Below are positions 1 through 64,000 of a DNA stretch of 64,000 bases, one piece after another (the stretch's first letter is position 1; the number at the start of each line of letters is the position of its first letter). The position numbers and the translations under genes are program-made. Origin of the DNA: Arthrobacter sp. FB24 (GTDB lineage Bacteria > Actinomycetota > Actinomycetes > Actinomycetales > Micrococcaceae); NCBI RefSeq assembly GCF_000196235.1, contig NC_008541.1:1302001-1366000 (forward strand). The letters are read 5' to 3'. Under the pieces are notes generated by a model, which worked only from the letters and a program-made list of their open reading frames with translations, was not told the DNA's origin and searched no databases.

Positions 1-847
1 CTACAACTTCGTGGTGACCGACGCTGCAGGCCGCAAGACCAACGACACACGCACATTCACCACGGTGACAACGGCCAACGAAGCCGATGCCGCTATCTAC
101 CCGCTGGACGGCATGAAGGTTGGCGTAGCGCAGCCGCTGCAGATCACGTTCAGCGAACCCGTGCTGAACAAGGATGCAGTGGAGAAAGCCATCAAGGTCT
201 CGTCCACGTCCGGCCAGGCGGGCGCATTCCACTGGTTCAGCGACAGCATGGTGCGGTACCGGGCCGAGAACTTCTGGGCTGCCAACAGCACGGTGACCAT
301 GGACATGCAGCTGTTCGGCGTCGATTTCGGCAACGGGCAGATCGGCAACTTCGACAAGAAGGTCACTGTCCACGTCGGCGACAAGAAGGTCGCTGTAGCC
401 GACGCGACGGCGCACACCTTTTCGGTGAGCGTTAATGACAAACCGGCAGGCACATGGCCCGCCACCATGGGTGACACCCGGTTCCCGTCGGCCCGGGGCT
501 TTCTTGTGTTCATGGAGAAGTACCGCGTGGAGCACATGTCTGCCTCCAGCATCGGGCTGAAGCCTGACGACCCGGCATACTACGGCGAGCTGGACGTTAA
601 CTACGCCACGCGCCTCACGCCCAGCGGAGAGTTCATCCACCAGGCCACGGACTCCGCGATGCCCTACGTCGGTGTGGCCAACCTGTCGCACGGTTGCATC
701 GGGCTCGGCCCGGACGGAGCCAAATGGGTCTTCGACAACATGACCACCGGGGATGTCGTCCAGGTGGTCAACACCGAGGGCGAGAATGCCAACTTTGACG
801 ACGGATTCGGCGACTGGAACATCCCCTGGGCCCAGTACGCCAATTGA
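1..847 (+). CDS. L,D-transpeptidase, 5'-truncated by window edge
   Basis: The reading frame is open from base 2, so the N-terminus with its signal peptide lies outside the window. What remains is part of an N-terminal Ig-like domain, a second Ig-like domain (about residues 25-130 of the visible part), and a YkuD catalytic domain ending in a SHGC motif with the catalytic cysteine, followed by a Trp-rich tail (DWNIPWAQYAN). The family makes 3-3 cross-links in peptidoglycan outside the membrane. The residue pair after the catalytic Cys is I-G, where mycobacterial Ldt enzymes usually have L-N. The next gene is a close paralogue with the same tail, so this is a tandem duplication. The function is secure; the true start cannot be seen. 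Confidence 0.9.
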   Translation, partial: YNFVVTDAAGRKTNDTRTFTTVTTANEADAAIYPLDGMKVGVAQPLQITFSEPVLNKDAVEKAIKVSSTSGQAGAFHWFSDSMVRYRAENFWAANSTVTMDMQLFGVDFGNGQIGNFDKKVTVHVGDKKVAVADATAHTFSVSVNDKPAGTWPATMGDTRFPSARGFLVFMEKYRVEHMSASSIGLKPDDPAYYGELDVNYATRLTPSGEFIHQATDSAMPYVGVANLSHGCIGLGPDGAKWVFDNMTTGDVVQVVNTEGENANFDDGFGDWNIPWAQYAN

Positions 848-967
848 CCCGTCCGCCGTGCGGTAAAATCGTCTGGTCAGTGCTGGGAGCTTAAGGCCGC
901 CCCACTGAATGAGACCGAGACGGTATTGGGGCTGATCAATGGCCTGTCGGGGGACATGGAGAAGGTC

Positions 968-2200
968 ATGACTGTAGTCCACAAGCGGAAAACCATGAAA
1001 ATTTTGGGCGTCGTGGCCATCTGCGCCGCGGTTGCGGCCGGCGGCATCGGCGTTGCCACGGCCCCCAGCTGGGCGGAGCCCGCGTTCCAGTCGGAGTCTT
1101 CCAGCCCGGTCCGCAACGAACCGGGGCTCGCTGCTCCCGTCGTCAAGGCGGTCGAGCTCGGCGTAACCCCCACGGACGGCGCCACGGGAGTCAATCCCGC
1201 CGTCGCGCCGTCCGTCAAAGCCGTCAACGGCACTGTCAAGGACGTTGTCCTGGCAACTGCCGACGGCGGCGAACCCGTCAAGGGCACCCTTAGCGCCGAC
1301 GGTTCCACCTGGACCGCCCTGGACCCCCTGGAGTTCGACGCGGCCTACGACTACGCCTTTACGATCGTGGACCAGGCGGGCCGCGAAACGAAGAAGACGC
1401 AGACCTTCACCACGGTGGCCACGGCCAACGAGGCCGACGCCGCCGTCTACCCGCAGAACGGTTCCACCGTGGGTTCGGGCCAGCCGATTGAAATCGTCTT
1501 CTCCGAGCCGGTCCTGAACAAGGAGGCCATGGAGAAAGCCGTCACAGTCTCCTCGTCCTCGGGCCAGGCCGTCGCCTGGCGGTGGTACTCGGACCAGCGC
1601 GTACGCATCCGTCCCGAGGCGTTCTGGGCATCCGGAAGCCAGGTCACCGTTGACCTTAAGCTGTTCGGCGTGGACTTCGGGAACAAGATGGTAGGCAACG
1701 TCGACACCAAGGTCAGCTTCAAGGTTGGGCCGCAGCGCGTAGCCATCGTGGATGATGTCACAAAGACCATGAACGTCTACTTTGACGGCCAGTTGGTCAG
1801 GACCGCCCCCGTGACGCTCGGCGATGCCGAGTGGCTCTCACCCACCGGGTACGCCGTGATCATGGAGCAGGAACGTCACTCCAAGTTCAACGCCGGAAGC
1901 ATCGGCCTGAAGCCCGGCGACAAGGGCTACTACCCGCCGCTGACCGTGGAATACGCCAACCGGCTCACCTCATCCGGCGTCTACGTCCACCAGGCACTCG
2001 AATCGGCGTGGAGTTACGTCGGAAAGGCAAACGTCTCGCACGGTTGCGTCGGACTGCTGCCGGCGGACGCGGCCTGGTTCTTCAACAACATGAAGACCGG
2101 CGACGTCGTCCAGACCCTCAACACGGGCGCTCCTCCCGTGGAACCGCTGGAGGGTTACGGCGACTGGAACATTCCCTGGGCGCAGTACGCCAAGCGCTAG
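968..2200 (+). CDS. L,D-transpeptidase (tandem paralogue)
   Basis: A complete 410-residue secreted peptidoglycan L,D-transpeptidase. I chose ATG 968 because GGAG ends 6 nt before it; upstream starts at 926 and 956 lack this. A hydrophobic segment (about residues 9-27) ending in APSWA is a signal peptide. Two Ig-like domains follow, then the YkuD domain with SHGCVGL around the catalytic Cys and the same DWNIPWAQYA tail as the gene before it. It starts about 120 nt after that gene, in the same direction. Like its neighbour it has Gly rather than Asn/Arg after the SHGC[IV] motif. Confidence 0.92.
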   Translation: MTVVHKRKTMKILGVVAICAAVAAGGIGVATAPSWAEPAFQSESSSPVRNEPGLAAPVVKAVELGVTPTDGATGVNPAVAPSVKAVNGTVKDVVLATADGGEPVKGTLSADGSTWTALDPLEFDAAYDYAFTIVDQAGRETKKTQTFTTVATANEADAAVYPQNGSTVGSGQPIEIVFSEPVLNKEAMEKAVTVSSSSGQAVAWRWYSDQRVRIRPEAFWASGSQVTVDLKLFGVDFGNKMVGNVDTKVSFKVGPQRVAIVDDVTKTMNVYFDGQLVRTAPVTLGDAEWLSPTGYAVIMEQERHSKFNAGSIGLKPGDKGYYPPLTVEYANRLTSSGVYVHQALESAWSYVGKANVSHGCVGLLPADAAWFFNNMKTGDVVQTLNTGAPPVEPLEGYGDWNIPWAQYAKR

Positions 2201-2210
2201 GAACTGCGGG

Positions 2211-3020
2211 CTACGGTGTGTCACGGCTGTAGGGCAGCCGGTTCAACCGTTCCCCTACACCCGTGCTTCGCGCCCGTGCCCGGCTCAGCCTGGCCAGTTC
2301 CCGCTCGCGACGTTCCACCAGCACTGCGGCCAGGTACTCTTCCGGTCCCGTGCCGGCCGGAGGCGGCGGAGCGACACAGGCTGAGACCTCCGTGGCGAGC
2401 GATGCGGCCATGGAAGCGCGCGACGCCGGCGACATCCGGCCTGCCTGGCGGATGAACTGCGACGAGCGGCGGGCCACGGCGTCCGGTATCCGGCCGATGT
2501 CAGCCAGCGCCGCCCAGGCCCGGAGGTGCGGCGGTACAAACGGGACGAACGATGGTTCCGCCGGGACCCGGCGCCGCAGGGCGTAGGTTCCGGCCACGAT
2601 GTCGCCGAGCCGTTTGGACTTGTCATTGAACAGTGCCACGGCGATGGCCAGGCCGCCGAACGTCAGATAGATCTCCAGGAAACCGATCAGCCCTCGGATC
2701 ACAGCATGACGGAAGCGGATGGCGCCGCCGTCGTCCCGTACTATCCGAAGCCCCGCCGCCAGCTTCCCCAGCGAGAGGCCGCGGGTGAGGGTTTCCACCG
2801 CCACCGGGAGGATCACCAAGCAGAAGACCACACTGACCAGAACCAGGGCGCGGGCCGCCGCACCGTCCAGGTCGTTGTAGGCCGACGAAATCACCGTGAT
2901 CATCACAATGAGGAGGACAACATTGGCAGCGACGTCCAGAATTAGGCCCAGTGCCCGCGCAGCGAACGACGCCGGACGGAGCTCCAGCACTACTGCTTCA
3001 CCTGTGATGATTGAGCTCAA
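2211..3020 (-). CDS. RDD family membrane protein
   Basis: A 269-residue protein. The N-terminal half carries the RDD domain: an Arg early in helix 1 (FAARALGLILD), two hydrophobic helices, and the later GLSLGKLAAGLRIV and RLGDIVAGTYALR blocks. The C-terminal ~110 residues are soluble and rich in Ala and Arg. The gene is divergent from the SpoIIM-like gene with 71 nt between starts, an arrangement common in Actinobacteria where RDD, SpoIIM, MoxR and DUF58 genes cluster. RDD proteins are predicted transport or envelope proteins; no substrate can be assigned. It converges on the L,D-transpeptidase with an 11-nt gap. Confidence 0.88.
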   Translation of the reverse strand: MSSIITGEAVVLELRPASFAARALGLILDVAANVVLLIVMITVISSAYNDLDGAAARALVLVSVVFCLVILPVAVETLTRGLSLGKLAAGLRIVRDDGGAIRFRHAVIRGLIGFLEIYLTFGGLAIAVALFNDKSKRLGDIVAGTYALRRRVPAEPSFVPFVPPHLRAWAALADIGRIPDAVARRSSQFIRQAGRMSPASRASMAASLATEVSACVAPPPPAGTGPEEYLAAVLVERRERELARLSRARARSTGVGERLNRLPYSRDTP

Positions 3021-3091
3021 GCCGGATCCCCGTCCCCTACACGCCGCCTACGGACGCTCACAGTCTAATCCGGGAGCGCTAGGGTAGTGCC

Positions 3092-4084
3092 GTGGACATG
3101 GATGCGTTCTCCGCGGTCAACGGGGACAAGTGGGCGCGGCTGCACGTGCTGGCGTACAAGCGGCGGCTTAGCGGAAGCGAAGCGGATGAACTGCTGCGCC
3201 TCTACCAGACCACGTCCGCGCACCTTTCCCTGATTCGCTCCGTGGCACCCGAAAGCGGGTTGTCCGCCTCCCTGTCGGCCACACTGGCCCAAGCCCGCAC
3301 ACGCTTCACCGGTGCCCGCTCCAACTTCATGGACGACCTGGCCCGGTTCTTCGTCATAGCTTTGCCAGCCGCGTTTTACCGGCTGCGTTGGCTCACCGTC
3401 TGGTGCGGTGTGGCTTTCTGCCTGGTGGCGGGCGCGTACGCACTGTGGATCTCAACGTCCCCCGATGCGCTCCGGGCCCTCGGCTCGGATGCCGCCATCA
3501 AGCAGTATGTCGAACAGGACTTCATCGACTACTACTCAGAGAATCCCGCCGCGTCCTTCGCCGGCGCCGTCTGGACCAATAATGCCTGGATCTCGGCACA
3601 GGCGGTGGCCCTGGGCATCACCGGGTTCTGGGTTCCCATGATCCTTTTTGGCAACGCCCAGGGGCTCGGGGTCGCCGCGGGCGTCTTTGCCGCCGTCGGC
3701 CAGTCGGACGTCTTCTTCAGCTACATCCTTCCCCACGGGCTGATGGAACTCACCGCAGTGTTCATTGCCTCCGCCGGGGGCCTGAGGATCTTCTGGGCGC
3801 TGGTTTCACCGGGGCCTCGGACGAGGGGCCAGGCGGTGGCGGCGGAGGGACGCTCCCTGATTACCGTTGCCCTGGGCCTTGTTTTGGTGCTGTTTGTCTC
3901 CGGCCTCGTGGAAGGTTTCGTCACACCCAGCAGTCTTCCCGTGTGGGCCAAGATCAGCATCGGCGCGTGCGTCCTCGCTGCCTACTGGACCTATGTCCTG
4001 GTGTGGGGCCGGCATGCATACCGTTCGGGTGCCACCGGCGACCTGGAAGGCGCCGATGCCGGATACACGGCGTCGGCTGCCTGA
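3092..4084 (+). CDS. SpoIIM-like (stage II sporulation protein M) membrane protein
   Basis: A 330-residue integral membrane protein. A soluble N-terminal part (about residues 1-85) contains the ELLRLYQTTSAHLSLIR block typical of this family. Several transmembrane helices follow and include GLMELTAVFIASAGGLRI, the signature of the SpoIIM/DUF95 fold. GTG 3092 is the first start; ATG 3098 is possible. In non-sporulating Actinobacteria this protein is encoded beside RDD and MoxR/DUF58 genes and its role is unknown. Confidence 0.88.
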   Translation: MDMDAFSAVNGDKWARLHVLAYKRRLSGSEADELLRLYQTTSAHLSLIRSVAPESGLSASLSATLAQARTRFTGARSNFMDDLARFFVIALPAAFYRLRWLTVWCGVAFCLVAGAYALWISTSPDALRALGSDAAIKQYVEQDFIDYYSENPAASFAGAVWTNNAWISAQAVALGITGFWVPMILFGNAQGLGVAAGVFAAVGQSDVFFSYILPHGLMELTAVFIASAGGLRIFWALVSPGPRTRGQAVAAEGRSLITVALGLVLVLFVSGLVEGFVTPSSLPVWAKISIGACVLAAYWTYVLVWGRHAYRSGATGDLEGADAGYTASAA

Positions 4085-4206
4085 ATACGTTCCGGAACGG
4101 GGTGGCACCTGCCGCCACGGAGTGCCTGACGGTAGGCTCATCTGGAGATAAGTAGCGTTGCCTGGCGGTTCCCGGCGACGCGGACGCCTACGGAAGTGAA
4201 ACTGCA

Positions 4207-5400
4207 GTGACTGAGAAGACGCCCACCCCGCCGAACCGGCAGGATCCGCACCTGGATCCGGCCGATGACACCGATGAACCCGCTTTTGACTGGATGAAGC
4301 CCGCCGGTGCCGGGGCAGGCACTGCGGCTGCGGCCAAGGGATCAATCCCGGCGGAAAAGACCTCCCCCGACGCGGGTAAGGACCAGCCGGCAGCGTCCGC
4401 CGGCACCGCTGCGCCGCAGGCAGGGAGCCGCGCCGACCGCAAGGCCGCTGAGGCCGCCGTCGAGCCTGCCCCCGAACCGCAGGGGAGGGGGACGCATTTC
4501 CGGGAACCGCTGCCCACCTCCGCCCTCCAGGTGCGGCCGCCCCAGGACGAAGTGGAGCGCCGGAACGCCGAGCGTGAGCTTGCGGCCAACACCAAGCCCG
4601 TCCTGCCCCGGGTGATGCAGGTCCTGCTGGCCGTCTTCTATCCGCTGATCCTCCTGGTCCTCGCCGTCCGGGCCGTCACCAGCCCGTTGTTCCTCTGGGT
4701 GGAGTACAACCGTCCGGGCTTCCCCGGCGACGGCTACGGCTTCAGCACGGATGACCGCATGACCTACGGGTCCTACGCGGTGGACTACCTCAGCAACTGG
4801 TCCGGTCCGCGGTATCTTGGCGAACTCGTCAACCGTAGCGGCGATGCGCTGTTCCAGGACGGCGAGGTCAGCCACATGGCGGACGTCAAACTCGTGATCC
4901 TGTCGGCTTTCGCCGGCGGTGCGCTGCTGATCCTGCTGAGCATCGTCGCTATTGTCTACCTTCGCCGCCGAAGCACCGGGGGAGTGCGCCGCGGGCTTTT
5001 TGCCGGCTCCATCGTCACGCTCGTGGTCATCCTTGGCCTGGGCACGTTGGCGGCGCTCGGCTGGCAGCAGTTCTTCACCGAGTTCCACCGGATTTTCTTC
5101 GCCAACGGGACCTGGACGTTCGCACTGGAAGACACCCTCATCCGGCTGTTCCCGGGCCAGTTCTGGGTCGACGCCGGGATTGTCATCGGGGCCCTGGTGC
5201 TGATCGCTTCCGTAATCACCCTGATCCTCACCTGGCCCACCAGGAAGCGCCGAGGAATTGCCAAGGACGTCGTTGCCAAGGATGCAGACTCCAGCAATGC
5301 AGACGCCGCCGAGGCGCCGTCAAAGGACAGCGACACCGGCACCGCGGTTCGTCCGGACGCCGCGCCGGGACGCGCGCGGGGAAACTCCGCCGCCCTGTAA
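4207..5400 (+). CDS. TIGR01906/DUF1461 family integral membrane protein
   Basis: A 397-residue protein from GTG 4207. The first ~130 residues are disordered (Pro, Ala, Asp rich). Four transmembrane helices follow, with the family blocks YNRPGFPGDGYGFSTDDR, YLSNWSG and EVSHMADVK on the extracytoplasmic loop after helix 1. The last ~60 residues are a charged, low-complexity cytoplasmic tail. The biochemical role of the family is not known. The gene ends just before a strong hairpin terminator and converges on the acyl-CoA ligase. Confidence 0.85.
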   Translation: MTEKTPTPPNRQDPHLDPADDTDEPAFDWMKPAGAGAGTAAAAKGSIPAEKTSPDAGKDQPAASAGTAAPQAGSRADRKAAEAAVEPAPEPQGRGTHFREPLPTSALQVRPPQDEVERRNAERELAANTKPVLPRVMQVLLAVFYPLILLVLAVRAVTSPLFLWVEYNRPGFPGDGYGFSTDDRMTYGSYAVDYLSNWSGPRYLGELVNRSGDALFQDGEVSHMADVKLVILSAFAGGALLILLSIVAIVYLRRRSTGGVRRGLFAGSIVTLVVILGLGTLAALGWQQFFTEFHRIFFANGTWTFALEDTLIRLFPGQFWVDAGIVIGALVLIASVITLILTWPTRKRRGIAKDVVAKDADSSNADAAEAPSKDSDTGTAVRPDAAPGRARGNSAAL

Positions 5401-5424
5401 GGGCGGACCCTGGACCTTAGAGGG

Positions 5425-5454
5425 AAGGCGACCGGCACAAGTGCCGGTCGCCTT
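5425..5454. terminator. Bidirectional rho-independent-like terminator
   Basis: A perfect 14-bp inverted repeat with a 2-nt loop (AAGGCGACCGGCAC / GTGCCGGTCGCCTT). It lies between two convergent genes and can serve both. No long T-run follows on either side, as is common in high-GC Actinobacteria. Confidence 0.85.
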
Positions 5455-5483
5455 CACTGTTTGTACTTGCTTCACTGTTTGTA

Positions 5484-7313
5484 CTAGGCGTACAGGCCGT
5501 TGATGTGCGCCTCAAAGTCACGCACGACGGCGGCCCGCTTCAGCTTCAGTGACGGCGTCAGATGACCGGACTCAACGGTGAAATCGGCATCCAGCAGGAC
5601 GAAGCTGCGGATCGACTCCGCTTTCGAGACCAGCAGGTTGGCCTGGTCGATTGCACCCTGGACGGCCTCCCTGACCCGGGCGTCGGAGGTGGCCTCCGCC
5701 AGGCCCATGACCGCGATCCGCTGGGCGGAGCACCAGTTCTCCAGGCCTTCCGGATCCAGGTTGACCAGCGCGGAGACGAACGGCCGGCCGTCGCCCACCA
5801 CTACTGCCTGGGCCACCAGCGGGTGCTCCCGGATCTTTTCCTCGAGCGGCCCGGGTGCCACGTTCTTGCCCCCGGCAGTGACAAGGAGGTCCTTCTTGCG
5901 CCCGGTGATGGTGAGGAAACCGTCTTCATCCAGCGAACCGAGGTCTCCGGTGCGGAAGAACCCATCCACGAACGCTTCCGCATTGGCTGCCTCGTTGGCG
6001 TGGTAGCCCTTGAAAACGCCGATGCCCTTGACCAGGATCTCGCCGTCGTCGGCCACCCGGATGGTGGTGCCCGGCACGGGAATGCCCACAGTGCCCACCT
6101 TGGTCCGTGATGGGGTGTTGGCCGTGCAGGGGGCCGTGGTTTCGGTGAGTCCGTAGCCTTCCAGCACCGGGATGCCGGCGCCACGGAAGAAGTGCGCGTC
6201 ATGGGAGCTCAGCGGGCTGGCGCCGGATACCGTGTACTTCACCTGCCCGCCGAAGGCCTGTCGGAGTTTGGGGTACAGCACCCGGTCAAAGAGGGCGTGC
6301 CTGGCGCGGAGCATGAAGCCGGGGCCGTTGCCGTTTCCGCGGGCCGCGGCGTCAAGTGCCTTGGAGTAGTCGATGGCCACCGCGGACGCAGCGGTGAACA
6401 GTCGTTCCTTGCCTGCCAGGGCGGCCTTGTGGCTGGCCCCCGCGTAGACCTTCTCAAAGATCCTGGGTACCACCAGCAGGAACGTGGGTTTGAACGTCGC
6501 CAGGTCCTCCAGCAGCTGGGCGGCGCTGGCGGTGTGGCCCAGGGTGGCCCCGGCGCTGAGGCACACCACCTGGACGGCGCGGGCCAGAACGTGCGCGAGG
6601 GGGAGGAACATCAGCGTCCTGGCGCCCTCCTGCCGCAGGATCTCGGGGAGGAACTCCACGATGTTGGTGGCCACCAGGGCGAAGTTGCCGTGCGTTATCT
6701 CGCAGCCCTTGGGCTTGCCCGTGGTTCCGGACGTGTACACCAGCGAGGCGACGTCGGCGAGGCCCGCCGTGCTGCGGTGCCTCTCCAGCTCCCCGTCGGT
6801 GACGCCGGCACCAGCGGCGGCGAGGCTGGCCAGGTTGGGTGCGCCGCCGTCGTCGTCCAGCCTCACGACAGTCACCACGGCGTCGCCGAGCAGTTCGGAG
6901 CGGGCCAGGACACCGGCCACGAGCTCAGCTTTGGCCTGGTCCTCAACGAACACCCTGCGGGCGCCGGAGTCATGCAGGATCCACTCGACCTGGCTTGCCG
7001 AGGAGGTTTCATACACTGGAACGGTCACGCCGCCGGCGAACCAGATGGCGAAGTCGGCCAGGGTCCATTCGTACCGGGTTCCGGACATCACGGCCACGGT
7101 GTCGCCCGGGGCCAGGCCCCCAGCGATCAGCCCCTTCGCCAGTGCCACGACCTTGTCCAGGAACTGCTGGACGGGGATATCAACCCAGCCGTTGGGGCCC
7201 TTGCGGGCGTACACGGCATGGGAGGGGTCTTTGGCGTGCTGCCCGAGCAAAAGGTCAGTCACGTTGCTGTCCTGATCCAGCTCCACGAGCAGTTCAGTGC
7301 TTGCTTCTCTCAC
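5484..7313 (-). CDS. Long-chain fatty-acid--CoA ligase (AMP-forming, FadD15-like)
   Basis: A 609-residue ANL-superfamily enzyme that activates fatty acids to acyl-AMP and then acyl-CoA. The P-loop-like motif is TSGTTGKPKG; GYGLTET is the adenine-binding motif, and TGDLGSLDEDGFLTITGRKK with the following GGKN gives the hinge and C-terminal domain. I placed the start at GTG 7313, preceded by CGGAG at 7-nt spacing. The longer open frame to 7592 would overlap the PMT gene and its extra residues do not look coding. It sits alone between a terminator and the PMT gene. Confidence 0.92.
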   Translation of the reverse strand: MREASTELLVELDQDSNVTDLLLGQHAKDPSHAVYARKGPNGWVDIPVQQFLDKVVALAKGLIAGGLAPGDTVAVMSGTRYEWTLADFAIWFAGGVTVPVYETSSASQVEWILHDSGARRVFVEDQAKAELVAGVLARSELLGDAVVTVVRLDDDGGAPNLASLAAAGAGVTDGELERHRSTAGLADVASLVYTSGTTGKPKGCEITHGNFALVATNIVEFLPEILRQEGARTLMFLPLAHVLARAVQVVCLSAGATLGHTASAAQLLEDLATFKPTFLLVVPRIFEKVYAGASHKAALAGKERLFTAASAVAIDYSKALDAAARGNGNGPGFMLRARHALFDRVLYPKLRQAFGGQVKYTVSGASPLSSHDAHFFRGAGIPVLEGYGLTETTAPCTANTPSRTKVGTVGIPVPGTTIRVADDGEILVKGIGVFKGYHANEAANAEAFVDGFFRTGDLGSLDEDGFLTITGRKKDLLVTAGGKNVAPGPLEEKIREHPLVAQAVVVGDGRPFVSALVNLDPEGLENWCSAQRIAVMGLAEATSDARVREAVQGAIDQANLLVSKAESIRSFVLLDADFTVESGHLTPSLKLKRAAVVRDFEAHINGLYA

Positions 7314-7405
7314 AGCCAGTCTCCGTTCCGGATCCGTGATTGGTCTCCCGGTACCCGTTCCATCTCCTGCGGTTCTGTGGCCCGCGGCACCCCTGCCATA
7401 CTGCC

Positions 7406-9109
7406 CTAGATCCAGGACGGCATCCACATTCGGAACCGCCACTCCTGGTAGGGGATGATTTCCGCGGTCCAGACGGGATAGAAAAACGCGGAGAGCAGCA
7501 CTGCCCCGGCCACAAACAATGCCACCAGGTAGAGCCCGGATCGCCGGCGCCACAGCGGGTCCTGCGGCCGTCCGAGCACCAGGCCAAGGCAATAGGTCAG
7601 GGCAAGTACCAGGAACGGTTCAAATGACACGGCGTAGAACGTGAACATGGTCCGTTCCGGATACATGAACCACGGGAGGTAGCCCACGGCGACCCCCGCC
7701 AGGATGGCACCGGCACGCCAGTCGCGGCGGCCCGCCCACCAGAACAGCAGGATCACCAGCGAAACCGTCGCGCTCCACCAGATCAGGGGATTGCCCACCG
7801 AAAGGATGGCCGATGTGCAGCTGGCGACGTCGCAGCCGGGGCTTCCCTGCTTGGGGGACTCGTAGAAAAATGACGTGGGGCGCCCCATCACCAGCCAGCT
7901 CCAGGCGCTCGCCTCATAGGGGTGGTCTGAGCTGAGTCCCTGGTGGAACTTGTATGCTTCCAGATGGTAGTGGGCCAGGGAACGCAGCGGGCCGGGCACC
8001 CATCCCCACTGGGCTGACGGGTTGGTGTCGGCCCAGTGGCGGAAGTAGGCATCCTTCGACTGGAACCAGCCGGCCCAGGTGGAGACGTAGACCAGGGCGG
8101 CCACCGGAACGATGCTCAGGAACGCGGGAATCCCGTCCTTGATGATGCCGCCACTGATCCACCCACGGATGCCAGCGATCCGGCGCGCGCTCAGGTCCCA
8201 GAAGACGGTCAGCAGTCCGAAGCCGGCCATGAAGAACAGGGCTGACCACTTGGTGCCGACAGCAAGTCCCAGGCAGATTCCGGCTGCGATGCGCCACCAG
8301 CGGATCCCCAGCCACGGCCCGGAAACCAGCTGGACCACGGAGGGCCGCCCGTCCGCGGCGCCGGCCTGTCGCCCCAGCCGGGCAGCCAGCCGCCGCCGGC
8401 CGTCGTCACGGTCCATCAGCAGCGCGCCGAAAGCGGCGAGGAGCCAGAACATCAGGAAGATGTCCAGCAGGGAGGTCCTGGACATCACCAGGTGGTGGCC
8501 GTCCACGGCCAGCAGGAGGCCTGCGACGGCCCCCAGTGTCAGCGAGTGGAAGAGTTTCTGCGCTATCAGCGTGATCAGGAGGACGGACAGCGTCCCCGTC
8601 AGCGCTGCACCGAACCGCCAGCCAAACGGGTTGTCCGGGCCGAACAGCCACATTCCCGCGGCGATCATCCACTTGCCAACCGGCGGGTGCACAACATACT
8701 CGGGGGAGGACAGAATGACGCCCGGGTTGCCCGCTATGAAGGAGTCGTTGGCCTTGTCCGGCCAGCTGCGCTCATAACCGCTGACCAGGAACGAATACCC
8801 GTCCTTGACGTAGTAGGTCTCGTCGAAGACCAGGCTGCGTGGACTCTCGAGGCGGACGAAGCGAAGGATCCCGCCGATCGCCGCCGTGATGGTCGGAATG
8901 AGCCAGAACCAGAGGCGCAGCGACGGCGGATAGTCGCGCCAGCTGCGGATGTCCCGGAGCAGCCGCTCCCGCAGGGCACTTTCCGTGAACGCTTCCCGCG
9001 GACGGCGGATCCACCGGTGGCCCTCAAGGTTGCGGCCCAAAGCCCTGGACGCCGGCTGCGCCGGTTTGGCCGGGTCGGCCTCGACAGGTGGTACGGAGGT
9101 CTGCGTCAC
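7406..9109 (-). CDS. Dolichyl-phosphate-mannose--protein mannosyltransferase (PMT/GT39)
   Basis: A 567-residue polytopic membrane enzyme of GT39, homologous to mycobacterial Rv1002c. It O-mannosylates secreted proteins from polyprenyl-phosphate mannose. The catalytic Asp-Glu pair is in FDETYYVKDGYSF (residues 96-97), after the first helix on the outer face. HPPVGKW follows, and about ten further hydrophobic helices. It starts at GTG 9109, divergent from rsmI with a 54-nt gap, the same pairing as in Mycobacterium (Rv1002c/Rv1003). Confidence 0.92.
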   Translation of the reverse strand: MTQTSVPPVEADPAKPAQPASRALGRNLEGHRWIRRPREAFTESALRERLLRDIRSWRDYPPSLRLWFWLIPTITAAIGGILRFVRLESPRSLVFDETYYVKDGYSFLVSGYERSWPDKANDSFIAGNPGVILSSPEYVVHPPVGKWMIAAGMWLFGPDNPFGWRFGAALTGTLSVLLITLIAQKLFHSLTLGAVAGLLLAVDGHHLVMSRTSLLDIFLMFWLLAAFGALLMDRDDGRRRLAARLGRQAGAADGRPSVVQLVSGPWLGIRWWRIAAGICLGLAVGTKWSALFFMAGFGLLTVFWDLSARRIAGIRGWISGGIIKDGIPAFLSIVPVAALVYVSTWAGWFQSKDAYFRHWADTNPSAQWGWVPGPLRSLAHYHLEAYKFHQGLSSDHPYEASAWSWLVMGRPTSFFYESPKQGSPGCDVASCTSAILSVGNPLIWWSATVSLVILLFWWAGRRDWRAGAILAGVAVGYLPWFMYPERTMFTFYAVSFEPFLVLALTYCLGLVLGRPQDPLWRRRSGLYLVALFVAGAVLLSAFFYPVWTAEIIPYQEWRFRMWMPSWI

Positions 9110-9163
9110 GTGCCCATGCTACCTTTTGGCGCTGGAAGAGCCTGCCAGCAGTAGGCTGGTCGT

Positions 9164-10177
9164 GTGGACCAACAACTCAGTACTTCCCGCGCGAGCGGCT
9201 CCGATGATGCCGGCACTTCTTCAGGGGAAGGTTCGGCTTTAGAGGCAGGTTCGACCCCGTCCGAGACCCCGCCCGGGTCGGCAGGCGCCACGGATGAAGC
9301 TTGGTCGCCGGCCACGGAAGGTGCGGCCCGCCCCGCGGAAGGGCAGCCGGGCAGGATCGTGCTCGCGGCGACACCCATCGGCAATGTCGGCGATGCGTCA
9401 CCCCGGCTGGTTGAACTCCTCACCACGGCTGACATCGTTGCCGCCGAGGACACCCGGCGCCTGCACCGGCTGGTGCAGAACCTGGGAGTCGCCGTGGCCG
9501 GGCGGATCATCAGCTACCACGAGCACAACGAAGCCGTAAAGACCGCCGAACTCCTGGACCAGGTGCGGGCAGGGAAGACCATCGTGATGGTGACCGACGC
9601 CGGAATGCCCGCCGTCTCGGATCCGGGTTTCCGGCTGGTTGAGGGTGCTGTGGCCGCCGGGCTGACGGTCACCGCCGTGCCGGGGCCGTCGGCCGTCCTG
9701 ACAGCACTCGCCCTCTCCGGCCTTCCCACGGACCGTTTTTGTTTTGAGGGATTCCTTCCCCGCAAGGCCGGAGAGCGCGCCTCCCGGCTGTCCGAGCTGG
9801 ACGCGGAACGCCGGACGATGGTTTTCTTCGAGGCGCCGCACCGGCTGGAACCGATGCTTCGGGCGCTGCGTGAGCGCTTCGGCGGCGACCGCCCGGCCGC
9901 GGTGTGCCGTGAGCTGACCAAGACATACGAAGAAGTTATCCGCGGCCCGCTGACCGACCTCCTTAAATGGGCAGAAACAAACGAAGTGCGCGGCGAAATA
10001 GCCGTGGTGGTGGGCGGGGCCCCGGAACGTGAGCCGGGCAGGCCGGAGGACCATGTGGCTGCTGTCAACGGCCTGATCGCGCAAGGCATCAGGCTGAAGG
10101 AAGCCGTGGCAGCCGTGGCCGAGGACGCAAAAGTCAGCAAGAGGGAACTCTATTCCGCGGTCCTGGCTGCCCGCTAG
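9164..10177 (+). CDS. rsmI: 16S rRNA (cytidine(1402)-2'-O)-methyltransferase
   Basis: RsmI 2'-O-methylates C1402 in the decoding centre of 16S rRNA using SAM. The tetrapyrrole-methylase fold begins near residue 63 (GRIVLAATPIGNVGD) and continues with AAEDTRRL, SYHEHNE, VTDAGMPAVSDPG, VPGPSAVLTAL and EAPHRL. The first ~60 residues are a Ser/Thr/Pro/Gly-rich extension that most family members lack. It may be real, or the start may lie further in, but no good in-frame start with a ribosome-binding site is visible before the domain. Confidence 0.95.
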   Translation: MDQQLSTSRASGSDDAGTSSGEGSALEAGSTPSETPPGSAGATDEAWSPATEGAARPAEGQPGRIVLAATPIGNVGDASPRLVELLTTADIVAAEDTRRLHRLVQNLGVAVAGRIISYHEHNEAVKTAELLDQVRAGKTIVMVTDAGMPAVSDPGFRLVEGAVAAGLTVTAVPGPSAVLTALALSGLPTDRFCFEGFLPRKAGERASRLSELDAERRTMVFFEAPHRLEPMLRALRERFGGDRPAAVCRELTKTYEEVIRGPLTDLLKWAETNEVRGEIAVVVGGAPEREPGRPEDHVAAVNGLIAQGIRLKEAVAAVAEDAKVSKRELYSAVLAAR

Positions 10178-10194
10178 GGCGCGGACGCAGATCT

Positions 10195-10256
10195 TGTGCA
10201 GCTGCACAGCAACGTCCGGAGTGTGTAGTGCGCACATGCATAGACGCTCCGGAGCG
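10195..10256. promoter_or_regulatory. Cluster of three palindromes upstream of the aldehyde dehydrogenase
   Basis: Three dyads lie within 62 nt: TGTGCAGCTGCACA at 10195-10208 (perfect), TGTGTAGTGCGCACA at 10222-10236 (TGTG/CACA arms) and CGCTCCGGAGCG at 10245-10256 (perfect). The first two share TGTG...CACA arms and could be paired operator sites. The third could be an operator or the rsmI terminator stem. The regulator is unknown. Confidence 0.5.
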
Positions 10257-10332
10257 CACGGCAGTACCGTGGCTGTAAAGCAGCCGAGTGCTGAACCCAT
10301 CCCCAACCCCAATTGCTGACGAGGGAGTCATC

Positions 10333-11832
10333 GTGACTGTAACTGCACAGCCCACCGTTACTGCGGAGCGCGAGAGCGAGCTGCTGGCCTCCGTTCCGAC
10401 CGGCCTGCTGATCAACGGCGAATGGCGCCCGGCGGCGTCCGGGAAGACGTTCGACGTCGAGGACCCGGCCACGGGCAAGGTCCTGCTCAGCATCGCTGAT
10501 GCCGGCCCCGAGGACGGCGCAGCCGCTTTGGACGCGGCCGCCGCCGCCCAGGACTCCTGGGCCAAGGTTCCGGCCCGTGAGCGCGGGGAAATCCTGCGCC
10601 GCGCCTTCGAGATGGTCACGGCACGGGCGGAAGACTTCGCGCTGCTGATGACCCTGGAGATGGGCAAGCCCCTGGCCGAGGCCCGCGGCGAGGTTACCTA
10701 CGGTGCCGAATTCCTGCGCTGGTTCTCCGAGGAAGCCGTCCGCGCGTTCGGCCGCTACTCCGTCTCGCCGGACGGCAAGTCCCGCCTGCTGGTCACCAAG
10801 AAGCCCGTGGGCCCTTGCCTGCTGATCACCCCGTGGAACTTCCCGCTGGCCATGGCCACCCGCAAGATCGCCCCGGCCGTAGCTGCCGGCTGCACCATGG
10901 TGCTCAAGTCCGCGAACCTGACTCCGCTGACCTCCCAGCTGTTCGCGGCCGTGATGCAGGAAGCGGGCCTGCCTGCCGGTGTCCTGAATGTCATCCCCAC
11001 CTCCACGGCCGGTGCCACTACGGGACCGCTGATCAAGGACTCCCGGCTGCGGAAGCTCTCCTTCACCGGCTCGACCGAAGTGGGCCGCCGCCTGCTCTCC
11101 GACGCCTCCGAAACCGTGCTGCGCACCTCGATGGAACTCGGCGGCAACGCCCCGTTCGTGGTGTTCGAGGACGCTGACGTCGACGCCGCCGTGGCTGGGG
11201 CCATGCTGGCGAAGCTGCGGAACATGGGCGAGGCCTGCACGGCCGCGAACCGTTTCATCGTGCACGAGTCCGTCGCAGACGAGTTCGCGGAGAAGTTCGC
11301 CGCGAAGATGGCGGACATGACCACGGCCCGCGGCACCGAGCCGGAGTCCAAGGTGGGACCCCTGATCGATGCGAAGAGCCGGGACAAGGTCCACGAGCTC
11401 GTCACCGACGCCGTGGCCTCGGGTGCGGTGGCGGTGGCCGGCGGGGGCCCGGTGGACGGCCCGGGCTATTTCTACCAGCCCACCATCCTCAAGGGCGTCA
11501 CCGAGGGCACGCGGATCCTGTCCGAGGAAATCTTCGGCCCGGTCGCGCCGATCATCACCTTCGACAGCGAGGACGAGGCAGTCCGCCTTGCCAACAACAC
11601 CGAGTACGGCCTGGTGGCCTACGTCTTCACGCGCGACCTGAACCGCGGCATCCGGATGGGCGAACGTCTTGAGACCGGCATGCTGGGCCTGAACGCCGGC
11701 GTCGTGTCCAACGCAGCCGCACCGTTCGGCGGCGTCAAGCAGTCCGGCCTGGGACGCGAAGGCGGCCTCGAAGGCATCGAGGAATACCTCTACACCCAGT
11801 ACATCGGCATAGCCGACCCGTACGCAGGCTAA
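10333..11832 (+). CDS. gabD: NAD(P)-dependent succinate-semialdehyde dehydrogenase
   Basis: A 499-residue aldehyde dehydrogenase. Seen: FTGSTEVGR (cofactor site), ELGGNAPFVVF with the general-base Glu, GEACTAANRF with the catalytic Cys, and EEIFGPVAPI near the C-terminus. The GabD subclass call rests on overall resemblance; it would oxidise succinate semialdehyde to succinate in GABA catabolism. GTG 10333 is preceded by GAGGGAG, a better start than the one at 10288. No GABA transaminase lies next to it. A cluster of palindromes upstream suggests dedicated control. Confidence 0.88.
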   Translation: MTVTAQPTVTAERESELLASVPTGLLINGEWRPAASGKTFDVEDPATGKVLLSIADAGPEDGAAALDAAAAAQDSWAKVPARERGEILRRAFEMVTARAEDFALLMTLEMGKPLAEARGEVTYGAEFLRWFSEEAVRAFGRYSVSPDGKSRLLVTKKPVGPCLLITPWNFPLAMATRKIAPAVAAGCTMVLKSANLTPLTSQLFAAVMQEAGLPAGVLNVIPTSTAGATTGPLIKDSRLRKLSFTGSTEVGRRLLSDASETVLRTSMELGGNAPFVVFEDADVDAAVAGAMLAKLRNMGEACTAANRFIVHESVADEFAEKFAAKMADMTTARGTEPESKVGPLIDAKSRDKVHELVTDAVASGAVAVAGGGPVDGPGYFYQPTILKGVTEGTRILSEEIFGPVAPIITFDSEDEAVRLANNTEYGLVAYVFTRDLNRGIRMGERLETGMLGLNAGVVSNAAAPFGGVKQSGLGREGGLEGIEEYLYTQYIGIADPYAG

Positions 11833-11853
11833 TCCGTCCGGGGCGCAGCACAG

Positions 11854-14349
11854 CTAGCCCCGTCGCAGCCGCCGCAGGCCGTCGCGCACCGTCCGCCAGG
11901 ACCGCGCGGCGGCCTGCGCGGGTTTGGCGGCGGCCCGCAGGACGGCACGGAAGGGCGCGGAAACGATGCGCCCCCAGCGATTCATGACCGACGGCGGCAG
12001 CCACTCCGCCCGCAGCTGCCGTCCCCGGCGGGAATGCCTTCGCAGGGATGCCTGGATCACGGCTATCCTCTCTGCTGCTGAAGGCGCCGCGACGTCTTCA
12101 GCGCCCCCGGCACGGCCGGCAGGCGGCCCGTACTGCTGACGTTCGAAGTCCGTGGTGAGTGCGGCGACAGCCCGGATTCCGGCGTTGTCGCGCGCGCCAA
12201 GCGCACCCGATCCACTGAGCCGGCTGGAAAAGTGACGCGGGGTTTCGCTGGGGCCGGGAGCCAGCCCGTAGTCGGTAGCCAGGTCCCGCAGTTCGGCCCA
12301 GGCCGCTGCGGCCGTGTTGCCCCCGAGGGCCGGCACGCTCCTGAGCCGCCGCGACCGCAGGCCGGCCCGCACCATCCGCGGCGACCCGGCGATCAGGGCA
12401 AGGAGGAGTACAGCGGCGGTGCCGTAGAGCGGCAGAGTCAGCGGGTGCCCTGGTTCACCGGCTGATTCCAACCCCGGCAGCGGCGTCGGGGTGGCGCCTG
12501 GCGTTGCGCCGGGCGTTGCGGCGTTCGACGGGATGAGGTCGTCGTTGTTTTCGTTCGTGCTGGCACCCCCCGGCGTGGAGGTCTGCGACGCGTAGTCCGG
12601 CACCACGCCGCGTGAAGGCGTGGGTTCGAATGCCACCCATCCGAGTCCTTGAAAATAGAGTTCGGGCCAGGCATGCGCGTCCCTGGAGTCGACTTCGTAT
12701 TCCGTCAGTGCACCTTGCCCGGGAACCGAAACCGTGGCACCCGTGGACCGGCCCGGGGCGTAGCCCACGGCGATCCGGCTTGGGATTCCCTCCAGCCTGG
12801 CCATCACGGCCATGGCCGAAGCGAAATGGATGCAGTAGCCGCTCTTTTGCGTCAGGAAGTCCGCGAGTACGGAAAGTCCGTTGCCGTCGTAGCCGCCCTG
12901 GACCGGGGACTGCAAGGAATACGTGAACTCCAGCGAGCGCAGGTAGTTCTGGATGGCCATCGCCTTGGCATACGCCGTACTGCTTCCGGCGGTCACTTTA
13001 TCCGCCGTGCTCCGAACAATGTCCGGCACGTTGTTGGGCGCCCGGAGGAACTCCTCGGAGATCCCGCGCACCGGTGCCGAGGACTGTGACAACAGTTCCG
13101 GCGTGAGCCTGGGTGCAGTCGACTGCACGACGTACTGCTGGTTCCGTGAATTGGTGTCCACCCCCTTGATGCTGAGCGTGGCCGGATCCCAGCTCCATCG
13201 TCCGGCCAGGCCGTTGACGGCATCCGGGGCGTACGGCACCGGCAGGTACGGGCTGGTGAAACGGCCGGTATTGACCGCCGTGACCTGGCGGACCTGCTCG
13301 TCCGCGAGGATCTCGTACCCGGCGTCCATCCTTCCGACCCCCACGCGCCGGGAAGCGTCGCGGTCGTCCGGTGACCAGGAGTCGCCGTCGAACCGGTCCA
13401 CCGTGACGGACCTCAGGTACGGGGGCCTGCTGGCACTGGTGGCATAAGTGATGCGTCCGTCGCCGGAGGGACTCCGCAGGCTGTTGCCCAGGCTGATCAT
13501 CGGATTGAGCCCGGTGGATGAACCCCAAGGATTCAGCCTGGAACCCTGTGGGAACGTGCCCTGGTCGAAACCCGGAACGGCCAGGGGAAGGAGGAGCGTG
13601 ATGACCAGCGCGATGCCGCCGGTGAGGGCAGCGCGGCGGAACTGTCCCGGAGTGCGGGCGGTGTCCGCCGTAGTGCGGTTGTCCGGGGCGAACCACTGGC
13701 TGCAGGCAAGGATCATCAGGTAGCCGGCGGCTGCTGCGGCAAACCCCCACACCCCGACGCTCTGCGGTTTGACCATGGCGGGCACCACCAGGATGGCCAC
13801 CAGTCCCAGCCCGCTAGTTGCCGGCAGGGCCAGCGGCACTGCGAGGGCATCGACCAGGATCACCACGAGGCCCAGGACCGCGCACGTGACCAGCACTATG
13901 CCGGCATTCGGCGCAACCGGGGAGCTCTCGGCCAGGACGGTTTCACTTGCCCGCCGCAGGTACCTCCCCAGCTGTTCCAGGGTGTCCCCGGACGGAATGA
14001 ACCCGGCGATGCTGTCCCGGCGGAAGAACGTGAAAGTCAGGATGAAAGCGAGGGACACAAAGCCGCCCAGCGCCACGAGGAATGGCTGCGCGCGCAGCGA
14101 CCTCAGGAGGGCCATGGTTAGGGCAACAACGCAGACGGTGGTAAGCACCGGCGGATACCACGCCCAGCCCCGCAGTACGCCGTTAAGGGATAGGGCGGCT
14201 CCGGACACAGCGAGGGCGACGGCAGCCGCCATGGCCCACGGCTGCGCACCAGCGCGGCGCAGCCGCGCGGCCGGTGCGGCTAACGGGGCAAGGACCTCAG
14301 GCGTGCGGTCCGTCTCCTGAGGGGGATGTCGCTGGGGAGTCAACGTCAT
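11854..14349 (-). CDS. TgpA-type membrane transglutaminase-like protein (DUF3488/DUF4129)
   Basis: An 831-residue protein. It has about six N-terminal transmembrane helices, then an extracytoplasmic transglutaminase-core domain with the triad visible: Cys in SGYCIHFASAM, His in DSRDAHAWPE, and the acidic residue in AFEPTPS. A Thr/Pro/Gly linker, another helix (about 645-665) and a cytoplasmic tail with a DUF4129-like region follow. It is the last gene of a MoxR-DUF58-TgpA operon, its start overlapping the DUF58 stop by 4 nt. Such operons are linked to envelope or secreted-protein processing; the substrate is unknown. Confidence 0.9.
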   Translation of the reverse strand: MTLTPQRHPPQETDRTPEVLAPLAAPAARLRRAGAQPWAMAAAVALAVSGAALSLNGVLRGWAWYPPVLTTVCVVALTMALLRSLRAQPFLVALGGFVSLAFILTFTFFRRDSIAGFIPSGDTLEQLGRYLRRASETVLAESSPVAPNAGIVLVTCAVLGLVVILVDALAVPLALPATSGLGLVAILVVPAMVKPQSVGVWGFAAAAAGYLMILACSQWFAPDNRTTADTARTPGQFRRAALTGGIALVITLLLPLAVPGFDQGTFPQGSRLNPWGSSTGLNPMISLGNSLRSPSGDGRITYATSASRPPYLRSVTVDRFDGDSWSPDDRDASRRVGVGRMDAGYEILADEQVRQVTAVNTGRFTSPYLPVPYAPDAVNGLAGRWSWDPATLSIKGVDTNSRNQQYVVQSTAPRLTPELLSQSSAPVRGISEEFLRAPNNVPDIVRSTADKVTAGSSTAYAKAMAIQNYLRSLEFTYSLQSPVQGGYDGNGLSVLADFLTQKSGYCIHFASAMAVMARLEGIPSRIAVGYAPGRSTGATVSVPGQGALTEYEVDSRDAHAWPELYFQGLGWVAFEPTPSRGVVPDYASQTSTPGGASTNENNDDLIPSNAATPGATPGATPTPLPGLESAGEPGHPLTLPLYGTAAVLLLALIAGSPRMVRAGLRSRRLRSVPALGGNTAAAAWAELRDLATDYGLAPGPSETPRHFSSRLSGSGALGARDNAGIRAVAALTTDFERQQYGPPAGRAGGAEDVAAPSAAERIAVIQASLRRHSRRGRQLRAEWLPPSVMNRWGRIVSAPFRAVLRAAAKPAQAAARSWRTVRDGLRRLRRG

Positions 14350-15737
14350 CGCCGGACCCCCGTGCCCCGGCGCACGTCCGCTGCGGCCGTGGCGGCAGCC
14401 GCATCGCGCTGGTCGAAATACGACCAGGCCGCCGGCACCGATGTGGCAGGGCTGACGGCCACTGCCCGCCAGCCGCCGGACCGTAGTGACTCAAGGGCCG
14501 CCTGGCAGTCGCCCGGGTGTTCGGTGACCACTATGGCGAACGCATTGGCACCGAAGCCGGCAGCCGTGGACAGGGCGCGTGCCTCTGCCGGCTGCAGATG
14601 GCCAAGGATGGCCATGATGGGCCCGCGCTGCCGGTGGGCGGAGAGCTTGTCCAGGAGCCTGTCGTCGAAGGGCCTCGGACCTGATTCGGATCCTGGCGTA
14701 TGGTGTGCGCCGGAGAGCTGGACGGCCGCCAGGCTCTCGGCAATGGCCTGCAGGCCTGCGGACCCGGAGTATTCCTCTGCCGCTGGTTCGGGCGCCGAGG
14801 GAGAATGCAGGAACGCAGGTTCTCCCGCGGGATCGAGGAAACGCAGGGCGTAGCTGCGTTCCGCCAGGTGTGCGCTGACCGACATTGCGGCTGTGACCGC
14901 CCACTCGAACGTGTCGCTGGTCACCAGCTCGTGCCCGTCCTCACCGGAGGTGGCGGAAAAGGCCGCACCCGGTCCGCGCGCGAAAGCCGCCCACCGGTGG
15001 TCCAGGATGATGGTGGCCTCCGGGGTGGTAACGGATTCCTCCTGCCGCACCATCAGTGCACCGTGCCTCGCCGTGGCGGCCCAGTGCACCCGGCGCATTG
15101 GATCCCCGTGGCGGTACTCGCGGGTCATGACGTCGTCATCGCTCGGATTGGCCCGGATCCGCGTGGCAGTGACGCCGTCATTGCCGCGTGCGCCGGCAAG
15201 CCCCGTCGCGGGGAGTTCGACGGCGGCGGGCGTCACCGTCAGTGTGTCGCCGTCGTCAATCGCGTGGCGGTGCAGGGAGAGACCGAAGGGGTCGGTGAAT
15301 TCGGCCGTCACCGGGCCGATCACAAACTGGCCCCGCTTTCCGGACCGGAGGTGGTACTCATAGCGGCTGGTTCCGCCGATGGCCGAGCGGGACGGGAACC
15401 GGAACGCCGGCGATTCGCCGAACCGCGAGGGAAGGCGTTCCTCCATGATCACTTGCCCGGTGGCTGCGCCGGTGCGGGCCACGGCAAGCCGCACGGTGGT
15501 GGTCGAGGAGGTTTCCACGCTGGCGGGGCTGAACTCCCGGTACACCTTGAACCGGGGTTTGAGGATGCGGATCCCTGCGAGGGAGACCATCGGGAGGACT
15601 ATCAGAAGGATGCCGAGCGTGAGCAGGTCCCGGCGGCCCATGACCTGCGCCAACAGCAGCGATACCACGCCGGCAGCCAGCAACCCCCAGCCGCGGGTGC
15701 TGAAGAGGTGTCCCGGGAGCTTGTCCGTGAGGGCCAT
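14346..15737 (-). CDS. DUF58 domain-containing protein
   Basis: A 463-residue protein with two N-terminal transmembrane helices (about residues 14-60), a beta-rich middle region and the DUF58 signature REYRHGDPMRRVHWAATARH. DUF58 proteins have a degenerate vWA-like fold and act with MoxR ATPases. It lies between the MoxR gene (14-nt gap) and the TgpA gene (4-nt overlap), so translation is probably coupled. Confidence 0.9.
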   Translation of the reverse strand: MALTDKLPGHLFSTRGWGLLAAGVVSLLLAQVMGRRDLLTLGILLIVLPMVSLAGIRILKPRFKVYREFSPASVETSSTTTVRLAVARTGAATGQVIMEERLPSRFGESPAFRFPSRSAIGGTSRYEYHLRSGKRGQFVIGPVTAEFTDPFGLSLHRHAIDDGDTLTVTPAAVELPATGLAGARGNDGVTATRIRANPSDDDVMTREYRHGDPMRRVHWAATARHGALMVRQEESVTTPEATIILDHRWAAFARGPGAAFSATSGEDGHELVTSDTFEWAVTAAMSVSAHLAERSYALRFLDPAGEPAFLHSPSAPEPAAEEYSGSAGLQAIAESLAAVQLSGAHHTPGSESGPRPFDDRLLDKLSAHRQRGPIMAILGHLQPAEARALSTAAGFGANAFAIVVTEHPGDCQAALESLRSGGWRAVAVSPATSVPAAWSYFDQRDAAAATAAADVRRGTGVRR

Positions 15738-15751
15738 CGTGGCGGCTTCGG

Positions 15752-16870
15752 CTAGCGCGGGTGCCGCTGGTCCGGGCCGCTGCGCGGGTTGCCGGTCCGG
15801 GATGGTGCCGCGGACATCTCCTGCGGCACCGGAAGCTTCGCCAGGATGCCGCGGATGACGCTGTGCGGAGTTTCCCCCATGCCTGCGGCCTTGCGGTCAA
15901 GGATGATTCTGTGGGCCAGCACGGATTCGGCCACACTGACGACGTCGTCCGGGAGCACGAAGTCCCGGCCCTCCAGCGCCGCGGTGGCCTTCGCTGCCCG
16001 CAGTAGCTGGAGCATGGACCGGGGACTTGCACCGAGACGAAGCATGGCACTTTCCCGGGTGGCGCGTCCCAGTGACACCGTGTACTCCTTGACGGCCAGC
16101 GAGACGTACACCCGCTGGACGGTGGCGATCATGGCGGCCACATCGGCCGAGGTGACGACGGCGGTGACCCTGGTCAGCGGAGACGTCGCCTGGTGTGTCT
16201 CCAGCATCTCAATCTCCGAGTCCTTGTCCGGGTAGCCCATGGAGATCCGGGCCATGAACCTGTCCCGCTGGGCTTCCGGCAGCGGGTAGGTCCCTTCCAT
16301 CTCAATGGGGTTCTGGGTGGCTACCACCATAAAAGGCTCATCCAGCTTGTAGGAGTCACCGTCCACAGTGACCTGGTGCTCCTCCATGCACTCCAACAGC
16401 GCGGACTGGGTCTTTGCGGAGGCCCGGTTGATCTCGTCCCCGATGACAATGTTCGCGAACACGGCGCCCGGCCTGAATTCGAACAGCCGCGAGGCCTGGT
16501 TGTAAATGGACACACCCGTGACGTCGGAGGGCAGGAGGTCCGGGGTGAACTGGATCCTGCTGACCGAACAGTCGATGGTGCGGGCGAGCGTCTTGGCAAG
16601 CAGCGTTTTTCCCACGCCGGGAACATCCTCGAGGAGCAGGTGCCCCTGGGCAAGGAGAACCGTGAGGGCAAGTTTCGCGGCTTCCGCCTTGCCGTCGATC
16701 ACGGTGTTGATGGCCGACAGGATGCGCTCGCTGGCGGCGTGGAAGGCTTCTGCGTCCATGGCCGGCGGCCGGGTTCCGTTTAGTGGGTTTCCCACCACTC
16801 CAGCACCGTCGGGGAAGACCTGCCCGTCCGGGAGGGCTTCGTCTACTGTCGTGCGTCTGTGGGAGTCCAT
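15752..16870 (-). CDS. MoxR family AAA+ ATPase
   Basis: A 372-residue chaperone-like ATPase. The Walker A motif is GVGKTLLAKT (from residue 85), Walker B is NIVIGDEINRA, and sensor and arginine-finger elements follow in NPIEMEGTYPLPEAQRDRF. The N-terminal ~38 residues and C-terminal ~20 are variable. It is the first gene of the minus-strand MoxR-DUF58-TgpA operon and is divergent from tatD. MoxR proteins are thought to remodel or activate partner complexes through vWA/DUF58 proteins. Confidence 0.93.
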   Translation of the reverse strand: MDSHRRTTVDEALPDGQVFPDGAGVVGNPLNGTRPPAMDAEAFHAASERILSAINTVIDGKAEAAKLALTVLLAQGHLLLEDVPGVGKTLLAKTLARTIDCSVSRIQFTPDLLPSDVTGVSIYNQASRLFEFRPGAVFANIVIGDEINRASAKTQSALLECMEEHQVTVDGDSYKLDEPFMVVATQNPIEMEGTYPLPEAQRDRFMARISMGYPDKDSEIEMLETHQATSPLTRVTAVVTSADVAAMIATVQRVYVSLAVKEYTVSLGRATRESAMLRLGASPRSMLQLLRAAKATAALEGRDFVLPDDVVSVAESVLAHRIILDRKAAGMGETPHSVIRGILAKLPVPQEMSAAPSRTGNPRSGPDQRHPR

Positions 16871-17044
16871 CGGCAGCCTTTCAGACCTCGGGAAAGCCTG
16901 GCACGGGTTGGCAGGAAGTGCCGGCGCCCGCCGTCGGGCGTTCGCCCGTATGCCACCAGACTACTAACACAACTGCCGGAGCAGACAGAGAGTTCCGGTA
17001 TTTCCCGGCGGGATCGGGAATGCCCGGGCAGCTAGGGTGGAAGG

Positions 17045-17932
17045 ATGAACACCCCGTTGACGCCAGCCCCGTTTCGCGTGCCCGGAAGCGACGGCTCCGG
17101 GCGGCACGGCTATCCGCCCGCTCCGGAGCCGCTGCCCGTCCCGGTCATGGACAACCACACGCACCTGGACTTCCCGAACAGCGACGTGACAGTGGACGTG
17201 GCGGCCGCCCTGGACGTCGCCTCGTCAGTGGGTGTCCAGGGAGCCGTGCAGGTTGGCTGCGACCTGGAGTCCTCGCGGTTCACGGTGCAGGCCGTGGACG
17301 TGGACCCCCGGCTGCTCGGTGCGGTGGCCATCCATCCCAACGATGCACCGGATTATGCCGCCCGCGGGGAGCTGGAGGCCGCCCTGGCCGAGATTGAGGC
17401 ACTGGCTGCCCACCCCAGGATCCGTGCCATTGGCGAGACCGGCCTTGATTTTTTCCGCACGGAGGGGGAGGGGCTGCAGCACCAGCGGTACTCGTTCCGC
17501 CGCCACATCGACATCGCCAAGCGCCTCGGGCTGACGCTGCAGATCCATGACCGGGACGCCCACGACGATGTTGTCCAGGTCCTGCGGGAAGAAGGGCCCC
17601 CGGACCGGGTGGTGTTCCATTGCTTCTCCGGGGACGAACAGCTGGCCCGGACGTGCAACAACGAAGGCTGGTACATGTCCTTCGCCGGTACTGTGACGTT
17701 CAAGAATGCGGCCAACCTGCGCGCGGCGATCGCCATTGCGGACCCTGCCCGCGTGCTCGTGGAAACGGACGCGCCCTTCCTGACCCCGCATCCGTTCCGC
17801 GGCCGCCCTAACGCCAGTTACCTGATTCCGCACACGGTCCGGGCCATGGCCGACTTGACAGGCACCGAGTTGTCCCGGCTTTGCGCCCAAATCGCCGAAA
17901 ATTCCGTGCGGGCATACGGATCCTGGGACTGA
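17045..17932 (+). CDS. TatD family metal-dependent hydrolase (DNase)
   Basis: A 295-residue TIM-barrel hydrolase. Metal ligands are visible in NHTHLDFP, GETGLDFFR, QIHDRDAHDD, VFHCFSGD and ETDAPFLTPHPFRG. TatD enzymes are Mg-dependent 3'-5' exonucleases or related hydrolases. Start ATG 17045 follows GGTGGAAGG. The order tatD-rpf-rsmA-ispE matches Mycobacterium tuberculosis, where metG lies just upstream of tatD; here that place is taken by the MoxR operon. Confidence 0.92.
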   Translation: MNTPLTPAPFRVPGSDGSGRHGYPPAPEPLPVPVMDNHTHLDFPNSDVTVDVAAALDVASSVGVQGAVQVGCDLESSRFTVQAVDVDPRLLGAVAIHPNDAPDYAARGELEAALAEIEALAAHPRIRAIGETGLDFFRTEGEGLQHQRYSFRRHIDIAKRLGLTLQIHDRDAHDDVVQVLREEGPPDRVVFHCFSGDEQLARTCNNEGWYMSFAGTVTFKNAANLRAAIAIADPARVLVETDAPFLTPHPFRGRPNASYLIPHTVRAMADLTGTELSRLCAQIAENSVRAYGSWD

Positions 17933-17982
17933 CAGGGGGTCCGCTCAGCCGATCGTCAGGAATACCAGGTATGCACCAAATC

Positions 17983-18012
17983 TTGGATGCTTTATAACGC
18001 TTCGGTTACAGT
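17983..18012 (+). promoter_or_regulatory. Probable promoter of the rpf gene
   Basis: TTGGAT (-35, 17983-17988) and TACAGT (-10, 18007-18012) are separated by 18 nt in an AT-rich pocket between tatD and rpf. The implied leader is about 200 nt. I looked for a ydaO-type c-di-AMP riboswitch there, as known for some actinobacterial rpf genes, and could not recognise one. Confidence 0.5.
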
Positions 18013-18226
18013 GGAAAACTATTAGCCGGGGTCGGGGAAGGCCTTCGGATAATTTCGCTCAGTTCCAGGTCCGTCTCACCGCGGGTCCGGTGAGTCCTGA
18101 GTGTGGCGGCGCACACGTCTGCTGCAAACAGCCGGACCGTGTCCGGAGTTGCCCTGAGGGTGTTTGCGTCGGTGGCTGATGTGCGTTTTTCCCCGTGCCC
18201 GGATGGTCCTAGAGTTACGGGCAATC

Positions 18227-19381
18227 GTGGTCAAGTTCTTCACTTCGGACGGTAAGTTCAGTTTCGTCAAGGTCGGTGCCCAGCTGGTTGTGCTCTCTGC
18301 ACTCGTGCTGGGCCTGGTGGCCTTCGTAGGCAACAACAAAACAGTCACCCTGAATGTGGACGGGAAAGTCAGCTCCGTCCAGACGTTCGGCGGGACGGTA
18401 GGCCAAGTGGTCAAAAGTGCCAAGGTGGAGCTGCAGGCCGCGGACCGGGTTTCCCCGTCGGCGGACGCCCGCGTGGAGGATGGCTCGGTCATCAACGTCA
18501 ATCTCGCCAAGGCAGTGAAGATCAGCCTCGACGGCGCTGAGAAGACGATCAACACAACCTCTGCCAACGTCGAAGGACTGGTCACCGAACTCGGCGTTGC
18601 CAGTGCCTCGGAAGTCTCCGCGCCAAAGGACGCCCAGCTGGCCGTCTCCGGTTCGTTTGTGGCCATCTCCACGCCCAAGACCGTCAGCATCCTGGCGGAC
18701 GGCAAGGCGTCGAAGACAACCACCACGGCTTCAACCGTGGCGGAGGTCCTCAAGGACGCCGGAGTGACCGTGGGTGCCGGTGACCGGCTTTCCCAGCCGC
18801 GCAACGCGCACGTCGTCAATGACATGGCGATCAAGGTCTCCCGGGTGGATTCCTCCAAGACTGCCGCAACCTCCGAAGAGGTTCCCTTCGAGACCCTGAG
18901 TTCCGAAAGCGCCGACCTGTTCGTCGGCGAGAAGAAGGTCACCCAGGCCGGTGTCCCCGGCAAGGTGGACAAGAACTTCAAGCTGGTGCTGGTGGATGGC
19001 CGGGAAGCCTCCCGGACCCTCGTCTCCGAGACCGTCTCCGTCCAGCCGGTGACTGAAAAGGTCTCGGTCGGGACCAAGGAAAAGCCCAAGGCCGAAGCTG
19101 CCGGTGCGAACACCGGTGCAGCCGCCCCCGCCATGATGAATGAAGCCATGTGGGACAAGATCGCGCAGTGCGAATCCACCGGCAACTGGTCCATCAACTC
19201 CGGCAACGGCTACTACGGCGGTCTGCAGTTCGACATCCAGACCTGGCTCGGTGCCGGAGGCGGCGCCTACGCTCCCAACGCCAGCCTTGCCACCAAGGCC
19301 CAGCAGATCGACATCGCCAACCGCGTTTACGCGCAGCGCGGCCTCTCCCCCTGGGGCTGCGGCTGGGCAGCGACCAGCTAA
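18227..19381 (+). CDS. rpfB: Resuscitation-promoting factor (RpfB-type transglycosylase)
   Basis: A 384-residue muralytic growth factor. A membrane-spanning or signal helix (about residues 15-35) is followed by three DUF348 repeats, a G5 domain, and a C-terminal Rpf domain of ~80 residues beginning MNEAMWDKIAQCESTGNW, with the catalytic Glu beside a conserved Cys. The product cleaves peptidoglycan and helps dormant cells regrow. I favour GTG 18227, which gives the short VVKFFTSDGKFS N-terminus; ATG 18164 and 18203 are open in frame but add an unlikely Arg/hydrophobic leader. The ribosome-binding site is weak. Confidence 0.92.
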   Translation: MVKFFTSDGKFSFVKVGAQLVVLSALVLGLVAFVGNNKTVTLNVDGKVSSVQTFGGTVGQVVKSAKVELQAADRVSPSADARVEDGSVINVNLAKAVKISLDGAEKTINTTSANVEGLVTELGVASASEVSAPKDAQLAVSGSFVAISTPKTVSILADGKASKTTTTASTVAEVLKDAGVTVGAGDRLSQPRNAHVVNDMAIKVSRVDSSKTAATSEEVPFETLSSESADLFVGEKKVTQAGVPGKVDKNFKLVLVDGREASRTLVSETVSVQPVTEKVSVGTKEKPKAEAAGANTGAAAPAMMNEAMWDKIAQCESTGNWSINSGNGYYGGLQFDIQTWLGAGGGAYAPNASLATKAQQIDIANRVYAQRGLSPWGCGWAATS

Positions 19382-19450
19382 CGGTCTTTACAGCGAGCAG
19401 TTCCTCCCGCTAACAGCCGAGGTGGTTGACCACCGCCGCAGGCGGAGTGT

Positions 19451-19483
19451 AGGCCGGGTCCGGATTACCGGACCCGGCCTTTG
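19451..19483 (+). terminator. Rho-independent terminator after rpf
   Basis: A perfect 13-bp stem (AGGCCGGGTCCGG / CCGGACCCGGCCT) with an ATTA loop and a short TTT tail, 70 nt after the rpf stop. Confidence 0.88.
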
Positions 19484-19558
19484 CCGTACCCCGCCCCGGC
19501 TCTGGTCAGGGCGCTTCACAGGCGCCGCCGCGGAAGGCCAACGGGATAGGATACCTAG

Positions 19559-20446
19559 GTGACTAAACCGATCCCCGCCGCCTCCGGCACCGCGCCCGCA
19601 GCACTGTTTGGCGCCTCCGATGTCCGCCGGCTCGCCGAGGAGATCGGAGTCCGTCCCACGAAGACACTGGGCCAGAACTTCGTCATCGATGGCAATACCA
19701 TCCGCCGGATCGTGGCCGCCGCGGACATCCACGCCGATGAGACCGTCCTGGAGGTCGGTCCGGGACTGGGTTCGCTGACGCTGGGATTGCTGGACGCCGC
19801 AAAGTCCGTGGTCGCCGTCGAAATCGATCCGGTCCTTGCCGCCAAGCTCCCGGGTACTGTGCAGCAATGGCGGCCCGGCGCCGCCAAGGATTTCCATCTG
19901 GTGCTGGCGGATGCCATGAAGGTCACTGAACTGCCCGTGGAACCGACCGCCCTCGTGGCAAACCTCCCGTACAACGTGGCGGTGCCGGTAGTGCTCCATC
20001 TCCTGCAGCACTTCCCGAGCCTGCGGCACGGACTGGTGATGGTGCAGGACGAGGTGGCGGACCGGCTTGCCGCCGGCCCCGGCTCCAAGACCTACGGCGT
20101 GCCCTCGGTGAAGGCAGCCTGGTACAGCAGCATGCGCAAGGCCGGCGTGATCGGCATGAACGTCTTTTGGCCGGCACCCAAGATCCACTCGGGCCTAGTT
20201 GCCTTCACCCGCCGTGAGCCGCCGGTTACTTCGGCAACCCGCGAACAGGTTTTCGCCGTCATCGACGCCGCTTTCGCCCAGCGCAGGAAGACCCTGAGGG
20301 CTGCCCTGGCAGGATGGGCCGGAAGCGCCGCGGAGGCCGAACAGTGCCTGCTGGCTGCGGGCGTGGATCCCACCGCCCGTGGTGAAGTGATCGATATCGC
20401 AGCGTTCGCACGGATAGCCGAAGCCCGCCAGGACCGGCAGGCTTGA
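19559..20446 (+). CDS. rsmA: 16S rRNA (adenine(1518)-N(6)/adenine(1519)-N(6))-dimethyltransferase
   Basis: KsgA/RsmA, 295 residues. It dimethylates two adjacent adenines near the 3' end of 16S rRNA during small-subunit assembly. Seen: [10 protein letters not shown], the SAM-binding [14 protein letters not shown], the acidic VAVEID, and the catalytic NLPYNV motif. The C-terminal helical domain is complete. It starts at GTG 19559 and lies between the rpf terminator and ispE, in the conserved order. Confidence 0.96.
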
Positions 20447-20527
20447 GGCTGGGGCCGCTGCCGTTCGCGGTGACGCCTTGAGCGCGCATGCTTGGAGCCT
20501 GACGCTGCCATGCCATAGCTTGGACTC

Positions 20528-21490
20528 ATGAACGCAGTGAGAGGGCGCTTTGCCGCGAGGACGGTCCGGGTCAAGGCTCCCGGCAAAATCAACGTCTCGC
20601 TGGATGTAGGCCCGCTGCGTGAGGACGGCTACCATTCCGTGGCCAGCGTCTACCTGGCGGTGTCCCTGTACGAGGAAGTCGCCGCCACCAGCACTGCCAC
20701 GGAAGGGATCACGGTCAGCATCAGTCCGGCCAGCACACTGGACCTTTCCGACGTGGACATCCCGCTGGACGAACGGAACCTGGCCTACAAGGCGGCCGCC
20801 ATCATGGCCGACGTCTCCGAGCACTCAACGGGCGTCCATCTGGAAATCACCAAGCGGGTCCCGGTGGCCGGCGGCATGGGCGGAGGTTCAGCCGACGCGG
20901 CAGCCACTCTGCTCGCCTGCGACGCCCTCTGGAACAGCGGGCTGTCCCGCGACGAGCTCGCCCACTTGGCCGCAGAGCTCGGCGCGGACGTACCGTTTGC
21001 GCTCCTTGGGGGCACCGCCGTCGGACTGGGCGTGGGTGATGAGTTGTCGCCGGCGCTGGCGAAGGCACAGATGGACTGGGTGCTGGTCACTGCGGACTAC
21101 GGGCTGTCCACGCCGGAGGTCTTCCGGACCCTGGACCGGCTCCGCCTCGCCGAAGGTCTCACAGTGGACGAACCCGCCGCCGTCGATCCAAAGATCCTGC
21201 AGGCGCTGCGCAGCGGCGACGCCGACGCCCTCAGCCGCGTCCTGGTCAACGACCTCCAGCGCGCCTCCATTGAGCTTGCGCCGGGGCTGCGCGATACCCT
21301 TGGACTTGGCGAATCGTGCGGAGCCATCGCCGGGCTAGTGTCAGGCTCAGGCCCCACGGTGGCTCTGCTCACCCACAGTCCTGAGGCGGCAGCCGGCCTT
21401 GCGGAAGACCTCGGCCATCACGGCCTCAATGCCCTGGCCGTCCACGGTCCGGTGCCCGGAGCGCGCATCATCTCCGATACGCTCCTTTAG
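20528..21490 (+). CDS. ispE: 4-diphosphocytidyl-2-C-methyl-D-erythritol kinase
   Basis: A 320-residue GHMP kinase of the MEP isoprenoid pathway, phosphorylating CDP-ME. Seen: APGKINVSLDVG at the N-terminus, the ATP-binding loop PVAGGMGGGSADAAA, the ADVPFALLGG block, and VSGSGPTV near the C-terminus. Its place after rsmA is conserved in Actinobacteria. It shows that this organism uses the MEP route. Confidence 0.95.
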   Translation: MNAVRGRFAARTVRVKAPGKINVSLDVGPLREDGYHSVASVYLAVSLYEEVAATSTATEGITVSISPASTLDLSDVDIPLDERNLAYKAAAIMADVSEHSTGVHLEITKRVPVAGGMGGGSADAAATLLACDALWNSGLSRDELAHLAAELGADVPFALLGGTAVGLGVGDELSPALAKAQMDWVLVTADYGLSTPEVFRTLDRLRLAEGLTVDEPAAVDPKILQALRSGDADALSRVLVNDLQRASIELAPGLRDTLGLGESCGAIAGLVSGSGPTVALLTHSPEAAAGLAEDLGHHGLNALAVHGPVPGARIISDTLL

Positions 21491-21528
21491 TACTTTTAAC
21501 GAATTTCCACCGAAGAAAGCAGTTCCCA

Positions 21529-23355
21529 GTGGCTCACCTGCTCGGCGGCGAGAACCTCACGGTCTCGTATGCAACCCGCACCGTCCTCGACGGCGTTACC
21601 CTCGGCCTTGAGGAGGGCGACCGGATCGGTATGGTGGGCCGCAACGGCGACGGCAAGTCCACCCTCATGCGCTTGCTGGCGATGCGCGCCACCCCTGATT
21701 CGGGGCGGGTGACCAAGCGCAGCGAGGTCAACATCGGTTACCTCGACCAGAGCGACGTGCTCGACGGCGACCTGACGGTTGGTGCCGCCATCGTTGGCGA
21801 CCAGGCGGACTACGAATGGGCCCGCAACCCGCAGATCCGCGAGGTCATGGGCGGCCTGGTATCCGACGTCGACTGGCACGCGAACGTGCACGCGCTGTCC
21901 GGCGGGCAGAAACGCCGCGTTGCGCTGGCGAAGCTGCTGATCGAAGACCATGACGTCATCATGCTCGATGAGCCCACCAACCACCTCGACGTCGAAGGCG
22001 TCGCCTGGCTGTCCCGCCACCTGAAGACCCGCTGGCGGCCCAACCAGGGCGCCTTCCTGGTGGTCACCCACGACCGCTGGTTCCTCGACGAAGTCTGCAA
22101 CAAGACCTGGGAAATCCACGACGGAATCATGGACCCGTTCGAAGGCGGCTACGCGGCCTACGTCCTGGCCCGTGCCGAACGGGACCGCTCGGCGTCCGTG
22201 ATGGAAGGCAAACGCCAGCAGCTCGTCAAAAAGGAGCTCGCCTGGCTGCGCCGCGGTGCCCCGGCACGGACGGCCAAACCGAAGTTCCGCATCGAAGCAG
22301 CCAACGCGCTGATCGCCGACGTCCCGGAACCGCGTGATTCGATGGCGCTGAGCAAGATGGCCACCGCGCGCCTCGGCAAGGACGTGTTGGACCTTGAACA
22401 CGTTTCGCTGGACTTCCTTGGCGGCGCGCCCGGGCAGAAACTCTTCGACAACATCACCCTGCGGCTCGCGCCGGGGGAGCGGCTCGGGCTGGTCGGCGTC
22501 AACGGCGCCGGCAAGACCACCCTGCTGAAGCTCCTCAACGGCGAAATCCAGCCCACCTCGGGCAAGCTCAAGCGCGGCAAGACGGTTGTCACCGCTGTTC
22601 TGACCCAGGAGGTCAAGGAGCTGGACGACGTCAAGGACCTGCGCGTCATCGAAGTGATCGAGCGCGAAAAGCGGTCCTTCAACGTTGGCGGCAAGGAATT
22701 CAGTGCCGGCCAGCTGGTGGAACAGCTCGGCTTCACCAACGAGAAGCAATGGACCCCGGTCAAGGACCTCTCAGGTGGCGAACGCCGCCGCCTCCAGCTC
22801 CTGCGCCTGCTCGTGGGCGAGCCCAACGTGCTGATGCTCGATGAGCCCACCAACGACCTCGATACCGACACCCTAGCCGCCGTCGAAGACGTCCTGGACG
22901 GCTGGCCGGGCACGCTCGTTGTGGTGAGCCACGACCGCTACCTGCTGGAGCGCGTCACCGACCACCAGATGGCGCTGCTGGGCGACGGCAAGATCCGGGC
23001 GCTGCCCCGCGGCGTCGACCAGTACCTGGAACTGCGGGAAGCGGCCCTGGCCGGTTCCACCATCACCGGCGGCGGCAACCCCGTCACCGCCGCCAGCGGC
23101 AGTGCAGCCCCCGCCACCAGCGGCCCGTCCGAGGCCGAGAAGCGGGACGCCCGCAAGGCTAAGAACCGGATTGACCGCCAGCTGGGCAAGCTGACGCAGC
23201 AGGAAGAAAAAATCCACGCCCAGATGGTCAAGAGCACGTCCGACAACGACTTCGACGCCATGGCCGAACTCAACAAGAAGCTCAAGACCCTGGCCGAAGA
23301 ACGCGAAGCCCTGGAACTCGAATGGCTCGAAGCCCTGGAAGTCCTCGGGGAGTAG
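21529..23355 (+). CDS. ABC-F family ATP-binding protein (Uup-like)
   Basis: A 608-residue soluble ABC-F ATPase with two nucleotide-binding domains in tandem. Domain 1 has GRNGDGKST, LSGGQKRR and LDEPTNHLD; domain 2 has GVNGAGKTT, LSGGERRR and LDEPTNDLD. The C-terminal ~80 residues form a charged coiled coil, as in Uup-type proteins. ABC-F proteins act on ribosomes. It starts at GTG 21529, 38 nt after ispE, so the two may be co-transcribed. Confidence 0.93.
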   Translation: MAHLLGGENLTVSYATRTVLDGVTLGLEEGDRIGMVGRNGDGKSTLMRLLAMRATPDSGRVTKRSEVNIGYLDQSDVLDGDLTVGAAIVGDQADYEWARNPQIREVMGGLVSDVDWHANVHALSGGQKRRVALAKLLIEDHDVIMLDEPTNHLDVEGVAWLSRHLKTRWRPNQGAFLVVTHDRWFLDEVCNKTWEIHDGIMDPFEGGYAAYVLARAERDRSASVMEGKRQQLVKKELAWLRRGAPARTAKPKFRIEAANALIADVPEPRDSMALSKMATARLGKDVLDLEHVSLDFLGGAPGQKLFDNITLRLAPGERLGLVGVNGAGKTTLLKLLNGEIQPTSGKLKRGKTVVTAVLTQEVKELDDVKDLRVIEVIEREKRSFNVGGKEFSAGQLVEQLGFTNEKQWTPVKDLSGGERRRLQLLRLLVGEPNVLMLDEPTNDLDTDTLAAVEDVLDGWPGTLVVVSHDRYLLERVTDHQMALLGDGKIRALPRGVDQYLELREAALAGSTITGGGNPVTAASGSAAPATSGPSEAEKRDARKAKNRIDRQLGKLTQQEEKIHAQMVKSTSDNDFDAMAELNKKLKTLAEEREALELEWLEALEVLGE

Positions 23356-23371
23356 CAGCCGGGCAGTAAAC

Positions 23372-24058
23372 CTAGTCCTCGCTGCGAAGCTCCGGGTCCT
23401 TCTGCAGGCCCGTGAGACCGTTCCAGGCGAGGTTCACCAGGTGGGCGGCCACGGCGCGTTTGTCCGGGGTCCTGCTGTCCAGCCACCACTGGCCCGTCAT
23501 GGCCACCATGCCCACGAGCATCTGCGCGTACATGGCGCCGTCGGCCGCACTGAAACCGCGGCGGGCGAACTCGTCGGACAGGATGTGCTCCACCCGGGCA
23601 GTCACGTGGGAGAGCAAGGTGGAAAACGCGCCTTCGGGCTGGGACGGCGGGGCGTCACGCATGAGGATCCGGAACCCGTCGGTGCGTTCCTCGATGTAGG
23701 TCAGCAGGGCCAGTGCGGCGCGCTCCACCTGGACCCGCGGCTTGGCTTCGTCCGTGAGGGCGTCGTTGATGGCTGCCAGCAGGATTCGGAACTCGTACTC
23801 CACCACCTGGGTGTAGAGGCCTTCCTTGGACCCGAAGTGCTCATAGATCACGGGTTTCGACACACCGGCAGCAGCGGCGACCTCTTCGATCGTGGTGCCG
23901 TCAAGGCCCCTGATGGCGAAAAGCCCGCGTCCGATGTCGATCAGCTGTGAGCGCCGCTGCGCCCCGGTCATCCGGGCCCTGGGCACGTACCCTGGAGCCC
24001 TGACGGGCCTGCCTGGATGGTTTCCCGCACCATCGGGCGCACCGTTGATCTTGCTCAC
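23372..24058 (-). CDS. TetR family transcriptional regulator
   Basis: A 228-residue repressor-type protein. The HTH is near the N-terminus (GLFAIRGLDGTTIEEVAAAAGVSKPVIYEHFGSK, split here only by reading order). The C-terminal ligand-binding domain is helical. It converges on the ABC-F gene with a 16-nt gap and is divergent from tRNA-Gln/glmU. A TetR regulator beside glmU-prs is also found in Mycobacterium (Rv1019). The ligand and targets are unknown. Confidence 0.9.
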   Translation of the reverse strand: MSKINGAPDGAGNHPGRPVRAPGYVPRARMTGAQRRSQLIDIGRGLFAIRGLDGTTIEEVAAAAGVSKPVIYEHFGSKEGLYTQVVEYEFRILLAAINDALTDEAKPRVQVERAALALLTYIEERTDGFRILMRDAPPSQPEGAFSTLLSHVTARVEHILSDEFARRGFSAADGAMYAQMLVGMVAMTGQWWLDSRTPDKRAVAAHLVNLAWNGLTGLQKDPELRSED

Positions 24059-24163
24059 CGTCCAATCATGCCTTAATGGACGCTGGGACTACCGAGTCGC
24101 ACGTGCGCCAACCTTCGTGGCAGAATTGGTTCTCGTGCCGCCGGGCTAAGGGCCCGGGCACGG

Positions 24164-24235
24164 TCCGCTCTGGTGTAATGGCAGCACCCCGGCCTTTGGA
24201 GCCGTGGAGTATAGGTTCGAATCCTATGGGCGGAA
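24164..24235 (+). tRNA. tRNA-Gln (anticodon TTG)
   Basis: A cloverleaf folds by eye. The acceptor arms TCCGCTC and GGGCGGA pair over 7 bp with one G-T pair. The D stem is GTGT/GCAC and the T arm ATAGG-TTCGAAT-CCTAT. The anticodon loop CTTTGGA places TTG at 34-36, reading CAA (Gln). One anticodon-stem pair (27-43) is a C-T mismatch. The discriminator is A and the CCA end is not encoded. Confidence 0.92.
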
Positions 24236-24328
24236 CAGCCGCTGTGGACGGGTCCTGCATCCGGAACAGGCAGGCGAAGGTGTGAAAGTGCGCGCAACTG
24301 AGATCCACCAAGCAAGGAGAGCCTGTAC

Positions 24329-25855
24329 GTGAGCCCCGAGACAACCGGCCCCGCTGCCGTCATCGTCCTAGCTGCAGGTGCCGGCACCCGGATGAAGTCG
24401 CGTACCCCCAAGATCCTCCATGAAATCGGCGGCCTGTCGCTTGTGGGCCATGCCCTGCGTGCCGCCCGCACCATCGATCCCCGGCAGCTGGCAATTGTCG
24501 TCCGGCACGAACGCGACCTCGTGGCAGCCCACGTGTCCGGGCTCGATCCGGCAGCCCTGATAGTGGACCAGGACGAAGTGCCCGGCACCGGCCGCGCGGT
24601 GCAGGCGGCACTGGAGGCCCTCGACGCCAAAGGTCCGCTGAGCGGCACAGTTGTGGTTACCTACGGAGACGTTCCGTTGCTCTCGGCGGAACTGCTTGCC
24701 GAACTGGTGCTGATCCACGAACACGAACGCAACGCAGTCACCGTCCTGACAGCAGTCCTGGACGATGCCGCAGGCTATGGCCGTATCCTCCGTGCGGCGG
24801 ACGGCACCGTTACGGGCATCCGCGAGCACAAGGACGCCTCGGACGAGGAACGTGAAATTCGGGAAATCAACTCCGGGATCTACGCCTTCGACGCCGCCAT
24901 CCTTCGCGATGCACTGGCGCACGTCACCACGGATAACGCGCAGGGCGAGATGTACCTCACCGATGTCCTGGGACTTGCGCGCACGGCCGGCGGACGCGTA
25001 GCCGCAGTGGTTACCAACGACCGCTGGCAGGTGGAAGGCGCCAACGACCGTGTGCAGCTCTCCGCGCTGGGAGCCGAACACAACCGCCGAACTGTCGAAG
25101 CCTGGATGCGCTCCGGCGTTACGGTGGTGGACCCAGCCACCACGTGGATCGACTCCACGGTGAACCTGGCAGAGGACGTCCGGATCCTGCCCAACACCCA
25201 GCTGCACGGTTCCACCACGGTGGCGAGGGACGCCGTCGTCGGCCCTGACACGACGCTGACCGACGTCACCATTGGCGAAGGCGCCAAAGTGACCCGGACG
25301 CACGGCTCCGGCGCCACGATCGGCGCGAACGCCAGCGTCGGCCCGTTTACCTACCTCCGCCCGGGAACAGTGCTGGGGGAGACGGGCAAGATCGGCGCCT
25401 TCTACGAGACGAAGAACGTGAAGATCGGCCGCGGCTCGAAGCTGTCGCACCTCGGCTACGCCGGCGATGCGGAGATCGGCGAGGACACCAATATCGGCTG
25501 CGGCAACATCACCGCCAACTACGACGGCGAGAACAAGCACCGCACCGTGATCGGCTCGGGCGTGCGCACGGGTTCCAACACGGTCTTCGTGGCTCCGGTC
25601 CAGGTGGGCGACGGCGCCTACAGCGGGGCCGGTGCCGTGATCCGCCAGGACGTGCCCGCCGGCGCGCTGGCAATCTCGGTGGCCAAGCAGCGGAACGCCG
25701 AAGGCTGGGTCATCTCGCACCGGCCCGGCTCCATCTCAGCAGTACTGGCCGAAGCCGCGGGGGCTACGGCGCCGGCCAGCGAAACAGCAGCGGCCCAGCC
25801 GCCCCAGGATTCCTCAAGCACCCCGGCACCTACAGAAGAGGGCAAGCAATCATGA
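24329..25855 (+). CDS. glmU: Bifunctional UDP-N-acetylglucosamine diphosphorylase / glucosamine-1-phosphate N-acetyltransferase
   Basis: A 508-residue enzyme making UDP-GlcNAc in two steps. The N-terminal uridylyltransferase has LAAGAGTRMKS, GTGRAVQ and TYGDVPLL. The C-terminal left-handed beta-helix acetyltransferase shows hexapeptide repeats and NIGCGNITANYDG. The last ~50 residues are an Ala/Pro/Ser-rich tail. The stop overlaps the prs start by 4 nt. Its product is the likely precursor for the GlcNAc-type sugars handled by the polysaccharide cluster 15 kb downstream (inference). Confidence 0.96.
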   Translation: MSPETTGPAAVIVLAAGAGTRMKSRTPKILHEIGGLSLVGHALRAARTIDPRQLAIVVRHERDLVAAHVSGLDPAALIVDQDEVPGTGRAVQAALEALDAKGPLSGTVVVTYGDVPLLSAELLAELVLIHEHERNAVTVLTAVLDDAAGYGRILRAADGTVTGIREHKDASDEEREIREINSGIYAFDAAILRDALAHVTTDNAQGEMYLTDVLGLARTAGGRVAAVVTNDRWQVEGANDRVQLSALGAEHNRRTVEAWMRSGVTVVDPATTWIDSTVNLAEDVRILPNTQLHGSTTVARDAVVGPDTTLTDVTIGEGAKVTRTHGSGATIGANASVGPFTYLRPGTVLGETGKIGAFYETKNVKIGRGSKLSHLGYAGDAEIGEDTNIGCGNITANYDGENKHRTVIGSGVRTGSNTVFVAPVQVGDGAYSGAGAVIRQDVPAGALAISVAKQRNAEGWVISHRPGSISAVLAEAAGATAPASETAAAQPPQDSSSTPAPTEEGKQS

Positions 25856-26832
25856 CCGAAATTACGGCACGCGGCGAGAAGAAACTGGTTCTCGCTGCTG
25901 GGCGGGCACACCCCGAGCTTGCGCGGGAGATCGCCAAGGAGCTGGGCACTGAACTGTTGCCGGTGGATGCCTACGATTTTGCGAACGGGGAAATCTACGT
26001 GCGCGCCGGGGAGAGCGTCCGCGGCACCGACGCCTTCGTCATCCAGGCGCACCCGGCCCCGCTGAACAACCACCTCATGGAGCAGCTGATCATGATTGAT
26101 TCGCTGAAGCGGGCATCCGCCAAGCGCATCACCGTGGTTTCGCCGTTCTACCCCTACTCCCGCCAGGACAAGAAGGGCCGCGGCCGCGAGCCGATCTCCG
26201 CACGTCTGGTGGCTGATCTGTACAAGACCGCCGGCGCGGACCGCATCATGAGCGTTGACCTGCACACCTCGCAGATCCAGGGATTCTTCGACGGCCCGGT
26301 GGACCACCTCATGGCCATCCCGCTGCTGGCTGACTATATCCGCACCCGGGTTGCAGCGGACAACATCACCGTCGTTTCGCCGGACACCGGCCGCGTCCGT
26401 GTGGCCGAACAGTGGGCCGAGCGCCTCGGCGGGGCTCCGTTGGCGTTCGTTCACAAGAGCCGGGACCTCACCGTTCCGAACCAGGCTGTGTCCAAGACCG
26501 TGGTTGGCCAGATCGAGGGCCGCACGTGCGTCCTGATCGACGACATGATCGACACCGGCGGAACCATTTCCGGTGCCGTCCAGGTGCTGAAGAACGCCGG
26601 TGCCAAGGACGTCATCATTGCGGCCACCCATGCTGTGTTCTCCGATCCCGCAGCCCGCCGGCTGTCCGAGTCGGGTGCCCGCGAAGTGGTGGTCACCGAC
26701 ACGCTGCCGATTCCGGCCGACAAGCGCTTCCCGCAGCTGACCGTGCTGTCTATCGCACCGTTGATTGCCCGCGCCATCCGTGAAGTGTTCGACGACGGCT
26801 CCGTCACCAGCTTGTTCGACGGCAACGCCTAA
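25852..26832 (+). CDS. prs: Ribose-phosphate pyrophosphokinase
   Basis: PRPP synthase, 326 residues, converting ribose 5-phosphate and ATP to PRPP. Seen: the SPFYPYSRQDKK loop, DLHTSQIQGFFDGPVDHL, and the PRPP-binding loop VLIDDMIDTGGTISG. It overlaps glmU by ATGA, so the two genes are translationally coupled, an arrangement common in Actinobacteria. Confidence 0.96.
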   Translation: MTEITARGEKKLVLAAGRAHPELAREIAKELGTELLPVDAYDFANGEIYVRAGESVRGTDAFVIQAHPAPLNNHLMEQLIMIDSLKRASAKRITVVSPFYPYSRQDKKGRGREPISARLVADLYKTAGADRIMSVDLHTSQIQGFFDGPVDHLMAIPLLADYIRTRVAADNITVVSPDTGRVRVAEQWAERLGGAPLAFVHKSRDLTVPNQAVSKTVVGQIEGRTCVLIDDMIDTGGTISGAVQVLKNAGAKDVIIAATHAVFSDPAARRLSESGAREVVVTDTLPIPADKRFPQLTVLSIAPLIARAIREVFDDGSVTSLFDGNA

Positions 26833-26855
26833 GCGTCCTGACCTCTGAGCCCCCG

Positions 26856-26891
26856 GCGTTGGGCCCCGTTTTCAGTAAGCGGGCCCAACGC
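26856..26891 (+). terminator. Hairpin after prs
   Basis: An 11-bp inverted repeat (GCGTTGGGCCC / GGGCCCAACGC) with a 14-nt loop follows the prs stop by 23 nt. It has no T-run. A TAAGCT -10-like box (26895-26900) lies just after it and may start rplY transcription, giving a leader of ~180 nt in which I recognise no known element. Confidence 0.6.
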
Positions 26892-27089
26892 TGGTAAGCT
26901 GGTCCACGATACCTTGGCGAGGGAGAGCACTGGAAAGCCGTTTCTACGGGCAACCGGTGTGCAGGTCTCCGTTATCGACTGGGTCTGAATCTCCCTTCTT
27001 GAAGGGCCGGCCACGGGCCGCCCGGCGTTGAAGGTCGCAAACAGACCTCCGCCCTTGCTGAACACCGTTTAGATTTCAAGGAGATATTC

Positions 27090-27689
27090 ATGTCTGAGCA
27101 GAAGCTCGCAGCAGAAGTACGCACCGAATTCGGCAAGGGCTTCGCCCGCCGCGCACGTATGGCCAACCTCATCCCGGCCGTCATCTACGGCCACGGCGCA
27201 GAGCCCATCCACATCACCCTGCCGGCCAAGGCAACCACGCTGGCCGTCCGCGTTGCCAACGCCCTGCTGACCCTGGACATCAACGGCGAACAGCACCTCG
27301 CGCTCGTCAAGGACATCCAGCGCGACCCGATCAAGCAGATCATCGAGCACCTTGACCTGCTGACCGTCCGCACGGGCGAGAAGGTCACCGTGGACGTTCC
27401 CGTCCACGTCACCGGCGAACTTGCTCCGGGCAACGTCTACAACCAGGAAATGACCGTTGTTTCCCTGGAAGCCGAGGCAACGCACCTGCCCACCGCCGTC
27501 GAGGTCAGCATCGAAGGCCGCGCCGCCGGCGAGCACATCCACGCTTCGGACCTGGTCCTGCCGAAGGGCTCTGTCCTGCTGGCTGACCCCGAGTCCCTGG
27601 TCGTCAACATCTCCGAGGCCACCGAGGTCACCGAGGAAGAGGCTTCCGAAGGCGCCACCTCTGAGGCATCCGAGGCTTCCGCCGAGTAA
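27090..27689 (+). CDS. rplY: 50S ribosomal protein L25/general stress protein Ctc
   Basis: A 199-residue CTC-type L25 that binds 5S rRNA. The N-terminal L25 domain (residues 1-95) includes EVRTEFGKGFARRAR and IPAVIYGHG. A C-terminal beta domain follows, then an acidic Glu/Ala/Ser tail from about residue 180. ATG 27090 follows AAGGAG. The order prs-rplY-pth is conserved in Actinobacteria. Confidence 0.95.
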   Translation: MSEQKLAAEVRTEFGKGFARRARMANLIPAVIYGHGAEPIHITLPAKATTLAVRVANALLTLDINGEQHLALVKDIQRDPIKQIIEHLDLLTVRTGEKVTVDVPVHVTGELAPGNVYNQEMTVVSLEAEATHLPTAVEVSIEGRAAGEHIHASDLVLPKGSVLLADPESLVVNISEATEVTEEEASEGATSEASEASAE

Positions 27690-27708
27690 TTCCGGCAGCC
27701 CGTTTCCC

Positions 27709-27738
27709 GTGGCCGGGTCCCCGTCGGGGCCCGGCCAC
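27709..27738 (+). terminator. Hairpin between rplY and pth
   Basis: Arms GTGGCCGGG and CCCGGCCAC (9 bp) enclose an inner CCCC/GGGG stem. It lies 20 nt after the rplY stop, with no long T-run. Confidence 0.6.
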
Positions 27739-27779
27739 TGCCGTTAATAGCCCACTTGTATTAACCCTAGGATTGACGC

Positions 27780-28364
27780 ATGACTGACACCTGGCTGATC
27801 GTAGGCCTTGGCAACCCCGGCACCGAATACAGCAACAATCGGCACAACGTCGGCCAGATGGTACTGGATGAACTCGCGCGCCGGGTGGGCGGGAGCTTCA
27901 AGGTGCACAAGGCCCGCGCCCACGTGCTGGAGGGCCGGCTCGGCATTGGCGGCCCGCGCGTTGTTCTGGCCAAGCCGATGAGCTACATGAACGTTTCCGG
28001 CGGGCCGGTATCAGCCCTGTCGAAGTTCTACGACATCGATCCGGAACATGTCGTCGCGGTCCATGACGAAATAGACATTCCCTTTAATACCGTCAAACTA
28101 AAGATCGGCGGTGGTGAGGGCGGACACAACGGCCTGCGGGACATTTCGAAGGCCCTGGCCACGAAGGATTACCTCAGGGTCCGCGTCGGAGTGGGCCGCC
28201 CGCCGGGCCGGATGGATACTGCGGACTTTGTCCTAAAGGACTTTGCCACCACCGAAAAAAAGGACCTGCCCTTCCTCCTGGATGACGCGGCCGACGCGGT
28301 GGAGACTGTGGTCAGGGAAGGCCTTGCGGCTGCACAGCAGAAATATCACACTGCGGTTCAGTAA
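27780..28364 (+). CDS. pth: Peptidyl-tRNA hydrolase
   Basis: A 194-residue enzyme that frees tRNA from stalled peptidyl-tRNA. Seen: [17 protein letters not shown] with the catalytic His, [13 protein letters not shown], the HDEIDIPF block, and [13 protein letters not shown]. It is the last gene of the conserved block. The accessory regulator and polysaccharide region begins directly after it; in Mycobacterium the gene near this point is mfd, which is not seen here. Confidence 0.96.
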
Positions 28365-28369
28365 CGTTG

Positions 28370-28390
28370 CCTCCAAGCTGCCTTTGGAGG
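28370..28390 (+). terminator. Short stem-loop after pth
   Basis: CCTCCAA/TTGGAGG arms (7 bp) with a 7-nt loop lie 6 nt after the pth stop. This is a weak terminator candidate with no T-run. Confidence 0.4.
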
Positions 28391-28428
28391 GGTAGCCTGC
28401 GGGTGGGGGACTGGTTACGGAGAGTGCA

Positions 28429-28452
28429 ATGCAATTGGTTAACCAAGTGCAT
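28429..28452. promoter_or_regulatory. 24-nt near-perfect palindrome upstream of LAL1
   Basis: The arms ATGCAATTGGTT and AACCAAGTGCAT match at 11 of 12 positions; the inner TTGGTTAACCAA is perfect. It is AT-rich, so it is more likely an operator than a terminator. A possible -10 box TATGGT lies at 28483-28488, putting the centre about 42 nt upstream of the hexamer. This site differs from the GAGTAGT dyad found elsewhere in the block. Confidence 0.6.
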
Positions 28453-28599
28453 AAAGCGGCCTAATTGTTTAGTCATACCTGCTATGGTAATTTTCACATT
28501 CAAGGTCTTGTTGCCTCGTTTGGCGGCATCGGAAAACTGAAAACCCGACGGCTCGGCCAAGTCGCATCAGCTCGAGCCACGAAGGTAGCGTGATCGATC

Positions 28600-31332
28600 G
28601 TGCTTGCATCACCAGGCTCTGAACATGGCGGGCTGCTGGAGACTGAACGCCGGGGCATGGGAGCCTCAGAGCGTCGTAAGTGGTCGTCCTTAGTCAGGCA
28701 GGACCTCCAGGCCTCCGTCGTTGCGATCCTTGGCGATAACGATCTTCACGGCGTTGTCGTGGCCGGCGCGCAAGGCGTCGGCAAGTCCACCTTTGTGCGG
28801 GCAGTGGAAGCGCAGCTTGCGGGAAAGATGCACGTCATCCACCTGCACGGAACCACCACCGATCCCGCGATCCCCTTTGGCCAACTGGCGTTTCTGGTGG
28901 CCCGCCTGCCCGGCAAGGCGCTCGAATCCCCCGGGGAAATTGTCCACGGCATTTCCCGGCTGATCCGGGAGGACGCTGCCGGACGCCCAGTCCTTGTAGT
29001 GCTCGAGGACCTGCCAGCGATCGACAGCATGAGCACCGCCGTCCTGATGCACCTCATACTGAGCGGCGCCGCAAAGCTTATGGTCACCGTCCGCAATGTG
29101 ACGGACATGCCCGAAGACCTGATCCGCCTCCTCCGAAACAATTCGCTTGAGGAAGTCCGGCTCGAAGTATTCACCCGGCCTGAAGTGAGCAAACTGCTTG
29201 CCGGAGTCCTCGGGCGCCCCGTAACTGCCACCGCGGCCAGTTCGCTGTACGCAGCGAGCGGCGGGAATCCGCTGGTCCTCCAGGCTATCGTCATTGAACA
29301 ACTTCGTTCCGGTAACCTCCATCTGGCCGGAAAGGTCTGGGCGCTGAGAGGGGGGATCAACCTCGCAGAAGCCGACGCCCTGGTTGACCTGGTCCGGTCC
29401 CGGCTGGCACGGGAGACCCCGAAGGTCAGGGAGGGCCTGGAGTGGCTGGCCCTGATCCGGAGGGTTCCCCTGTTCGTCCTCCTTGACGTCCTGGACCCGG
29501 CAGTGGTTGCCGATCTCGAAAAGGCCGGGTATCTGCAGGTGGGTGAGACGGGCCGGCGCTGGGTGAGCCTTAAGGACGAATATGTAGGGGAAGTCATCCG
29601 GGGCTGGATGGACCTGCCGCGCCGCAAGGAGCTGCACCAGCTTGTGGCCAGGGCGGTGGGTGCAACCCCCGCTGAGATGGATGTCGAAGAGCTCCTCGGC
29701 TATGTGGCGTGGACGCTCGACTGCGGCGAACCCGTGGAACCGGCCTTTGCACTGGCCGCAGCGGCGGCGGCGAACCAGCTGTTCGACCCGATGTTCGCAC
29801 TCGAGTCCCTGGCGCAGATCCGGGTGGGGGACCCGCACTGGGCGGAGGCAGCCCAGCAGAGGGCGGCCGCCTACATGACCCTGGCTGAACACGAATCGGC
29901 CGTGGCCGTCCTGGAAGAAGTCACGCCCGAGCAGCTGTCTGAACTCCCGGCGACCGCCTACGCCAGCTACGTCCAGGACTTCTGCAGTGCGCTGCTCTGG
30001 ATCCACGGGGGATACAGCCGGATCGGCGGCATCCTGTCGGCGGCCAGGCAGGAGCTGGCACGCCGGGAGAGGGCCTCCATCGGCAACGAAACCTCCGCCG
30101 ACTTTGCCCGTGCCCATGAGCGGATCAGGCTTGCCGAATTCGAGCAGATGATCCATCAGGGCGAATATGCGGCTGTTGCCGACGACCTGGAGCGGGCCTA
30201 CAAGGAAGCCGGCGATCCGCTGTATGTCTTGAATTGTGCCTGCCTGCTGACCATGGCCTGGGCAGTCCTGGGCCGGGAAGCAGACGCCATCGCCCTGGCG
30301 GCCGAGATCCAGCACAGGATGGAACAGTCCAACGTGGCTCCGGGGATGCTCAGCTGGCAGGCTGAAGGCCTCTTTGCTGCGCTGCTGTGCAGCGGCCAGT
30401 GGGAGGACTGCGTCAGGATACTCACGGAAGCACTGGACCAGAAGCCCAAAATCATGCAGTATCTCGGCGGGGCCGCCGAACTCGCTCTCGGTGTGGCCTA
30501 CACCTACGCAGGACGTGCCGACCTCGCCATCGACACCTTGCTCGGTGCCCAGGCGCAACTGGAAATCAGGCGGAGCTACTATGGTCCGTCCCTTGCCTGC
30601 TCAGCGCTTGCCTTCGCTTATGCCCAGGCCGGCGACATCCAGGAATCGCGCAACTTCCTGGACCTGGCCGCCCAGGAGGAGCAGCACGTCGCCTGGTTCA
30701 CCTCATGGATGGCCGACTTCTGCGTCCGGATGGCCAAACGGTGGCTCAAGGATCCCGGGGCCAAGCAAAAGCTGATGGAATCAGCTCACGAGGACATTTC
30801 CAAAGGGCGGACAACCACTGCCTCCATCAGCCTTTTCGGTGCTACGGTGCATGGAACAGAGGAAGAACTGGTCCTGCTGACCGAAGTTTCCTCTCGTCGG
30901 CAAGGAAAAATGGCCAGCGTCAACCGGCTGGTGGGGGAGGGGAGCAGAAAGAAGGATTCCAAGGTCCTGCTGGAGGCAGCGTCCGTGGCCCATGAGCTCC
31001 ATCTCGATGCGGTGGAGTCCAGATGCGTCGTCCTGGCGCTGGACTTCGCCAGGGAAAAGGGAGATTCCCAATCCGCACGCGCGGCCCAGCACCGTCTGGA
31101 CCGGCTCGTAGAGACGTTGCCGGTGTTGCCGTTGATGCCGCACACGGTGGGACCGGAACTGACCGAACGGGAACGGCAGGTTGCCAGGATGGCCAGCCAG
31201 GGGTTGAGCAACAAGGAAGTCGCCAACCGGCTGCAGCTTTCCATCCGTACAGTGGAAGGCCATCTCTACCAGATCTTCACGAAAATGGGGATTTCATCGA
31301 GGAGTGAGCTTGAAGGATCCGCTCAAGTCTGA
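28600..31332 (+). CDS. Large LuxR-family ATPase regulator (LAL1)
   Basis: A 910-residue regulator of the LAL (MalT-like) class. It has an N-terminal AAA/NACHT-type ATPase with an intact Walker A, GAQGVGKS (residues 56-63), and Walker B VLVVLEDLPAI. A long helical TPR-like middle region follows, then a C-terminal LuxR HTH (LTERERQVARMASQGLSNKEVA ... SIRTVEGHLY). It is the first of four tandem LALs. The start is taken as GTG 28600, with no strong ribosome-binding site. The effector is unknown. Its upstream palindrome differs from the operators of LAL3 and LAL5, so it may sit at the top of the hierarchy. Confidence 0.9.
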   Translation: MLASPGSEHGGLLETERRGMGASERRKWSSLVRQDLQASVVAILGDNDLHGVVVAGAQGVGKSTFVRAVEAQLAGKMHVIHLHGTTTDPAIPFGQLAFLVARLPGKALESPGEIVHGISRLIREDAAGRPVLVVLEDLPAIDSMSTAVLMHLILSGAAKLMVTVRNVTDMPEDLIRLLRNNSLEEVRLEVFTRPEVSKLLAGVLGRPVTATAASSLYAASGGNPLVLQAIVIEQLRSGNLHLAGKVWALRGGINLAEADALVDLVRSRLARETPKVREGLEWLALIRRVPLFVLLDVLDPAVVADLEKAGYLQVGETGRRWVSLKDEYVGEVIRGWMDLPRRKELHQLVARAVGATPAEMDVEELLGYVAWTLDCGEPVEPAFALAAAAAANQLFDPMFALESLAQIRVGDPHWAEAAQQRAAAYMTLAEHESAVAVLEEVTPEQLSELPATAYASYVQDFCSALLWIHGGYSRIGGILSAARQELARRERASIGNETSADFARAHERIRLAEFEQMIHQGEYAAVADDLERAYKEAGDPLYVLNCACLLTMAWAVLGREADAIALAAEIQHRMEQSNVAPGMLSWQAEGLFAALLCSGQWEDCVRILTEALDQKPKIMQYLGGAAELALGVAYTYAGRADLAIDTLLGAQAQLEIRRSYYGPSLACSALAFAYAQAGDIQESRNFLDLAAQEEQHVAWFTSWMADFCVRMAKRWLKDPGAKQKLMESAHEDISKGRTTTASISLFGATVHGTEEELVLLTEVSSRRQGKMASVNRLVGEGSRKKDSKVLLEAASVAHELHLDAVESRCVVLALDFAREKGDSQSARAAQHRLDRLVETLPVLPLMPHTVGPELTERERQVARMASQGLSNKEVANRLQLSIRTVEGHLYQIFTKMGISSRSELEGSAQV

Positions 31333-34090
31333 CGGGAAGGCTTCGGCGCAGACGCGCGCCGGAACCAAGCGTCCGAATGCTGGTGAGCCCTGGATAGACC
31401 GGGGGGACATGCTGTCCGCAGTCAGGGACGCCCTTGCCTCGGACGACTGCTGGGCGGTTTTTGTGGTGGGCGACGCCGGATTGGGCGCCTCTTCCTTGCT
31501 GGCACAGCTGAACGACGCCCGAAACGGCCGGACGTCCGTGATGACTGTCCACGGGAGTCCGTCCCTTGCACCCGTTCCGTACGGAGCGCTGTCTCCGTAC
31601 CTGGCTGATCTCTCCGTTGACGACGTCACGTCCAAGGTGGCCGTCCTGAGGGCATTATGGGCGCACCTCGAAAGCGGCAGGAAAAATCCGGGACCCGCCC
31701 TCCTGTTGGTTGACGACGCCCACGACCTGGACACGGCCACGGCCGAGATGATTTCCGAACTTGTCCAGGCGGGCTGGGCCAAACTCGTTGCCACCTGCAT
31801 TCCGAGGCCCGGCATACCGCAGCCGCTGCTCAGGCTTTGGCACGACGGTACGGCCGAAAGATTCGACATCGCCCCCTTGACAATGGAACAGGGGCATCAA
31901 CTCTGCGAGGCGCTGCTCGACGGCAAAGTCCTCAACAGCACGTCGCGTCAATACTGGCAGGAGGCCGGAGGCAACACACTGCTGCTCAAGACCCTCGTCC
32001 GCGAGGCCCAGCGCTCCGGCGACCTGATCCGGCGCAACGGAGTGTGGCTTAACACGGGTTCGTCCCACGTCCGGACCCTGGAACTCACCGCCGTCGTCAA
32101 GGTCCAGTTGATGCGCATCTCGGCCGACGGCCGCGAGGCCCTGAACCTGATTGCGCTGGCGGAGCCGGTGGACAGGACCCTCGTGGGAGAAATCGTCGGT
32201 GAACCTGCCGTCAAGGAACTGCTGGACCAGCGGCTCGTGGCCCAGTCGGTGGACAGCGAGCCGACTCTCCGGCTGGTCAGCCCCGTCTACGGCGAAGTGC
32301 TGCGCCGGATCGTTCCCGCAGCCCGAAGCCTCCAGCTGCACCGGGAACTCGTGTCCCGGATGGAAGTCTCGGCAGACAAACCCGAGTCGCTGCTCCGAAT
32401 AGTTTCCTGGTCCCTGGACTGCGGGGCCGAAGTGCCTGCACGCCTGCTGGTCCGGGCTGCCGTGCTCGCTTGCAAACTGTTTGAGAGCGAGACGGCCCTG
32501 CGCATCGCCTGGGCCGTCAAGGACCCGGAACTGCAACAAACTGCGCGCGCCGTGATGGCCCGCTCACACTACAACCTCGGGCACTACGACGAAGCTGCCG
32601 CCCTTCTGAACGTCAACGTCGACGCCGGTAGCGGCCTCACGCACATGGTGGTCAACAGCCTCCTGAGATCGGCCACCCGGGCGGCACTCGGGCACTCCGC
32701 CTCCGAAATCGCGGAAGATGCCAGCCGGCTGCGCCAATGGGGCGAAAAAGAGGCCGCGGCCAATCCCGCGGACTCAACCGCCATCCTCAAGACCACGGCA
32801 CACCGGGCGTCCCTTGTGGAACTGATGGCGTACTCGCTCGCGGGCGACTACAGGCAAATGGGGCCCGCGCTCGATGACCTGCTGGCAGCCGGCGGTTCGC
32901 CCGCGGCACCCGATGGCGCGCTCACCCGGTCCATGGCCCTGGCACTGCAGGCGGAGCGCCTGTGCGCGCTGGGGTATCCGCTGCAAGGGCGCCAACTCGC
33001 CGCGGAGGCCTTCGGCCAGCCCCAGCCTCCCGACAACGACATCTTCTTCCTCCCCGAGTTCATCGTGGTCCGACTTGTTGCCTGCGATCTTGCGGCCGGT
33101 GAATGGGCCGAGGCGGAGCAGCTCCTGGCGGGTTACGCGGAAACACCCTTCGGTTCCGCCATGGTTTCGTTCAGCGGAGCCGCCTACGTCGTAATGGGGT
33201 ATATAGCCGTCCGGCAGGGAAAGCTCGCTGACGCCCTGGAGTTACTGACCACGGGTCTGGAGGCCCTCCGCGACAGTGATCCCCAGCAGATGTTCCGGCT
33301 GTGCGCGGCCATGGCCTATTACGTGGCGGCCGCCCAAGGCCTCAGAGCCGAGGCCGACAGGCTGAAGTCGGACTATGACGCCTGGGGTGAGCGGGGCATG
33401 CACCTGATGACGGCTTTTGCCCGGGATTTCCTGGCTGCCGGTGACGAACACCTGGCCGGGGACGGAACCGGCATCGCGGCGCTGCACCGGAGCGCAGGGG
33501 AAGCGGCGCAACAGGACGCCAAGTTCCTGGAGCTGAATGCCCTCGCCATGGCGCTGGTCCTCGGAGACACGACCAGGCTGGAGCGGCTGCAGGAACTCGC
33601 CGGCGCGGTGGAAGGCGCCTGGGCGGCTGCCCTGGCTGAATACTGTGCGGCGCTTTCCCATGGCAGCGCCGAACTGTTCCTGCGCGCGGGGGATTCCCTC
33701 TCCGCTGCCTCCGTCTTCCAGTTGGCCGCGGACGCTTATTCAGCCGCGCTGGCTTCACTGGACCGGAGTCGGGACCGGGAACTGGCAGCCTTGGCCCGCG
33801 CAGGCATCGCCCGGTGCAATGAAGAGCTGGGCCATGCTGGAAGCGAAGCCCAACCTGACACCGTGGCTCCCGTTTTGACCAAACGAGAGCGGAACATTGT
33901 GGGGCTGGCGGCAACCGGACTCAGTGACCGCCAGATCGCAGACAAACTGCAGATTTCTGTCCGCACCGTGGAAGGTCACCTTTATCGTTGCTACCTGAAA
34001 CTTGGTATCGCCGGACGCGACGAGTTGGCCGCGGCAGCAGGACTTGGAGAAGACGCAGCGGTGCGGGCTAAAGCATCCCCCGGGAAATAG
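31304..34090 (+). CDS. Large LuxR-family regulator with degenerate P-loop (LAL2)
   Basis: A 928-residue LAL whose GTG start lies inside the end of LAL1 (29-nt overlap), so translation is probably coupled. The architecture matches LAL1, with C-terminal HTH LTKRERNIVGLAATGLSDRQ ... SVRTVEGHLY. The Walker A position reads GDAGLGAS (residues 56-63): the invariant Lys is Ala. Walker B (LLLVDDAHDLD) is kept. By family knowledge this should weaken or abolish ATP binding, so LAL2 may be a constitutive, inactive or partner-dependent subunit. Confidence 0.88.
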   Translation: MSLKDPLKSDGKASAQTRAGTKRPNAGEPWIDRGDMLSAVRDALASDDCWAVFVVGDAGLGASSLLAQLNDARNGRTSVMTVHGSPSLAPVPYGALSPYLADLSVDDVTSKVAVLRALWAHLESGRKNPGPALLLVDDAHDLDTATAEMISELVQAGWAKLVATCIPRPGIPQPLLRLWHDGTAERFDIAPLTMEQGHQLCEALLDGKVLNSTSRQYWQEAGGNTLLLKTLVREAQRSGDLIRRNGVWLNTGSSHVRTLELTAVVKVQLMRISADGREALNLIALAEPVDRTLVGEIVGEPAVKELLDQRLVAQSVDSEPTLRLVSPVYGEVLRRIVPAARSLQLHRELVSRMEVSADKPESLLRIVSWSLDCGAEVPARLLVRAAVLACKLFESETALRIAWAVKDPELQQTARAVMARSHYNLGHYDEAAALLNVNVDAGSGLTHMVVNSLLRSATRAALGHSASEIAEDASRLRQWGEKEAAANPADSTAILKTTAHRASLVELMAYSLAGDYRQMGPALDDLLAAGGSPAAPDGALTRSMALALQAERLCALGYPLQGRQLAAEAFGQPQPPDNDIFFLPEFIVVRLVACDLAAGEWAEAEQLLAGYAETPFGSAMVSFSGAAYVVMGYIAVRQGKLADALELLTTGLEALRDSDPQQMFRLCAAMAYYVAAAQGLRAEADRLKSDYDAWGERGMHLMTAFARDFLAAGDEHLAGDGTGIAALHRSAGEAAQQDAKFLELNALAMALVLGDTTRLERLQELAGAVEGAWAAALAEYCAALSHGSAELFLRAGDSLSAASVFQLAADAYSAALASLDRSRDRELAALARAGIARCNEELGHAGSEAQPDTVAPVLTKRERNIVGLAATGLSDRQIADKLQISVRTVEGHLYRCYLKLGIAGRDELAAAAGLGEDAAVRAKASPGK

Positions 34091-34288
34091 GTACCTGGAA
34101 CGCCCGCGACCATCCGGGCGGCCGCTCGGCGGAACCGGTAGCGCCTTAGCGACTTGTTAACTATTTCGGAGCTGCAGCAGGTGCCTGCAAAGCCGCGTTC
34201 CGGGGGCAGATCCTCTTGTCTGCGTACCGACACAGGGCAACGAGGGGTACCTGCTTTCCAAGTACAGGTATGGGCGCCGGGCAAAATC

Positions 34289-34333
34289 GAGTACTCACTA
34301 CTGGTGCCCGCGGGCCCGCCAGCTGGTTAATTT
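34289..34333 (+). promoter_or_regulatory. LAL3 promoter with GAGTAGT-type dyad
   Basis: The dyad GAGTACTCACTACTG (34289-34303) matches the best copy at 13 of 15 positions. A TAATTT -10 box starts 32 nt after its centre (34328-34333). The 283-nt gap before LAL3 is otherwise free of recognisable genes. GGTCTC stands just before the LAL3 ATG, as it does before ATGs in the leaders at 40 kb and 47 kb. Confidence 0.6.
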
Positions 34334-34373
34334 GGGTTACCAGGAATCGCTCGTAAATACAGAGGTCTCACTC

Positions 34374-37097
34374 ATGTTGACAGCCGATAATGTGGCCAGT
34401 TCACACGCCACCAGGTCCGCCGGAATGACACGGGGCGCCGCGTGGCCTTTGATCGGGCGCAGGGAGGCGGTCAGCGACATCACACGCGCTCTGGCGGAGT
34501 CCACCGGGGGAGTCCTGGTGACCGGGAGCTCAGGCACCGGAAAGACGTTCCTCACCACCCACGCCCTCAAACAGTTCCGCGACGATTCCCTGGTTGTGAC
34601 CCTTCGGTGCAGTGCAGCGCTCTCCCGTTCCCCCTACGGCGCGCTGAACATGCTGTTGAGCGACCTGGAACCGGGGTATTTGAACCACCCGGTGCTTGTA
34701 CTGTCCGGCCTCATGCGGCTCCTGCGCGAACGTGCCAAGGGTAAGACCGTCTACCTCTTTGTCGACAACGCGGGCGAAGCTGATGAACTGACGGCCGTCA
34801 CAATCGCCCAGCTCGCCCGAAACCGTGCCGTACGACTGGTCCTGACATGCTCTGATCCGCTGCGGCTGTCGGCAGAGATTTCGGGACTTTGCGACGGCGG
34901 ATTCCTCACCCGCGTCAACCTCGAACCGCTGTCGTTCCGAGAGGCCGTCAGCTGGCTTGAAGAAGGCCTCAGCGCCAAAGTCTCGCACTCGGCGGTCCAA
35001 TCGCTCTGGGCTGCCAGCGACGGTAACCCGCACTATCTCAAGATGCTTGCAATGGAGCTTGCTGACTCAGGTTCCCTTGTGGTCCGCGACGGGGTGTGGG
35101 TCCTGACTGCTGACCACCACGTCCACGGCCGGGCCATCACCGACCTGATCGCCACCAGGCTGGGGCGGATGGGCGAGGCTGACAGGCGCATCCTGGAAAT
35201 CCTGTCGCTGGCAGAGACACTGCCCTTGGATACCCTGCTGAAGCTGGTGGAAGCCGACGACGTGGACGCCCTCGAGGAGCGCGGAGTCCTGGCGGTCGAG
35301 GACTCCCTTCCACGCCGCGTCAGGATCCAGAGCCAACTGGTGGCCGATGTGGTCCGCGAAAACGTCCCGCCCGGCCGGAGCAACGAGCTCCGCGAAATGG
35401 TCCTCCTCGCCGCGGCACCTTCCCTCCGAACTCCTGCGACGGAACTGCCGTTCGCTGTCTGGGCCCTTGACTGCGGTGCCGCGTTGTCAACGGAAGAATC
35501 CCTTTCAGCCGCACGCCTCGCCAACAGGAGGCTCGATGCGGCCCTGGCCCTGCGGTTTGTCCGCTCGGTACCGGGACATGAAGCGCTGGCTGCGGCAGTG
35601 ACCGAGGAAGTGGCGGCACTGATGACACTGGGCGATGTGGACGAAGCCCTCGAGGTGGTCCGACGGCACCGTAAGGCGTCGACGGGAGACCCGGCGCTCG
35701 CTGAGTGGATCGGTCTCCTGCTGGCCGAGAGCTCGGTGTTCCTTGCCACCCCGGGCGCCTGGCACGAGGCCACTGATTCCCTGGCCCGGGCGCGAAAAGT
35801 ACTCTATGACGACGCGCCTGGTCCGGCAGCCGGTATGCCGGCACCGGAGCTCAGGCGAATCCGGGAACAGCTGACGCTGGCCGAAGCCGAAGCGGCCAGC
35901 TACGCCGGAACATATCGGGAAATGGCTGCAGACCTCGCCGGAGCCCTGGACAATGTGGAGTTCCACAGTGCGGAATTCCGTCTTCAGGCAGGCAGCTGGT
36001 TGTGTGAAGCCTGGGCCGTGACCGGGCGCCAGGCGGATGCCGCAGAGCTCGCTGAACAGCTGAAGCTGCAGTGCCTGCGTCCGGAGATCCCGGTGGCAAT
36101 AGCGCAGTCGGTGATTTCGCGGCTGCGTTTCGCCTACTTGGTTGCCGGCAAATGGGACGAGGCGGCGGAGGCCTTGCCTGACGAGGACTGGGGTCCGTCG
36201 TCCGTGGTCTACCGGAGGTTCAGCGCGACTGAGGTTCCGGAGGCGATCTGCGCCTGCATGCAGGGCCGTGGGCGTGACGGTCTGGACCTGCTCGTTCCCG
36301 GTATCAGCCAATTGCGGATCCAGGACAGCGACGGCGTGCTGACTCTCGCCTGCGCGGCCGCGGCCTACGCGTCCGCACTGCAGGGTGAGCGTGAACAGGC
36401 GCTCGGCTACCTGGCAGAGACGGAGTCGGGTTCCCGGCGGAAATCATGGAAGGTCTCCCGGGCTGAGGGTTACTTCACGGCACTCGCACGGGCGGAGCTG
36501 GATGGTCCCCGGACCGGAATCGGGGAGTTGCTGCGCATGGCGGAGGAGGACCGCGGCACGGGCAACGTAGGCCACGAGCTGCTGTGCTTGAGCTCGGCTG
36601 TCAGGCTTGGGGAATCCGCTGCGGCACCCCGGCTGCTGGAGAGTGCAGCTGAGAGCCAGGGACCATTCGCGGAACTGTGCGCGCAGTACGCCCGGGGCAT
36701 CATTTCCGGTGAAGCCGACGAGCTGATGGCTGCTGCAAACCTCGCGGCCAGGCTGCACAATGACAGGTTTGCCCTGGATATCGCCGAATCAGTTCTCGAC
36801 CTCGACCAGGCACGGCTCGAACGGAGCCTGATACGGCAGGCCAAGCACTTGGCGGAGACCTGCCGCAGGAGGTTGCGGACGCCTCAGGACGGAAACCACG
36901 ACCGCCTCACACTGACTGCCCGGGAGCTCCAGATAGCGCAGCTGGCCGCTGCCGGAGCGAGCAATAAGAGCATCGCAGCCCAGCTGCACGTTTCCGTACG
37001 GACCGTAGAGGGCCACCTCTACCAGATCTACGGCAAGCTAAAAATCGAAGAGCGTTTGGAGCTTCCGGTAGCCCTCGGCAGTACAGGAGATGACTAG
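34374..37097 (+). CDS. Large LuxR-family ATPase regulator (LAL3)
   Basis: A 907-residue LAL. I use ATG 34374, preceded by AGAGG at 8 nt; the open frame runs back to TTG 34332, but that would lie in the predicted -10 box. Walker A GSSGTGKT (residues 51-58) is intact. The Walker B region reads YLFVDNAGEAD, weaker than in LAL1, LAL2 and LAL4. The C-terminal HTH is LTARELQIAQLAAAGASNKS ... SVRTVEGHLYQIY. It has its own promoter with the cluster dyad, so it may be autoregulated or controlled by another LAL. LAL4 follows after 2 nt. Confidence 0.9.
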   Translation: MLTADNVASSHATRSAGMTRGAAWPLIGRREAVSDITRALAESTGGVLVTGSSGTGKTFLTTHALKQFRDDSLVVTLRCSAALSRSPYGALNMLLSDLEPGYLNHPVLVLSGLMRLLRERAKGKTVYLFVDNAGEADELTAVTIAQLARNRAVRLVLTCSDPLRLSAEISGLCDGGFLTRVNLEPLSFREAVSWLEEGLSAKVSHSAVQSLWAASDGNPHYLKMLAMELADSGSLVVRDGVWVLTADHHVHGRAITDLIATRLGRMGEADRRILEILSLAETLPLDTLLKLVEADDVDALEERGVLAVEDSLPRRVRIQSQLVADVVRENVPPGRSNELREMVLLAAAPSLRTPATELPFAVWALDCGAALSTEESLSAARLANRRLDAALALRFVRSVPGHEALAAAVTEEVAALMTLGDVDEALEVVRRHRKASTGDPALAEWIGLLLAESSVFLATPGAWHEATDSLARARKVLYDDAPGPAAGMPAPELRRIREQLTLAEAEAASYAGTYREMAADLAGALDNVEFHSAEFRLQAGSWLCEAWAVTGRQADAAELAEQLKLQCLRPEIPVAIAQSVISRLRFAYLVAGKWDEAAEALPDEDWGPSSVVYRRFSATEVPEAICACMQGRGRDGLDLLVPGISQLRIQDSDGVLTLACAAAAYASALQGEREQALGYLAETESGSRRKSWKVSRAEGYFTALARAELDGPRTGIGELLRMAEEDRGTGNVGHELLCLSSAVRLGESAAAPRLLESAAESQGPFAELCAQYARGIISGEADELMAAANLAARLHNDRFALDIAESVLDLDQARLERSLIRQAKHLAETCRRRLRTPQDGNHDRLTLTARELQIAQLAAAGASNKSIAAQLHVSVRTVEGHLYQIYGKLKIEERLELPVALGSTGDD

Positions 37098-37099
37098 CC

Positions 37100-39784
37100 A
37101 TGACTGAGTCCACCATCACGGCGGAGAGGCTGATCGGGCGATTTGGCATGGTTGCGTCGGTTGTCGATTGCCTTTTGGACACCAATGGCCCGGGTGCGCT
37201 CATTCTTGGCGACGCGGGCATCGGCAAGACGGCGCTCGCCAACGAAGTGATCTTTGAGCTGGGCAGCCGGATCCGGCCTTTCTACGTCTACGCGGGTCCT
37301 TCGCTCTCGGAGGTACCCTACGCGGCCCTTGCGCCGTTGCTGACGGCGTTGACTCCCGGGCAGACGGACCAGCCGCGTGCCGTGCTGAAGGCCTTGGTAA
37401 CGGAGCTCAACCCGGAGGGCTTGCGGGACCAGTCGCAGGCCGTCCTGGTCGTGGAAGACGCCCAGCACCTGGATGACAGCAGCGCCGCAGTCATTGCCCA
37501 GCTTGCCGCTGCGGAGGCCGCCAGGGTGGTGCTGCTGTGCCGGCCGCACCCCTCTCCGCCGCCCGAGGTGTTGTCCATGTGGTCGGAAGGCCTGGTTGAC
37601 CGTTTTGAACTGCAGCCGCTGAGCAAGGAAGAAGCGGACGAGCTGTGCACCCGTGTGCTGGGCTCGCCGCTGGTCCCCAGCGCGAGCGCGGTCCTGTTCA
37701 GGTCGTCCGGCGGAAACCCGATGTTCCTGCTGGAACTGATAGCCCATGCCAAGACCCGTGGCCATCTGGTGCAGCGAAATGACACGTGGGTGCTTTTGGG
37801 CGAGCCGGGAGCAGCCACTGTCCGGCTGATGGACCTCGTCAGGAACCAGATCATGCAGCTGAATCCCGATCAGCGCCAGGCCTTGGAATCAGTGGCGCTC
37901 GCTGAGGCGATCCCCCTCAGCGTCCTGCAGCGTGCTAGCGACAGCCACGCCGTCGATGAGCTCAAGGAGCTCCAGTTCATCGCGATCTCGGCGGACCCGG
38001 CGAGGCATGTCCGCCTGGCCCAGCCCCTGATCGGTGAAGTGATCAGGCAGCTGGTCCCAACCGCCCGCAGCGTAACCATCCGGAGGCGGATCGTGGACCT
38101 TATGGACTCACGCCCGGAGACCCTGGACGGCAGGCTACGGCACGTTACATGGGCGCTGGAGTCCGGCGCAACGGTCCCCGACCCCGACATCCTTGAGGCC
38201 GCCCAGCTGGCAAACCGCCTCTTCATTCCCGAATACGTGGAACGGGTGGTCGGCGCCATAAGGGATCCGTCCCTGAAGCTTGCCGCCCAGGTGGAACTGG
38301 CCCGCGCCAAGCTGTACGGTCGGGATCCCATGGGAGCATGCCTGTGCCTTGAGGGCGTGGTGGAACAAGCCACCGACCTTCGAACCGTCCGCCAGGCTTC
38401 CATGCTGGCGGCCCAACTCGCCGCGGGCAAACGCAACGGCCCGGAGGCCGTGCTGCGGGCGGCCGATGCGTGGGCGGAAGCCGTTTCGAGGTTGGAAGAG
38501 GCCCGGCCCGGATTGGATGCCAAGGATTTTGAGACAGCGCGGCTCGGCAGCAGGCTTCTTGCCCTGGAGGGTTACCAGGCTGCAGGTCGCCATGTGGAGG
38601 CGGAGCCGGAACTCCAGCAGATCTGGGAGTCCACGGACGACGACGAGTCCCGGCTGCTGGCCGGAACGTTGCTGGCAGAGTCGCTGGCACTCACGGGACG
38701 TGCCGTGTCGGCAATCCAGATAATCATGGACGTTGAGGACATCCTTGCCGATAGCGGTGACCGGCGCCTTGAATACGCTGAGTTCGTGATGCGACGCTAC
38801 TTGCTGGCGCTGCTCCATGCCGGTGAATTCGACGTCCTGGAAGAGTATCTGCAGAACCACATCGCCCAGGCCTCGAACTCCCTGATTTACTTCGGCGGGA
38901 TGCTGCATCTGGCGGCGGGCACTGCGGACCTGCGCAGGGGCGCCATCGGGGCCGCCCTGCCGAAACTCAGCCAGGCGGTCGAGGTGCTGCGCCTTTCCGA
39001 TGCCGGTGGGGACTTGCCTGATGCCCTTGCGGCCGCAGCCTACGCGGCGTCCATCCTTAACCGGACGGAAACCGCAAAAGTGAATGCGGACGCCTATGAG
39101 GCGCTGCTATCGGACCACCGCCACGCGTCACTGCTGGGGCAGGCCTACACAGTTGCGGCCCTGGCTGAACGCCTGGGCCTCCAGACGGCCGTCTCAAAGC
39201 TGACGGCCCTCGCGGATGCGGCGGCCGCGTCCGGATTCCTCAGTTATGAAGTGGAGATCCTCTCCCTGGTGCTCCGGCTCGGTGACCTGACCGTCGTGCC
39301 GCGGCTTGCCGCAACTGCGGAGGGCTGCGAAGGGCGCAGCGCGGAGTTCCTGGCCGCCTACTGCCGTGCCCTTGCCGCCAAGGACGTCAACCGGCTCGTG
39401 GAAATGAGCGATGCCGCCGCGCGTGACGGTTTGGACCTGGCAGCGGCAGAATGCGCTGCCCAGGCCCTGCGGATCCTCGAGACGCGGGGAGATAAACCCC
39501 GCCAGTTCGAGGCCCAGAAACTCGTCAAGCAACGCAATGCGGCGCTGACCAAGACCGGCTCGTCCGCCGCCGAGATCCCGCCTGATCTGCACAAGCTGAC
39601 ACGGCGCGAGCAGGAGATTGCCGCGCTTGTCCAAGCCGGTGCGAGCAACCGCGAAATCGCACTCCAGCTCGGCCTGTCGCTCCGCACCGTGGAAGGCCAT
39701 CTTTACCGGATGTTCGCGAAACTCGGAATCAGCCATCGGGAAGACTTGGCGTCGGTAGCCTACGGCTCCCGCCACGCGGGCTAG
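37100..39784 (+). CDS. Large LuxR-family ATPase regulator (LAL4)
   Basis: An 894-residue LAL starting 2 nt after the LAL3 stop, so the two form an operon. Walker A GDAGIGKT (residues 37-44) and Walker B VLVVEDAQHLDD are intact. A helical repeat middle region follows, then the C-terminal HTH LTRREQEIAALVQAGASNRE ... SLRTVEGHLYRMF. It lies immediately upstream of the polysaccharide cluster. An inverted repeat (GGTAGTC/GACTACC, 39828-39850) follows the stop and may be a terminator or operator. Confidence 0.9.
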   Translation: MTESTITAERLIGRFGMVASVVDCLLDTNGPGALILGDAGIGKTALANEVIFELGSRIRPFYVYAGPSLSEVPYAALAPLLTALTPGQTDQPRAVLKALVTELNPEGLRDQSQAVLVVEDAQHLDDSSAAVIAQLAAAEAARVVLLCRPHPSPPPEVLSMWSEGLVDRFELQPLSKEEADELCTRVLGSPLVPSASAVLFRSSGGNPMFLLELIAHAKTRGHLVQRNDTWVLLGEPGAATVRLMDLVRNQIMQLNPDQRQALESVALAEAIPLSVLQRASDSHAVDELKELQFIAISADPARHVRLAQPLIGEVIRQLVPTARSVTIRRRIVDLMDSRPETLDGRLRHVTWALESGATVPDPDILEAAQLANRLFIPEYVERVVGAIRDPSLKLAAQVELARAKLYGRDPMGACLCLEGVVEQATDLRTVRQASMLAAQLAAGKRNGPEAVLRAADAWAEAVSRLEEARPGLDAKDFETARLGSRLLALEGYQAAGRHVEAEPELQQIWESTDDDESRLLAGTLLAESLALTGRAVSAIQIIMDVEDILADSGDRRLEYAEFVMRRYLLALLHAGEFDVLEEYLQNHIAQASNSLIYFGGMLHLAAGTADLRRGAIGAALPKLSQAVEVLRLSDAGGDLPDALAAAAYAASILNRTETAKVNADAYEALLSDHRHASLLGQAYTVAALAERLGLQTAVSKLTALADAAAASGFLSYEVEILSLVLRLGDLTVVPRLAATAEGCEGRSAEFLAAYCRALAAKDVNRLVEMSDAAARDGLDLAAAECAAQALRILETRGDKPRQFEAQKLVKQRNAALTKTGSSAAEIPPDLHKLTRREQEIAALVQAGASNREIALQLGLSLRTVEGHLYRMFAKLGISHREDLASVAYGSRHAG

Positions 39785-39827
39785 CCGGCCAGCACAGCTA
39801 ACCGCGCCCGCCACGACGGTAGTCAAA

Positions 39828-39850
39828 ACGTCCGACTACCCGCACTGATC
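39828..39850. repeat. Inverted repeat after LAL4
   Basis: Perfect 7-bp arms GGTAGTC and GACTACC with a 9-nt spacer. It is not GC-rich and lacks a T-run, so it may be a weak terminator or a protein-binding site. Two CGAGTA words (39901 and 39913) follow, 12 nt apart, resembling half-sites of the cluster dyad. Confidence 0.4.
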
Positions 39851-39976
39851 TTCGCGCGCCCTGACGTCGGAGCCCGCCCCGCGTTCGCGCCGTCCTCAAA
39901 CGAGTATTCATGCGAGTAGTAGGGGCGGGCCGGGCGGGTACCACCCCGTTCACCTCAGTGATGCACCCGCAAAGAC

Positions 39977-40021
39977 GGGTAGAGCCCACTCGCGCCCCGG
40001 CAGGGGGTTGGTTAATACGCT
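39977..40021 (+). promoter_or_regulatory. Promoter of the nucleotide-sugar operon with GAGTAGT-type dyad
   Basis: The dyad GGGTAGAGCCCACTC (39977-39991) matches the best copy at 10 of 15. TACGCT (-10, 40016-40021) starts 32 nt after its centre. This region and the promoter at 47.07-47.12 kb share the flanking words GACGGGTAG, ACTCG and TTAATA. Confidence 0.5.
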
Positions 40022-40282
40022 GTAGCTTGTTGGGCCGCAGGCAACTATTGGGGAAAGAAGTGGGTCTCTAAATGCATCGATCAGCTGACACTTGGTTTTC
40101 GGAATTTCATGTGTCAATCCACCTGGAACACTCCTCCAGGGCGACCAGTATCCCGCCGATCGCGGGCACCCCATTCGAGCCGGCGACGACCCGGGCAGCG
40201 TCTTCTGAGACCGGGATCTGCCACACTTCGTCGCCGGCTTTCTTACAAACGGGACAAATCGAATACCGGGAGGTCGGTTAGC
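40022..40282 (+). promoter_or_regulatory. Long 5' leader of the dehydrogenase operon, with possible leader ORF
   Basis: About 255 nt lie between the predicted transcription start (~40028) and the dehydrogenase ATG. GGGGAAAGAAG ... GGGTCTCTAAATG (40050-40074) closely matches the leader before the 47.5-kb deacetylase. From the ATG at 40072 a 69-codon frame runs to TAG 40279-40281, ending 1 nt before the next start. It could be a leader peptide coupling translation, or a chance frame within a structured RNA. The encoded peptide resembles nothing I know. Confidence 0.35.
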
Positions 40283-41716
40283 ATGACACCGAACACCAAA
40301 CTCAAGGCTCATAAGGCCCCGCTGACGAGGGCCGAGCTTCCACCCCTGCTTGACGATTCCCGGGAGTGGCCGGAAAACGGAACGGGGGCGCCGGAGCTGG
40401 CGCCCGAGGCCGTTGAGTCGGACGCAGCGGAAGCCGACACTGATGCCCAGGACCTCACGTTCACATTCGACGTCGCGATTGTCGGACTTGGCTACGTCGG
40501 CCTGCCCACTGCGCTTGCCATCAACGCCTCCGGGCGCCGCGTCCTGGGCCTCGACGTGTCCGAGAACAGGCTGGCTGTCATCCGGTCCCGGCAGGCAGAC
40601 CTGCTGGACTCCGACAAGGTGCGGCTTGGCAAGGCGCTGGAGGACCCGTCGTTCATGATCAGCACGGACCTCTCACTGCTGGCCCGTGCCGCGGCAGTCG
40701 TTGTTTGTGTCCCCACCCCGGTGGATCCCTACCTCGTGCCGGATCTCGGCATCCTCCGTGCAGCGTGCGCATCCGTGGTCGAATTCGCGGTTCCCGGCCA
40801 GCTGCTGATGCTGACGTCCACCACCTACGTGGGCTCCACCAGGGATCTCCTGGCAGTGCCGCTGGCCGCAAAAGGCCTGATCCCCGGCCGGGACGTGTTC
40901 GTGGCCTTCTCCCCGGAGCGTATCAACCCTGGCGTGGACGCCTTCTCGCACGAAGACGTCCCGCGGGTCGTGGGCGGGGTGACGCCGGCTTGCGGTGAGG
41001 CCGCAGCAGAGTTGCTCCAGGCCAGCACCAAGCTGGTGCACGTTGTGCCCTCAGCAGATGTGGCCGAGATGACCAAACTCGTCGAAAACACCTTCCGGGC
41101 GGTGAACATCGCCCTGGCCAACGAGTTCGCGGATATTTGCCACGAGCTGGGCATGGAAGTCATGGACGTGATTGACGCGGCGTCGACAAAGCCTTACGGC
41201 TTCATGCCGTTCACGCCCGGCCCGGGCGTTGGCGGCCACTGCATTCCCTGCGACCCGCACTACCTGCTGTGGCAGCTGCGGAAGGCAAGGGTCACCGCGC
41301 CGGTCATCGAGCACGCCATGGCGGGCATTGCCGGAAGGCCCCACCAGGTGGTGGAAAAGGCACGCCGCATCCTGTCCGACCGGAACCACGGAATCAACGG
41401 AGCCCGTGTGCTGGTCCTTGGAGTGGCCTACAAGCCCGATGTCGAGGACCTCCGCGAATCTCCGGCCCTGGAAATCATCGCCGCAATGGTGGCCGACGGC
41501 GCTGTCGTTGCCTACCACGATCCGTGGTGCCCCACTGCCCCTGACGGGCAGGGAAGTGCGCTGGAATCGCTGGAGGATCCCTCGGAGTGGGACGCGGACC
41601 TGGTAATCCTTCACACCAGGCACTCCGCGATGGACATCGACTGGCTGAGCGACGCTCCGGCCGTCCTTGACACCACCTACCGGCTTCCGGCCGCCACGAA
41701 CGTCACGAGGTTGTGA
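40283..41716 (+). CDS. Nucleotide-sugar (UDP-HexNAc/UDP-glucose class) 6-dehydrogenase
   Basis: A 477-residue NAD-dependent enzyme that oxidises C6 of a UDP-sugar to a uronate. ATG 40283 follows GGGAGG at 9 nt. Seen: the Rossmann motif VGLGYVGLPTA, VPTPVD, FSPERINPG, the catalytic Cys in GVGGHCIPCDPHYL, and VLGVAYKPDVEDLRESPA. The GHCIPCDP form and overall layout resemble WbpA/WecC (UDP-GlcNAc or UDP-ManNAc) dehydrogenases more than UDP-glucose dehydrogenases, but the exact sugar cannot be read from sequence. The first ~55 residues are a disordered extension. It heads the operon under the dyad promoter. Confidence 0.88.
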   Translation: MTPNTKLKAHKAPLTRAELPPLLDDSREWPENGTGAPELAPEAVESDAAEADTDAQDLTFTFDVAIVGLGYVGLPTALAINASGRRVLGLDVSENRLAVIRSRQADLLDSDKVRLGKALEDPSFMISTDLSLLARAAAVVVCVPTPVDPYLVPDLGILRAACASVVEFAVPGQLLMLTSTTYVGSTRDLLAVPLAAKGLIPGRDVFVAFSPERINPGVDAFSHEDVPRVVGGVTPACGEAAAELLQASTKLVHVVPSADVAEMTKLVENTFRAVNIALANEFADICHELGMEVMDVIDAASTKPYGFMPFTPGPGVGGHCIPCDPHYLLWQLRKARVTAPVIEHAMAGIAGRPHQVVEKARRILSDRNHGINGARVLVLGVAYKPDVEDLRESPALEIIAAMVADGAVVAYHDPWCPTAPDGQGSALESLEDPSEWDADLVILHTRHSAMDIDWLSDAPAVLDTTYRLPAATNVTRL

Positions 41717-41769
41717 ATCCGAGCTGTGATCCCGGCGGCCCCGCCGGGTTTCAAAAGAAAGTAGGAGAA

Positions 41770-42777
41770 GTGAAAACAGCAATCACCGGCGGAGCCGGCT
41801 TCATAGGGAGCCATCTCGTGGAGCACCTCCTAGCGGCCGGGGACAAAGTCACCGTTTTGGATGACCTCTCAACCGGTCGCCTGGAAAACCTCCGGACCGT
41901 GATTGGCCACCGGGATTTCCACTTCGTGGAGGGCACCATCCTGGACCGCGCCGCGGTGGACAAAGTGGTGGCCGGTGCTGACCGGGTATTCCACCTGGCG
42001 GCAGCGGTAGGCGTGAACCTCATCGTGGAGCACCCGCTGGAGAGCCTGCGCACCAATATCCACGGCACGGAAGTGGTCCTGGACGCCGTCCTGGAATCCG
42101 GAGCCTCGCTGCTCCTGGCATCCACCAGTGAAATCTACGGAAAGAACACCTCGGACAGCCTGTCGGAGGAGTCCGACCGGATCCTTGGCTCCGCGCTCAA
42201 GTCCCGCTGGACCTATGCCGCTGCCAAGGGCATCGACGAGGCATTTGCGCACGCCTACTGGCGGCAGTTCGGCCTTCCGGTTGCCATAGTCCGTCTGTTC
42301 AACACGGTGGGCCCCCGGCAGACGGGCCGGTACGGCATGGTGGTGCCCCGCCTCGTTAAGCAGGCTTTGGCCGGCGAGCCGTTGACGGTTTACGGCGACG
42401 GCCACCAGACCAGGTGCTTCTCGTACGTTGGAGACATTGTCCCGGCCATCACCAGGATCTCGGAGGAAAAGTCCGCCTACGGCAACGCGTACAACCTCGG
42501 CGGCAGCTATGAGATCTCGATCTTGACCCTGGCGCAGCGGATCGTGGAGTTGCTCGGCAGCGAAAGCCCCATCACCCTGGTGCCCTACGAAGAGGCCTAC
42601 GCAGAGGGCTATGAGGATATGCGCCGGCGCGTGCCAAACAACAGCAAGGCGAAGGATCTGGTGGGCTTCGACCCCAAGACCACACTGGACCAGATCATCC
42701 TGAACGTGGCGGCCGACCACCGCCCGGTGAAAGCACCCGATCCGCTCGGGTGGAAAGTCACGATGGCGGCCAACTAG
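41770..42777 (+). CDS. NAD-dependent epimerase/dehydratase (extended SDR, nucleotide sugar)
   Basis: A 335-residue extended SDR. I placed the start at GTG 41770, which gives the standard N-terminus VKTAITGGAGFIGSHL; a GTG at 41713 overlaps the previous stop and would add 19 unlikely residues. The active site is STSEIYG plus YAAAK. NTVGPRQTGRYGMVVPR and RVPNNSKAKDLVGF resemble UDP-glucuronate decarboxylase and 4-epimerase relatives. It probably acts on the product of the dehydrogenase encoded 53 nt upstream. The exact reaction is unresolved. Confidence 0.85.
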   Translation: MKTAITGGAGFIGSHLVEHLLAAGDKVTVLDDLSTGRLENLRTVIGHRDFHFVEGTILDRAAVDKVVAGADRVFHLAAAVGVNLIVEHPLESLRTNIHGTEVVLDAVLESGASLLLASTSEIYGKNTSDSLSEESDRILGSALKSRWTYAAAKGIDEAFAHAYWRQFGLPVAIVRLFNTVGPRQTGRYGMVVPRLVKQALAGEPLTVYGDGHQTRCFSYVGDIVPAITRISEEKSAYGNAYNLGGSYEISILTLAQRIVELLGSESPITLVPYEEAYAEGYEDMRRRVPNNSKAKDLVGFDPKTTLDQIILNVAADHRPVKAPDPLGWKVTMAAN

Positions 42778-42857
42778 CCGTCCGTGAGGTGCCGCGCCGG
42801 ACGGGGGGCGGCAACCGTCAAAAGTTATGTGCACCTTCGACGAAAGAGTTGAGTTCC

Positions 42858-44831
42858 ATGACGCTTCTGCAACGCTACACTGCGGCCTCGGAGCCCCGGC
42901 ACCGGGCTGAACGGCCTCCCGGCCGACGCAAGGCCCGCTGGCTGGCGGCCTCCACAACGGTGGCGCTCGCTGCCTCCCTTCTCGGACTCACGGCTCCCGC
43001 CGCCAACGCTGTTGGCGAAACTGTCGTGACGCTGACGTTCGACGACGCCAACGTTGACCAGGTGGTTGCCGCCGACAAGCTGGTCTCGGCCGGCATGCGC
43101 GGGACGTTCTTCCTGCCCTCGGGGTTCATGAACCAAACGAACTATATGACGACGGCCCAGGCACTGGCGTTGCAGGCCGCCGGACACGAGATTGGCGGGC
43201 ACAGTGTGACGCACGCCGATCTGGCCGCCGTAGGAACTGACGAGCTCGCACGCCAGATCTGCAATGACCGGGCCACTCTGATGAGTTATGGCCTGAACGT
43301 GGAAAACTTCGCATATCCTTTTGCCTCGGCAAGTCCGGCCGCAGAAGCTGAGGTCGGAACGTGCGGCTATAACAGCGCCCGCGGCTTGGGGGACATCCGG
43401 AGCAAGGTTGCGGGTTCGGAAACCTTCCCGTTTGCTGAATCGTTGACGCCCGCTAACCTCTTTTACACCGGGGCACCGGACCAGCTGGACGAAACATGGA
43501 CCTTGGCGGATATCCAGAGCCTTGTCACGCAGGCCCAGGCCAATGGCGGGGGTTGGGTCCAGCTGACGTTCCACCACGTCGGTACCGGCATCCTGGTTGG
43601 TTCACCTGTTAAGGATCCGCTGACCGTCAGCACGGACACCTTCAACCAGTTCATCGACTGGCTGGCCGGCCAGAGGGACACCAACACCACCAACCCGGTC
43701 CAGGTTAAGACCGTGAAGGAAGTCATCGGCGGCACTCTCAAGGCAGCGCCCGCCGTTGTTCCGCCACCGGCACCGCAGACCACCGGCAACCTGGTCAAGA
43801 ACCCGAGCCTGGAGACCGCGGGCCTTAACGGATCACTTCTCCCGCGGTGCTGGCAGGCCGGCGGCTACGGCAACAACACCCGGACATTCTCCACAGTGAC
43901 CCCGGGACACGCTGGTACGGCCACTGCGTCGCAGCAGATGGTGATCTCGGCCTACACCGACGGCGACGGCAAGCTGTTGCCCACCTTGGACACGGGTGAG
44001 TGCGCGCCCAGTGCAACTCCGGGGCACACGTACCTTGCCAAGGCCTGGTATAAATCGACCGGGGGGAACACCCAGTTCAATCTGCACTACCGGACGGCGT
44101 CCGGAACATGGACGTACTGGACGGACAGCACTCTCTACCTCCCGACAAATAACGTTTGGACCCAGCTGGCCTTTACGACGCCCCCGGTTCCGGCCGGTGC
44201 AACGGCTATCAGTTTCGGCTTGAACATGATCGGCGTCGGGACCCTGGTCACTGACGACTACGAACTGTACGACACTGCAGGCATCAAGACATTCAGCGAT
44301 GTTGCCACCAGCAACCAGTTCTACAATGAGATCAGCTGGCTCTCCAACAACCTGATCACCCAGGGTTACGCGGATGGTACCTTCCGGCCTCTGGCATCGA
44401 TCAACCGGGACGCGATGGCAGCGTTCCTGTACCGGTTGGCGGGCAGCCCCGCAGTGCCGGCCAACGCTCCGACGTTCACCGACGTAGGTCCTACCAACCA
44501 GTTCTACAACGAGATCCGCTGGCTGGCGGCCCAAGGCATCACCACCGGCTACACGGACGGAACCTACCGCCCGTTGGACCCTGTCAACCGCGACGCGATG
44601 GCGGCGTTCCTTTACCGCTACAACGGCAAGCCGGCTGTGCCGACCACCGCCCCCACGTTCCCTGACGTCACTACCGGCAACCAGTTCTACAACGAGATCC
44701 GCTGGCTGGCAGCGACCGGGATCACCACAGGCTACCCGGATGGCACATTCCGTCCGGTTCAGCCGATCAGCAGGGACGCCATGGCAGCGTTCGTCTACCG
44801 CTACAACCTGAACTTCCCGAAGGGAATGTAA
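42858..44831 (+). CDS. Secreted polysaccharide deacetylase with C-terminal SLH domains
   Basis: A 657-residue exported protein. A signal peptide ends near APAANA (residue 51). The NodB-type deacetylase domain keeps its metal site: TFDD (60-63) and HSVTH (115-119), with FAYPF as the later motif. A ~160-residue lectin-like module follows (43.79-44.28 kb: NPSLET, CWQ, GHTYLAKAWYKST, SFGLNM, DDYELYD), also present in the two other deacetylases. Three SLH repeats (44.28-44.82 kb, each with F-x-D-V, QFYNEI, GYxDGTxRP) should anchor it to the cell wall. The family removes N-acetyl groups from GlcNAc-type polymers. I chose ATG 42858 for its signal peptide. Confidence 0.92.
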   Translation: MTLLQRYTAASEPRHRAERPPGRRKARWLAASTTVALAASLLGLTAPAANAVGETVVTLTFDDANVDQVVAADKLVSAGMRGTFFLPSGFMNQTNYMTTAQALALQAAGHEIGGHSVTHADLAAVGTDELARQICNDRATLMSYGLNVENFAYPFASASPAAEAEVGTCGYNSARGLGDIRSKVAGSETFPFAESLTPANLFYTGAPDQLDETWTLADIQSLVTQAQANGGGWVQLTFHHVGTGILVGSPVKDPLTVSTDTFNQFIDWLAGQRDTNTTNPVQVKTVKEVIGGTLKAAPAVVPPPAPQTTGNLVKNPSLETAGLNGSLLPRCWQAGGYGNNTRTFSTVTPGHAGTATASQQMVISAYTDGDGKLLPTLDTGECAPSATPGHTYLAKAWYKSTGGNTQFNLHYRTASGTWTYWTDSTLYLPTNNVWTQLAFTTPPVPAGATAISFGLNMIGVGTLVTDDYELYDTAGIKTFSDVATSNQFYNEISWLSNNLITQGYADGTFRPLASINRDAMAAFLYRLAGSPAVPANAPTFTDVGPTNQFYNEIRWLAAQGITTGYTDGTYRPLDPVNRDAMAAFLYRYNGKPAVPTTAPTFPDVTTGNQFYNEIRWLAATGITTGYPDGTFRPVQPISRDAMAAFVYRYNLNFPKGM

Positions 44832-44858
44832 ACAGGCTCAACACCGGCATGACACTAC

Positions 44859-44901
44859 GGCGGCCGCGCAGTCAGGGGAGTCCCCTGGTTGCGCGGCCGC
44901 C
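44859..44901 (+). terminator. Strong hairpin after the SLH deacetylase
   Basis: A perfect 12-bp stem (GGCGGCCGCGCA / TGCGCGGCCGCC) with a second inner stem AGGGGA/TCCCCT. It ends the dehydrogenase-SDR-deacetylase operon and lies 52 nt before the lipoprotein start. Confidence 0.85.
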
Positions 44902-44953
44902 TTCGCCGCTGTCCTTTTGGAAGGACTGAATTCCGTTGACACGGGGGACCAGA

Positions 44954-45718
44954 GTGAAACATCCAGCCCTAAAGCGCCGCCGCTTCCGCGGCCTTGCGGC
45001 AGGCATGCTTCTGTTGGCATTGGTAGCCACAGCCTGCACGCCTTCGGAGTCGGAGAAGCGGTCGCAGGGGAAGTACCCCTGGCACACAAACATCGTGGCC
45101 ACGACCTTCTGGGTAGGTGAAGTCTTTGACCCAAACGCAGCAGACGGCAGCCAAGTCTTCTCAACCTACGACTCGAGGTGGATGGACAGTTACGGTGGCT
45201 GCGACGGCCGGCTCACGGCTCAGGGTTGTGAGACCGAAGCACGGTCACGGTCCAACGGGTATGCCCCCACCGGCATGAAGCCCAAGGAGAACCCTTTCTA
45301 CCTTGACCTGCCCTACGACGACATCAACAATGCCGCCGCCTTTCGCGAACGGGCATCGGTCATTCCCTGGGCCAATGACGAAGGCTACAAGGGCCAGGCC
45401 ACCAACCGGTCCTTTAGTTACATGAAGAACCGCTGGGTCAAGATCCGCAAGGACGGCAAAGAGTGCTACGGCCAGATTCAGGATGCCGGCCCCGGGGAGT
45501 ACCAGGACAAGGAGTACGTCTTCGGCTCGAACGACGCGCGGCCGCTCAACAGGAAATTCAACGGTGCCGGAATGGATGTTTCACCTGCCCTCAACGGCTG
45601 CCTCGGCTTCAGCACCCTCAACGGGGAAACGGACAAGGTCGATTGGCAGTTTGTGGAGCGGCAGGATGTTCCGCCCGGCCCTTGGCTCGATGTGGTCACC
45701 ACCAGCCAGGTGAAGTAG
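44954..45718 (+). CDS. Putative lipoprotein of unknown family (paralogue of the 52.4-kb gene)
   Basis: A 254-residue exported protein. GTG 44954 follows GGGGGA at 5 nt; TTG 44936 is an alternative. A basic N-terminus and hydrophobic stretch end in LVATAC, an acceptable lipobox. The mature part has blocks shared with the gene at 52.4-53.5 kb: HTN[IV]V, TTFWVGE, YGGCDG, NPFYLDLPYDD, VIPWA, SYMKNRW, CYGQIxDAGP, YVFG and GMDVSPALNGCLGF. The last block and fold pattern faintly recall double-psi beta-barrel (RlpA/expansin-like) or chitosanase-type domains, but I do not recognise the family. Its place among deacetylases suggests polysaccharide binding or processing. Confidence 0.8.
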   Translation: MKHPALKRRRFRGLAAGMLLLALVATACTPSESEKRSQGKYPWHTNIVATTFWVGEVFDPNAADGSQVFSTYDSRWMDSYGGCDGRLTAQGCETEARSRSNGYAPTGMKPKENPFYLDLPYDDINNAAAFRERASVIPWANDEGYKGQATNRSFSYMKNRWVKIRKDGKECYGQIQDAGPGEYQDKEYVFGSNDARPLNRKFNGAGMDVSPALNGCLGFSTLNGETDKVDWQFVERQDVPPGPWLDVVTTSQVK

Positions 45719-45720
45719 GG

Positions 45721-46902
45721 TCAGCCCATCCTGCCCGGAAGCCCGGAACCCAGGAGGTCGGAGAACCTGAAGCTTCCCTGGTCCACACCGCTGCAGGTAA
45801 AACTGGCAGTTGGCCCCTCCTCGCTGGAAGGGCACGTCGCGTCGCGGTTGAGTGACCACATGGACAGGCGTTGGATCCCCAACTCCACCGCGTAGTCCTT
45901 CAGGTCCCGGGCCGCGTCCAGTTCGAACACCTCGCCCGGCAGGTCGTTGCGGCCGATCATGGGCGTCAGCCCGATCTTCTTCCACACCTGTTCGCGGCTG
46001 AGGTTGGTGCCGGTGCGCTGGTAGACGATGCCCAGCTGGTCATGTGTGGCGGCCGCGGCGGCCTTGGCGGCGTCCAGCATGCCCTGGGAACTGCTCCTGC
46101 TGGCGCCGTAGTTCATGGTCATGATGTTGACCCCTGCCAAGTCCACGCCAGCCTGGAGCATCTGTTCCACAGCGGCTATGCCGGCGTCGGTGAGCCCGCG
46201 GGGAGAAGCCGGAAGAGTCAGCCAGACAGCGAGCTCTTTGCCGGAGGAATTCCGATCCCCCTGTAGCCAAGCCACTGCCTTGGCCCGGCGTTCAGCGCCG
46301 GCCTGGTCCAGGAGATCGGCACCTTCCAGATCGAAGTCTATGAAGGCAGGTTCGTAGCGTTCAACGACGTCCCGGTAGGCGGTACGGAGCTTGCCTTCGT
46401 CCCGGCACGTGGTGGCCAGTTCACTGTTCCGTGCTCCGCCAAACGACACGGCAGCGGATCCGCCGCGGGAGCGAAGATCGGAGACGCGCCTTTCCAAGCC
46501 GAGGGCAGTGTTTGCCTCGTCGAGGCCGTAGGCGGCTCCCCAGCTGGCCACACAGAGGTCCTGAGGGGAGGCAACAAGAAACGCCAGCACCACGTCCCTG
46601 GTGCCCGGCGTGGCGGCTTCCTCGAAAGCGTAGGGCGGGGAGACCGTGACGTCCACGTAGCCCGCAAACCAGGTGGCTTGCGCAGCTCCCGTTGCCAGAC
46701 CGGAGCGCCAGGCCCAGAAAAAGATGACGCTGGCAAGGATGGTGGCAACGGCTATGCCTGCGATCAGGGGCGACGAGGGCTGACTCAGCTGAAACTGCGG
46801 GCGGGCGCGGAATCTGCCGGGCACGGGCTGCGGAACGGACTCCCGCGCCGGCTCCATTTCGGCCTTGGCGGCCGGATCCGAGCCGCGGTTTATGGCTGTC
46901 AT
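45721..46902 (-). CDS. Membrane-anchored GH18 (chitinase-like) glycoside hydrolase
   Basis: A 393-residue protein. A cytoplasmic N-terminus (about 45 residues) and one transmembrane helix (46-67) anchor it, with the catalytic domain outside. SFGGARNSELA and FIDFDLEG (residues 187-194) are the two GH18 signatures; the catalytic Glu 193 and both preceding Asp residues are present. MTMNYGA and SMWSLNRD also match chitinase-type GH18 enzymes. GH18 enzymes cut beta-1,4-GlcNAc linkages. It lies on the opposite strand within the cluster and converges on the lipoprotein gene (2-nt gap), so it may trim, release or recycle the polymer. Confidence 0.85.
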   Translation of the reverse strand: MTAINRGSDPAAKAEMEPARESVPQPVPGRFRARPQFQLSQPSSPLIAGIAVATILASVIFFWAWRSGLATGAAQATWFAGYVDVTVSPPYAFEEAATPGTRDVVLAFLVASPQDLCVASWGAAYGLDEANTALGLERRVSDLRSRGGSAAVSFGGARNSELATTCRDEGKLRTAYRDVVERYEPAFIDFDLEGADLLDQAGAERRAKAVAWLQGDRNSSGKELAVWLTLPASPRGLTDAGIAAVEQMLQAGVDLAGVNIMTMNYGASRSSSQGMLDAAKAAAAATHDQLGIVYQRTGTNLSREQVWKKIGLTPMIGRNDLPGEVFELDAARDLKDYAVELGIQRLSMWSLNRDATCPSSEEGPTASFTCSGVDQGSFRFSDLLGSGLPGRMG

Positions 46903-47073
46903 CCGGTTCCCACGCCCCCCTCTGGTTTACTTAGAAACCATTTCACCACGGCACGCCTGTTGGTGGCTCCTGTCCGCCGGCCCACGCGGGTGGCTTGGCG
47001 TAGGCAACGAGTACCGAACCGGGTACCGGGCGAGTGGCGCCGGGCCTTCCCTGCCCTCCCGGAAAGGAAAGAC

Positions 47074-47117
47074 GGGTAGGCACCACTCGTGCCGCGCGGC
47101 TCCCCTCTTAATAGGCT
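47074..47117 (+). promoter_or_regulatory. Promoter of the second deacetylase operon with GAGTAGT-type dyad
   Basis: The dyad GGGTAGGCACCACTC (47074-47088) matches the best copy at 12 of 15. TAGGCT (-10, 47112-47117) starts 31 nt after its centre. A CGAGTA half-site lies 66 nt before the dyad; one lies 64 nt before the dyad at 39.98 kb. Confidence 0.55.
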
Positions 47118-47495
47118 GTGGATGTCGGATAGATACAGAGTTCCGGGGGAGAAATCGGGTCTCAAAATGGGAATGGACGCACCTTTGCGGGCGCAAGCAC
47201 GCAACCATACCCCTGAATGGCGGTCCGCTACGGTCATGGCGGCAGGGATGCCCCGGCCACCAGAACCCGCCGGTGACTTCTTTTCCAATTCTGCCGACAC
47301 AGCTGCCGCGAGGCAGCCAGCCCTGGCGCACAAGCACGGGGCCCGTGAACGGGGGTCGGTGGCGAACAAGCCTTTGAGACCAAGGCTTCCCCCCAGTCGT
47401 CACCGACCCCTTCGAGGTGTCAATCAATGAAGCACTGCGGCCTGGGGGGATCCTCTTGCGGCCGGGCGATACGGATGTAAGAGGGGATATCTGTC
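47118..47495 (+). promoter_or_regulatory. Long 5' leader before the second deacetylase
   Basis: About 370 nt of predicted leader fill most of the 593-nt gap between the GH18 gene and the deacetylase. GGGGGAGAAATCGGGTCTCAAAATG (split: 47144-47169) aligns with almost no gaps to the 40-kb leader. From ATG 47167 an 87-codon frame runs to 47430. Its peptide is rich in Pro, Arg and Ala and matches nothing I know. The rest of the gap holds no recognisable gene. Confidence 0.35.
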
Positions 47496-48944
47496 ATGAG
47501 CCAGAGGCATGAACTGCCGGGGGAACAGGGCGGTCCGCCCGGTTCCGGTTTGATGCGGCAGCGGAAACGGACAACGCTCTGGGCAGTCTCATGGCTGGCC
47601 GGGCTGGCACTCCTGACGGGATCCGCCGCCCTGGTACCCAAGGCCGGCCCGGGGCCGGCCCGGGATGCGCAGGGGCCCCTGAAGAATTTTGCGGCACCCG
47701 TGGACACGAGCCTCGCGCTGACCACCGTCACGCTGACGTTCGACGGCGGCAGGGCCAGCCAGCTGGCCGCCGCGGAGACCCTTCGAAGCCACGGGCTACG
47801 GGGGACGTTCTTCGTCAACTCGGGTTTCATGGGGGCCAAGGACTACATGACGGTGGAGGATCTGCACAAGCTGGCCGCGGACGGCAACGAGATTGGCGGG
47901 CACACCGCAACCCTTGCAGACTTGACGGCACTTGAACCTGCGGAAGCCACCCGACAGGTCTGCAATGACCGGACCAACCTCACCGACTGGGGCTTCAAGG
48001 TCACATCTTTCTCCTACCCCTTTGCCGCAAAGTCGCCAGAGGCGGAGGCGATGGTGGCCGGCTGCGGCTACAACAGCGCGCGCAGCCAGGGTGACCTCCG
48101 CAGCAAGCTGGGGTGCGCCGATTGCGCCGTGTCCGAAACCGTCCGGCCGGCGGACCCGTTCAGCACGAGGTCGACGCCGGAGATCGGGTCCGCGTGGACC
48201 ATCGCGGACCTCCAGCAGTCAGTCATGGACGCTGAAACCACCGGAGGGTGGCTGCAGCTGAGCTTCTTCGACATCGATGACAGCGGGAGTCCCCGGTCTG
48301 TCAGCCCTGCACTCTTCAACGACTTCGTCTCGTGGCTGGTGACCCGCACAGACGAAGGAACCACCGCCATCCGCACCGTGCACGATGTGATTGGTGGCGG
48401 GGCAAAACCCGCAGTTCCGGGACCTGTTGCTCCGCCTGCGCCGCCCGGCACCAACGCGCTCCGCAACCCGGGACTGGAAACAGCCGGAAGGTACGGCCTT
48501 CCCGAGTGCTGGCAGGTTTCCTCCTACGGCGAGAATTCACATGTCCTGAGCACGCTGACTCCCGGGCACTCGGGCACTATTGCCCGGCGCCTCGACGTCA
48601 CGGGCTACACATCCGGGGACGCAAAGCTGCTCCCAGTCATGGACCTGGGGGCGTGCGCACCGAGCGTCGTCGCCGGCCACAGCTATACGCTGCGCGCATG
48701 GTACGCCTCCACTTCATCAACGCAGTTCGAGTTGTATTACCGCAACAAGGTTGGCACCTGGACCTATTGGACAGCCAGCCCATGGTTTCCCGCCAGCGCT
48801 GCCTACCGGCAGGCTGAGTGGACTGCACCGCCGGTGCCGGCAGACGCCGTCGGCATCAGTTTTGGCTTGAATCTGTTCAGCGACGGGGAGCTGGCTACGG
48901 ATGACTACGAGATGTTCGACACGGGGGCGCCGCCCGCCCCGTAG
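47496..48944 (+). CDS. Polysaccharide-deacetylase homologue lacking metal ligands (probable pseudoenzyme)
   Basis: A 482-residue exported protein with an N-terminal signal or membrane segment (about 27-47). The NodB domain aligns throughout with the two sister proteins, but TFDD reads TFDG (81-84) and HxxTH reads HTATL (136-140). Two of the three metal ligands, the second Asp and second His, are therefore missing; the base Asp and SYPFA remain. A C-terminal ~160-residue lectin-like module (48.46-48.93 kb) is intact. The reading frame is clean, so this is not decay by frameshift. A polymer-binding or scaffolding role is likely. Confidence 0.88.
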   Translation: MSQRHELPGEQGGPPGSGLMRQRKRTTLWAVSWLAGLALLTGSAALVPKAGPGPARDAQGPLKNFAAPVDTSLALTTVTLTFDGGRASQLAAAETLRSHGLRGTFFVNSGFMGAKDYMTVEDLHKLAADGNEIGGHTATLADLTALEPAEATRQVCNDRTNLTDWGFKVTSFSYPFAAKSPEAEAMVAGCGYNSARSQGDLRSKLGCADCAVSETVRPADPFSTRSTPEIGSAWTIADLQQSVMDAETTGGWLQLSFFDIDDSGSPRSVSPALFNDFVSWLVTRTDEGTTAIRTVHDVIGGGAKPAVPGPVAPPAPPGTNALRNPGLETAGRYGLPECWQVSSYGENSHVLSTLTPGHSGTIARRLDVTGYTSGDAKLLPVMDLGACAPSVVAGHSYTLRAWYASTSSTQFELYYRNKVGTWTYWTASPWFPASAAYRQAEWTAPPVPADAVGISFGLNLFSDGELATDDYEMFDTGAPPAP

Positions 48945-49006
48945 GCCCCGCCCGTTGCCAGCGCAGAAGCTCCACGGGCTCGAAAACAAGAATCGAGTCG
49001 ATTCCC

Positions 49007-50899
49007 ATGAAGTTACAGACTTCCTGGCGATTAGCATGGCAGGTTGACTTTGGCCCCGCACTGAAGGAGACCAGACAGCGGGCGCGGACGGCTGTCACGG
49101 TTTTGGGCATTGTGGCCCTGGCTGTGACGGGCCTTGCTGCGCAGGCATTTCCGGCGCAGGCGGCGGCACCCACCGTTGTTTCGTTGACGTTCGACGACGG
49201 CAATGCCGACCAGATGGCCGCCGCCCAGATCATGAACAACTACGGTCTGGACGGAACGTTCTACATTCCTTCCGGAAACATCAACAATGCAGGCTACCTG
49301 ACGGTCTCGGATCTTCAGGGCCTCGCAGCCAGCGGCCACGAAATTGGCGGACATACTGTGACCCATGCTGATCTCACCACCCTGCCCTCCGACGAGGTCA
49401 CCCGTCAGGTCTGCAACGACCGGGTCAACCTGACCAACTGGGGCTTCCGTGTCACGAGCTTTGCCTATCCGTTCAGCGCCGTTAATAGTGGTGCCCAGAC
49501 GACGGTAAGAGACTGCGGCTACAACAGCGCCCGTGCGCTGGGCGACATTCAGTCCCGCTTTGGCTGTTCAGGGTGTGCTTGGGCTGAGACTGTTCCTCCG
49601 CTGAACCCGTTCCGCACCGCTGCCTTGGACCAAGTGGACAGCCCATGGACACTTGCTGATTTCCAAAATAGTGTGACCAGAGCCGAAAGCGTCGGCGGGT
49701 GGGTTCAGTTCACCTTCCACCACATCTCTTCCACCCCTGGCCCACTCAGCATTAGTCCCAGGCTCTTCACTCAATTCGCGTCCTGGCTGAAGACACGGCC
49801 GGCCACAACCACGGTTAAGACGGTGGACCAGGTCATCGGCGGAACGGTCAAGCCCGCCGTTGCCGGTCCGGCCGTACCCCCGCCGCCCACGAGCGGCAAC
49901 CTCGTGAAGAATCCGAGCCTTGAAACCTTGGCTGGGGGTGTGCCCCAATGTTGGCAGGCGGCCGGTTACGGGACAAACAACCGCACGTTCAGTACGGTGA
50001 GCCCGGGACGGACGGGGTCGGTGGCAGAGCGCCTGGTCGTGACAGGCTACGTCAACGGTGATGCTAGATTGCTGCCGTCCCTGGACCTTGGCGGATGTTC
50101 GCCGGTGGCAACCCCCGGACACACATACAACTTGGGAGCCTGGTACAAGTCCACTGCCAATACCCAGTTCGCCCTGTATTACCGGACAGGCCTCGGCTAC
50201 TGGGTCTACTGGACTTCGAGCCCGTGGTTCGGGCCCGCTACGACATTCCAAAGGGCCAGCTGGACAACCCCGGCGTTGCCTTCGGGGGCCAGCGGCATCA
50301 GCTTCGGACTCAACCTCTTCAGTAACGGGACGCTGATCACGGACGACTACGAAATGACCGACACCGCGTCGTCCACACCTCCGCCACCGCCACCGCCCGC
50401 CGGAACAAACCTCGTGCAGAACGCCAGCCTTGAAACGGCAGGTGCCGGTTCCGCGCCGCAATGCTGGCAAACGGCGGGCTACGGCTCCAACACGGCGTCG
50501 TTCAGTACCGTCTCAACGGCCAGGGCCGGGACAAAGGCAGAACGCCTGGTGATGAGTAACTACGCCAACGGTGATGCGAAGCTCCTCCAGGCGCTGGACT
50601 CCGGTTCGTGCGCACCGCCGGCGGTCGCCGGCCACACGTATTCGCTCCGCGCCTGGTACACCTCGACGACGGTGACCCAGTTCGCTGTCTACTACCGGAA
50701 CTCCGCCGGAGCCTGGGTCTACTGGACATCAAGTCCCTGGTTCGCTGCCGCCGGTTCCTACACTCAGGCCAGTTTCACCACCCCCGCGTTGCCCTCCGGC
50801 GCAACCGCGATCAGCTTCGGGCTGAACCTCTTCAGGAATGGCACGCTCATCACGGATGACTATGCCATGTACGACACGATTGGAGCGCCGTCGCTGTGA
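49007..50899 (+). CDS. Secreted polysaccharide deacetylase with two C-terminal lectin-like modules
   Basis: A 630-residue exported enzyme. The signal peptide is near residues 28-53 (ending AQAAA). The NodB domain has an intact metal site: TFDD (61-64) and HTVTH (116-120). Two copies of the ~155-residue module follow (49.90-50.37 and 50.41-50.88 kb), separated by a Pro-rich linker (PPPPPPPAG). Each copy has LVxNxSLET, CWQ, GHTY, AWYxST and SFGLNLF. The stop overlaps the GT2 start by 4 nt, tying deacetylation to polymer synthesis. Confidence 0.92.
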   Translation: MKLQTSWRLAWQVDFGPALKETRQRARTAVTVLGIVALAVTGLAAQAFPAQAAAPTVVSLTFDDGNADQMAAAQIMNNYGLDGTFYIPSGNINNAGYLTVSDLQGLAASGHEIGGHTVTHADLTTLPSDEVTRQVCNDRVNLTNWGFRVTSFAYPFSAVNSGAQTTVRDCGYNSARALGDIQSRFGCSGCAWAETVPPLNPFRTAALDQVDSPWTLADFQNSVTRAESVGGWVQFTFHHISSTPGPLSISPRLFTQFASWLKTRPATTTVKTVDQVIGGTVKPAVAGPAVPPPPTSGNLVKNPSLETLAGGVPQCWQAAGYGTNNRTFSTVSPGRTGSVAERLVVTGYVNGDARLLPSLDLGGCSPVATPGHTYNLGAWYKSTANTQFALYYRTGLGYWVYWTSSPWFGPATTFQRASWTTPALPSGASGISFGLNLFSNGTLITDDYEMTDTASSTPPPPPPPAGTNLVQNASLETAGAGSAPQCWQTAGYGSNTASFSTVSTARAGTKAERLVMSNYANGDAKLLQALDSGSCAPPAVAGHTYSLRAWYTSTTVTQFAVYYRNSAGAWVYWTSSPWFAAAGSYTQASFTTPALPSGATAISFGLNLFRNGTLITDDYAMYDTIGAPSL

Positions 50900-52341
50900 T
50901 AGCCGTATACATCGTCCTTGTCCTTGGAATCAGCACGATCTTCTGGTCGTTTGTGGGCTTGTTGCGCCTGGCCAATGAGCAGTACACCCGGCGGATCACG
51001 CTGGGCCCGCCGCTGAGCGGGCGCATGCTGGGGCTCCTGCAGCGCTGGCCGCTGGCCAACCGGCTCGGCCCCGGAGTCCATGGCGCACATACGTTGCCGG
51101 CGCCCAGGGCACACCGGGGCCAGATCCAGCGGGAGCATGGCCGCCATCGCGCCAGGGACCCCAGGATCCTGCCCGCAAATGTCGCGGTGCTTATTGCCGC
51201 CCACAACGAAGCACTTGTCATCAGGGAGACCATCCGGGCCGCCTCGGCGCTGGTGCCGCTCAGGAACATCCACGTGATTTCGGACATGTCCACGGACGAT
51301 ACCTCGGCGATTGCCCGGGCAGCGGGGGTCAAAGTGCTGGACCTCGAACCGAACAGGGGAAAGGCCGGCGCATTGGCCGCCGGAATCGCTTATTTTGAGC
51401 TGTGCCGGAAGTTCAAAGTGGTGATGCTGCTTGACGCGGATACCCGGCCCACCGCGGATTACCTGGAGACCGGGCTGCCGCTCTTCCTCGATCACTCTGT
51501 GGTGGCTGTGGCCGGAAGGGCAAAGTCCATCATGACCCCGCCTCCACCCACCGCGCTGGGCCGGTTCCTGGTGGCATATCGGGAACGGCTGTACATCGTG
51601 GTGCAATTGCTTCTCAAATACGGCCAGGCCGCCAGGGGCGCAAACGTTGTCTCGATCGTGCCGGGCTTTGCCAGCATGTACCGGACGAGCGCACTCGCGA
51701 AAATCAAGGTGCTGGCCCCGGGCCTGGTCATTGAGGACTTCAACATGACCTTCGAGATCCATGCCAAGAAATTAGGGCGGATTGCGTTCCACCCCTCAGC
51801 CGCCGTGGCATACACCCAGGATCCGGACAACCTGCAGGACTATACGCGGCAAGTCCGGCGTTGGATCCTCGGTTTCTGGCAGACCGTCCGGCGGCACCGC
51901 CTGCAGTCCGGAAAGTTCTGGTTTGTTCTGGTGTTCTACATCATCGAACTCGTTATCAGCTGCCTGTTCTTCGTCTTGCTGATCCCGGTCTTCCTGCTCT
52001 CGCTGGTGGCGTCCATGCAGCTCCAGGCCTTCGGTGACAACGGCGAATCCTTCCTTTACCTGTCCGGTCTCATGCGCCCGCAGGACGTCCTCTTGGGTGT
52101 CCTCATTCCGGACTTCCTGCTCACCGTCATCGCGGCCCTTGCCCTCCGCCGGCCTGGCATCCTGCTGATGGCGCCACTCTTCCCGCTCATGCGGATCCTG
52201 GACTCGGTGATCTGCCTGATGGTGCTGCCCCGGGCCTTCTCTGCGGCCTCATCGGGCGTGTGGGTCAGTCCGATGCGGCGCATCCAGGGCGAAGGCCTCG
52301 AGCTGGAAGAAGCCACGGCGGGTGCCGGCATCACCCGTTAG
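50896..52341 (+). CDS. Processive family 2 glycosyltransferase (polysaccharide synthase)
   Basis: A 481-residue membrane synthase of the hyaluronan/chitin/PNAG/cellulose type. It has one N-terminal helix (2-24), a cytoplasmic GT-A domain and about four C-terminal helices (345-460). Seen: VLIAAHNEA, GKAGAL, DADT (180-183), PGFASMYR, acceptor-site ED (280-281) and QVRRW (319-323), the processivity signature. The GTG start overlaps the deacetylase stop (GTGA). A synthase paired with N-deacetylases suggests a beta-linked N-acetylhexosamine polymer such as PNAG or chitin-like chains. The sugar is inferred, not seen. Confidence 0.9.
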   Translation: MIAVYIVLVLGISTIFWSFVGLLRLANEQYTRRITLGPPLSGRMLGLLQRWPLANRLGPGVHGAHTLPAPRAHRGQIQREHGRHRARDPRILPANVAVLIAAHNEALVIRETIRAASALVPLRNIHVISDMSTDDTSAIARAAGVKVLDLEPNRGKAGALAAGIAYFELCRKFKVVMLLDADTRPTADYLETGLPLFLDHSVVAVAGRAKSIMTPPPPTALGRFLVAYRERLYIVVQLLLKYGQAARGANVVSIVPGFASMYRTSALAKIKVLAPGLVIEDFNMTFEIHAKKLGRIAFHPSAAVAYTQDPDNLQDYTRQVRRWILGFWQTVRRHRLQSGKFWFVLVFYIIELVISCLFFVLLIPVFLLSLVASMQLQAFGDNGESFLYLSGLMRPQDVLLGVLIPDFLLTVIAALALRRPGILLMAPLFPLMRILDSVICLMVLPRAFSAASSGVWVSPMRRIQGEGLELEEATAGAGITR

Positions 52342-52347
52342 CGCAAA

Positions 52348-52392
52348 AACGCCCCTCCGGCAGGACCACTGTGGTCCTGCCGGAGGGGCGTT
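52348..52392. terminator. Very strong bidirectional terminator hairpin
   Basis: A perfect 22-bp inverted repeat around one central base lies between the convergent GT2 and lipoprotein genes. The outer arms read AACGCCCCTCCGG and CCGGAGGGGCGTT. AAAA precedes it and TT follows, so it can act in both directions. Confidence 0.9.
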
Positions 52393-52436
52393 CATGGTTT
52401 CTGCGTTCAGGGTTTCTGAGCAGACAGGTGCTGCTG

Positions 52437-53495
52437 TTACCAGCTGACACCCGAGGTGGTTTCGACGTTCAGCCACGGTCCGGCAGGAACATCTGCGCGG
52501 TCAACGAACCTCCACGAGACGTGATCTCCGCTGCCGTCCAGCTCGGCGAAGCCGAGGCAACCGTTCAGTGCAGGGGAAACATCCATCCCTGCGCCCTGCG
52601 TGCCGTCGGCGGAGAAATCGGTGTTTGCCGGGCGGGCGTCGGCCGCACCGAAGACGTAGTTCGCGTCATGGTATTCGGAACCGCTGGAAGGACCGGCATC
52701 CTCAATCTGCCCGTAGCAGACGTTGCCGTTGGGCCCGGTCATCTGGACCCACCGGTTCTTCATGTACGAATAGCTGCCATCCGCGCAGTGGTCGACACCC
52801 GTGGCGGCGTTGTCCGCGGCAGCCCACGGGATGACCTGGCAGCGCTGCTGGAATGCGACGCTGTCGTTAACGTCGTCGTAAGGCAGGTCAAGGTAGAACG
52901 GGTTCTCAAGCGGCGCGGGCTGGTTCTTGGGGAAGTACCCGTTGGAGGCATCGCGTGCTTCCGTGGCGCAAGTGAACGAAGTTCCCGAGCCCGAGCTCAC
53001 GCCGTCGCAGCCGCCGTAGATACTGCCGGGGCAGCCGGAGGCAGAGGCGGGAGTAGTGCCGGCGTTGATGCCGGTGTGCTTGAAAGCCCACTGGCCGTTG
53101 TACGTCGAGCAGACCTGGGAACCGTCTGCAAGGTTGGCGTTGAAGATTTCACCCACCCAGAAGGTGGTGCTCACGACGTTGGTGTGCAGCGGGTACTTGC
53201 TGGCAGCCGGTGCGGCTACGGGCTCAGCTGCGGCGACGGCCAGCGGTGCGGGAGCCGCGACGGCAGGTTCGGGTGCGGAAACCGCGGCGGGCGCAGGTTT
53301 CTCCGCAGGCGCCGCGGCCGGCGTCGAAGTGGGTGACGGTGTTGCCTTCGGGGTTACCTGCGATGCTTCTGCGCTGGCTGACGAGGGACTGGTGGAGGCC
53401 GACGGGCCGGGCGCCGATTGGGCGGCACAGCCTGCGGTCAATACTCCGATAAGGAGGATCAACACAGCCATGATGGGCGTGGTCATGTGTTTCAT
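52437..53495 (-). CDS. Putative lipoprotein of unknown family (paralogue of the 45-kb gene)
   Basis: About 352 residues. A signal peptide ending LTAGC gives a clear lipobox. A ~100-residue Ala/Pro/Ser/Thr-rich spacer follows, then the same domain as the 44.95-kb gene (HTNVV, TTFWVGE, YGGCDG, NPFYLDLPYDD, VIPWA, SYMKNRW, CYGQIEDAGP, GMDVSPALNGCLGF). It has extra Cys residues (e.g. in CSTY, SGCPG, CQVIPW) that the shorter paralogue mostly lacks, suggesting disulfides. The start is uncertain: the frame is open to 53579, but only starts near 53486-53510 place the hydrophobic core properly. It converges on the synthase gene. Confidence 0.8.
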   Translation of the reverse strand: MKHMTTPIMAVLILLIGVLTAGCAAQSAPGPSASTSPSSASAEASQVTPKATPSPTSTPAAAPAEKPAPAAVSAPEPAVAAPAPLAVAAAEPVAAPAASKYPLHTNVVSTTFWVGEIFNANLADGSQVCSTYNGQWAFKHTGINAGTTPASASGCPGSIYGGCDGVSSGSGTSFTCATEARDASNGYFPKNQPAPLENPFYLDLPYDDVNDSVAFQQRCQVIPWAAADNAATGVDHCADGSYSYMKNRWVQMTGPNGNVCYGQIEDAGPSSGSEYHDANYVFGAADARPANTDFSADGTQGAGMDVSPALNGCLGFAELDGSGDHVSWRFVDRADVPAGPWLNVETTSGVSW

Positions 53496-53766
53496 TTTTT
53501 TGGGATACATATCTGTTGGGGACATTAACAGGGTTGGCAGGTACCCAATGAGGGCACGCCAAGCACGGGTCATGACCACCAGATCGGCGCGGCAGTGGCC
53601 GCGCCAAGAATCGATGCTGATAGTGAAATCAGCTGAACCGCTTACTCCCCAGAAGTAGACAGCGGGACCGTCAAGAGACCCGTAGAGACCGTTAACACCC
53701 GCTCCACTTTACACGGATGCCTGTGAGTAGCCTGAACGTGCCCGCGAGCAACGCTCCGGCATATTC

Positions 53767-53811
53767 GAGTAGTCACTACTCAAGCCAGCGCGGGCGGTGG
53801 CTAGGTAGCGT
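53767..53811 (+). promoter_or_regulatory. LAL5 promoter with perfect GAGTAGT dyad
   Basis: GAGTAGTCACTACTC (53767-53781) is a perfect 7-bp dyad around one base, the best copy in the window. TAGCGT (-10, 53806-53811) starts 32 nt after its centre. The gap between the lipoprotein start and LAL5 (~390 nt) holds nothing else I recognise except a lone GAGTAG half-site at 53725. The opposite direction has no -10 box at the matching distance. Confidence 0.65.
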
Positions 53812-53887
53812 AGGAGTTGCTAATGCCGGCAGATGGTTGGGGGCGGTCCGGAACTCCACGCTCCGCGGCTAAGGAATCGACGCAACC

Positions 53888-56458
53888 ATGGACGTTAGGG
53901 CAGGAAATTCAGCTTTCCCCCCGGTCATTCGTGTGGCCGAACTCCAGGCCGCAATCAATGCGCTCTCCAATTCAGAGAGTTCGGGCGTCATCGTCACCGG
54001 TGCTGCCGGCTCGGGCCGGACCAGGCTGCTTGCCGCCGTAGCGGAAGCGCTCTCCGGACGGCTCACCGTCATTGTCCACAGCGTTCCCCAATCCTGCCGC
54101 CGGATGAAGTTCGGCATCGGCAGTGTGCTGGCGCCGGCGTTGCCGGCCAATTCCAAGGTGTCACCCCTAAACGTCGTCCGGGCCTGCCGCGATGCGCTTC
54201 GCAGCCAGGACCCGGGGGCAAACGGGATTCTGGTGGTCCTCGATAATGTGGACCACCTGGACGGAACGTCTCTCTGGGTTCTCAACCAGCTCCTCGCGGA
54301 ACCGGACATCAAGATGCTGGCAAGCCACCGTTCGGACCGGCAGCTGCAGATGGAGCTGATGGAGTCGGTGGTGGCCCGGCAGCTGTCCATTGTGGAACTG
54401 GAGGACCTGACACCGGACCAGCTCCGTACTTTCCTTGAGTACAGGCTTCCGGCCCGGCCCGGCCGCAGCCTGGTGCGTGACATCCTCGCGGCATCGGGCG
54501 CCAATGCGCTGACTGCCAGCTGGCTGGTGGACGAAGCGTTGGCGGACGGCCGGATTGTGGAGCGCGGGGATAGCTGTGCGCTTGTCCGGCCGCCGGACCT
54601 GGCGGAGGTACGTCAATTCGACCTGGCCCGACGGCGGATCGAGGCTCTTCCGCCGGAGCAGCGCCAGGTGGTTGACTTCCTGGCGGCCGCGGATCCGGCT
54701 CCGCTTTCCGTGCTCGCCCGGGCCGTGCCGCCGGCCGCCCTGGCCGCGTTGGAACGGGACAACGTCATCAGGCTCCAAATCAGGAGTGACGGCGGGGCCG
54801 ATGTCACGCTGAACCACGAGGTAGAGGCCACTGCTGCCCGGCATTATCCGGGCGGGGCCGGCCCGCTGGACCTTGGCCGTGAACCGGACCTGCACGGCAG
54901 GGGGCCGGGCGGCTCCCGGAGAGCGGGGGAGGAACCGCTGTGGGACCTTTTTCGGCGGGTGGAAGCCGCACTGGATGCCGGCACAGCTGTCGCTGACCTG
55001 GACCTTCTGGCGGTGGCAACCACCGCCAACAACCTCTACGACAGCGACCGCGCCCAGAAGGCGGCCGAAGCGATCAAGGCACCCGAACTCCAGCTTATGG
55101 CGCAGACGGAAGCGGCCCGGGCCCTGTTCCATGCCCACAAGTACGGCCGGAGCGCTGAGGTTCTCCGAGGCCTTGTGGAGAACACCCCGGCCGTGCTGAG
55201 CATGGAATTCGCCCGGGCAGTTGGCCTGCTCCTCCAAGCCCTCATGCCCACGAATCCGGGCCGGGACGCACTTCAGTCCGTACTGGACGGTGCAAGGAAG
55301 CGGCTGGCCATGGCGGCAACTGCGTCCGTCGGCGATACGGCCGCAGACACGTACCAGAATGCCGTCCAGGATGAGCTGGATGTCCTGCAGCTCTACCTGG
55401 AGTCACGGGAGGGAAACTGGCCCAGTCCGGGTGGGGAGCTCTTCCACCGGCTTTGCCCTCCCGGGTTCTGCGACGGAGGCCAGTCATGCCCGGATGATGC
55501 GCCGGATACCCATGCAGGCATCCTGCTCCTGGCGCTGGCTTCACAAGGGCTGTCCGTTCGGGGAAAGTCCGCTGACGCCGTTGCGCTTTCCACCCGGGCG
55601 CTCAACGCCGTGGAACGCCTTCCGCGATGCAGCGTCGATTTCCACTCGACAGTGCTCACCATCCATGCGTTCAACCTGACCCGGTTGGGCCAAGGACCCG
55701 ACGCCGGGAGTCCGGATCTGCGCCCCGGACGCAACAAATGGATGAGCTACCCGGGCGGCCCGCTGCAACTTTTCCGGGCCATGATGTTTTGCCGGCAGTC
55801 TGCCGGACGTGCCGCTGGGCGGGAGTCCGGAGCCGCGGACGCCGAAACAGCAGGTGGCCCTGAGGACCTGCTGGCACTCACCCTGGCGGCTCAGGCCACG
55901 GCGGAGTGGCTGACGTGGGATCTGGCGCAGCTGCCAGGCGCGGGTACCGCCGCGGCAGACGAGCGGCAAGCGGACAATCGGACGGCGGGGCATCGGGCAG
56001 CGGACGGCGACGTCGCGGCGAGGCTGGCTGAAACCTATGCATCGGTGGCACGTCCGGCCGTCACGGGCGCCGCAGGCCCACCGCAGAGGGCGCCCCGCAA
56101 ACCAGCTATGGCGGCGGGTGGCGGCAGGGGCCGGGCACGTGAACTGCTGAACCTCGGAGTCGCGGCCAGGCCGGAGGGAGCGGTGTTTGAACAATCAGCC
56201 GCCGGGCCGCCGGACTGGAGGTGGTCGAGCGACGGGAACGGCGGGCCGGCCGCTGATGCCGCCAAGCTGTCGCAAAGGGAACGCGAAGTGGCGGTACTTG
56301 TTGTCACCGGCATGGGGAGTGCGGGCGTAGCGGCGGAACTCGGGATCGCCGTGAACACGGTAAACGCGCATCTGCAGCGGATCTACGGCAAGCTGGGCGT
56401 TTCCCGGCGCCAGGAGCTGGCTGAACTCTGGAACAGCCTGGACGGCGCGGGGCGGTGA
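53888..56458 (+). CDS. Divergent large LuxR-family regulator (LAL5)
   Basis: An 856-residue LAL relative separated from the other four by the polysaccharide cluster. Walker A reads GAAGSGRT (38-45), with Lys replaced by Arg; Walker B is VVLDNVDHLD. The region between about residues 590 and 790 is low complexity (Ala, Gly, Arg, Asp) instead of the ordered helical repeats of LAL1-4. The HTH is present, but its recognition helix reads VNTVNAHLQRIYGKL rather than VRTVEGHLY, so its DNA target may differ. Its promoter carries the perfect dyad, so it is probably a target of another LAL. Confidence 0.85.
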   Translation: MDVRAGNSAFPPVIRVAELQAAINALSNSESSGVIVTGAAGSGRTRLLAAVAEALSGRLTVIVHSVPQSCRRMKFGIGSVLAPALPANSKVSPLNVVRACRDALRSQDPGANGILVVLDNVDHLDGTSLWVLNQLLAEPDIKMLASHRSDRQLQMELMESVVARQLSIVELEDLTPDQLRTFLEYRLPARPGRSLVRDILAASGANALTASWLVDEALADGRIVERGDSCALVRPPDLAEVRQFDLARRRIEALPPEQRQVVDFLAAADPAPLSVLARAVPPAALAALERDNVIRLQIRSDGGADVTLNHEVEATAARHYPGGAGPLDLGREPDLHGRGPGGSRRAGEEPLWDLFRRVEAALDAGTAVADLDLLAVATTANNLYDSDRAQKAAEAIKAPELQLMAQTEAARALFHAHKYGRSAEVLRGLVENTPAVLSMEFARAVGLLLQALMPTNPGRDALQSVLDGARKRLAMAATASVGDTAADTYQNAVQDELDVLQLYLESREGNWPSPGGELFHRLCPPGFCDGGQSCPDDAPDTHAGILLLALASQGLSVRGKSADAVALSTRALNAVERLPRCSVDFHSTVLTIHAFNLTRLGQGPDAGSPDLRPGRNKWMSYPGGPLQLFRAMMFCRQSAGRAAGRESGAADAETAGGPEDLLALTLAAQATAEWLTWDLAQLPGAGTAAADERQADNRTAGHRAADGDVAARLAETYASVARPAVTGAAGPPQRAPRKPAMAAGGGRGRARELLNLGVAARPEGAVFEQSAAGPPDWRWSSDGNGGPAADAAKLSQREREVAVLVVTGMGSAGVAAELGIAVNTVNAHLQRIYGKLGVSRRQELAELWNSLDGAGR

Positions 56459-56584
56459 CGGCCCCTGCGGAACCGGCCGCCGGGCAATAGTGGGACAATT
56501 GAGGAGTAGCACCGCGGACGCAAGCGGTGTGCCTGCCCGTGGCGGCGAGCCGTCGGCAGGTCTTGCCTATCAAGGAGCTCCAGT

Positions 56585-57916
56585 TTGGTCATGGTATCCA
56601 CTCCCGCTACCGCAGACACCCAGGTCGCGCTAAGTGATGTTGAAGTCCTGCGTATCCGCAACGACTTTCCCGTCCTGGACCAGGAAGTCAACGGCAGGCC
56701 CCTTGTTTACCTGGATTCCGGCGCCACTTCTCAGAACCCCCGCAGCGTCCTCGAAGCCGAGCAGGAGTTCTACGAACTGAGGAATGCCGCGGTGCACCGC
56801 GGTGCCCACCACCTTGCCGTCCAGGCCACCGACGCCTTCGAGGATGCCCGCGCCACTGTGGCCGGTTTCGTCGGCGTGGCGGAGGACGAACTGGTCTGGA
56901 CAGCGAACGCCACCGCCGGGCTCAATCTCCTCGCGTACGCCTTCTCGAACGCCAGTGTCGGCACCGTCCGGGGCGAGGCCGGCCGCTTCGCCCTCGGTCC
57001 GGGGGACGAGATTGTGGTGACGGAGATGGAACACCACGCGAACCTGATTCCCTGGCAGGAGCTCTGCCGGCGCACCGGTGCCACCTTGAAATTCATCCCC
57101 ATCGACGACGACGGCGCGTTGCGGCTTGAGGAGGCGGCGCGGCTTATCACCGGGCGTACCAAGGTCCTGGCGTTCACCCATGCGTCAAATGTGCTTGGAA
57201 CCATCAATCCGGTGCCCGAGCTCGTGCGGCTGGCCCGGGCGGCAGGGGCCCTCGTTGTGCTGGACGCCTGCCAGTCGGCGCCGCACCTGCCCTTGGACTT
57301 CAAGGCCCTGGACGTGGACTTCGCGGTATTCTCCGGCCACAAGATGCTGGCGCCCACGGGGATCGGCGGCGTGTACGGGCGGCGCGAATTGTTGAATGCC
57401 ATGCCTCCGTTCCTGACCGGGGGTTCCATGATCACGACCGTGACGATGGAAAAGGCCGAGTACCTTCCGGCGCCCCAGCGGTTCGAGGCCGGCACCCAGC
57501 CCATCTCGCAGGCTGTGGCGCTCGCGGCGGCCGCGAACTACCTGCGCGAAACCAGCATGGAACGAATCGCCGGCTGGGAAGCGTCCCTGGGCCAGCGGCT
57601 GGTCACGGGGCTGAGCGCCATTGACGGAGTCCGGGTCGTGGGGCCCGCTGCCGGCGTAGAACGGCTCGGCCTGGCAGCCTTCGACGTGGCCGGCGTGCAT
57701 GCGCACGACGTCGGGCAGTACCTGGACAGCATGGGCATCGCCGTCCGCGTGGGTCACCACTGCGCGCAACCGCTCCACCGCCGGCTGGGCCTGACCGCCA
57801 CCACGCGGGCGAGCACCTATTTGTACAACACAACGGAAGAAGTGGACCTGCTGATCGAAGCTGTGGCCCAGGTCCGGCCCTACTTCGGCGTAGAAGGCAC
57901 GGGGACATCCAAATGA
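56585..57916 (+). CDS. sufS: Cysteine desulfurase (SufS family)
   Basis: A 443-residue PLP enzyme that releases sulfur from cysteine for Fe-S clusters. Seen: YLDSGATSQNP at the N-terminus, the PLP Lys in FSGHKMLAPTGIGG, and the catalytic Cys in RVGHHCAQPLHRR. TTG 56585 has AAGGAG at 7 nt; ATG 56591 is the alternative. The stop overlaps the sufU start by 4 nt. SufS group II enzymes pass sulfur to SufU. Confidence 0.94.
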   Translation: MVMVSTPATADTQVALSDVEVLRIRNDFPVLDQEVNGRPLVYLDSGATSQNPRSVLEAEQEFYELRNAAVHRGAHHLAVQATDAFEDARATVAGFVGVAEDELVWTANATAGLNLLAYAFSNASVGTVRGEAGRFALGPGDEIVVTEMEHHANLIPWQELCRRTGATLKFIPIDDDGALRLEEAARLITGRTKVLAFTHASNVLGTINPVPELVRLARAAGALVVLDACQSAPHLPLDFKALDVDFAVFSGHKMLAPTGIGGVYGRRELLNAMPPFLTGGSMITTVTMEKAEYLPAPQRFEAGTQPISQAVALAAAANYLRETSMERIAGWEASLGQRLVTGLSAIDGVRVVGPAAGVERLGLAAFDVAGVHAHDVGQYLDSMGIAVRVGHHCAQPLHRRLGLTATTRASTYLYNTTEEVDLLIEAVAQVRPYFGVEGTGTSK

Positions 57917-58398
57917 GCGCCCTGGATGCGATGTACCAGCAGCTGATCCTGGAGCACGCAAAAGCCCGCAGCGGAGCTGACCTGACGGCTGATGAAGCCA
58001 CGGAGACGCCTCACCAGGCAGGAGTCGGGCAGTGCCATCAGCTCAATCCGGTGTGTGGCGACGAAATTACGCTGCGCCTGGAACTTGAGGCCGCGGGGAA
58101 CCCGCCATCAGTGAAGGGAATCCACTGGCATGGTGACGGTTGCGCCATCTCAATGGCCTCGGCCTCAATATTGAGCGAATTGTCCGAGGGGGCGTCGCCG
58201 GACGAGCTCAGCGAAATGATCGACCATTTCCGGGAGCTCATGCGTTCGCGGGGCCGGCTGGAGCCGGACGAGGAAATTCTGGGTGATGCGGCGGCCCTGG
58301 CCGGAGTGGCAAAGTACCCGGCCAGGGTGAAATGCGCCATGCTGGCGTGGGTGGCTGCCGAGGACGCGCTGCGGCAGGCCGTAGCCACCACCCGCTAG
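57913..58398 (+). CDS. sufU: Fe-S cluster assembly sulfur acceptor SufU (NifU-like)
   Basis: A 161-residue zinc-dependent sulfur acceptor. The three conserved Cys are seen in NPVCGDEITL, GDGCAISMASASI and ARVKCAMLAW, with the metal-binding Asp beside the first. It overlaps sufS by ATGA. Its 3' end overlaps the convergent HTH gene by 4 nt. Confidence 0.94.
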   Translation: MSALDAMYQQLILEHAKARSGADLTADEATETPHQAGVGQCHQLNPVCGDEITLRLELEAAGNPPSVKGIHWHGDGCAISMASASILSELSEGASPDELSEMIDHFRELMRSRGRLEPDEEILGDAAALAGVAKYPARVKCAMLAWVAAEDALRQAVATTR

Positions 58399-58619
58399 GT
58401 CTTGCCGGCCTCCGGATGCTCATCGTCCGCGAGCGTGGAATGGTGCTGGACGTAGTCTTCGATGGCATGCTCCGGGACCCTGTAGGAGCGGCCAAAACGT
58501 ACGGCAGGCAGGTCGTGCGCCTTGACGAGCCGGTACACGGTCATCCGGGACAGCCGCATGACTTCTGCGACTTCCGAGACTGTCAGGAAACGGGTATTTG
58601 AAAAACCTTCAGCGGCCAC
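58395..58619 (-). CDS. BldC/excisionase-family helix-turn-helix DNA-binding protein
   Basis: A 74-residue MerR-like winged HTH protein. FLTVSEVAEVMRLSRMTVYR is the helix-turn-helix and FGRSYRVPEHAIEDYV the wing and following helix. It closely resembles the actinobacterial Rv0500A group and is related to BldC. The GTG start follows GGAGAG. Two 19-nt direct repeats lie 18-55 nt upstream. BldC-type proteins bind direct repeats as head-to-tail chains, so autoregulation is plausible. Confidence 0.88.
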   Translation of the reverse strand: MAAEGFSNTRFLTVSEVAEVMRLSRMTVYRLVKAHDLPAVRFGRSYRVPEHAIEDYVQHHSTLADDEHPEAGKT

Positions 58620-58636
58620 TGTTCTCAGCTCTCCTG

Positions 58637-58674
58637 GGACGTAGTTCGATCCTGAGGACGTACTTCAATCCTGA
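58637..58674. repeat. Two tandem 19-nt direct repeats upstream of the HTH gene
   Basis: GGACGTAGTTCGATCCTGA (58637-58655) is followed at once by GGACGTACTTCAATCCTGA (58656-58674); 17 of 19 bases match. They sit in the promoter region of the minus-strand HTH gene. Confidence 0.6.
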
Positions 58675-58766
58675 GACAAACGTCGCTGAGCCGATCGCCG
58701 ATCTTATGGCTACTTTATGGCATGGTGAGCTTGATGTGAAGAGCGCGCCGCAATGGGGATAAAGAC

Positions 58767-58810
58767 AAGTAGTGACTACTCTAGTGGCGTGCCGGCGGGG
58801 CCCGTAGCGT
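58767..58810 (+). promoter_or_regulatory. GAGTAGT-type dyad and -10 box before a 45-codon gene
   Basis: AAGTAGTGACTACTC (58767-58781) matches the best dyad at 13 of 15, one of the mismatches being the central base. TAGCGT (-10, 58805-58810) starts 31 nt after its centre and is the same hexamer as at LAL5. The expected transcription start falls on or next to the ATG at 58817, implying a leaderless mRNA. Confidence 0.6.
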
Positions 58811-58816
58811 CTATAT

Positions 58817-58954
58817 ATGGTTGATATCCAGGACGACGCTGAATGGCGGCAGACGCAGCACAGGATTCACAGGGCGGAAATTGTCTGCGTTCTTGCCCTC
58901 GTGGTGCTCACGGTGCTCACTGTCCTGGCCGGGTATTCCGACTTTGTCCGTTGA
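58817..58954 (+). CDS. Small (45-residue) putative membrane protein, leaderless
   Basis: The reading begins MVDIQDDAEWRQ and continues with a basic QHRIHR segment, one hydrophobic helix (about residues 22-39) and a short GYSDFVR tail, so it would be a single-pass protein with an acidic N-terminus. There is no ribosome-binding site; the predicted transcription start coincides with the ATG. Support comes from the dyad promoter and from a similar small gene on the opposite strand at 59.05-59.18 kb. A longer frame in another phase (58821-59066) has no such promoter fit. Function unknown. Confidence 0.55.
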   Translation: MVDIQDDAEWRQTQHRIHRAEIVCVLALVVLTVLTVLAGYSDFVR

Positions 58955-58991
58955 TACCGCAGGATACGGATATCGGCCGGCACGGACAATA

Positions 58992-59023
58992 GAACTCCGG
59001 CAGGTGGGGACCCGCCGGAGTTC
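58992..59023. terminator. Hairpin between two convergent small genes
   Basis: Perfect 10-bp arms GAACTCCGGC and GCCGGAGTTC with a 12-nt loop lie 37 nt after the 45-codon gene and 26 nt from the end of the minus-strand 43-codon gene. It could terminate both. Confidence 0.65.
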
Positions 59024-59049
59024 AGGTTATGGTGCCGAAAATTCCAGGA

Positions 59050-59181
59050 TTAGTGGGGAAATATGATTATTAGCCACGCAATAAGCCCCAATAGGGTGAG
59101 TGCGAAATACAACGACCAATTTCTGCGGTCGATTTTACGGTGGCTACCGTGCCAAACCCGTTCCATATCGTTCGCGTCCAT
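59050..59181 (-). CDS. Small (43-residue) putative membrane protein
   Basis: The reading starts MDANDMERVWHG, then SHRKIDRRNW, followed by one strongly hydrophobic helix (about residues 24-40) and a short end. The layout parallels the 45-residue protein encoded at 58.8 kb: acidic start, Trp, an HR(K)I(H/D)R stretch, one helix. The region is AT-rich for this genome. No clear ribosome-binding site is seen. A GATAA/TTATC dyad (59198-59214) lies just upstream. The pairing and shared pattern support it, but it may be chance. Confidence 0.42.
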   Translation of the reverse strand: MDANDMERVWHGSHRKIDRRNWSLYFALTLLGLIAWLIIIFPH

Positions 59182-59426
59182 AGCAGAAATTTAGGGCTTA
59201 TCACGTTCAGATAACAGCGTGTTCTCCACTTCACTTATGGTCCCTGCCACTCCATTTGCCGCTCCGGGTACTCGAGTGGCCGCCTCCTGCCTCGTTGTGT
59301 CCGGATAAGACGCCGGCCCGGGCGGTCCGTTCCGCAAAAGACGGTAGTCTGGTTCCGCGCCAGCGGGCCCGTACAGGATCCGCTTCCGGCTGCGACATCA
59401 GGCAAGTAGTGGAAGAGGACCGTCAA

Positions 59427-60956
59427 GTGAAGTTCGTGGTGCAGGGCGATCTCGGCCAGGGTGCATACCACATTGGCGATGAGGCCATGACACTGGCGGC
59501 AGTGGATGAACTTTCCCGGCGCACCGGGGCCTCCTTTGTGCTGATGTCCCGAGATCCGGAACAGACCACGGAGCTTTACGGCACAGGGTCCATGGCCACC
59601 ATCGAATTCCCGTGGCCGCCCGCCGAGCGGAGTGCTTACCTGGAACTCGTACGCCGGGCCGCCAAGGGAGACCGGACTGCCCTCCCCGCTACCGACCACG
59701 TGTGGGCCGTCATCGAGGAGATCTCGACGGCGGACGGCGTCCTGATTGCCGGCGGCGGCAACATGAATTCCCTCTACGGCTGGCTGTTGTACGAGCGTGC
59801 CGCCGTCGGCATCATTGCCAGGGAACTCGGCAAGCCGCTGGTGGTCAGCGGACAGACGTTCGGGCCTACGCTGCTGCCGCAGGACCGGAAAATACTTCAC
59901 GAACTCCTCGACAGCGCCGCACTCGTCGGCGCCCGCGAACCCGTATCCTACGCCCTGGGATTCGAATTGGGCCTCGGCTCGGACAAGCTGGTCCGCGTCC
60001 TGGATGACGGCAGCTTCCTGCGCTCGCAGACGGACCCGGCACCGGCGGGCGCAGACGGCGGCCTGCCGGAGCTGCCGGCCGACGGTTACATCGCGGCCAC
60101 CGTGGGCCCGGACGCATGGCGCGAAGGAACGCGCACCCTCGCCCCGTTCGCAGCCGTGCTGGACCGCGCGGCAGAGGTCACCGGCCTCCCGGTGTATCTG
60201 CTGCCCCACATGGGCACGCTTGGATCCTCGGACAGCGGGGGCGACCACGACTCCCACCGGACCGTGCTGGCGCACTCGCGGTCGGGAAAGCTGAAGATGC
60301 TGCCCGTGCTGCCGGTGCGCACGGCGGTGGCCGTCACCGCCGGCGCCCGCCTGGTGGTCACCAACCGTTACCACCCTGCCGTTTTCGGGCTGGCTGCAGG
60401 TGTACCCGTCGTCTCCCTGGCCAATGATGCCTACTCGGACATCCGTCTTTCCGGTGCACTAGGAAACTGGGGTCTGGGCGATTGGGCACTGCCGCAGCCA
60501 AGCCTTTCCCCCGGCGGTGTGGAGGAGGCCGTTGCGGAGGCCTGGCGGCGGCGAGACGAGATCGGGCAGCACCTTGCACGGCTGCGGCCCGGATTCGAGC
60601 GTTCCCAGGCGACATGGTGGGATGCCGTGGCCGAGGTCCTGCGCGGCGTCGGAACCGACGACGAACCTGGCACCCGCTACCGGGGACTTGACGAGGCGCC
60701 GCCGCTAAGCGCGGCGGAAACCTGGTCCCGCCAGGCTACGGAGCAGCGGGCGCTGTTCCGCACCTTGAGCCTGGAAATCGGACGGCAGTGGACGGCATGG
60801 GACGATGTGCGGTCCCAACGCGATGTGCTGATCCATGAACGGGATGAAGCACTACGGGAAAAGGACAGGATCCTGCAGTCACGAACTTTCAAAGCAGCAA
60901 GAATATTCGGCCGCGGCGCGGACTTTGCGCGCCAGCTGACCGGAAGGAAACACTGA
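59427..60956 (+). CDS. Polysaccharide pyruvyl transferase family protein
   Basis: A 509-residue protein. GTG 59427 follows AGAGGA at 7 nt; the frame is open to 59256 but the upstream part lacks domain features. The N-terminal VQGDLGQGAYHIGDEAM and later GGGNMNSL, SGQTFGP and TNRYHPAVFGLAAGVP blocks fit the CsaB/PssM fold, which adds pyruvate ketals to cell-wall polymers or is recruited as a glycosyltransferase-like domain. The C-terminal ~100 residues are a charged coiled coil ending in basic residues. It overlaps the next gene by 1 nt (TGATG). SLH domains, as on the 42.9-kb deacetylase, bind pyruvylated polymers, so a link is possible. Confidence 0.85.
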   Translation: MKFVVQGDLGQGAYHIGDEAMTLAAVDELSRRTGASFVLMSRDPEQTTELYGTGSMATIEFPWPPAERSAYLELVRRAAKGDRTALPATDHVWAVIEEISTADGVLIAGGGNMNSLYGWLLYERAAVGIIARELGKPLVVSGQTFGPTLLPQDRKILHELLDSAALVGAREPVSYALGFELGLGSDKLVRVLDDGSFLRSQTDPAPAGADGGLPELPADGYIAATVGPDAWREGTRTLAPFAAVLDRAAEVTGLPVYLLPHMGTLGSSDSGGDHDSHRTVLAHSRSGKLKMLPVLPVRTAVAVTAGARLVVTNRYHPAVFGLAAGVPVVSLANDAYSDIRLSGALGNWGLGDWALPQPSLSPGGVEEAVAEAWRRRDEIGQHLARLRPGFERSQATWWDAVAEVLRGVGTDDEPGTRYRGLDEAPPLSAAETWSRQATEQRALFRTLSLEIGRQWTAWDDVRSQRDVLIHERDEALREKDRILQSRTFKAARIFGRGADFARQLTGRKH

Positions 60957-61939
60957 TGGCCGACGGCCGCGTAACGGTGGTGGTCCGGACCAAGAACCGC
61001 CCCGTCCTGCTCCACCGCGCCCTGGAGGACATCCTGGGCCAGTCCTACCAGGACTTCTCCATCGTGGTGGTCAACGACGGCGGGGATCCGGCTCCGGTCG
61101 ACGCGCTGGCGGAAGGATACAGCCACCTCCCGGCGGGGAAGCTGAAGGTGCTCCACCATGCACAGAGCAAAGGCATGGAAGCAGCCAGCAACGCAGGCAT
61201 TGCCGCCGCAACGTCGGAGTACGTCGCCGTGCATGACGACGACGACCGGTGGCACCCGGATTTCCTGCTCAAGACCGTTGGCTTGCTGGACGGGAAGCCC
61301 GCCGCGCACGGAGTTGCCGTCAGGACCAATGTTGTATACGAGGAAGTCCGCGACGGCGAGATCGTGGAGACGGGCTCCTTCGCGTACTGGCCCGAGCTGC
61401 GGGCCATCACGCTGACGGACATGCTCCGGATCAACAGGATCGTCCCCATTTCCTTCCTGTACCGCCGCTCCGTGCACGACCACGTGGGGTTCTATAACGA
61501 GGAACTCGACGTCGTGGGGGACTGGGAGTTCTACCTGCGGTTCCTGCAGGCCTATCCGATGGAACTGCTCGACGACGAGCCGCTGGCCTTCTGGTGCCAG
61601 CGGCCGGCAGCGAGCGGAGACATGGGTAACAGCGTTATCGCCGCGGCCGACGAACATGCGAAGTTCGACAGCCTCGTGCGGGATGCGTTCCTGCGGCGCG
61701 AAGCCGGCAAGACTGGAGTTGGTTACCTTCTCTACCTGGCCCAGCTGAGCGGGCAACAGGAGGAAGCCGCTGCAGAGGCCCGGGCGCTGGCCGACCGGGT
61801 GGTATCCACCCTGGAGGACCTCAGCAGGCGCATTTCGGTCCTGGAGGAGACAGTGGTCCGGCGGACCAGCGTCTTCGAGTTCGTCGGCCGCCCGGCCCGC
61901 GTTGCAGCGCGGCTCTGGAAATCCCGCCGGAGGGATTAA
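60956..61939 (+). CDS. Family 2 glycosyltransferase
   Basis: A 327-residue GT-A enzyme. The N-terminus reads VTVVVRTKNRP and VVVNDGGD; the DDDD run after YVAVH holds the metal-binding DxD. No membrane helices are seen. The C-terminal ~60 residues form a helical, basic tail similar in style to the preceding pyruvyl-transferase-like protein, which may help the two associate. The genes overlap by 1 nt. Likely role: extension or modification of a wall polysaccharide; acceptor unknown. Confidence 0.88.
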   Translation: MADGRVTVVVRTKNRPVLLHRALEDILGQSYQDFSIVVVNDGGDPAPVDALAEGYSHLPAGKLKVLHHAQSKGMEAASNAGIAAATSEYVAVHDDDDRWHPDFLLKTVGLLDGKPAAHGVAVRTNVVYEEVRDGEIVETGSFAYWPELRAITLTDMLRINRIVPISFLYRRSVHDHVGFYNEELDVVGDWEFYLRFLQAYPMELLDDEPLAFWCQRPAASGDMGNSVIAAADEHAKFDSLVRDAFLRREAGKTGVGYLLYLAQLSGQQEEAAAEARALADRVVSTLEDLSRRISVLEETVVRRTSVFEFVGRPARVAARLWKSRRRD

Positions 61940-61942
61940 GCG

Positions 61943-61978
61943 GTTCCTTCCAGCCGGCGCGTGCCGGCTGGAAGGAAC
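61943..61978. terminator. Bidirectional terminator hairpin
   Basis: A perfect 16-bp stem (GTTCCTTCCAGCCGGC / GCCGGCTGGAAGGAAC) with a GCGT loop lies between the convergent glycosyltransferase and SCO4848-type genes. Confidence 0.9.
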
Positions 61979-61993
61979 GGAACCGGCTGTCCG

Positions 61994-62215
61994 CTAGCTG
62001 ACGAGGCCGGCGATGCCGATTGCCGCTGTGGCGGCGCCAAGCACCAGTGAGACGGACACCAGGACGACGTGGACCGTGAGGAACCTGGTCGCCTTCCCGG
62101 CCGAGTCACGTGCCCTCGGATCCTTCATCACCCGCTTGAGGAACTGCGGCCAGACCACCAGGGACCAGACTCCGGCAATGACCAGGACCCAGGCCAGGGC
62201 AACGGGAAGCTGCAT
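61994..62215 (-). CDS. SCO4848 family membrane protein
   Basis: A 73-residue protein with two transmembrane helices (about 5-25 and 48-70) joined by a charged loop (FLKRVMKDPRARD). The pattern VWSLVVWPQFLK and the Leu/Val-rich second helix match the small actinobacterial SCO4848 group. Function unknown. It lies 3 nt after the DUF2505 gene, probably co-transcribed. Confidence 0.8.
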   Translation of the reverse strand: MQLPVALAWVLVIAGVWSLVVWPQFLKRVMKDPRARDSAGKATRFLTVHVVLVSVSLVLGAATAAIGIAGLVS

Positions 62216-62218
62216 GGG

Positions 62219-62716
62219 TCAGTGGCTTTCGAGCCAGGCCTGCGCCTGCTGTGACTGGATGTTCAAGGCCTTGCCCACCATGGGCTCGGCAGCATCGGCA
62301 ATCTTGCCGCCCAGGAACGGAACCGAGGATGTCACATTGCCCTCGAGCTCCACACGGGTGCTGGCACCGTCGGCCACCAGCCGCTGCACGGCGCTGACGT
62401 CCAGCGGGGCACCTGCGATCTTCAGGCTGATGTTGCTCTGCCGTGAGCCGTCGGCGGCAGGGGCTTCCCAGGTCTCAAGCTGGGTGACGGTGAGACGCTC
62501 GCCCACGAATTTGCGGGCAATTTCCGGCAACCGGGTGGTGGGCAGGGTGCGCACCGAGGTGGTGCTGAAAGCGCCGGCAACATCGCCGTCGACCTTGAAT
62601 GATTCAAGGGTTCCGCCCACCAGTTCACTGGTGTGGCGCTGGAAGTCTTCATTGGCGAACACAGCCGTTACGCGGTCAACGCTGTGCGGCAGGGTGGTGG
62701 AAGCACTCAGTGCCAT
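62219..62716 (-). CDS. DUF2505 domain-containing protein
   Basis: A 165-residue protein resembling the SRPBCC-like DUF2505 family of Actinobacteria: HSVDRVTAVFANEDFQRH at the start, a central TWEAPAADG strand region and a C-terminal FLGGKIADAAEPMV helix. ATG 62716 follows GGAGG at 4 nt, better than the start at 62749. Function unknown; the fold suggests binding of a lipid or other hydrophobic ligand. Confidence 0.85.
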   Translation of the reverse strand: MALSASTTLPHSVDRVTAVFANEDFQRHTSELVGGTLESFKVDGDVAGAFSTTSVRTLPTTRLPEIARKFVGERLTVTQLETWEAPAADGSRQSNISLKIAGAPLDVSAVQRLVADGASTRVELEGNVTSSVPFLGGKIADAAEPMVGKALNIQSQQAQAWLESH

Positions 62717-62769
62717 TGTTCCTCCATTGGGGTTGGGGGTATGGGGCATCGGTTTTTGCCTCCCACATC

Positions 62770-64000
62770 CTATGCGGTGGACCCTGCGGACTCCGATTCG
62801 GCTTCCGCCAGCTTTTGCGCAGCCGCCGTGATGTTGTGTGACATCGCCGGAAAAATGACGCTGTGAAACGGCAATACGGCGAGCCAGTACAGCTTGCCGC
62901 TGAGACCCTTCGGGAAGAAGATGGCGCGCTGGCGGTAGCGGCTGCCCGTGCCTTCCGGTTCGACCGACAGCTCCAGCCAGGCACGGCCGGGGGCGCGCAT
63001 TTCCGCGCGGAGCCGCAGCAGCCGGCCGCGGTCAATACGCTCTGCACGCCACCAGTCCACCACCTCGCCCTCGGCAAGCAGATGGGGGTGCCTGCGGCCG
63101 CGGAGCAGCCCGGCCCCTCCGGTCAGTTTGTCCAGCCAGCCGCGGACCTGCCATGCCAGCGGCAGGGAGTACCAGCCGTTGCGGCCCCCGATCCCCTCGA
63201 TGATGGTCCAGACATACTTGGGGTCCACCGGGCTGGAGTAGCTTCGCTCGTCGACGTACACCCGGTAGCCGGCCCAGTCCGGGTCGCTAGGCAAAGGATC
63301 GGCGTCCGCGCCGGCGCTGGCCCAGGTGGTTTCCACCTGGGCGTCGCGTTCCTTGCCCAGGGCGAGGGACACGGCACGGCGGTAAGGTGTCAGGCCGCCC
63401 TCGGGCAGCGGAATGTAGTCGTCGATGTCGTGCTCGCGCGCCACCGCGTCGTGTTGGAGTGATTCGACGAGCGGCAACGACATGGAGAGGGGGATGGGCG
63501 TGGTCAGGGCCACCCACATCCCGGCGAGTTTCGGTGCCGGGATGGGCAGGGCAAGCACCACCCGGTAGGGCAGGCCGGCCTCGGCCGCGTACTCCTTCAT
63601 CATTCCGGCGTAGGTAAGGACCTGCCGGCACCCGATGTCGAAAGTGCGGTTAATGTGCCCTTCCAGCGACGCTGCCGCAACGAGGTAGTAGAGCACGTCC
63701 CTGACAGCGATTGCCTCGATCCGGTTCCGCACCCAGCTCGGCGCGGGCATCAGGGGGAGGGTCTCCGAGAGGTGCCGGATCATCTCGAAAGAGGCTGAAC
63801 CGGAACCGATCACCACTCCCGCCTGGAACACCACTGCGTCCACCGGACTCGCGAGGAAGACCTTGCCCACGGCCTCGCGGGAGCGCATGTGGGTTGAGAG
63901 TTCCGCGCCTTCCGGGTGCAGGCCGCCGAGGTAGACGATCCTCTCCACCCCGGCGTCTTCTGCCGCCTTCGCGGCGGTCTCCGCCATCGCCTTCTCTTTG
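62770..64000 (-). CDS. SDR-family NAD(P)-binding protein with DUF2867 domain, 5'-truncated
   Basis: The frame is open through the window edge, so the N-terminus with the Rossmann Gly motif is missing. The visible part has the later SDR strands (RIVYLGGLHP, VFQAGVVIGSGSASFEMIRHL) and then a C-terminal DUF2867 region of ~180 residues (SYSSPVDPKYVWTIIEGIGG, AEMRAPGRAWLELSVEP, RQRAIFFPKGL). This matches the actinobacterial NmrA-like/DUF2867 fusion often annotated as a nucleoside-diphosphate-sugar epimerase. Substrate unknown. Confidence 0.85.
   Translation of the reverse strand, partial: KEKAMAETAAKAAEDAGVERIVYLGGLHPEGAELSTHMRSREAVGKVFLASPVDAVVFQAGVVIGSGSASFEMIRHLSETLPLMPAPSWVRNRIEAIAVRDVLYYLVAAASLEGHINRTFDIGCRQVLTYAGMMKEYAAEAGLPYRVVLALPIPAPKLAGMWVALTTPIPLSMSLPLVESLQHDAVAREHDIDDYIPLPEGGLTPYRRAVSLALGKERDAQVETTWASAGADADPLPSDPDWAGYRVYVDERSYSSPVDPKYVWTIIEGIGGRNGWYSLPLAWQVRGWLDKLTGGAGLLRGRRHPHLLAEGEVVDWWRAERIDRGRLLRLRAEMRAPGRAWLELSVEPEGTGSRYRQRAIFFPKGLSGKLYWLAVLPFHSVIFPAMSHNITAAAQKLAEAESESAGSTA

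Follow-up and report, generated by a model that had tools for sequence, protein, structure and literature searches.

A fixed-distance dyad operator and a structured leader RNA linked to LAL-type regulator genes in Arthrobacter and its relatives

The stretch of Arthrobacter sp. FB24 DNA analysed here (the window: 64,000 nucleotides, positions 1302001-1366000 of contig 4 in a 5.07-Mb genome) encodes five LAL genes, arranged as LAL1-LAL2, LAL3-LAL4 and LAL5, and contains five promoters that share one dyad operator set at a fixed distance from a −10 box. It is close to certain that this operator and its spacing are real. The reading that we favour, and consider probable, is that the dyad is an activator operator, that the LAL1-LAL2 pair is the most likely activator of LAL, SufS-NifU, polysaccharide and wider genes, and that a layer of RNA follows. 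An activator would bind the dyad AAA-n-ACGAGTA-N5-TACTCGT just upstream of RNA polymerase, where the dyad centre, at −43/−44, takes the place of the missing −35 element and the −10 box follows 23-24 nt beyond the inner dyad; the geometry is observed, and activation is the function that we infer from it. The activator would be the LAL1-LAL2 pair, encoded just 5′ of the first operator, to which linkage and distribution point. This pair would switch on LAL3-LAL4, LAL5, the SufS-NifU pair and the polysaccharide genes and, beyond these, further genes for signalling, transport and secreted proteins.

All five LALs combine an N-terminal ATPase domain and a C-terminal LuxR/GerE helix-turn-helix in one large protein, the architecture that marks LAL membership. 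The Pfam GerE match exceeds the cut-off in each of them; AAA_16 also matches all five, above the cut-off in LAL3 only.

Table 1. Features of the proposed regulon, in window coordinates
Feature	Position	Strand	Evidence
LAL1, proposed regulator	28600..31332	+	Pfam GerE and AAA matches; relatives
LAL2, proposed LAL1 partner	31304..34090	+	Domain matches; relatives
Operator (19-bp form) upstream of LAL3-LAL4	34287..34305	+	Dyad; relatives; matrix rank
LAL3 promoter −10 region (TTAATT at 23 / TAATTT at 24)	34327..34333	+	TAATTG in relatives with LAL4 near 64%
GGTCTC, four bases 5′ of likely LAL3 ATG (34374)	34364..34369	+	
LAL3, proposed target	34374..37097	+	
LAL4, likely target, downstream of LAL3	37100..39784	+	
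Operator upstream of UDP-glucose dehydrogenase operon	39975..39993	+	Dyad; relatives; matrix rank
−10 box TACGCT	40016..40021	+	
GGTCTC 5′ of an ATG out of frame with the dehydrogenase	40063..40068	+	
UDP-sugar dehydrogenase, epimerase, SLH deacetylase; likely targets	40109..44831	+	
Leader RNA element (nested hairpin, loop GAGACC)	40167..40250	+	Model R3 match, contig 4 1342167-1342250
Operator upstream of polysaccharide-deacetylase operon	47072..47090	+	Dyad; six-locus conservation; matrix rank
−10 box TAGGCT	47112..47117	+	
GGTCTC 5′ of an ATG, short upstream reading frame	47158..47163	+	
Leader RNA element	47343..47419	+	Model R3 match, contig 4 1349343-1349419; covariation
Two polysaccharide deacetylases and a glycosyltransferase; likely targets	47496..52341	+	
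Operator upstream of LAL5-SufS-NifU	53765..53783	+	Perfect dyad; conservation; matrix rank
−10 box TAGCGT (LAL5 promoter)	53806..53811	+	
LAL5, proposed target; recognition helix different	53888..56458	+	
Class-V aminotransferase (called SufS) and NifU_N protein	56585..58398	+	Directly 3′ of an operator in several relatives
Operator upstream of 45-aa gene with a hydrophobic stretch	58765..58783	+	Dyad; conservation; matrix rank
−10 box TAGCGT (45-aa gene promoter)	58805..58810	+	
45-aa small gene, apparently leaderless	58817..58954	+	Start codon 7 nt past −10; start kept in relatives

A dyad operator at a fixed distance from the −10 box

The original prediction described a 15-bp dyad at 53767 (15/15 to the perfect form), 34289 (13/15), 47074 (12/15), 58767 (13/15) and 39977 (10/15), each with a TAnnnT box 31 or 32 nt past the dyad centre, and both dyads and boxes are present at all five sites as claimed. 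The 15-bp extent was correct as far as it went, but overlooked an A-run 5′ of the dyad and the longer half-site ACGAGTA; the consensus of 60 sites is AAA-n-ACGAGTA-N5-TACTCGT-G. Likewise, the TAATTT proposed as −10 box at 34289 is present, but the preserved hexamer lies one base upstream: the box reads TAATTG in relatives with LAL4 near 64%, so that the hexamer in use is probably TTAATT.

The arrangement had been judged hard to obtain by chance, and shuffles, matrix ranking and dyad-only spacing all agree with this. A search of both window strands for the perfect dyad with at most three mismatches gave 7 matches against 0.43 expected, and none of 100 shuffled windows reached 7. Across the whole genome the same loose search returns mostly background, with 28 matches on both strands versus 152 for the backwards pattern. 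Two matrices, whose training sites came from searches seeded with the window's own sites, place the five reported sites at ranks 1-5. The one with 41 sites (dyad columns only), built without any site from the 27 genomes whose LAL4 reaches 60% identity (the L131 and L141 sites being among those left out), was run on both window strands and scored the five at 36.8, 27.5, 27.2, 23.3 and 20.1; the next forward-strand site reached 6.2, and the maxima of ten random windows ranged from 3.7 to 9.4. With the other, based on 11 sites from other genera alone, the five scored 31.2-20.0 and random windows at most 13.4.

Additional evidence for the spacing came from dyads chosen without regard to a −10 box. 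Such a dyad-only search matched 129 of 150 genus genomes, at 349 places versus 169 for a control pattern. Thirty loci, one per genome, were taken from the 129 matching genomes, and 26 of their dyads have C flanking the centre on both sides; among these, T....T stands at offset 23 in 15 and at offset 24 in 12, and no other offset between 5 and 49 has it in more than two. Ten loci from other genera contain ten dyads that deviate at one position or none, and nine of these have T....T at 23 on one strand. An ATG lies 7 nt past the −10 box both in the 45-aa gene behind 58767 and in a small gene elsewhere in the genome, in several relatives each, and both genes look leaderless. These starts put the dyad centre at −43/−44, in keeping with the predicted position near −43. 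None of the five window promoters has TTGACA at the −35 place. The promoters thus show the class-II (LuxR-like) combination of a fixed-distance dyad over the −35 place, a −10 box and no −35 element.

The sites were expected to be conserved among relatives, and they are. In six named Arthrobacter loci, fetched via their LAL5 (74-81% identity) and all from genus genomes also used in the later counts, the 47074, 53767 and 58767 sites recur at the same spacing in 18 of 18 cases (six of six loci). The 34289 and 39977 sites recur in further relatives; the 34289 site, upstream of LAL3, is present in L075, L080, L081, L083, L086, L087, L092, L105, L106 and L113. LAL4 at 60% identity or more occurs in 27 of the 150 genus genomes; model R1, for which sites from the window and from relatives served as training set, finds sites in all 27, and at least one site (E 0.01) in 77 of the 123 others.

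The original prediction of a LuxR-type, class-II-like regulon with LAL genes and polysaccharide operons among its members is supported, but its confinement to a block of five promoters is not, and the five-member block was dropped after genome scans. Model R2 gave 20 matches in the own genome at E ≤10, five of them the window's. All 12 further matches examined have a −10 box at 23 or 24 nt, which is no independent test, since R2 was trained with −10 columns on sites traced from R1 that have T....T at 23 or 24. The genome holds about 17 candidate sites, of which the weakest may be chance. Further sites had been expected to be few and all near envelope genes; in fact there are about 12 more candidates, whose genes include those for an Hpt-domain protein, an enolase-superfamily enzyme, an MFS transporter and a LysM protein, as well as a FIMAH-domain protein, a transglycosylase-associated membrane protein and apparently secreted proteins. 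Elsewhere among the relatives, promoters of this kind lie upstream of Hpt and GAF-ANTAR genes and SufS-NifU.

A structured leader RNA and its complementary motif

A nested hairpin, with an outer stem of the GGGCCGGCGGCG type and an inner loop GAGACC, is present in the leaders of both the deacetylase and the dehydrogenase operon and in those of further genes behind operators. This leader RNA is a conserved element. In an alignment of 18 sequences (A5), none of 19 pairs is broken and five show compensatory changes, although the search pattern fixed the inner stem, so that only the outer stem is a free test. In an alignment of 22 more diverse sequences (A6), of which a stem-filtered list supplied 14, pairing holds in 96% of cells, compensatory changes occur in 13 of 19 pairs, and none of 500 shuffles scores as high. 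The stem search behind that list lacked stringency, giving 456 candidates of which most were coding, and was used just to pick hairpins behind operators. At the gathering score no Rfam family matches the leader RNA, the sole such match in the window being a tRNA elsewhere, and the matches at E up to 5 are weak and implausible. ANTAR-target RNAs consist of two successive hairpins with six-base loops, whereas the leader RNA is one nested hairpin with a larger loop.

Model R3 finds the leader RNA in 100 of 197 family genomes, comprising 70 of 71 LAL1-positive and 30 of 126 LAL1-negative genomes, and in LAL1-positive genomes outside the genus 77 of 95 RNA matches, among the matches listed, lie within 10 kb of a LAL1-like gene. 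Across the order it occurs in 15 of 297 genomes, all 15 of them in the family Micrococcaceae. Four of 32 genera (g17, g22, g23 and g30) have the RNA without a LAL1-model match.

Hairpin and operator also occur together. An operator with the right −10 spacing lies within 480 nt upstream of 19 of 30 RNA loci, versus none of 120 control windows. Among the 30, the four loci L217, L221, L222 and L223 are from genomes that supplied A6 rows, and L236, at a contig end, is scored as a miss here and left out of the 6-mer count that follows. In the 28 regions upstream of the RNA, the commonest 6-mer is GGTCTC (22), followed by CGAGTA (18), an operator half; downstream of the RNA, GGTCTC is present in 3. 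Among 29 GGTCTC copies, 20 are followed by an ATG within 9 nt. In RNA this motif, GGUCUC, is complementary to the hairpin loop GAGACC. Pairing extends to the next base in 29 of 33 leaders; a C in the loop goes with a G in the leader in 4 of 4 cases, and a T in the loop with a G in the leader in 7 of 29 (Fisher P 0.008, kinship ignored). Positions beyond it pair less well (7/33, 23/33 and 16/33).

Several transcripts of the regulon have a GAGACC-loop hairpin, GGUCUC 5′ of the AUG, or both, and these features would form a second layer of control in RNA. We infer a role for the leader RNA in which pairing of loop and GGUCUC, within a leader or between transcripts, would set translation or read-through. 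Several SufS genes and an MFS gene have hairpin-only leaders, and LAL3 has a GGUCUC-only leader, so that pairing may also take place between transcripts. More tentatively, and with somewhat less than even confidence, we suggest that the loop of a LAL-induced leader RNA pairs, both in cis and in trans, with GGUCUC at the start codons of regulon mRNAs, the next LAL gene included, in which case the LAL loci of the family would control their targets twice, by DNA operator and by RNA code. Under this scheme the hairpin-only leaders (SufS, the MFS gene) would send and the GGUCUC-only leaders (LAL3) would receive.

The candidate regulator and rival explanations

The regulator of the operator is likely a LAL, and linkage and distribution probably make the LAL1-LAL2 pair the best candidate. 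A LAL1-LAL2 pair (35-41% identical) is retained next to SufS-NifU in several relatives that have no LAL4 reaching 60% identity. In five of six LAL1-LAL2-SufS stretches (L114, L115, L116, L164 and L165) an operator lies between LAL2 and SufS; the sixth, L123, has no operator in the stretch. In the window, LAL5 is placed between operator and SufS. A dyad search in 185 genomes outside the genus found 53 places in 42 genomes versus 212 for the control pattern, so most of these dyads are background; even so, 11 of the 53, or 11 of the 27 in LAL1-positive genomes, have a LAL1-like gene less than 10 kb away (P ~6e-16 under random placement, a value that does not come from independent draws because the genomes are related). 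Counting only dyads in which both cores are intact, there are 12 in 59 LAL1-positive versus 4 in 126 LAL1-negative genomes, again related ones.

Every aligned LAL1 sequence (11) and LAL2 sequence (9) has the recognition helix SxRTVEGHLY, which is shared by 8 of 8 LAL3 and 7 of 8 LAL4 sequences. LAL3 and most LAL4 proteins, having the same helix, may also bind the operator. The original prediction held that one LAL drives the block. LAL genes do lie inside the candidate regulon, but in place of a single LAL, the LAL1-LAL2 pair appears the better reading. LAL5 as master regulator of the block was dropped because of its different recognition helix (NTVNAHLQ); it sits behind the perfect dyad, but several operator-bearing stretches have no nearby LAL5 relative, and we regard this role as highly improbable.

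Linkage alone does not distinguish regulator from target, so the LAL loci could be only targets of the operator's regulator. No operator lies 5′ of LAL1-LAL2 themselves in the window, and a dyad between LAL pairs elsewhere (L156 11139-) is without a −10 box at the set distance. A stand-alone LuxR/NarL-type protein conserved in the genus might bind the operator, with the LAL loci merely among its targets. All six genomes that were searched encode further LuxR-type proteins (between 8 and 17 matches apiece, counting the LALs), and operators also lie 5′ of Hpt-domain genes, which would fit a phosphorelay. Against such a protein speaks that in other genera both operators and RNA are linked to LAL loci, and we consider it unlikely. 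Much less probable is that the dyad belongs to a promoter for an alternative sigma factor and is no activator site at all. The fixed spacing to a −10-like box and the lack of TTGACA in the window promoters would suit a sigma factor, but a dyad with two-fold symmetry, 15-19 bp long and with its centre near −43, is unlike a −35 hexamer, and the boxes vary from TAGCGT to TTGACT. Least credible of all, to the point of being negligible, is a chance resemblance among unrelated sequences: the 39977 site matches the perfect dyad at just 10 of 15 positions and loose dyad searches yield mostly background, but shuffles, matrix ranks, T....T spacing in dyad-only sites, operators at the RNA loci versus their controls, and conservation at the same promoters and spacing are all against it. 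Activation by the LAL1-LAL2 pair is the explanation that we prefer among those weighed.

Comparison with known systems

Lux box dyads are centred near −42, replace the −35 element and are bound by acyl-homoserine-lactone receptors. The window dyad likewise occupies the −35 place, with its centre at −43/−44, but it is LAL-linked and forms a 19-bp odd-centred dyad, whereas the lux box is a 20-bp inverted repeat (PMC9628970). According to the same source, MalT of E. coli, the founding LAL, is a large ATPase with a C-terminal LuxR-type helix-turn-helix that activates sugar-gene promoters through MalT boxes, short GGA[TG]GA elements. The window resembles the MalT regulon in LAL architecture and sugar-gene targets, but its operators are a 15-19 bp dyad at one fixed place, and GGA[TG]GA is absent from the 60-site operator consensus.

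SCO6993 of Streptomyces coelicolor, like the proteins proposed here an actinobacterial LAL with palindromic sites, binds palindromes and its own promoter. It differs in being a repressor, and whereas its authors state that a consensus site could not be predicted (PMC9628970), the window's operator has one consensus that recurs in many genomes. The PimR-PimM cascade, in which a LAL-containing regulator turns on a second LuxR-type regulator (PMC9628970), parallels the activation of one LuxR-type regulator by another LAL-containing one that we propose. SARP-LALs such as PimR differ in using a SARP domain and heptameric direct repeats.

LALs have been termed a poorly studied family (PMC3282765). 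No published account of the operator or the leader RNA appeared in the literature searched, which left most subscription papers out of reach. For many genomes of one family, the present analysis defines an operator sharply, together with the geometry of its promoters and a regulator pair that can be put to the test, and it brings to light a structured leader RNA that has no Rfam match and is tied to the same promoters.

The GAGACC-loop leader RNA

Model search found a covarying leader RNA with the loop GAGACC in 100 of the 197 Micrococcaceae genomes, including genomes of genera g17, g22, g23 and g30 (e.g. genomes G165, G197, G222 and G178), where, despite the leader RNA, the model of LAL1, a large LuxR-type regulator, had no match at E 1e-80. 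Outside the window, loci with this RNA include L154, L157, L159, L160 and L162–L165. Rfam holds no match for it. Upstream of the RNA, the most frequent 6-mer is GGTCTC, the DNA form of the loop's complement.

Features of the window
Feature	Position	Remark
GGTCTC	34364-34369	operator leader; ATG few bases 3'
GGTCTC	40063-40068	operator leader; ATG few bases 3'
GGTCTC	47158-47163	operator leader; ATG few bases 3'
Leader RNA, loop GAGACC	40167-40250	covarying
Leader RNA, loop GAGACC	47343-47419	covarying
SufS-like and NifU genes	56585-58398	LAL5 (LuxR-type regulator gene) between operator and pair

Surroundings of the operators

The promoter at 58767 adjoins a partial short helix-turn-helix (58400-58620, minus strand), which, judged by eye, we take to be excisionase/BldC-like. 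An almost perfect dyad lies at ~4604 of locus L043 (minus strand; C4:3548588), without a -10 box at the set distance.

Genes behind the operator in relatives

At L114–L116, L164 and L165, the operator is followed directly by SufS-like (class-V aminotransferase) and NifU genes. In other relatives (L076, L078, L079, L089, L109, L110 and L112), Hpt-domain and GAF-ANTAR genes lie behind promoters of the same kind.
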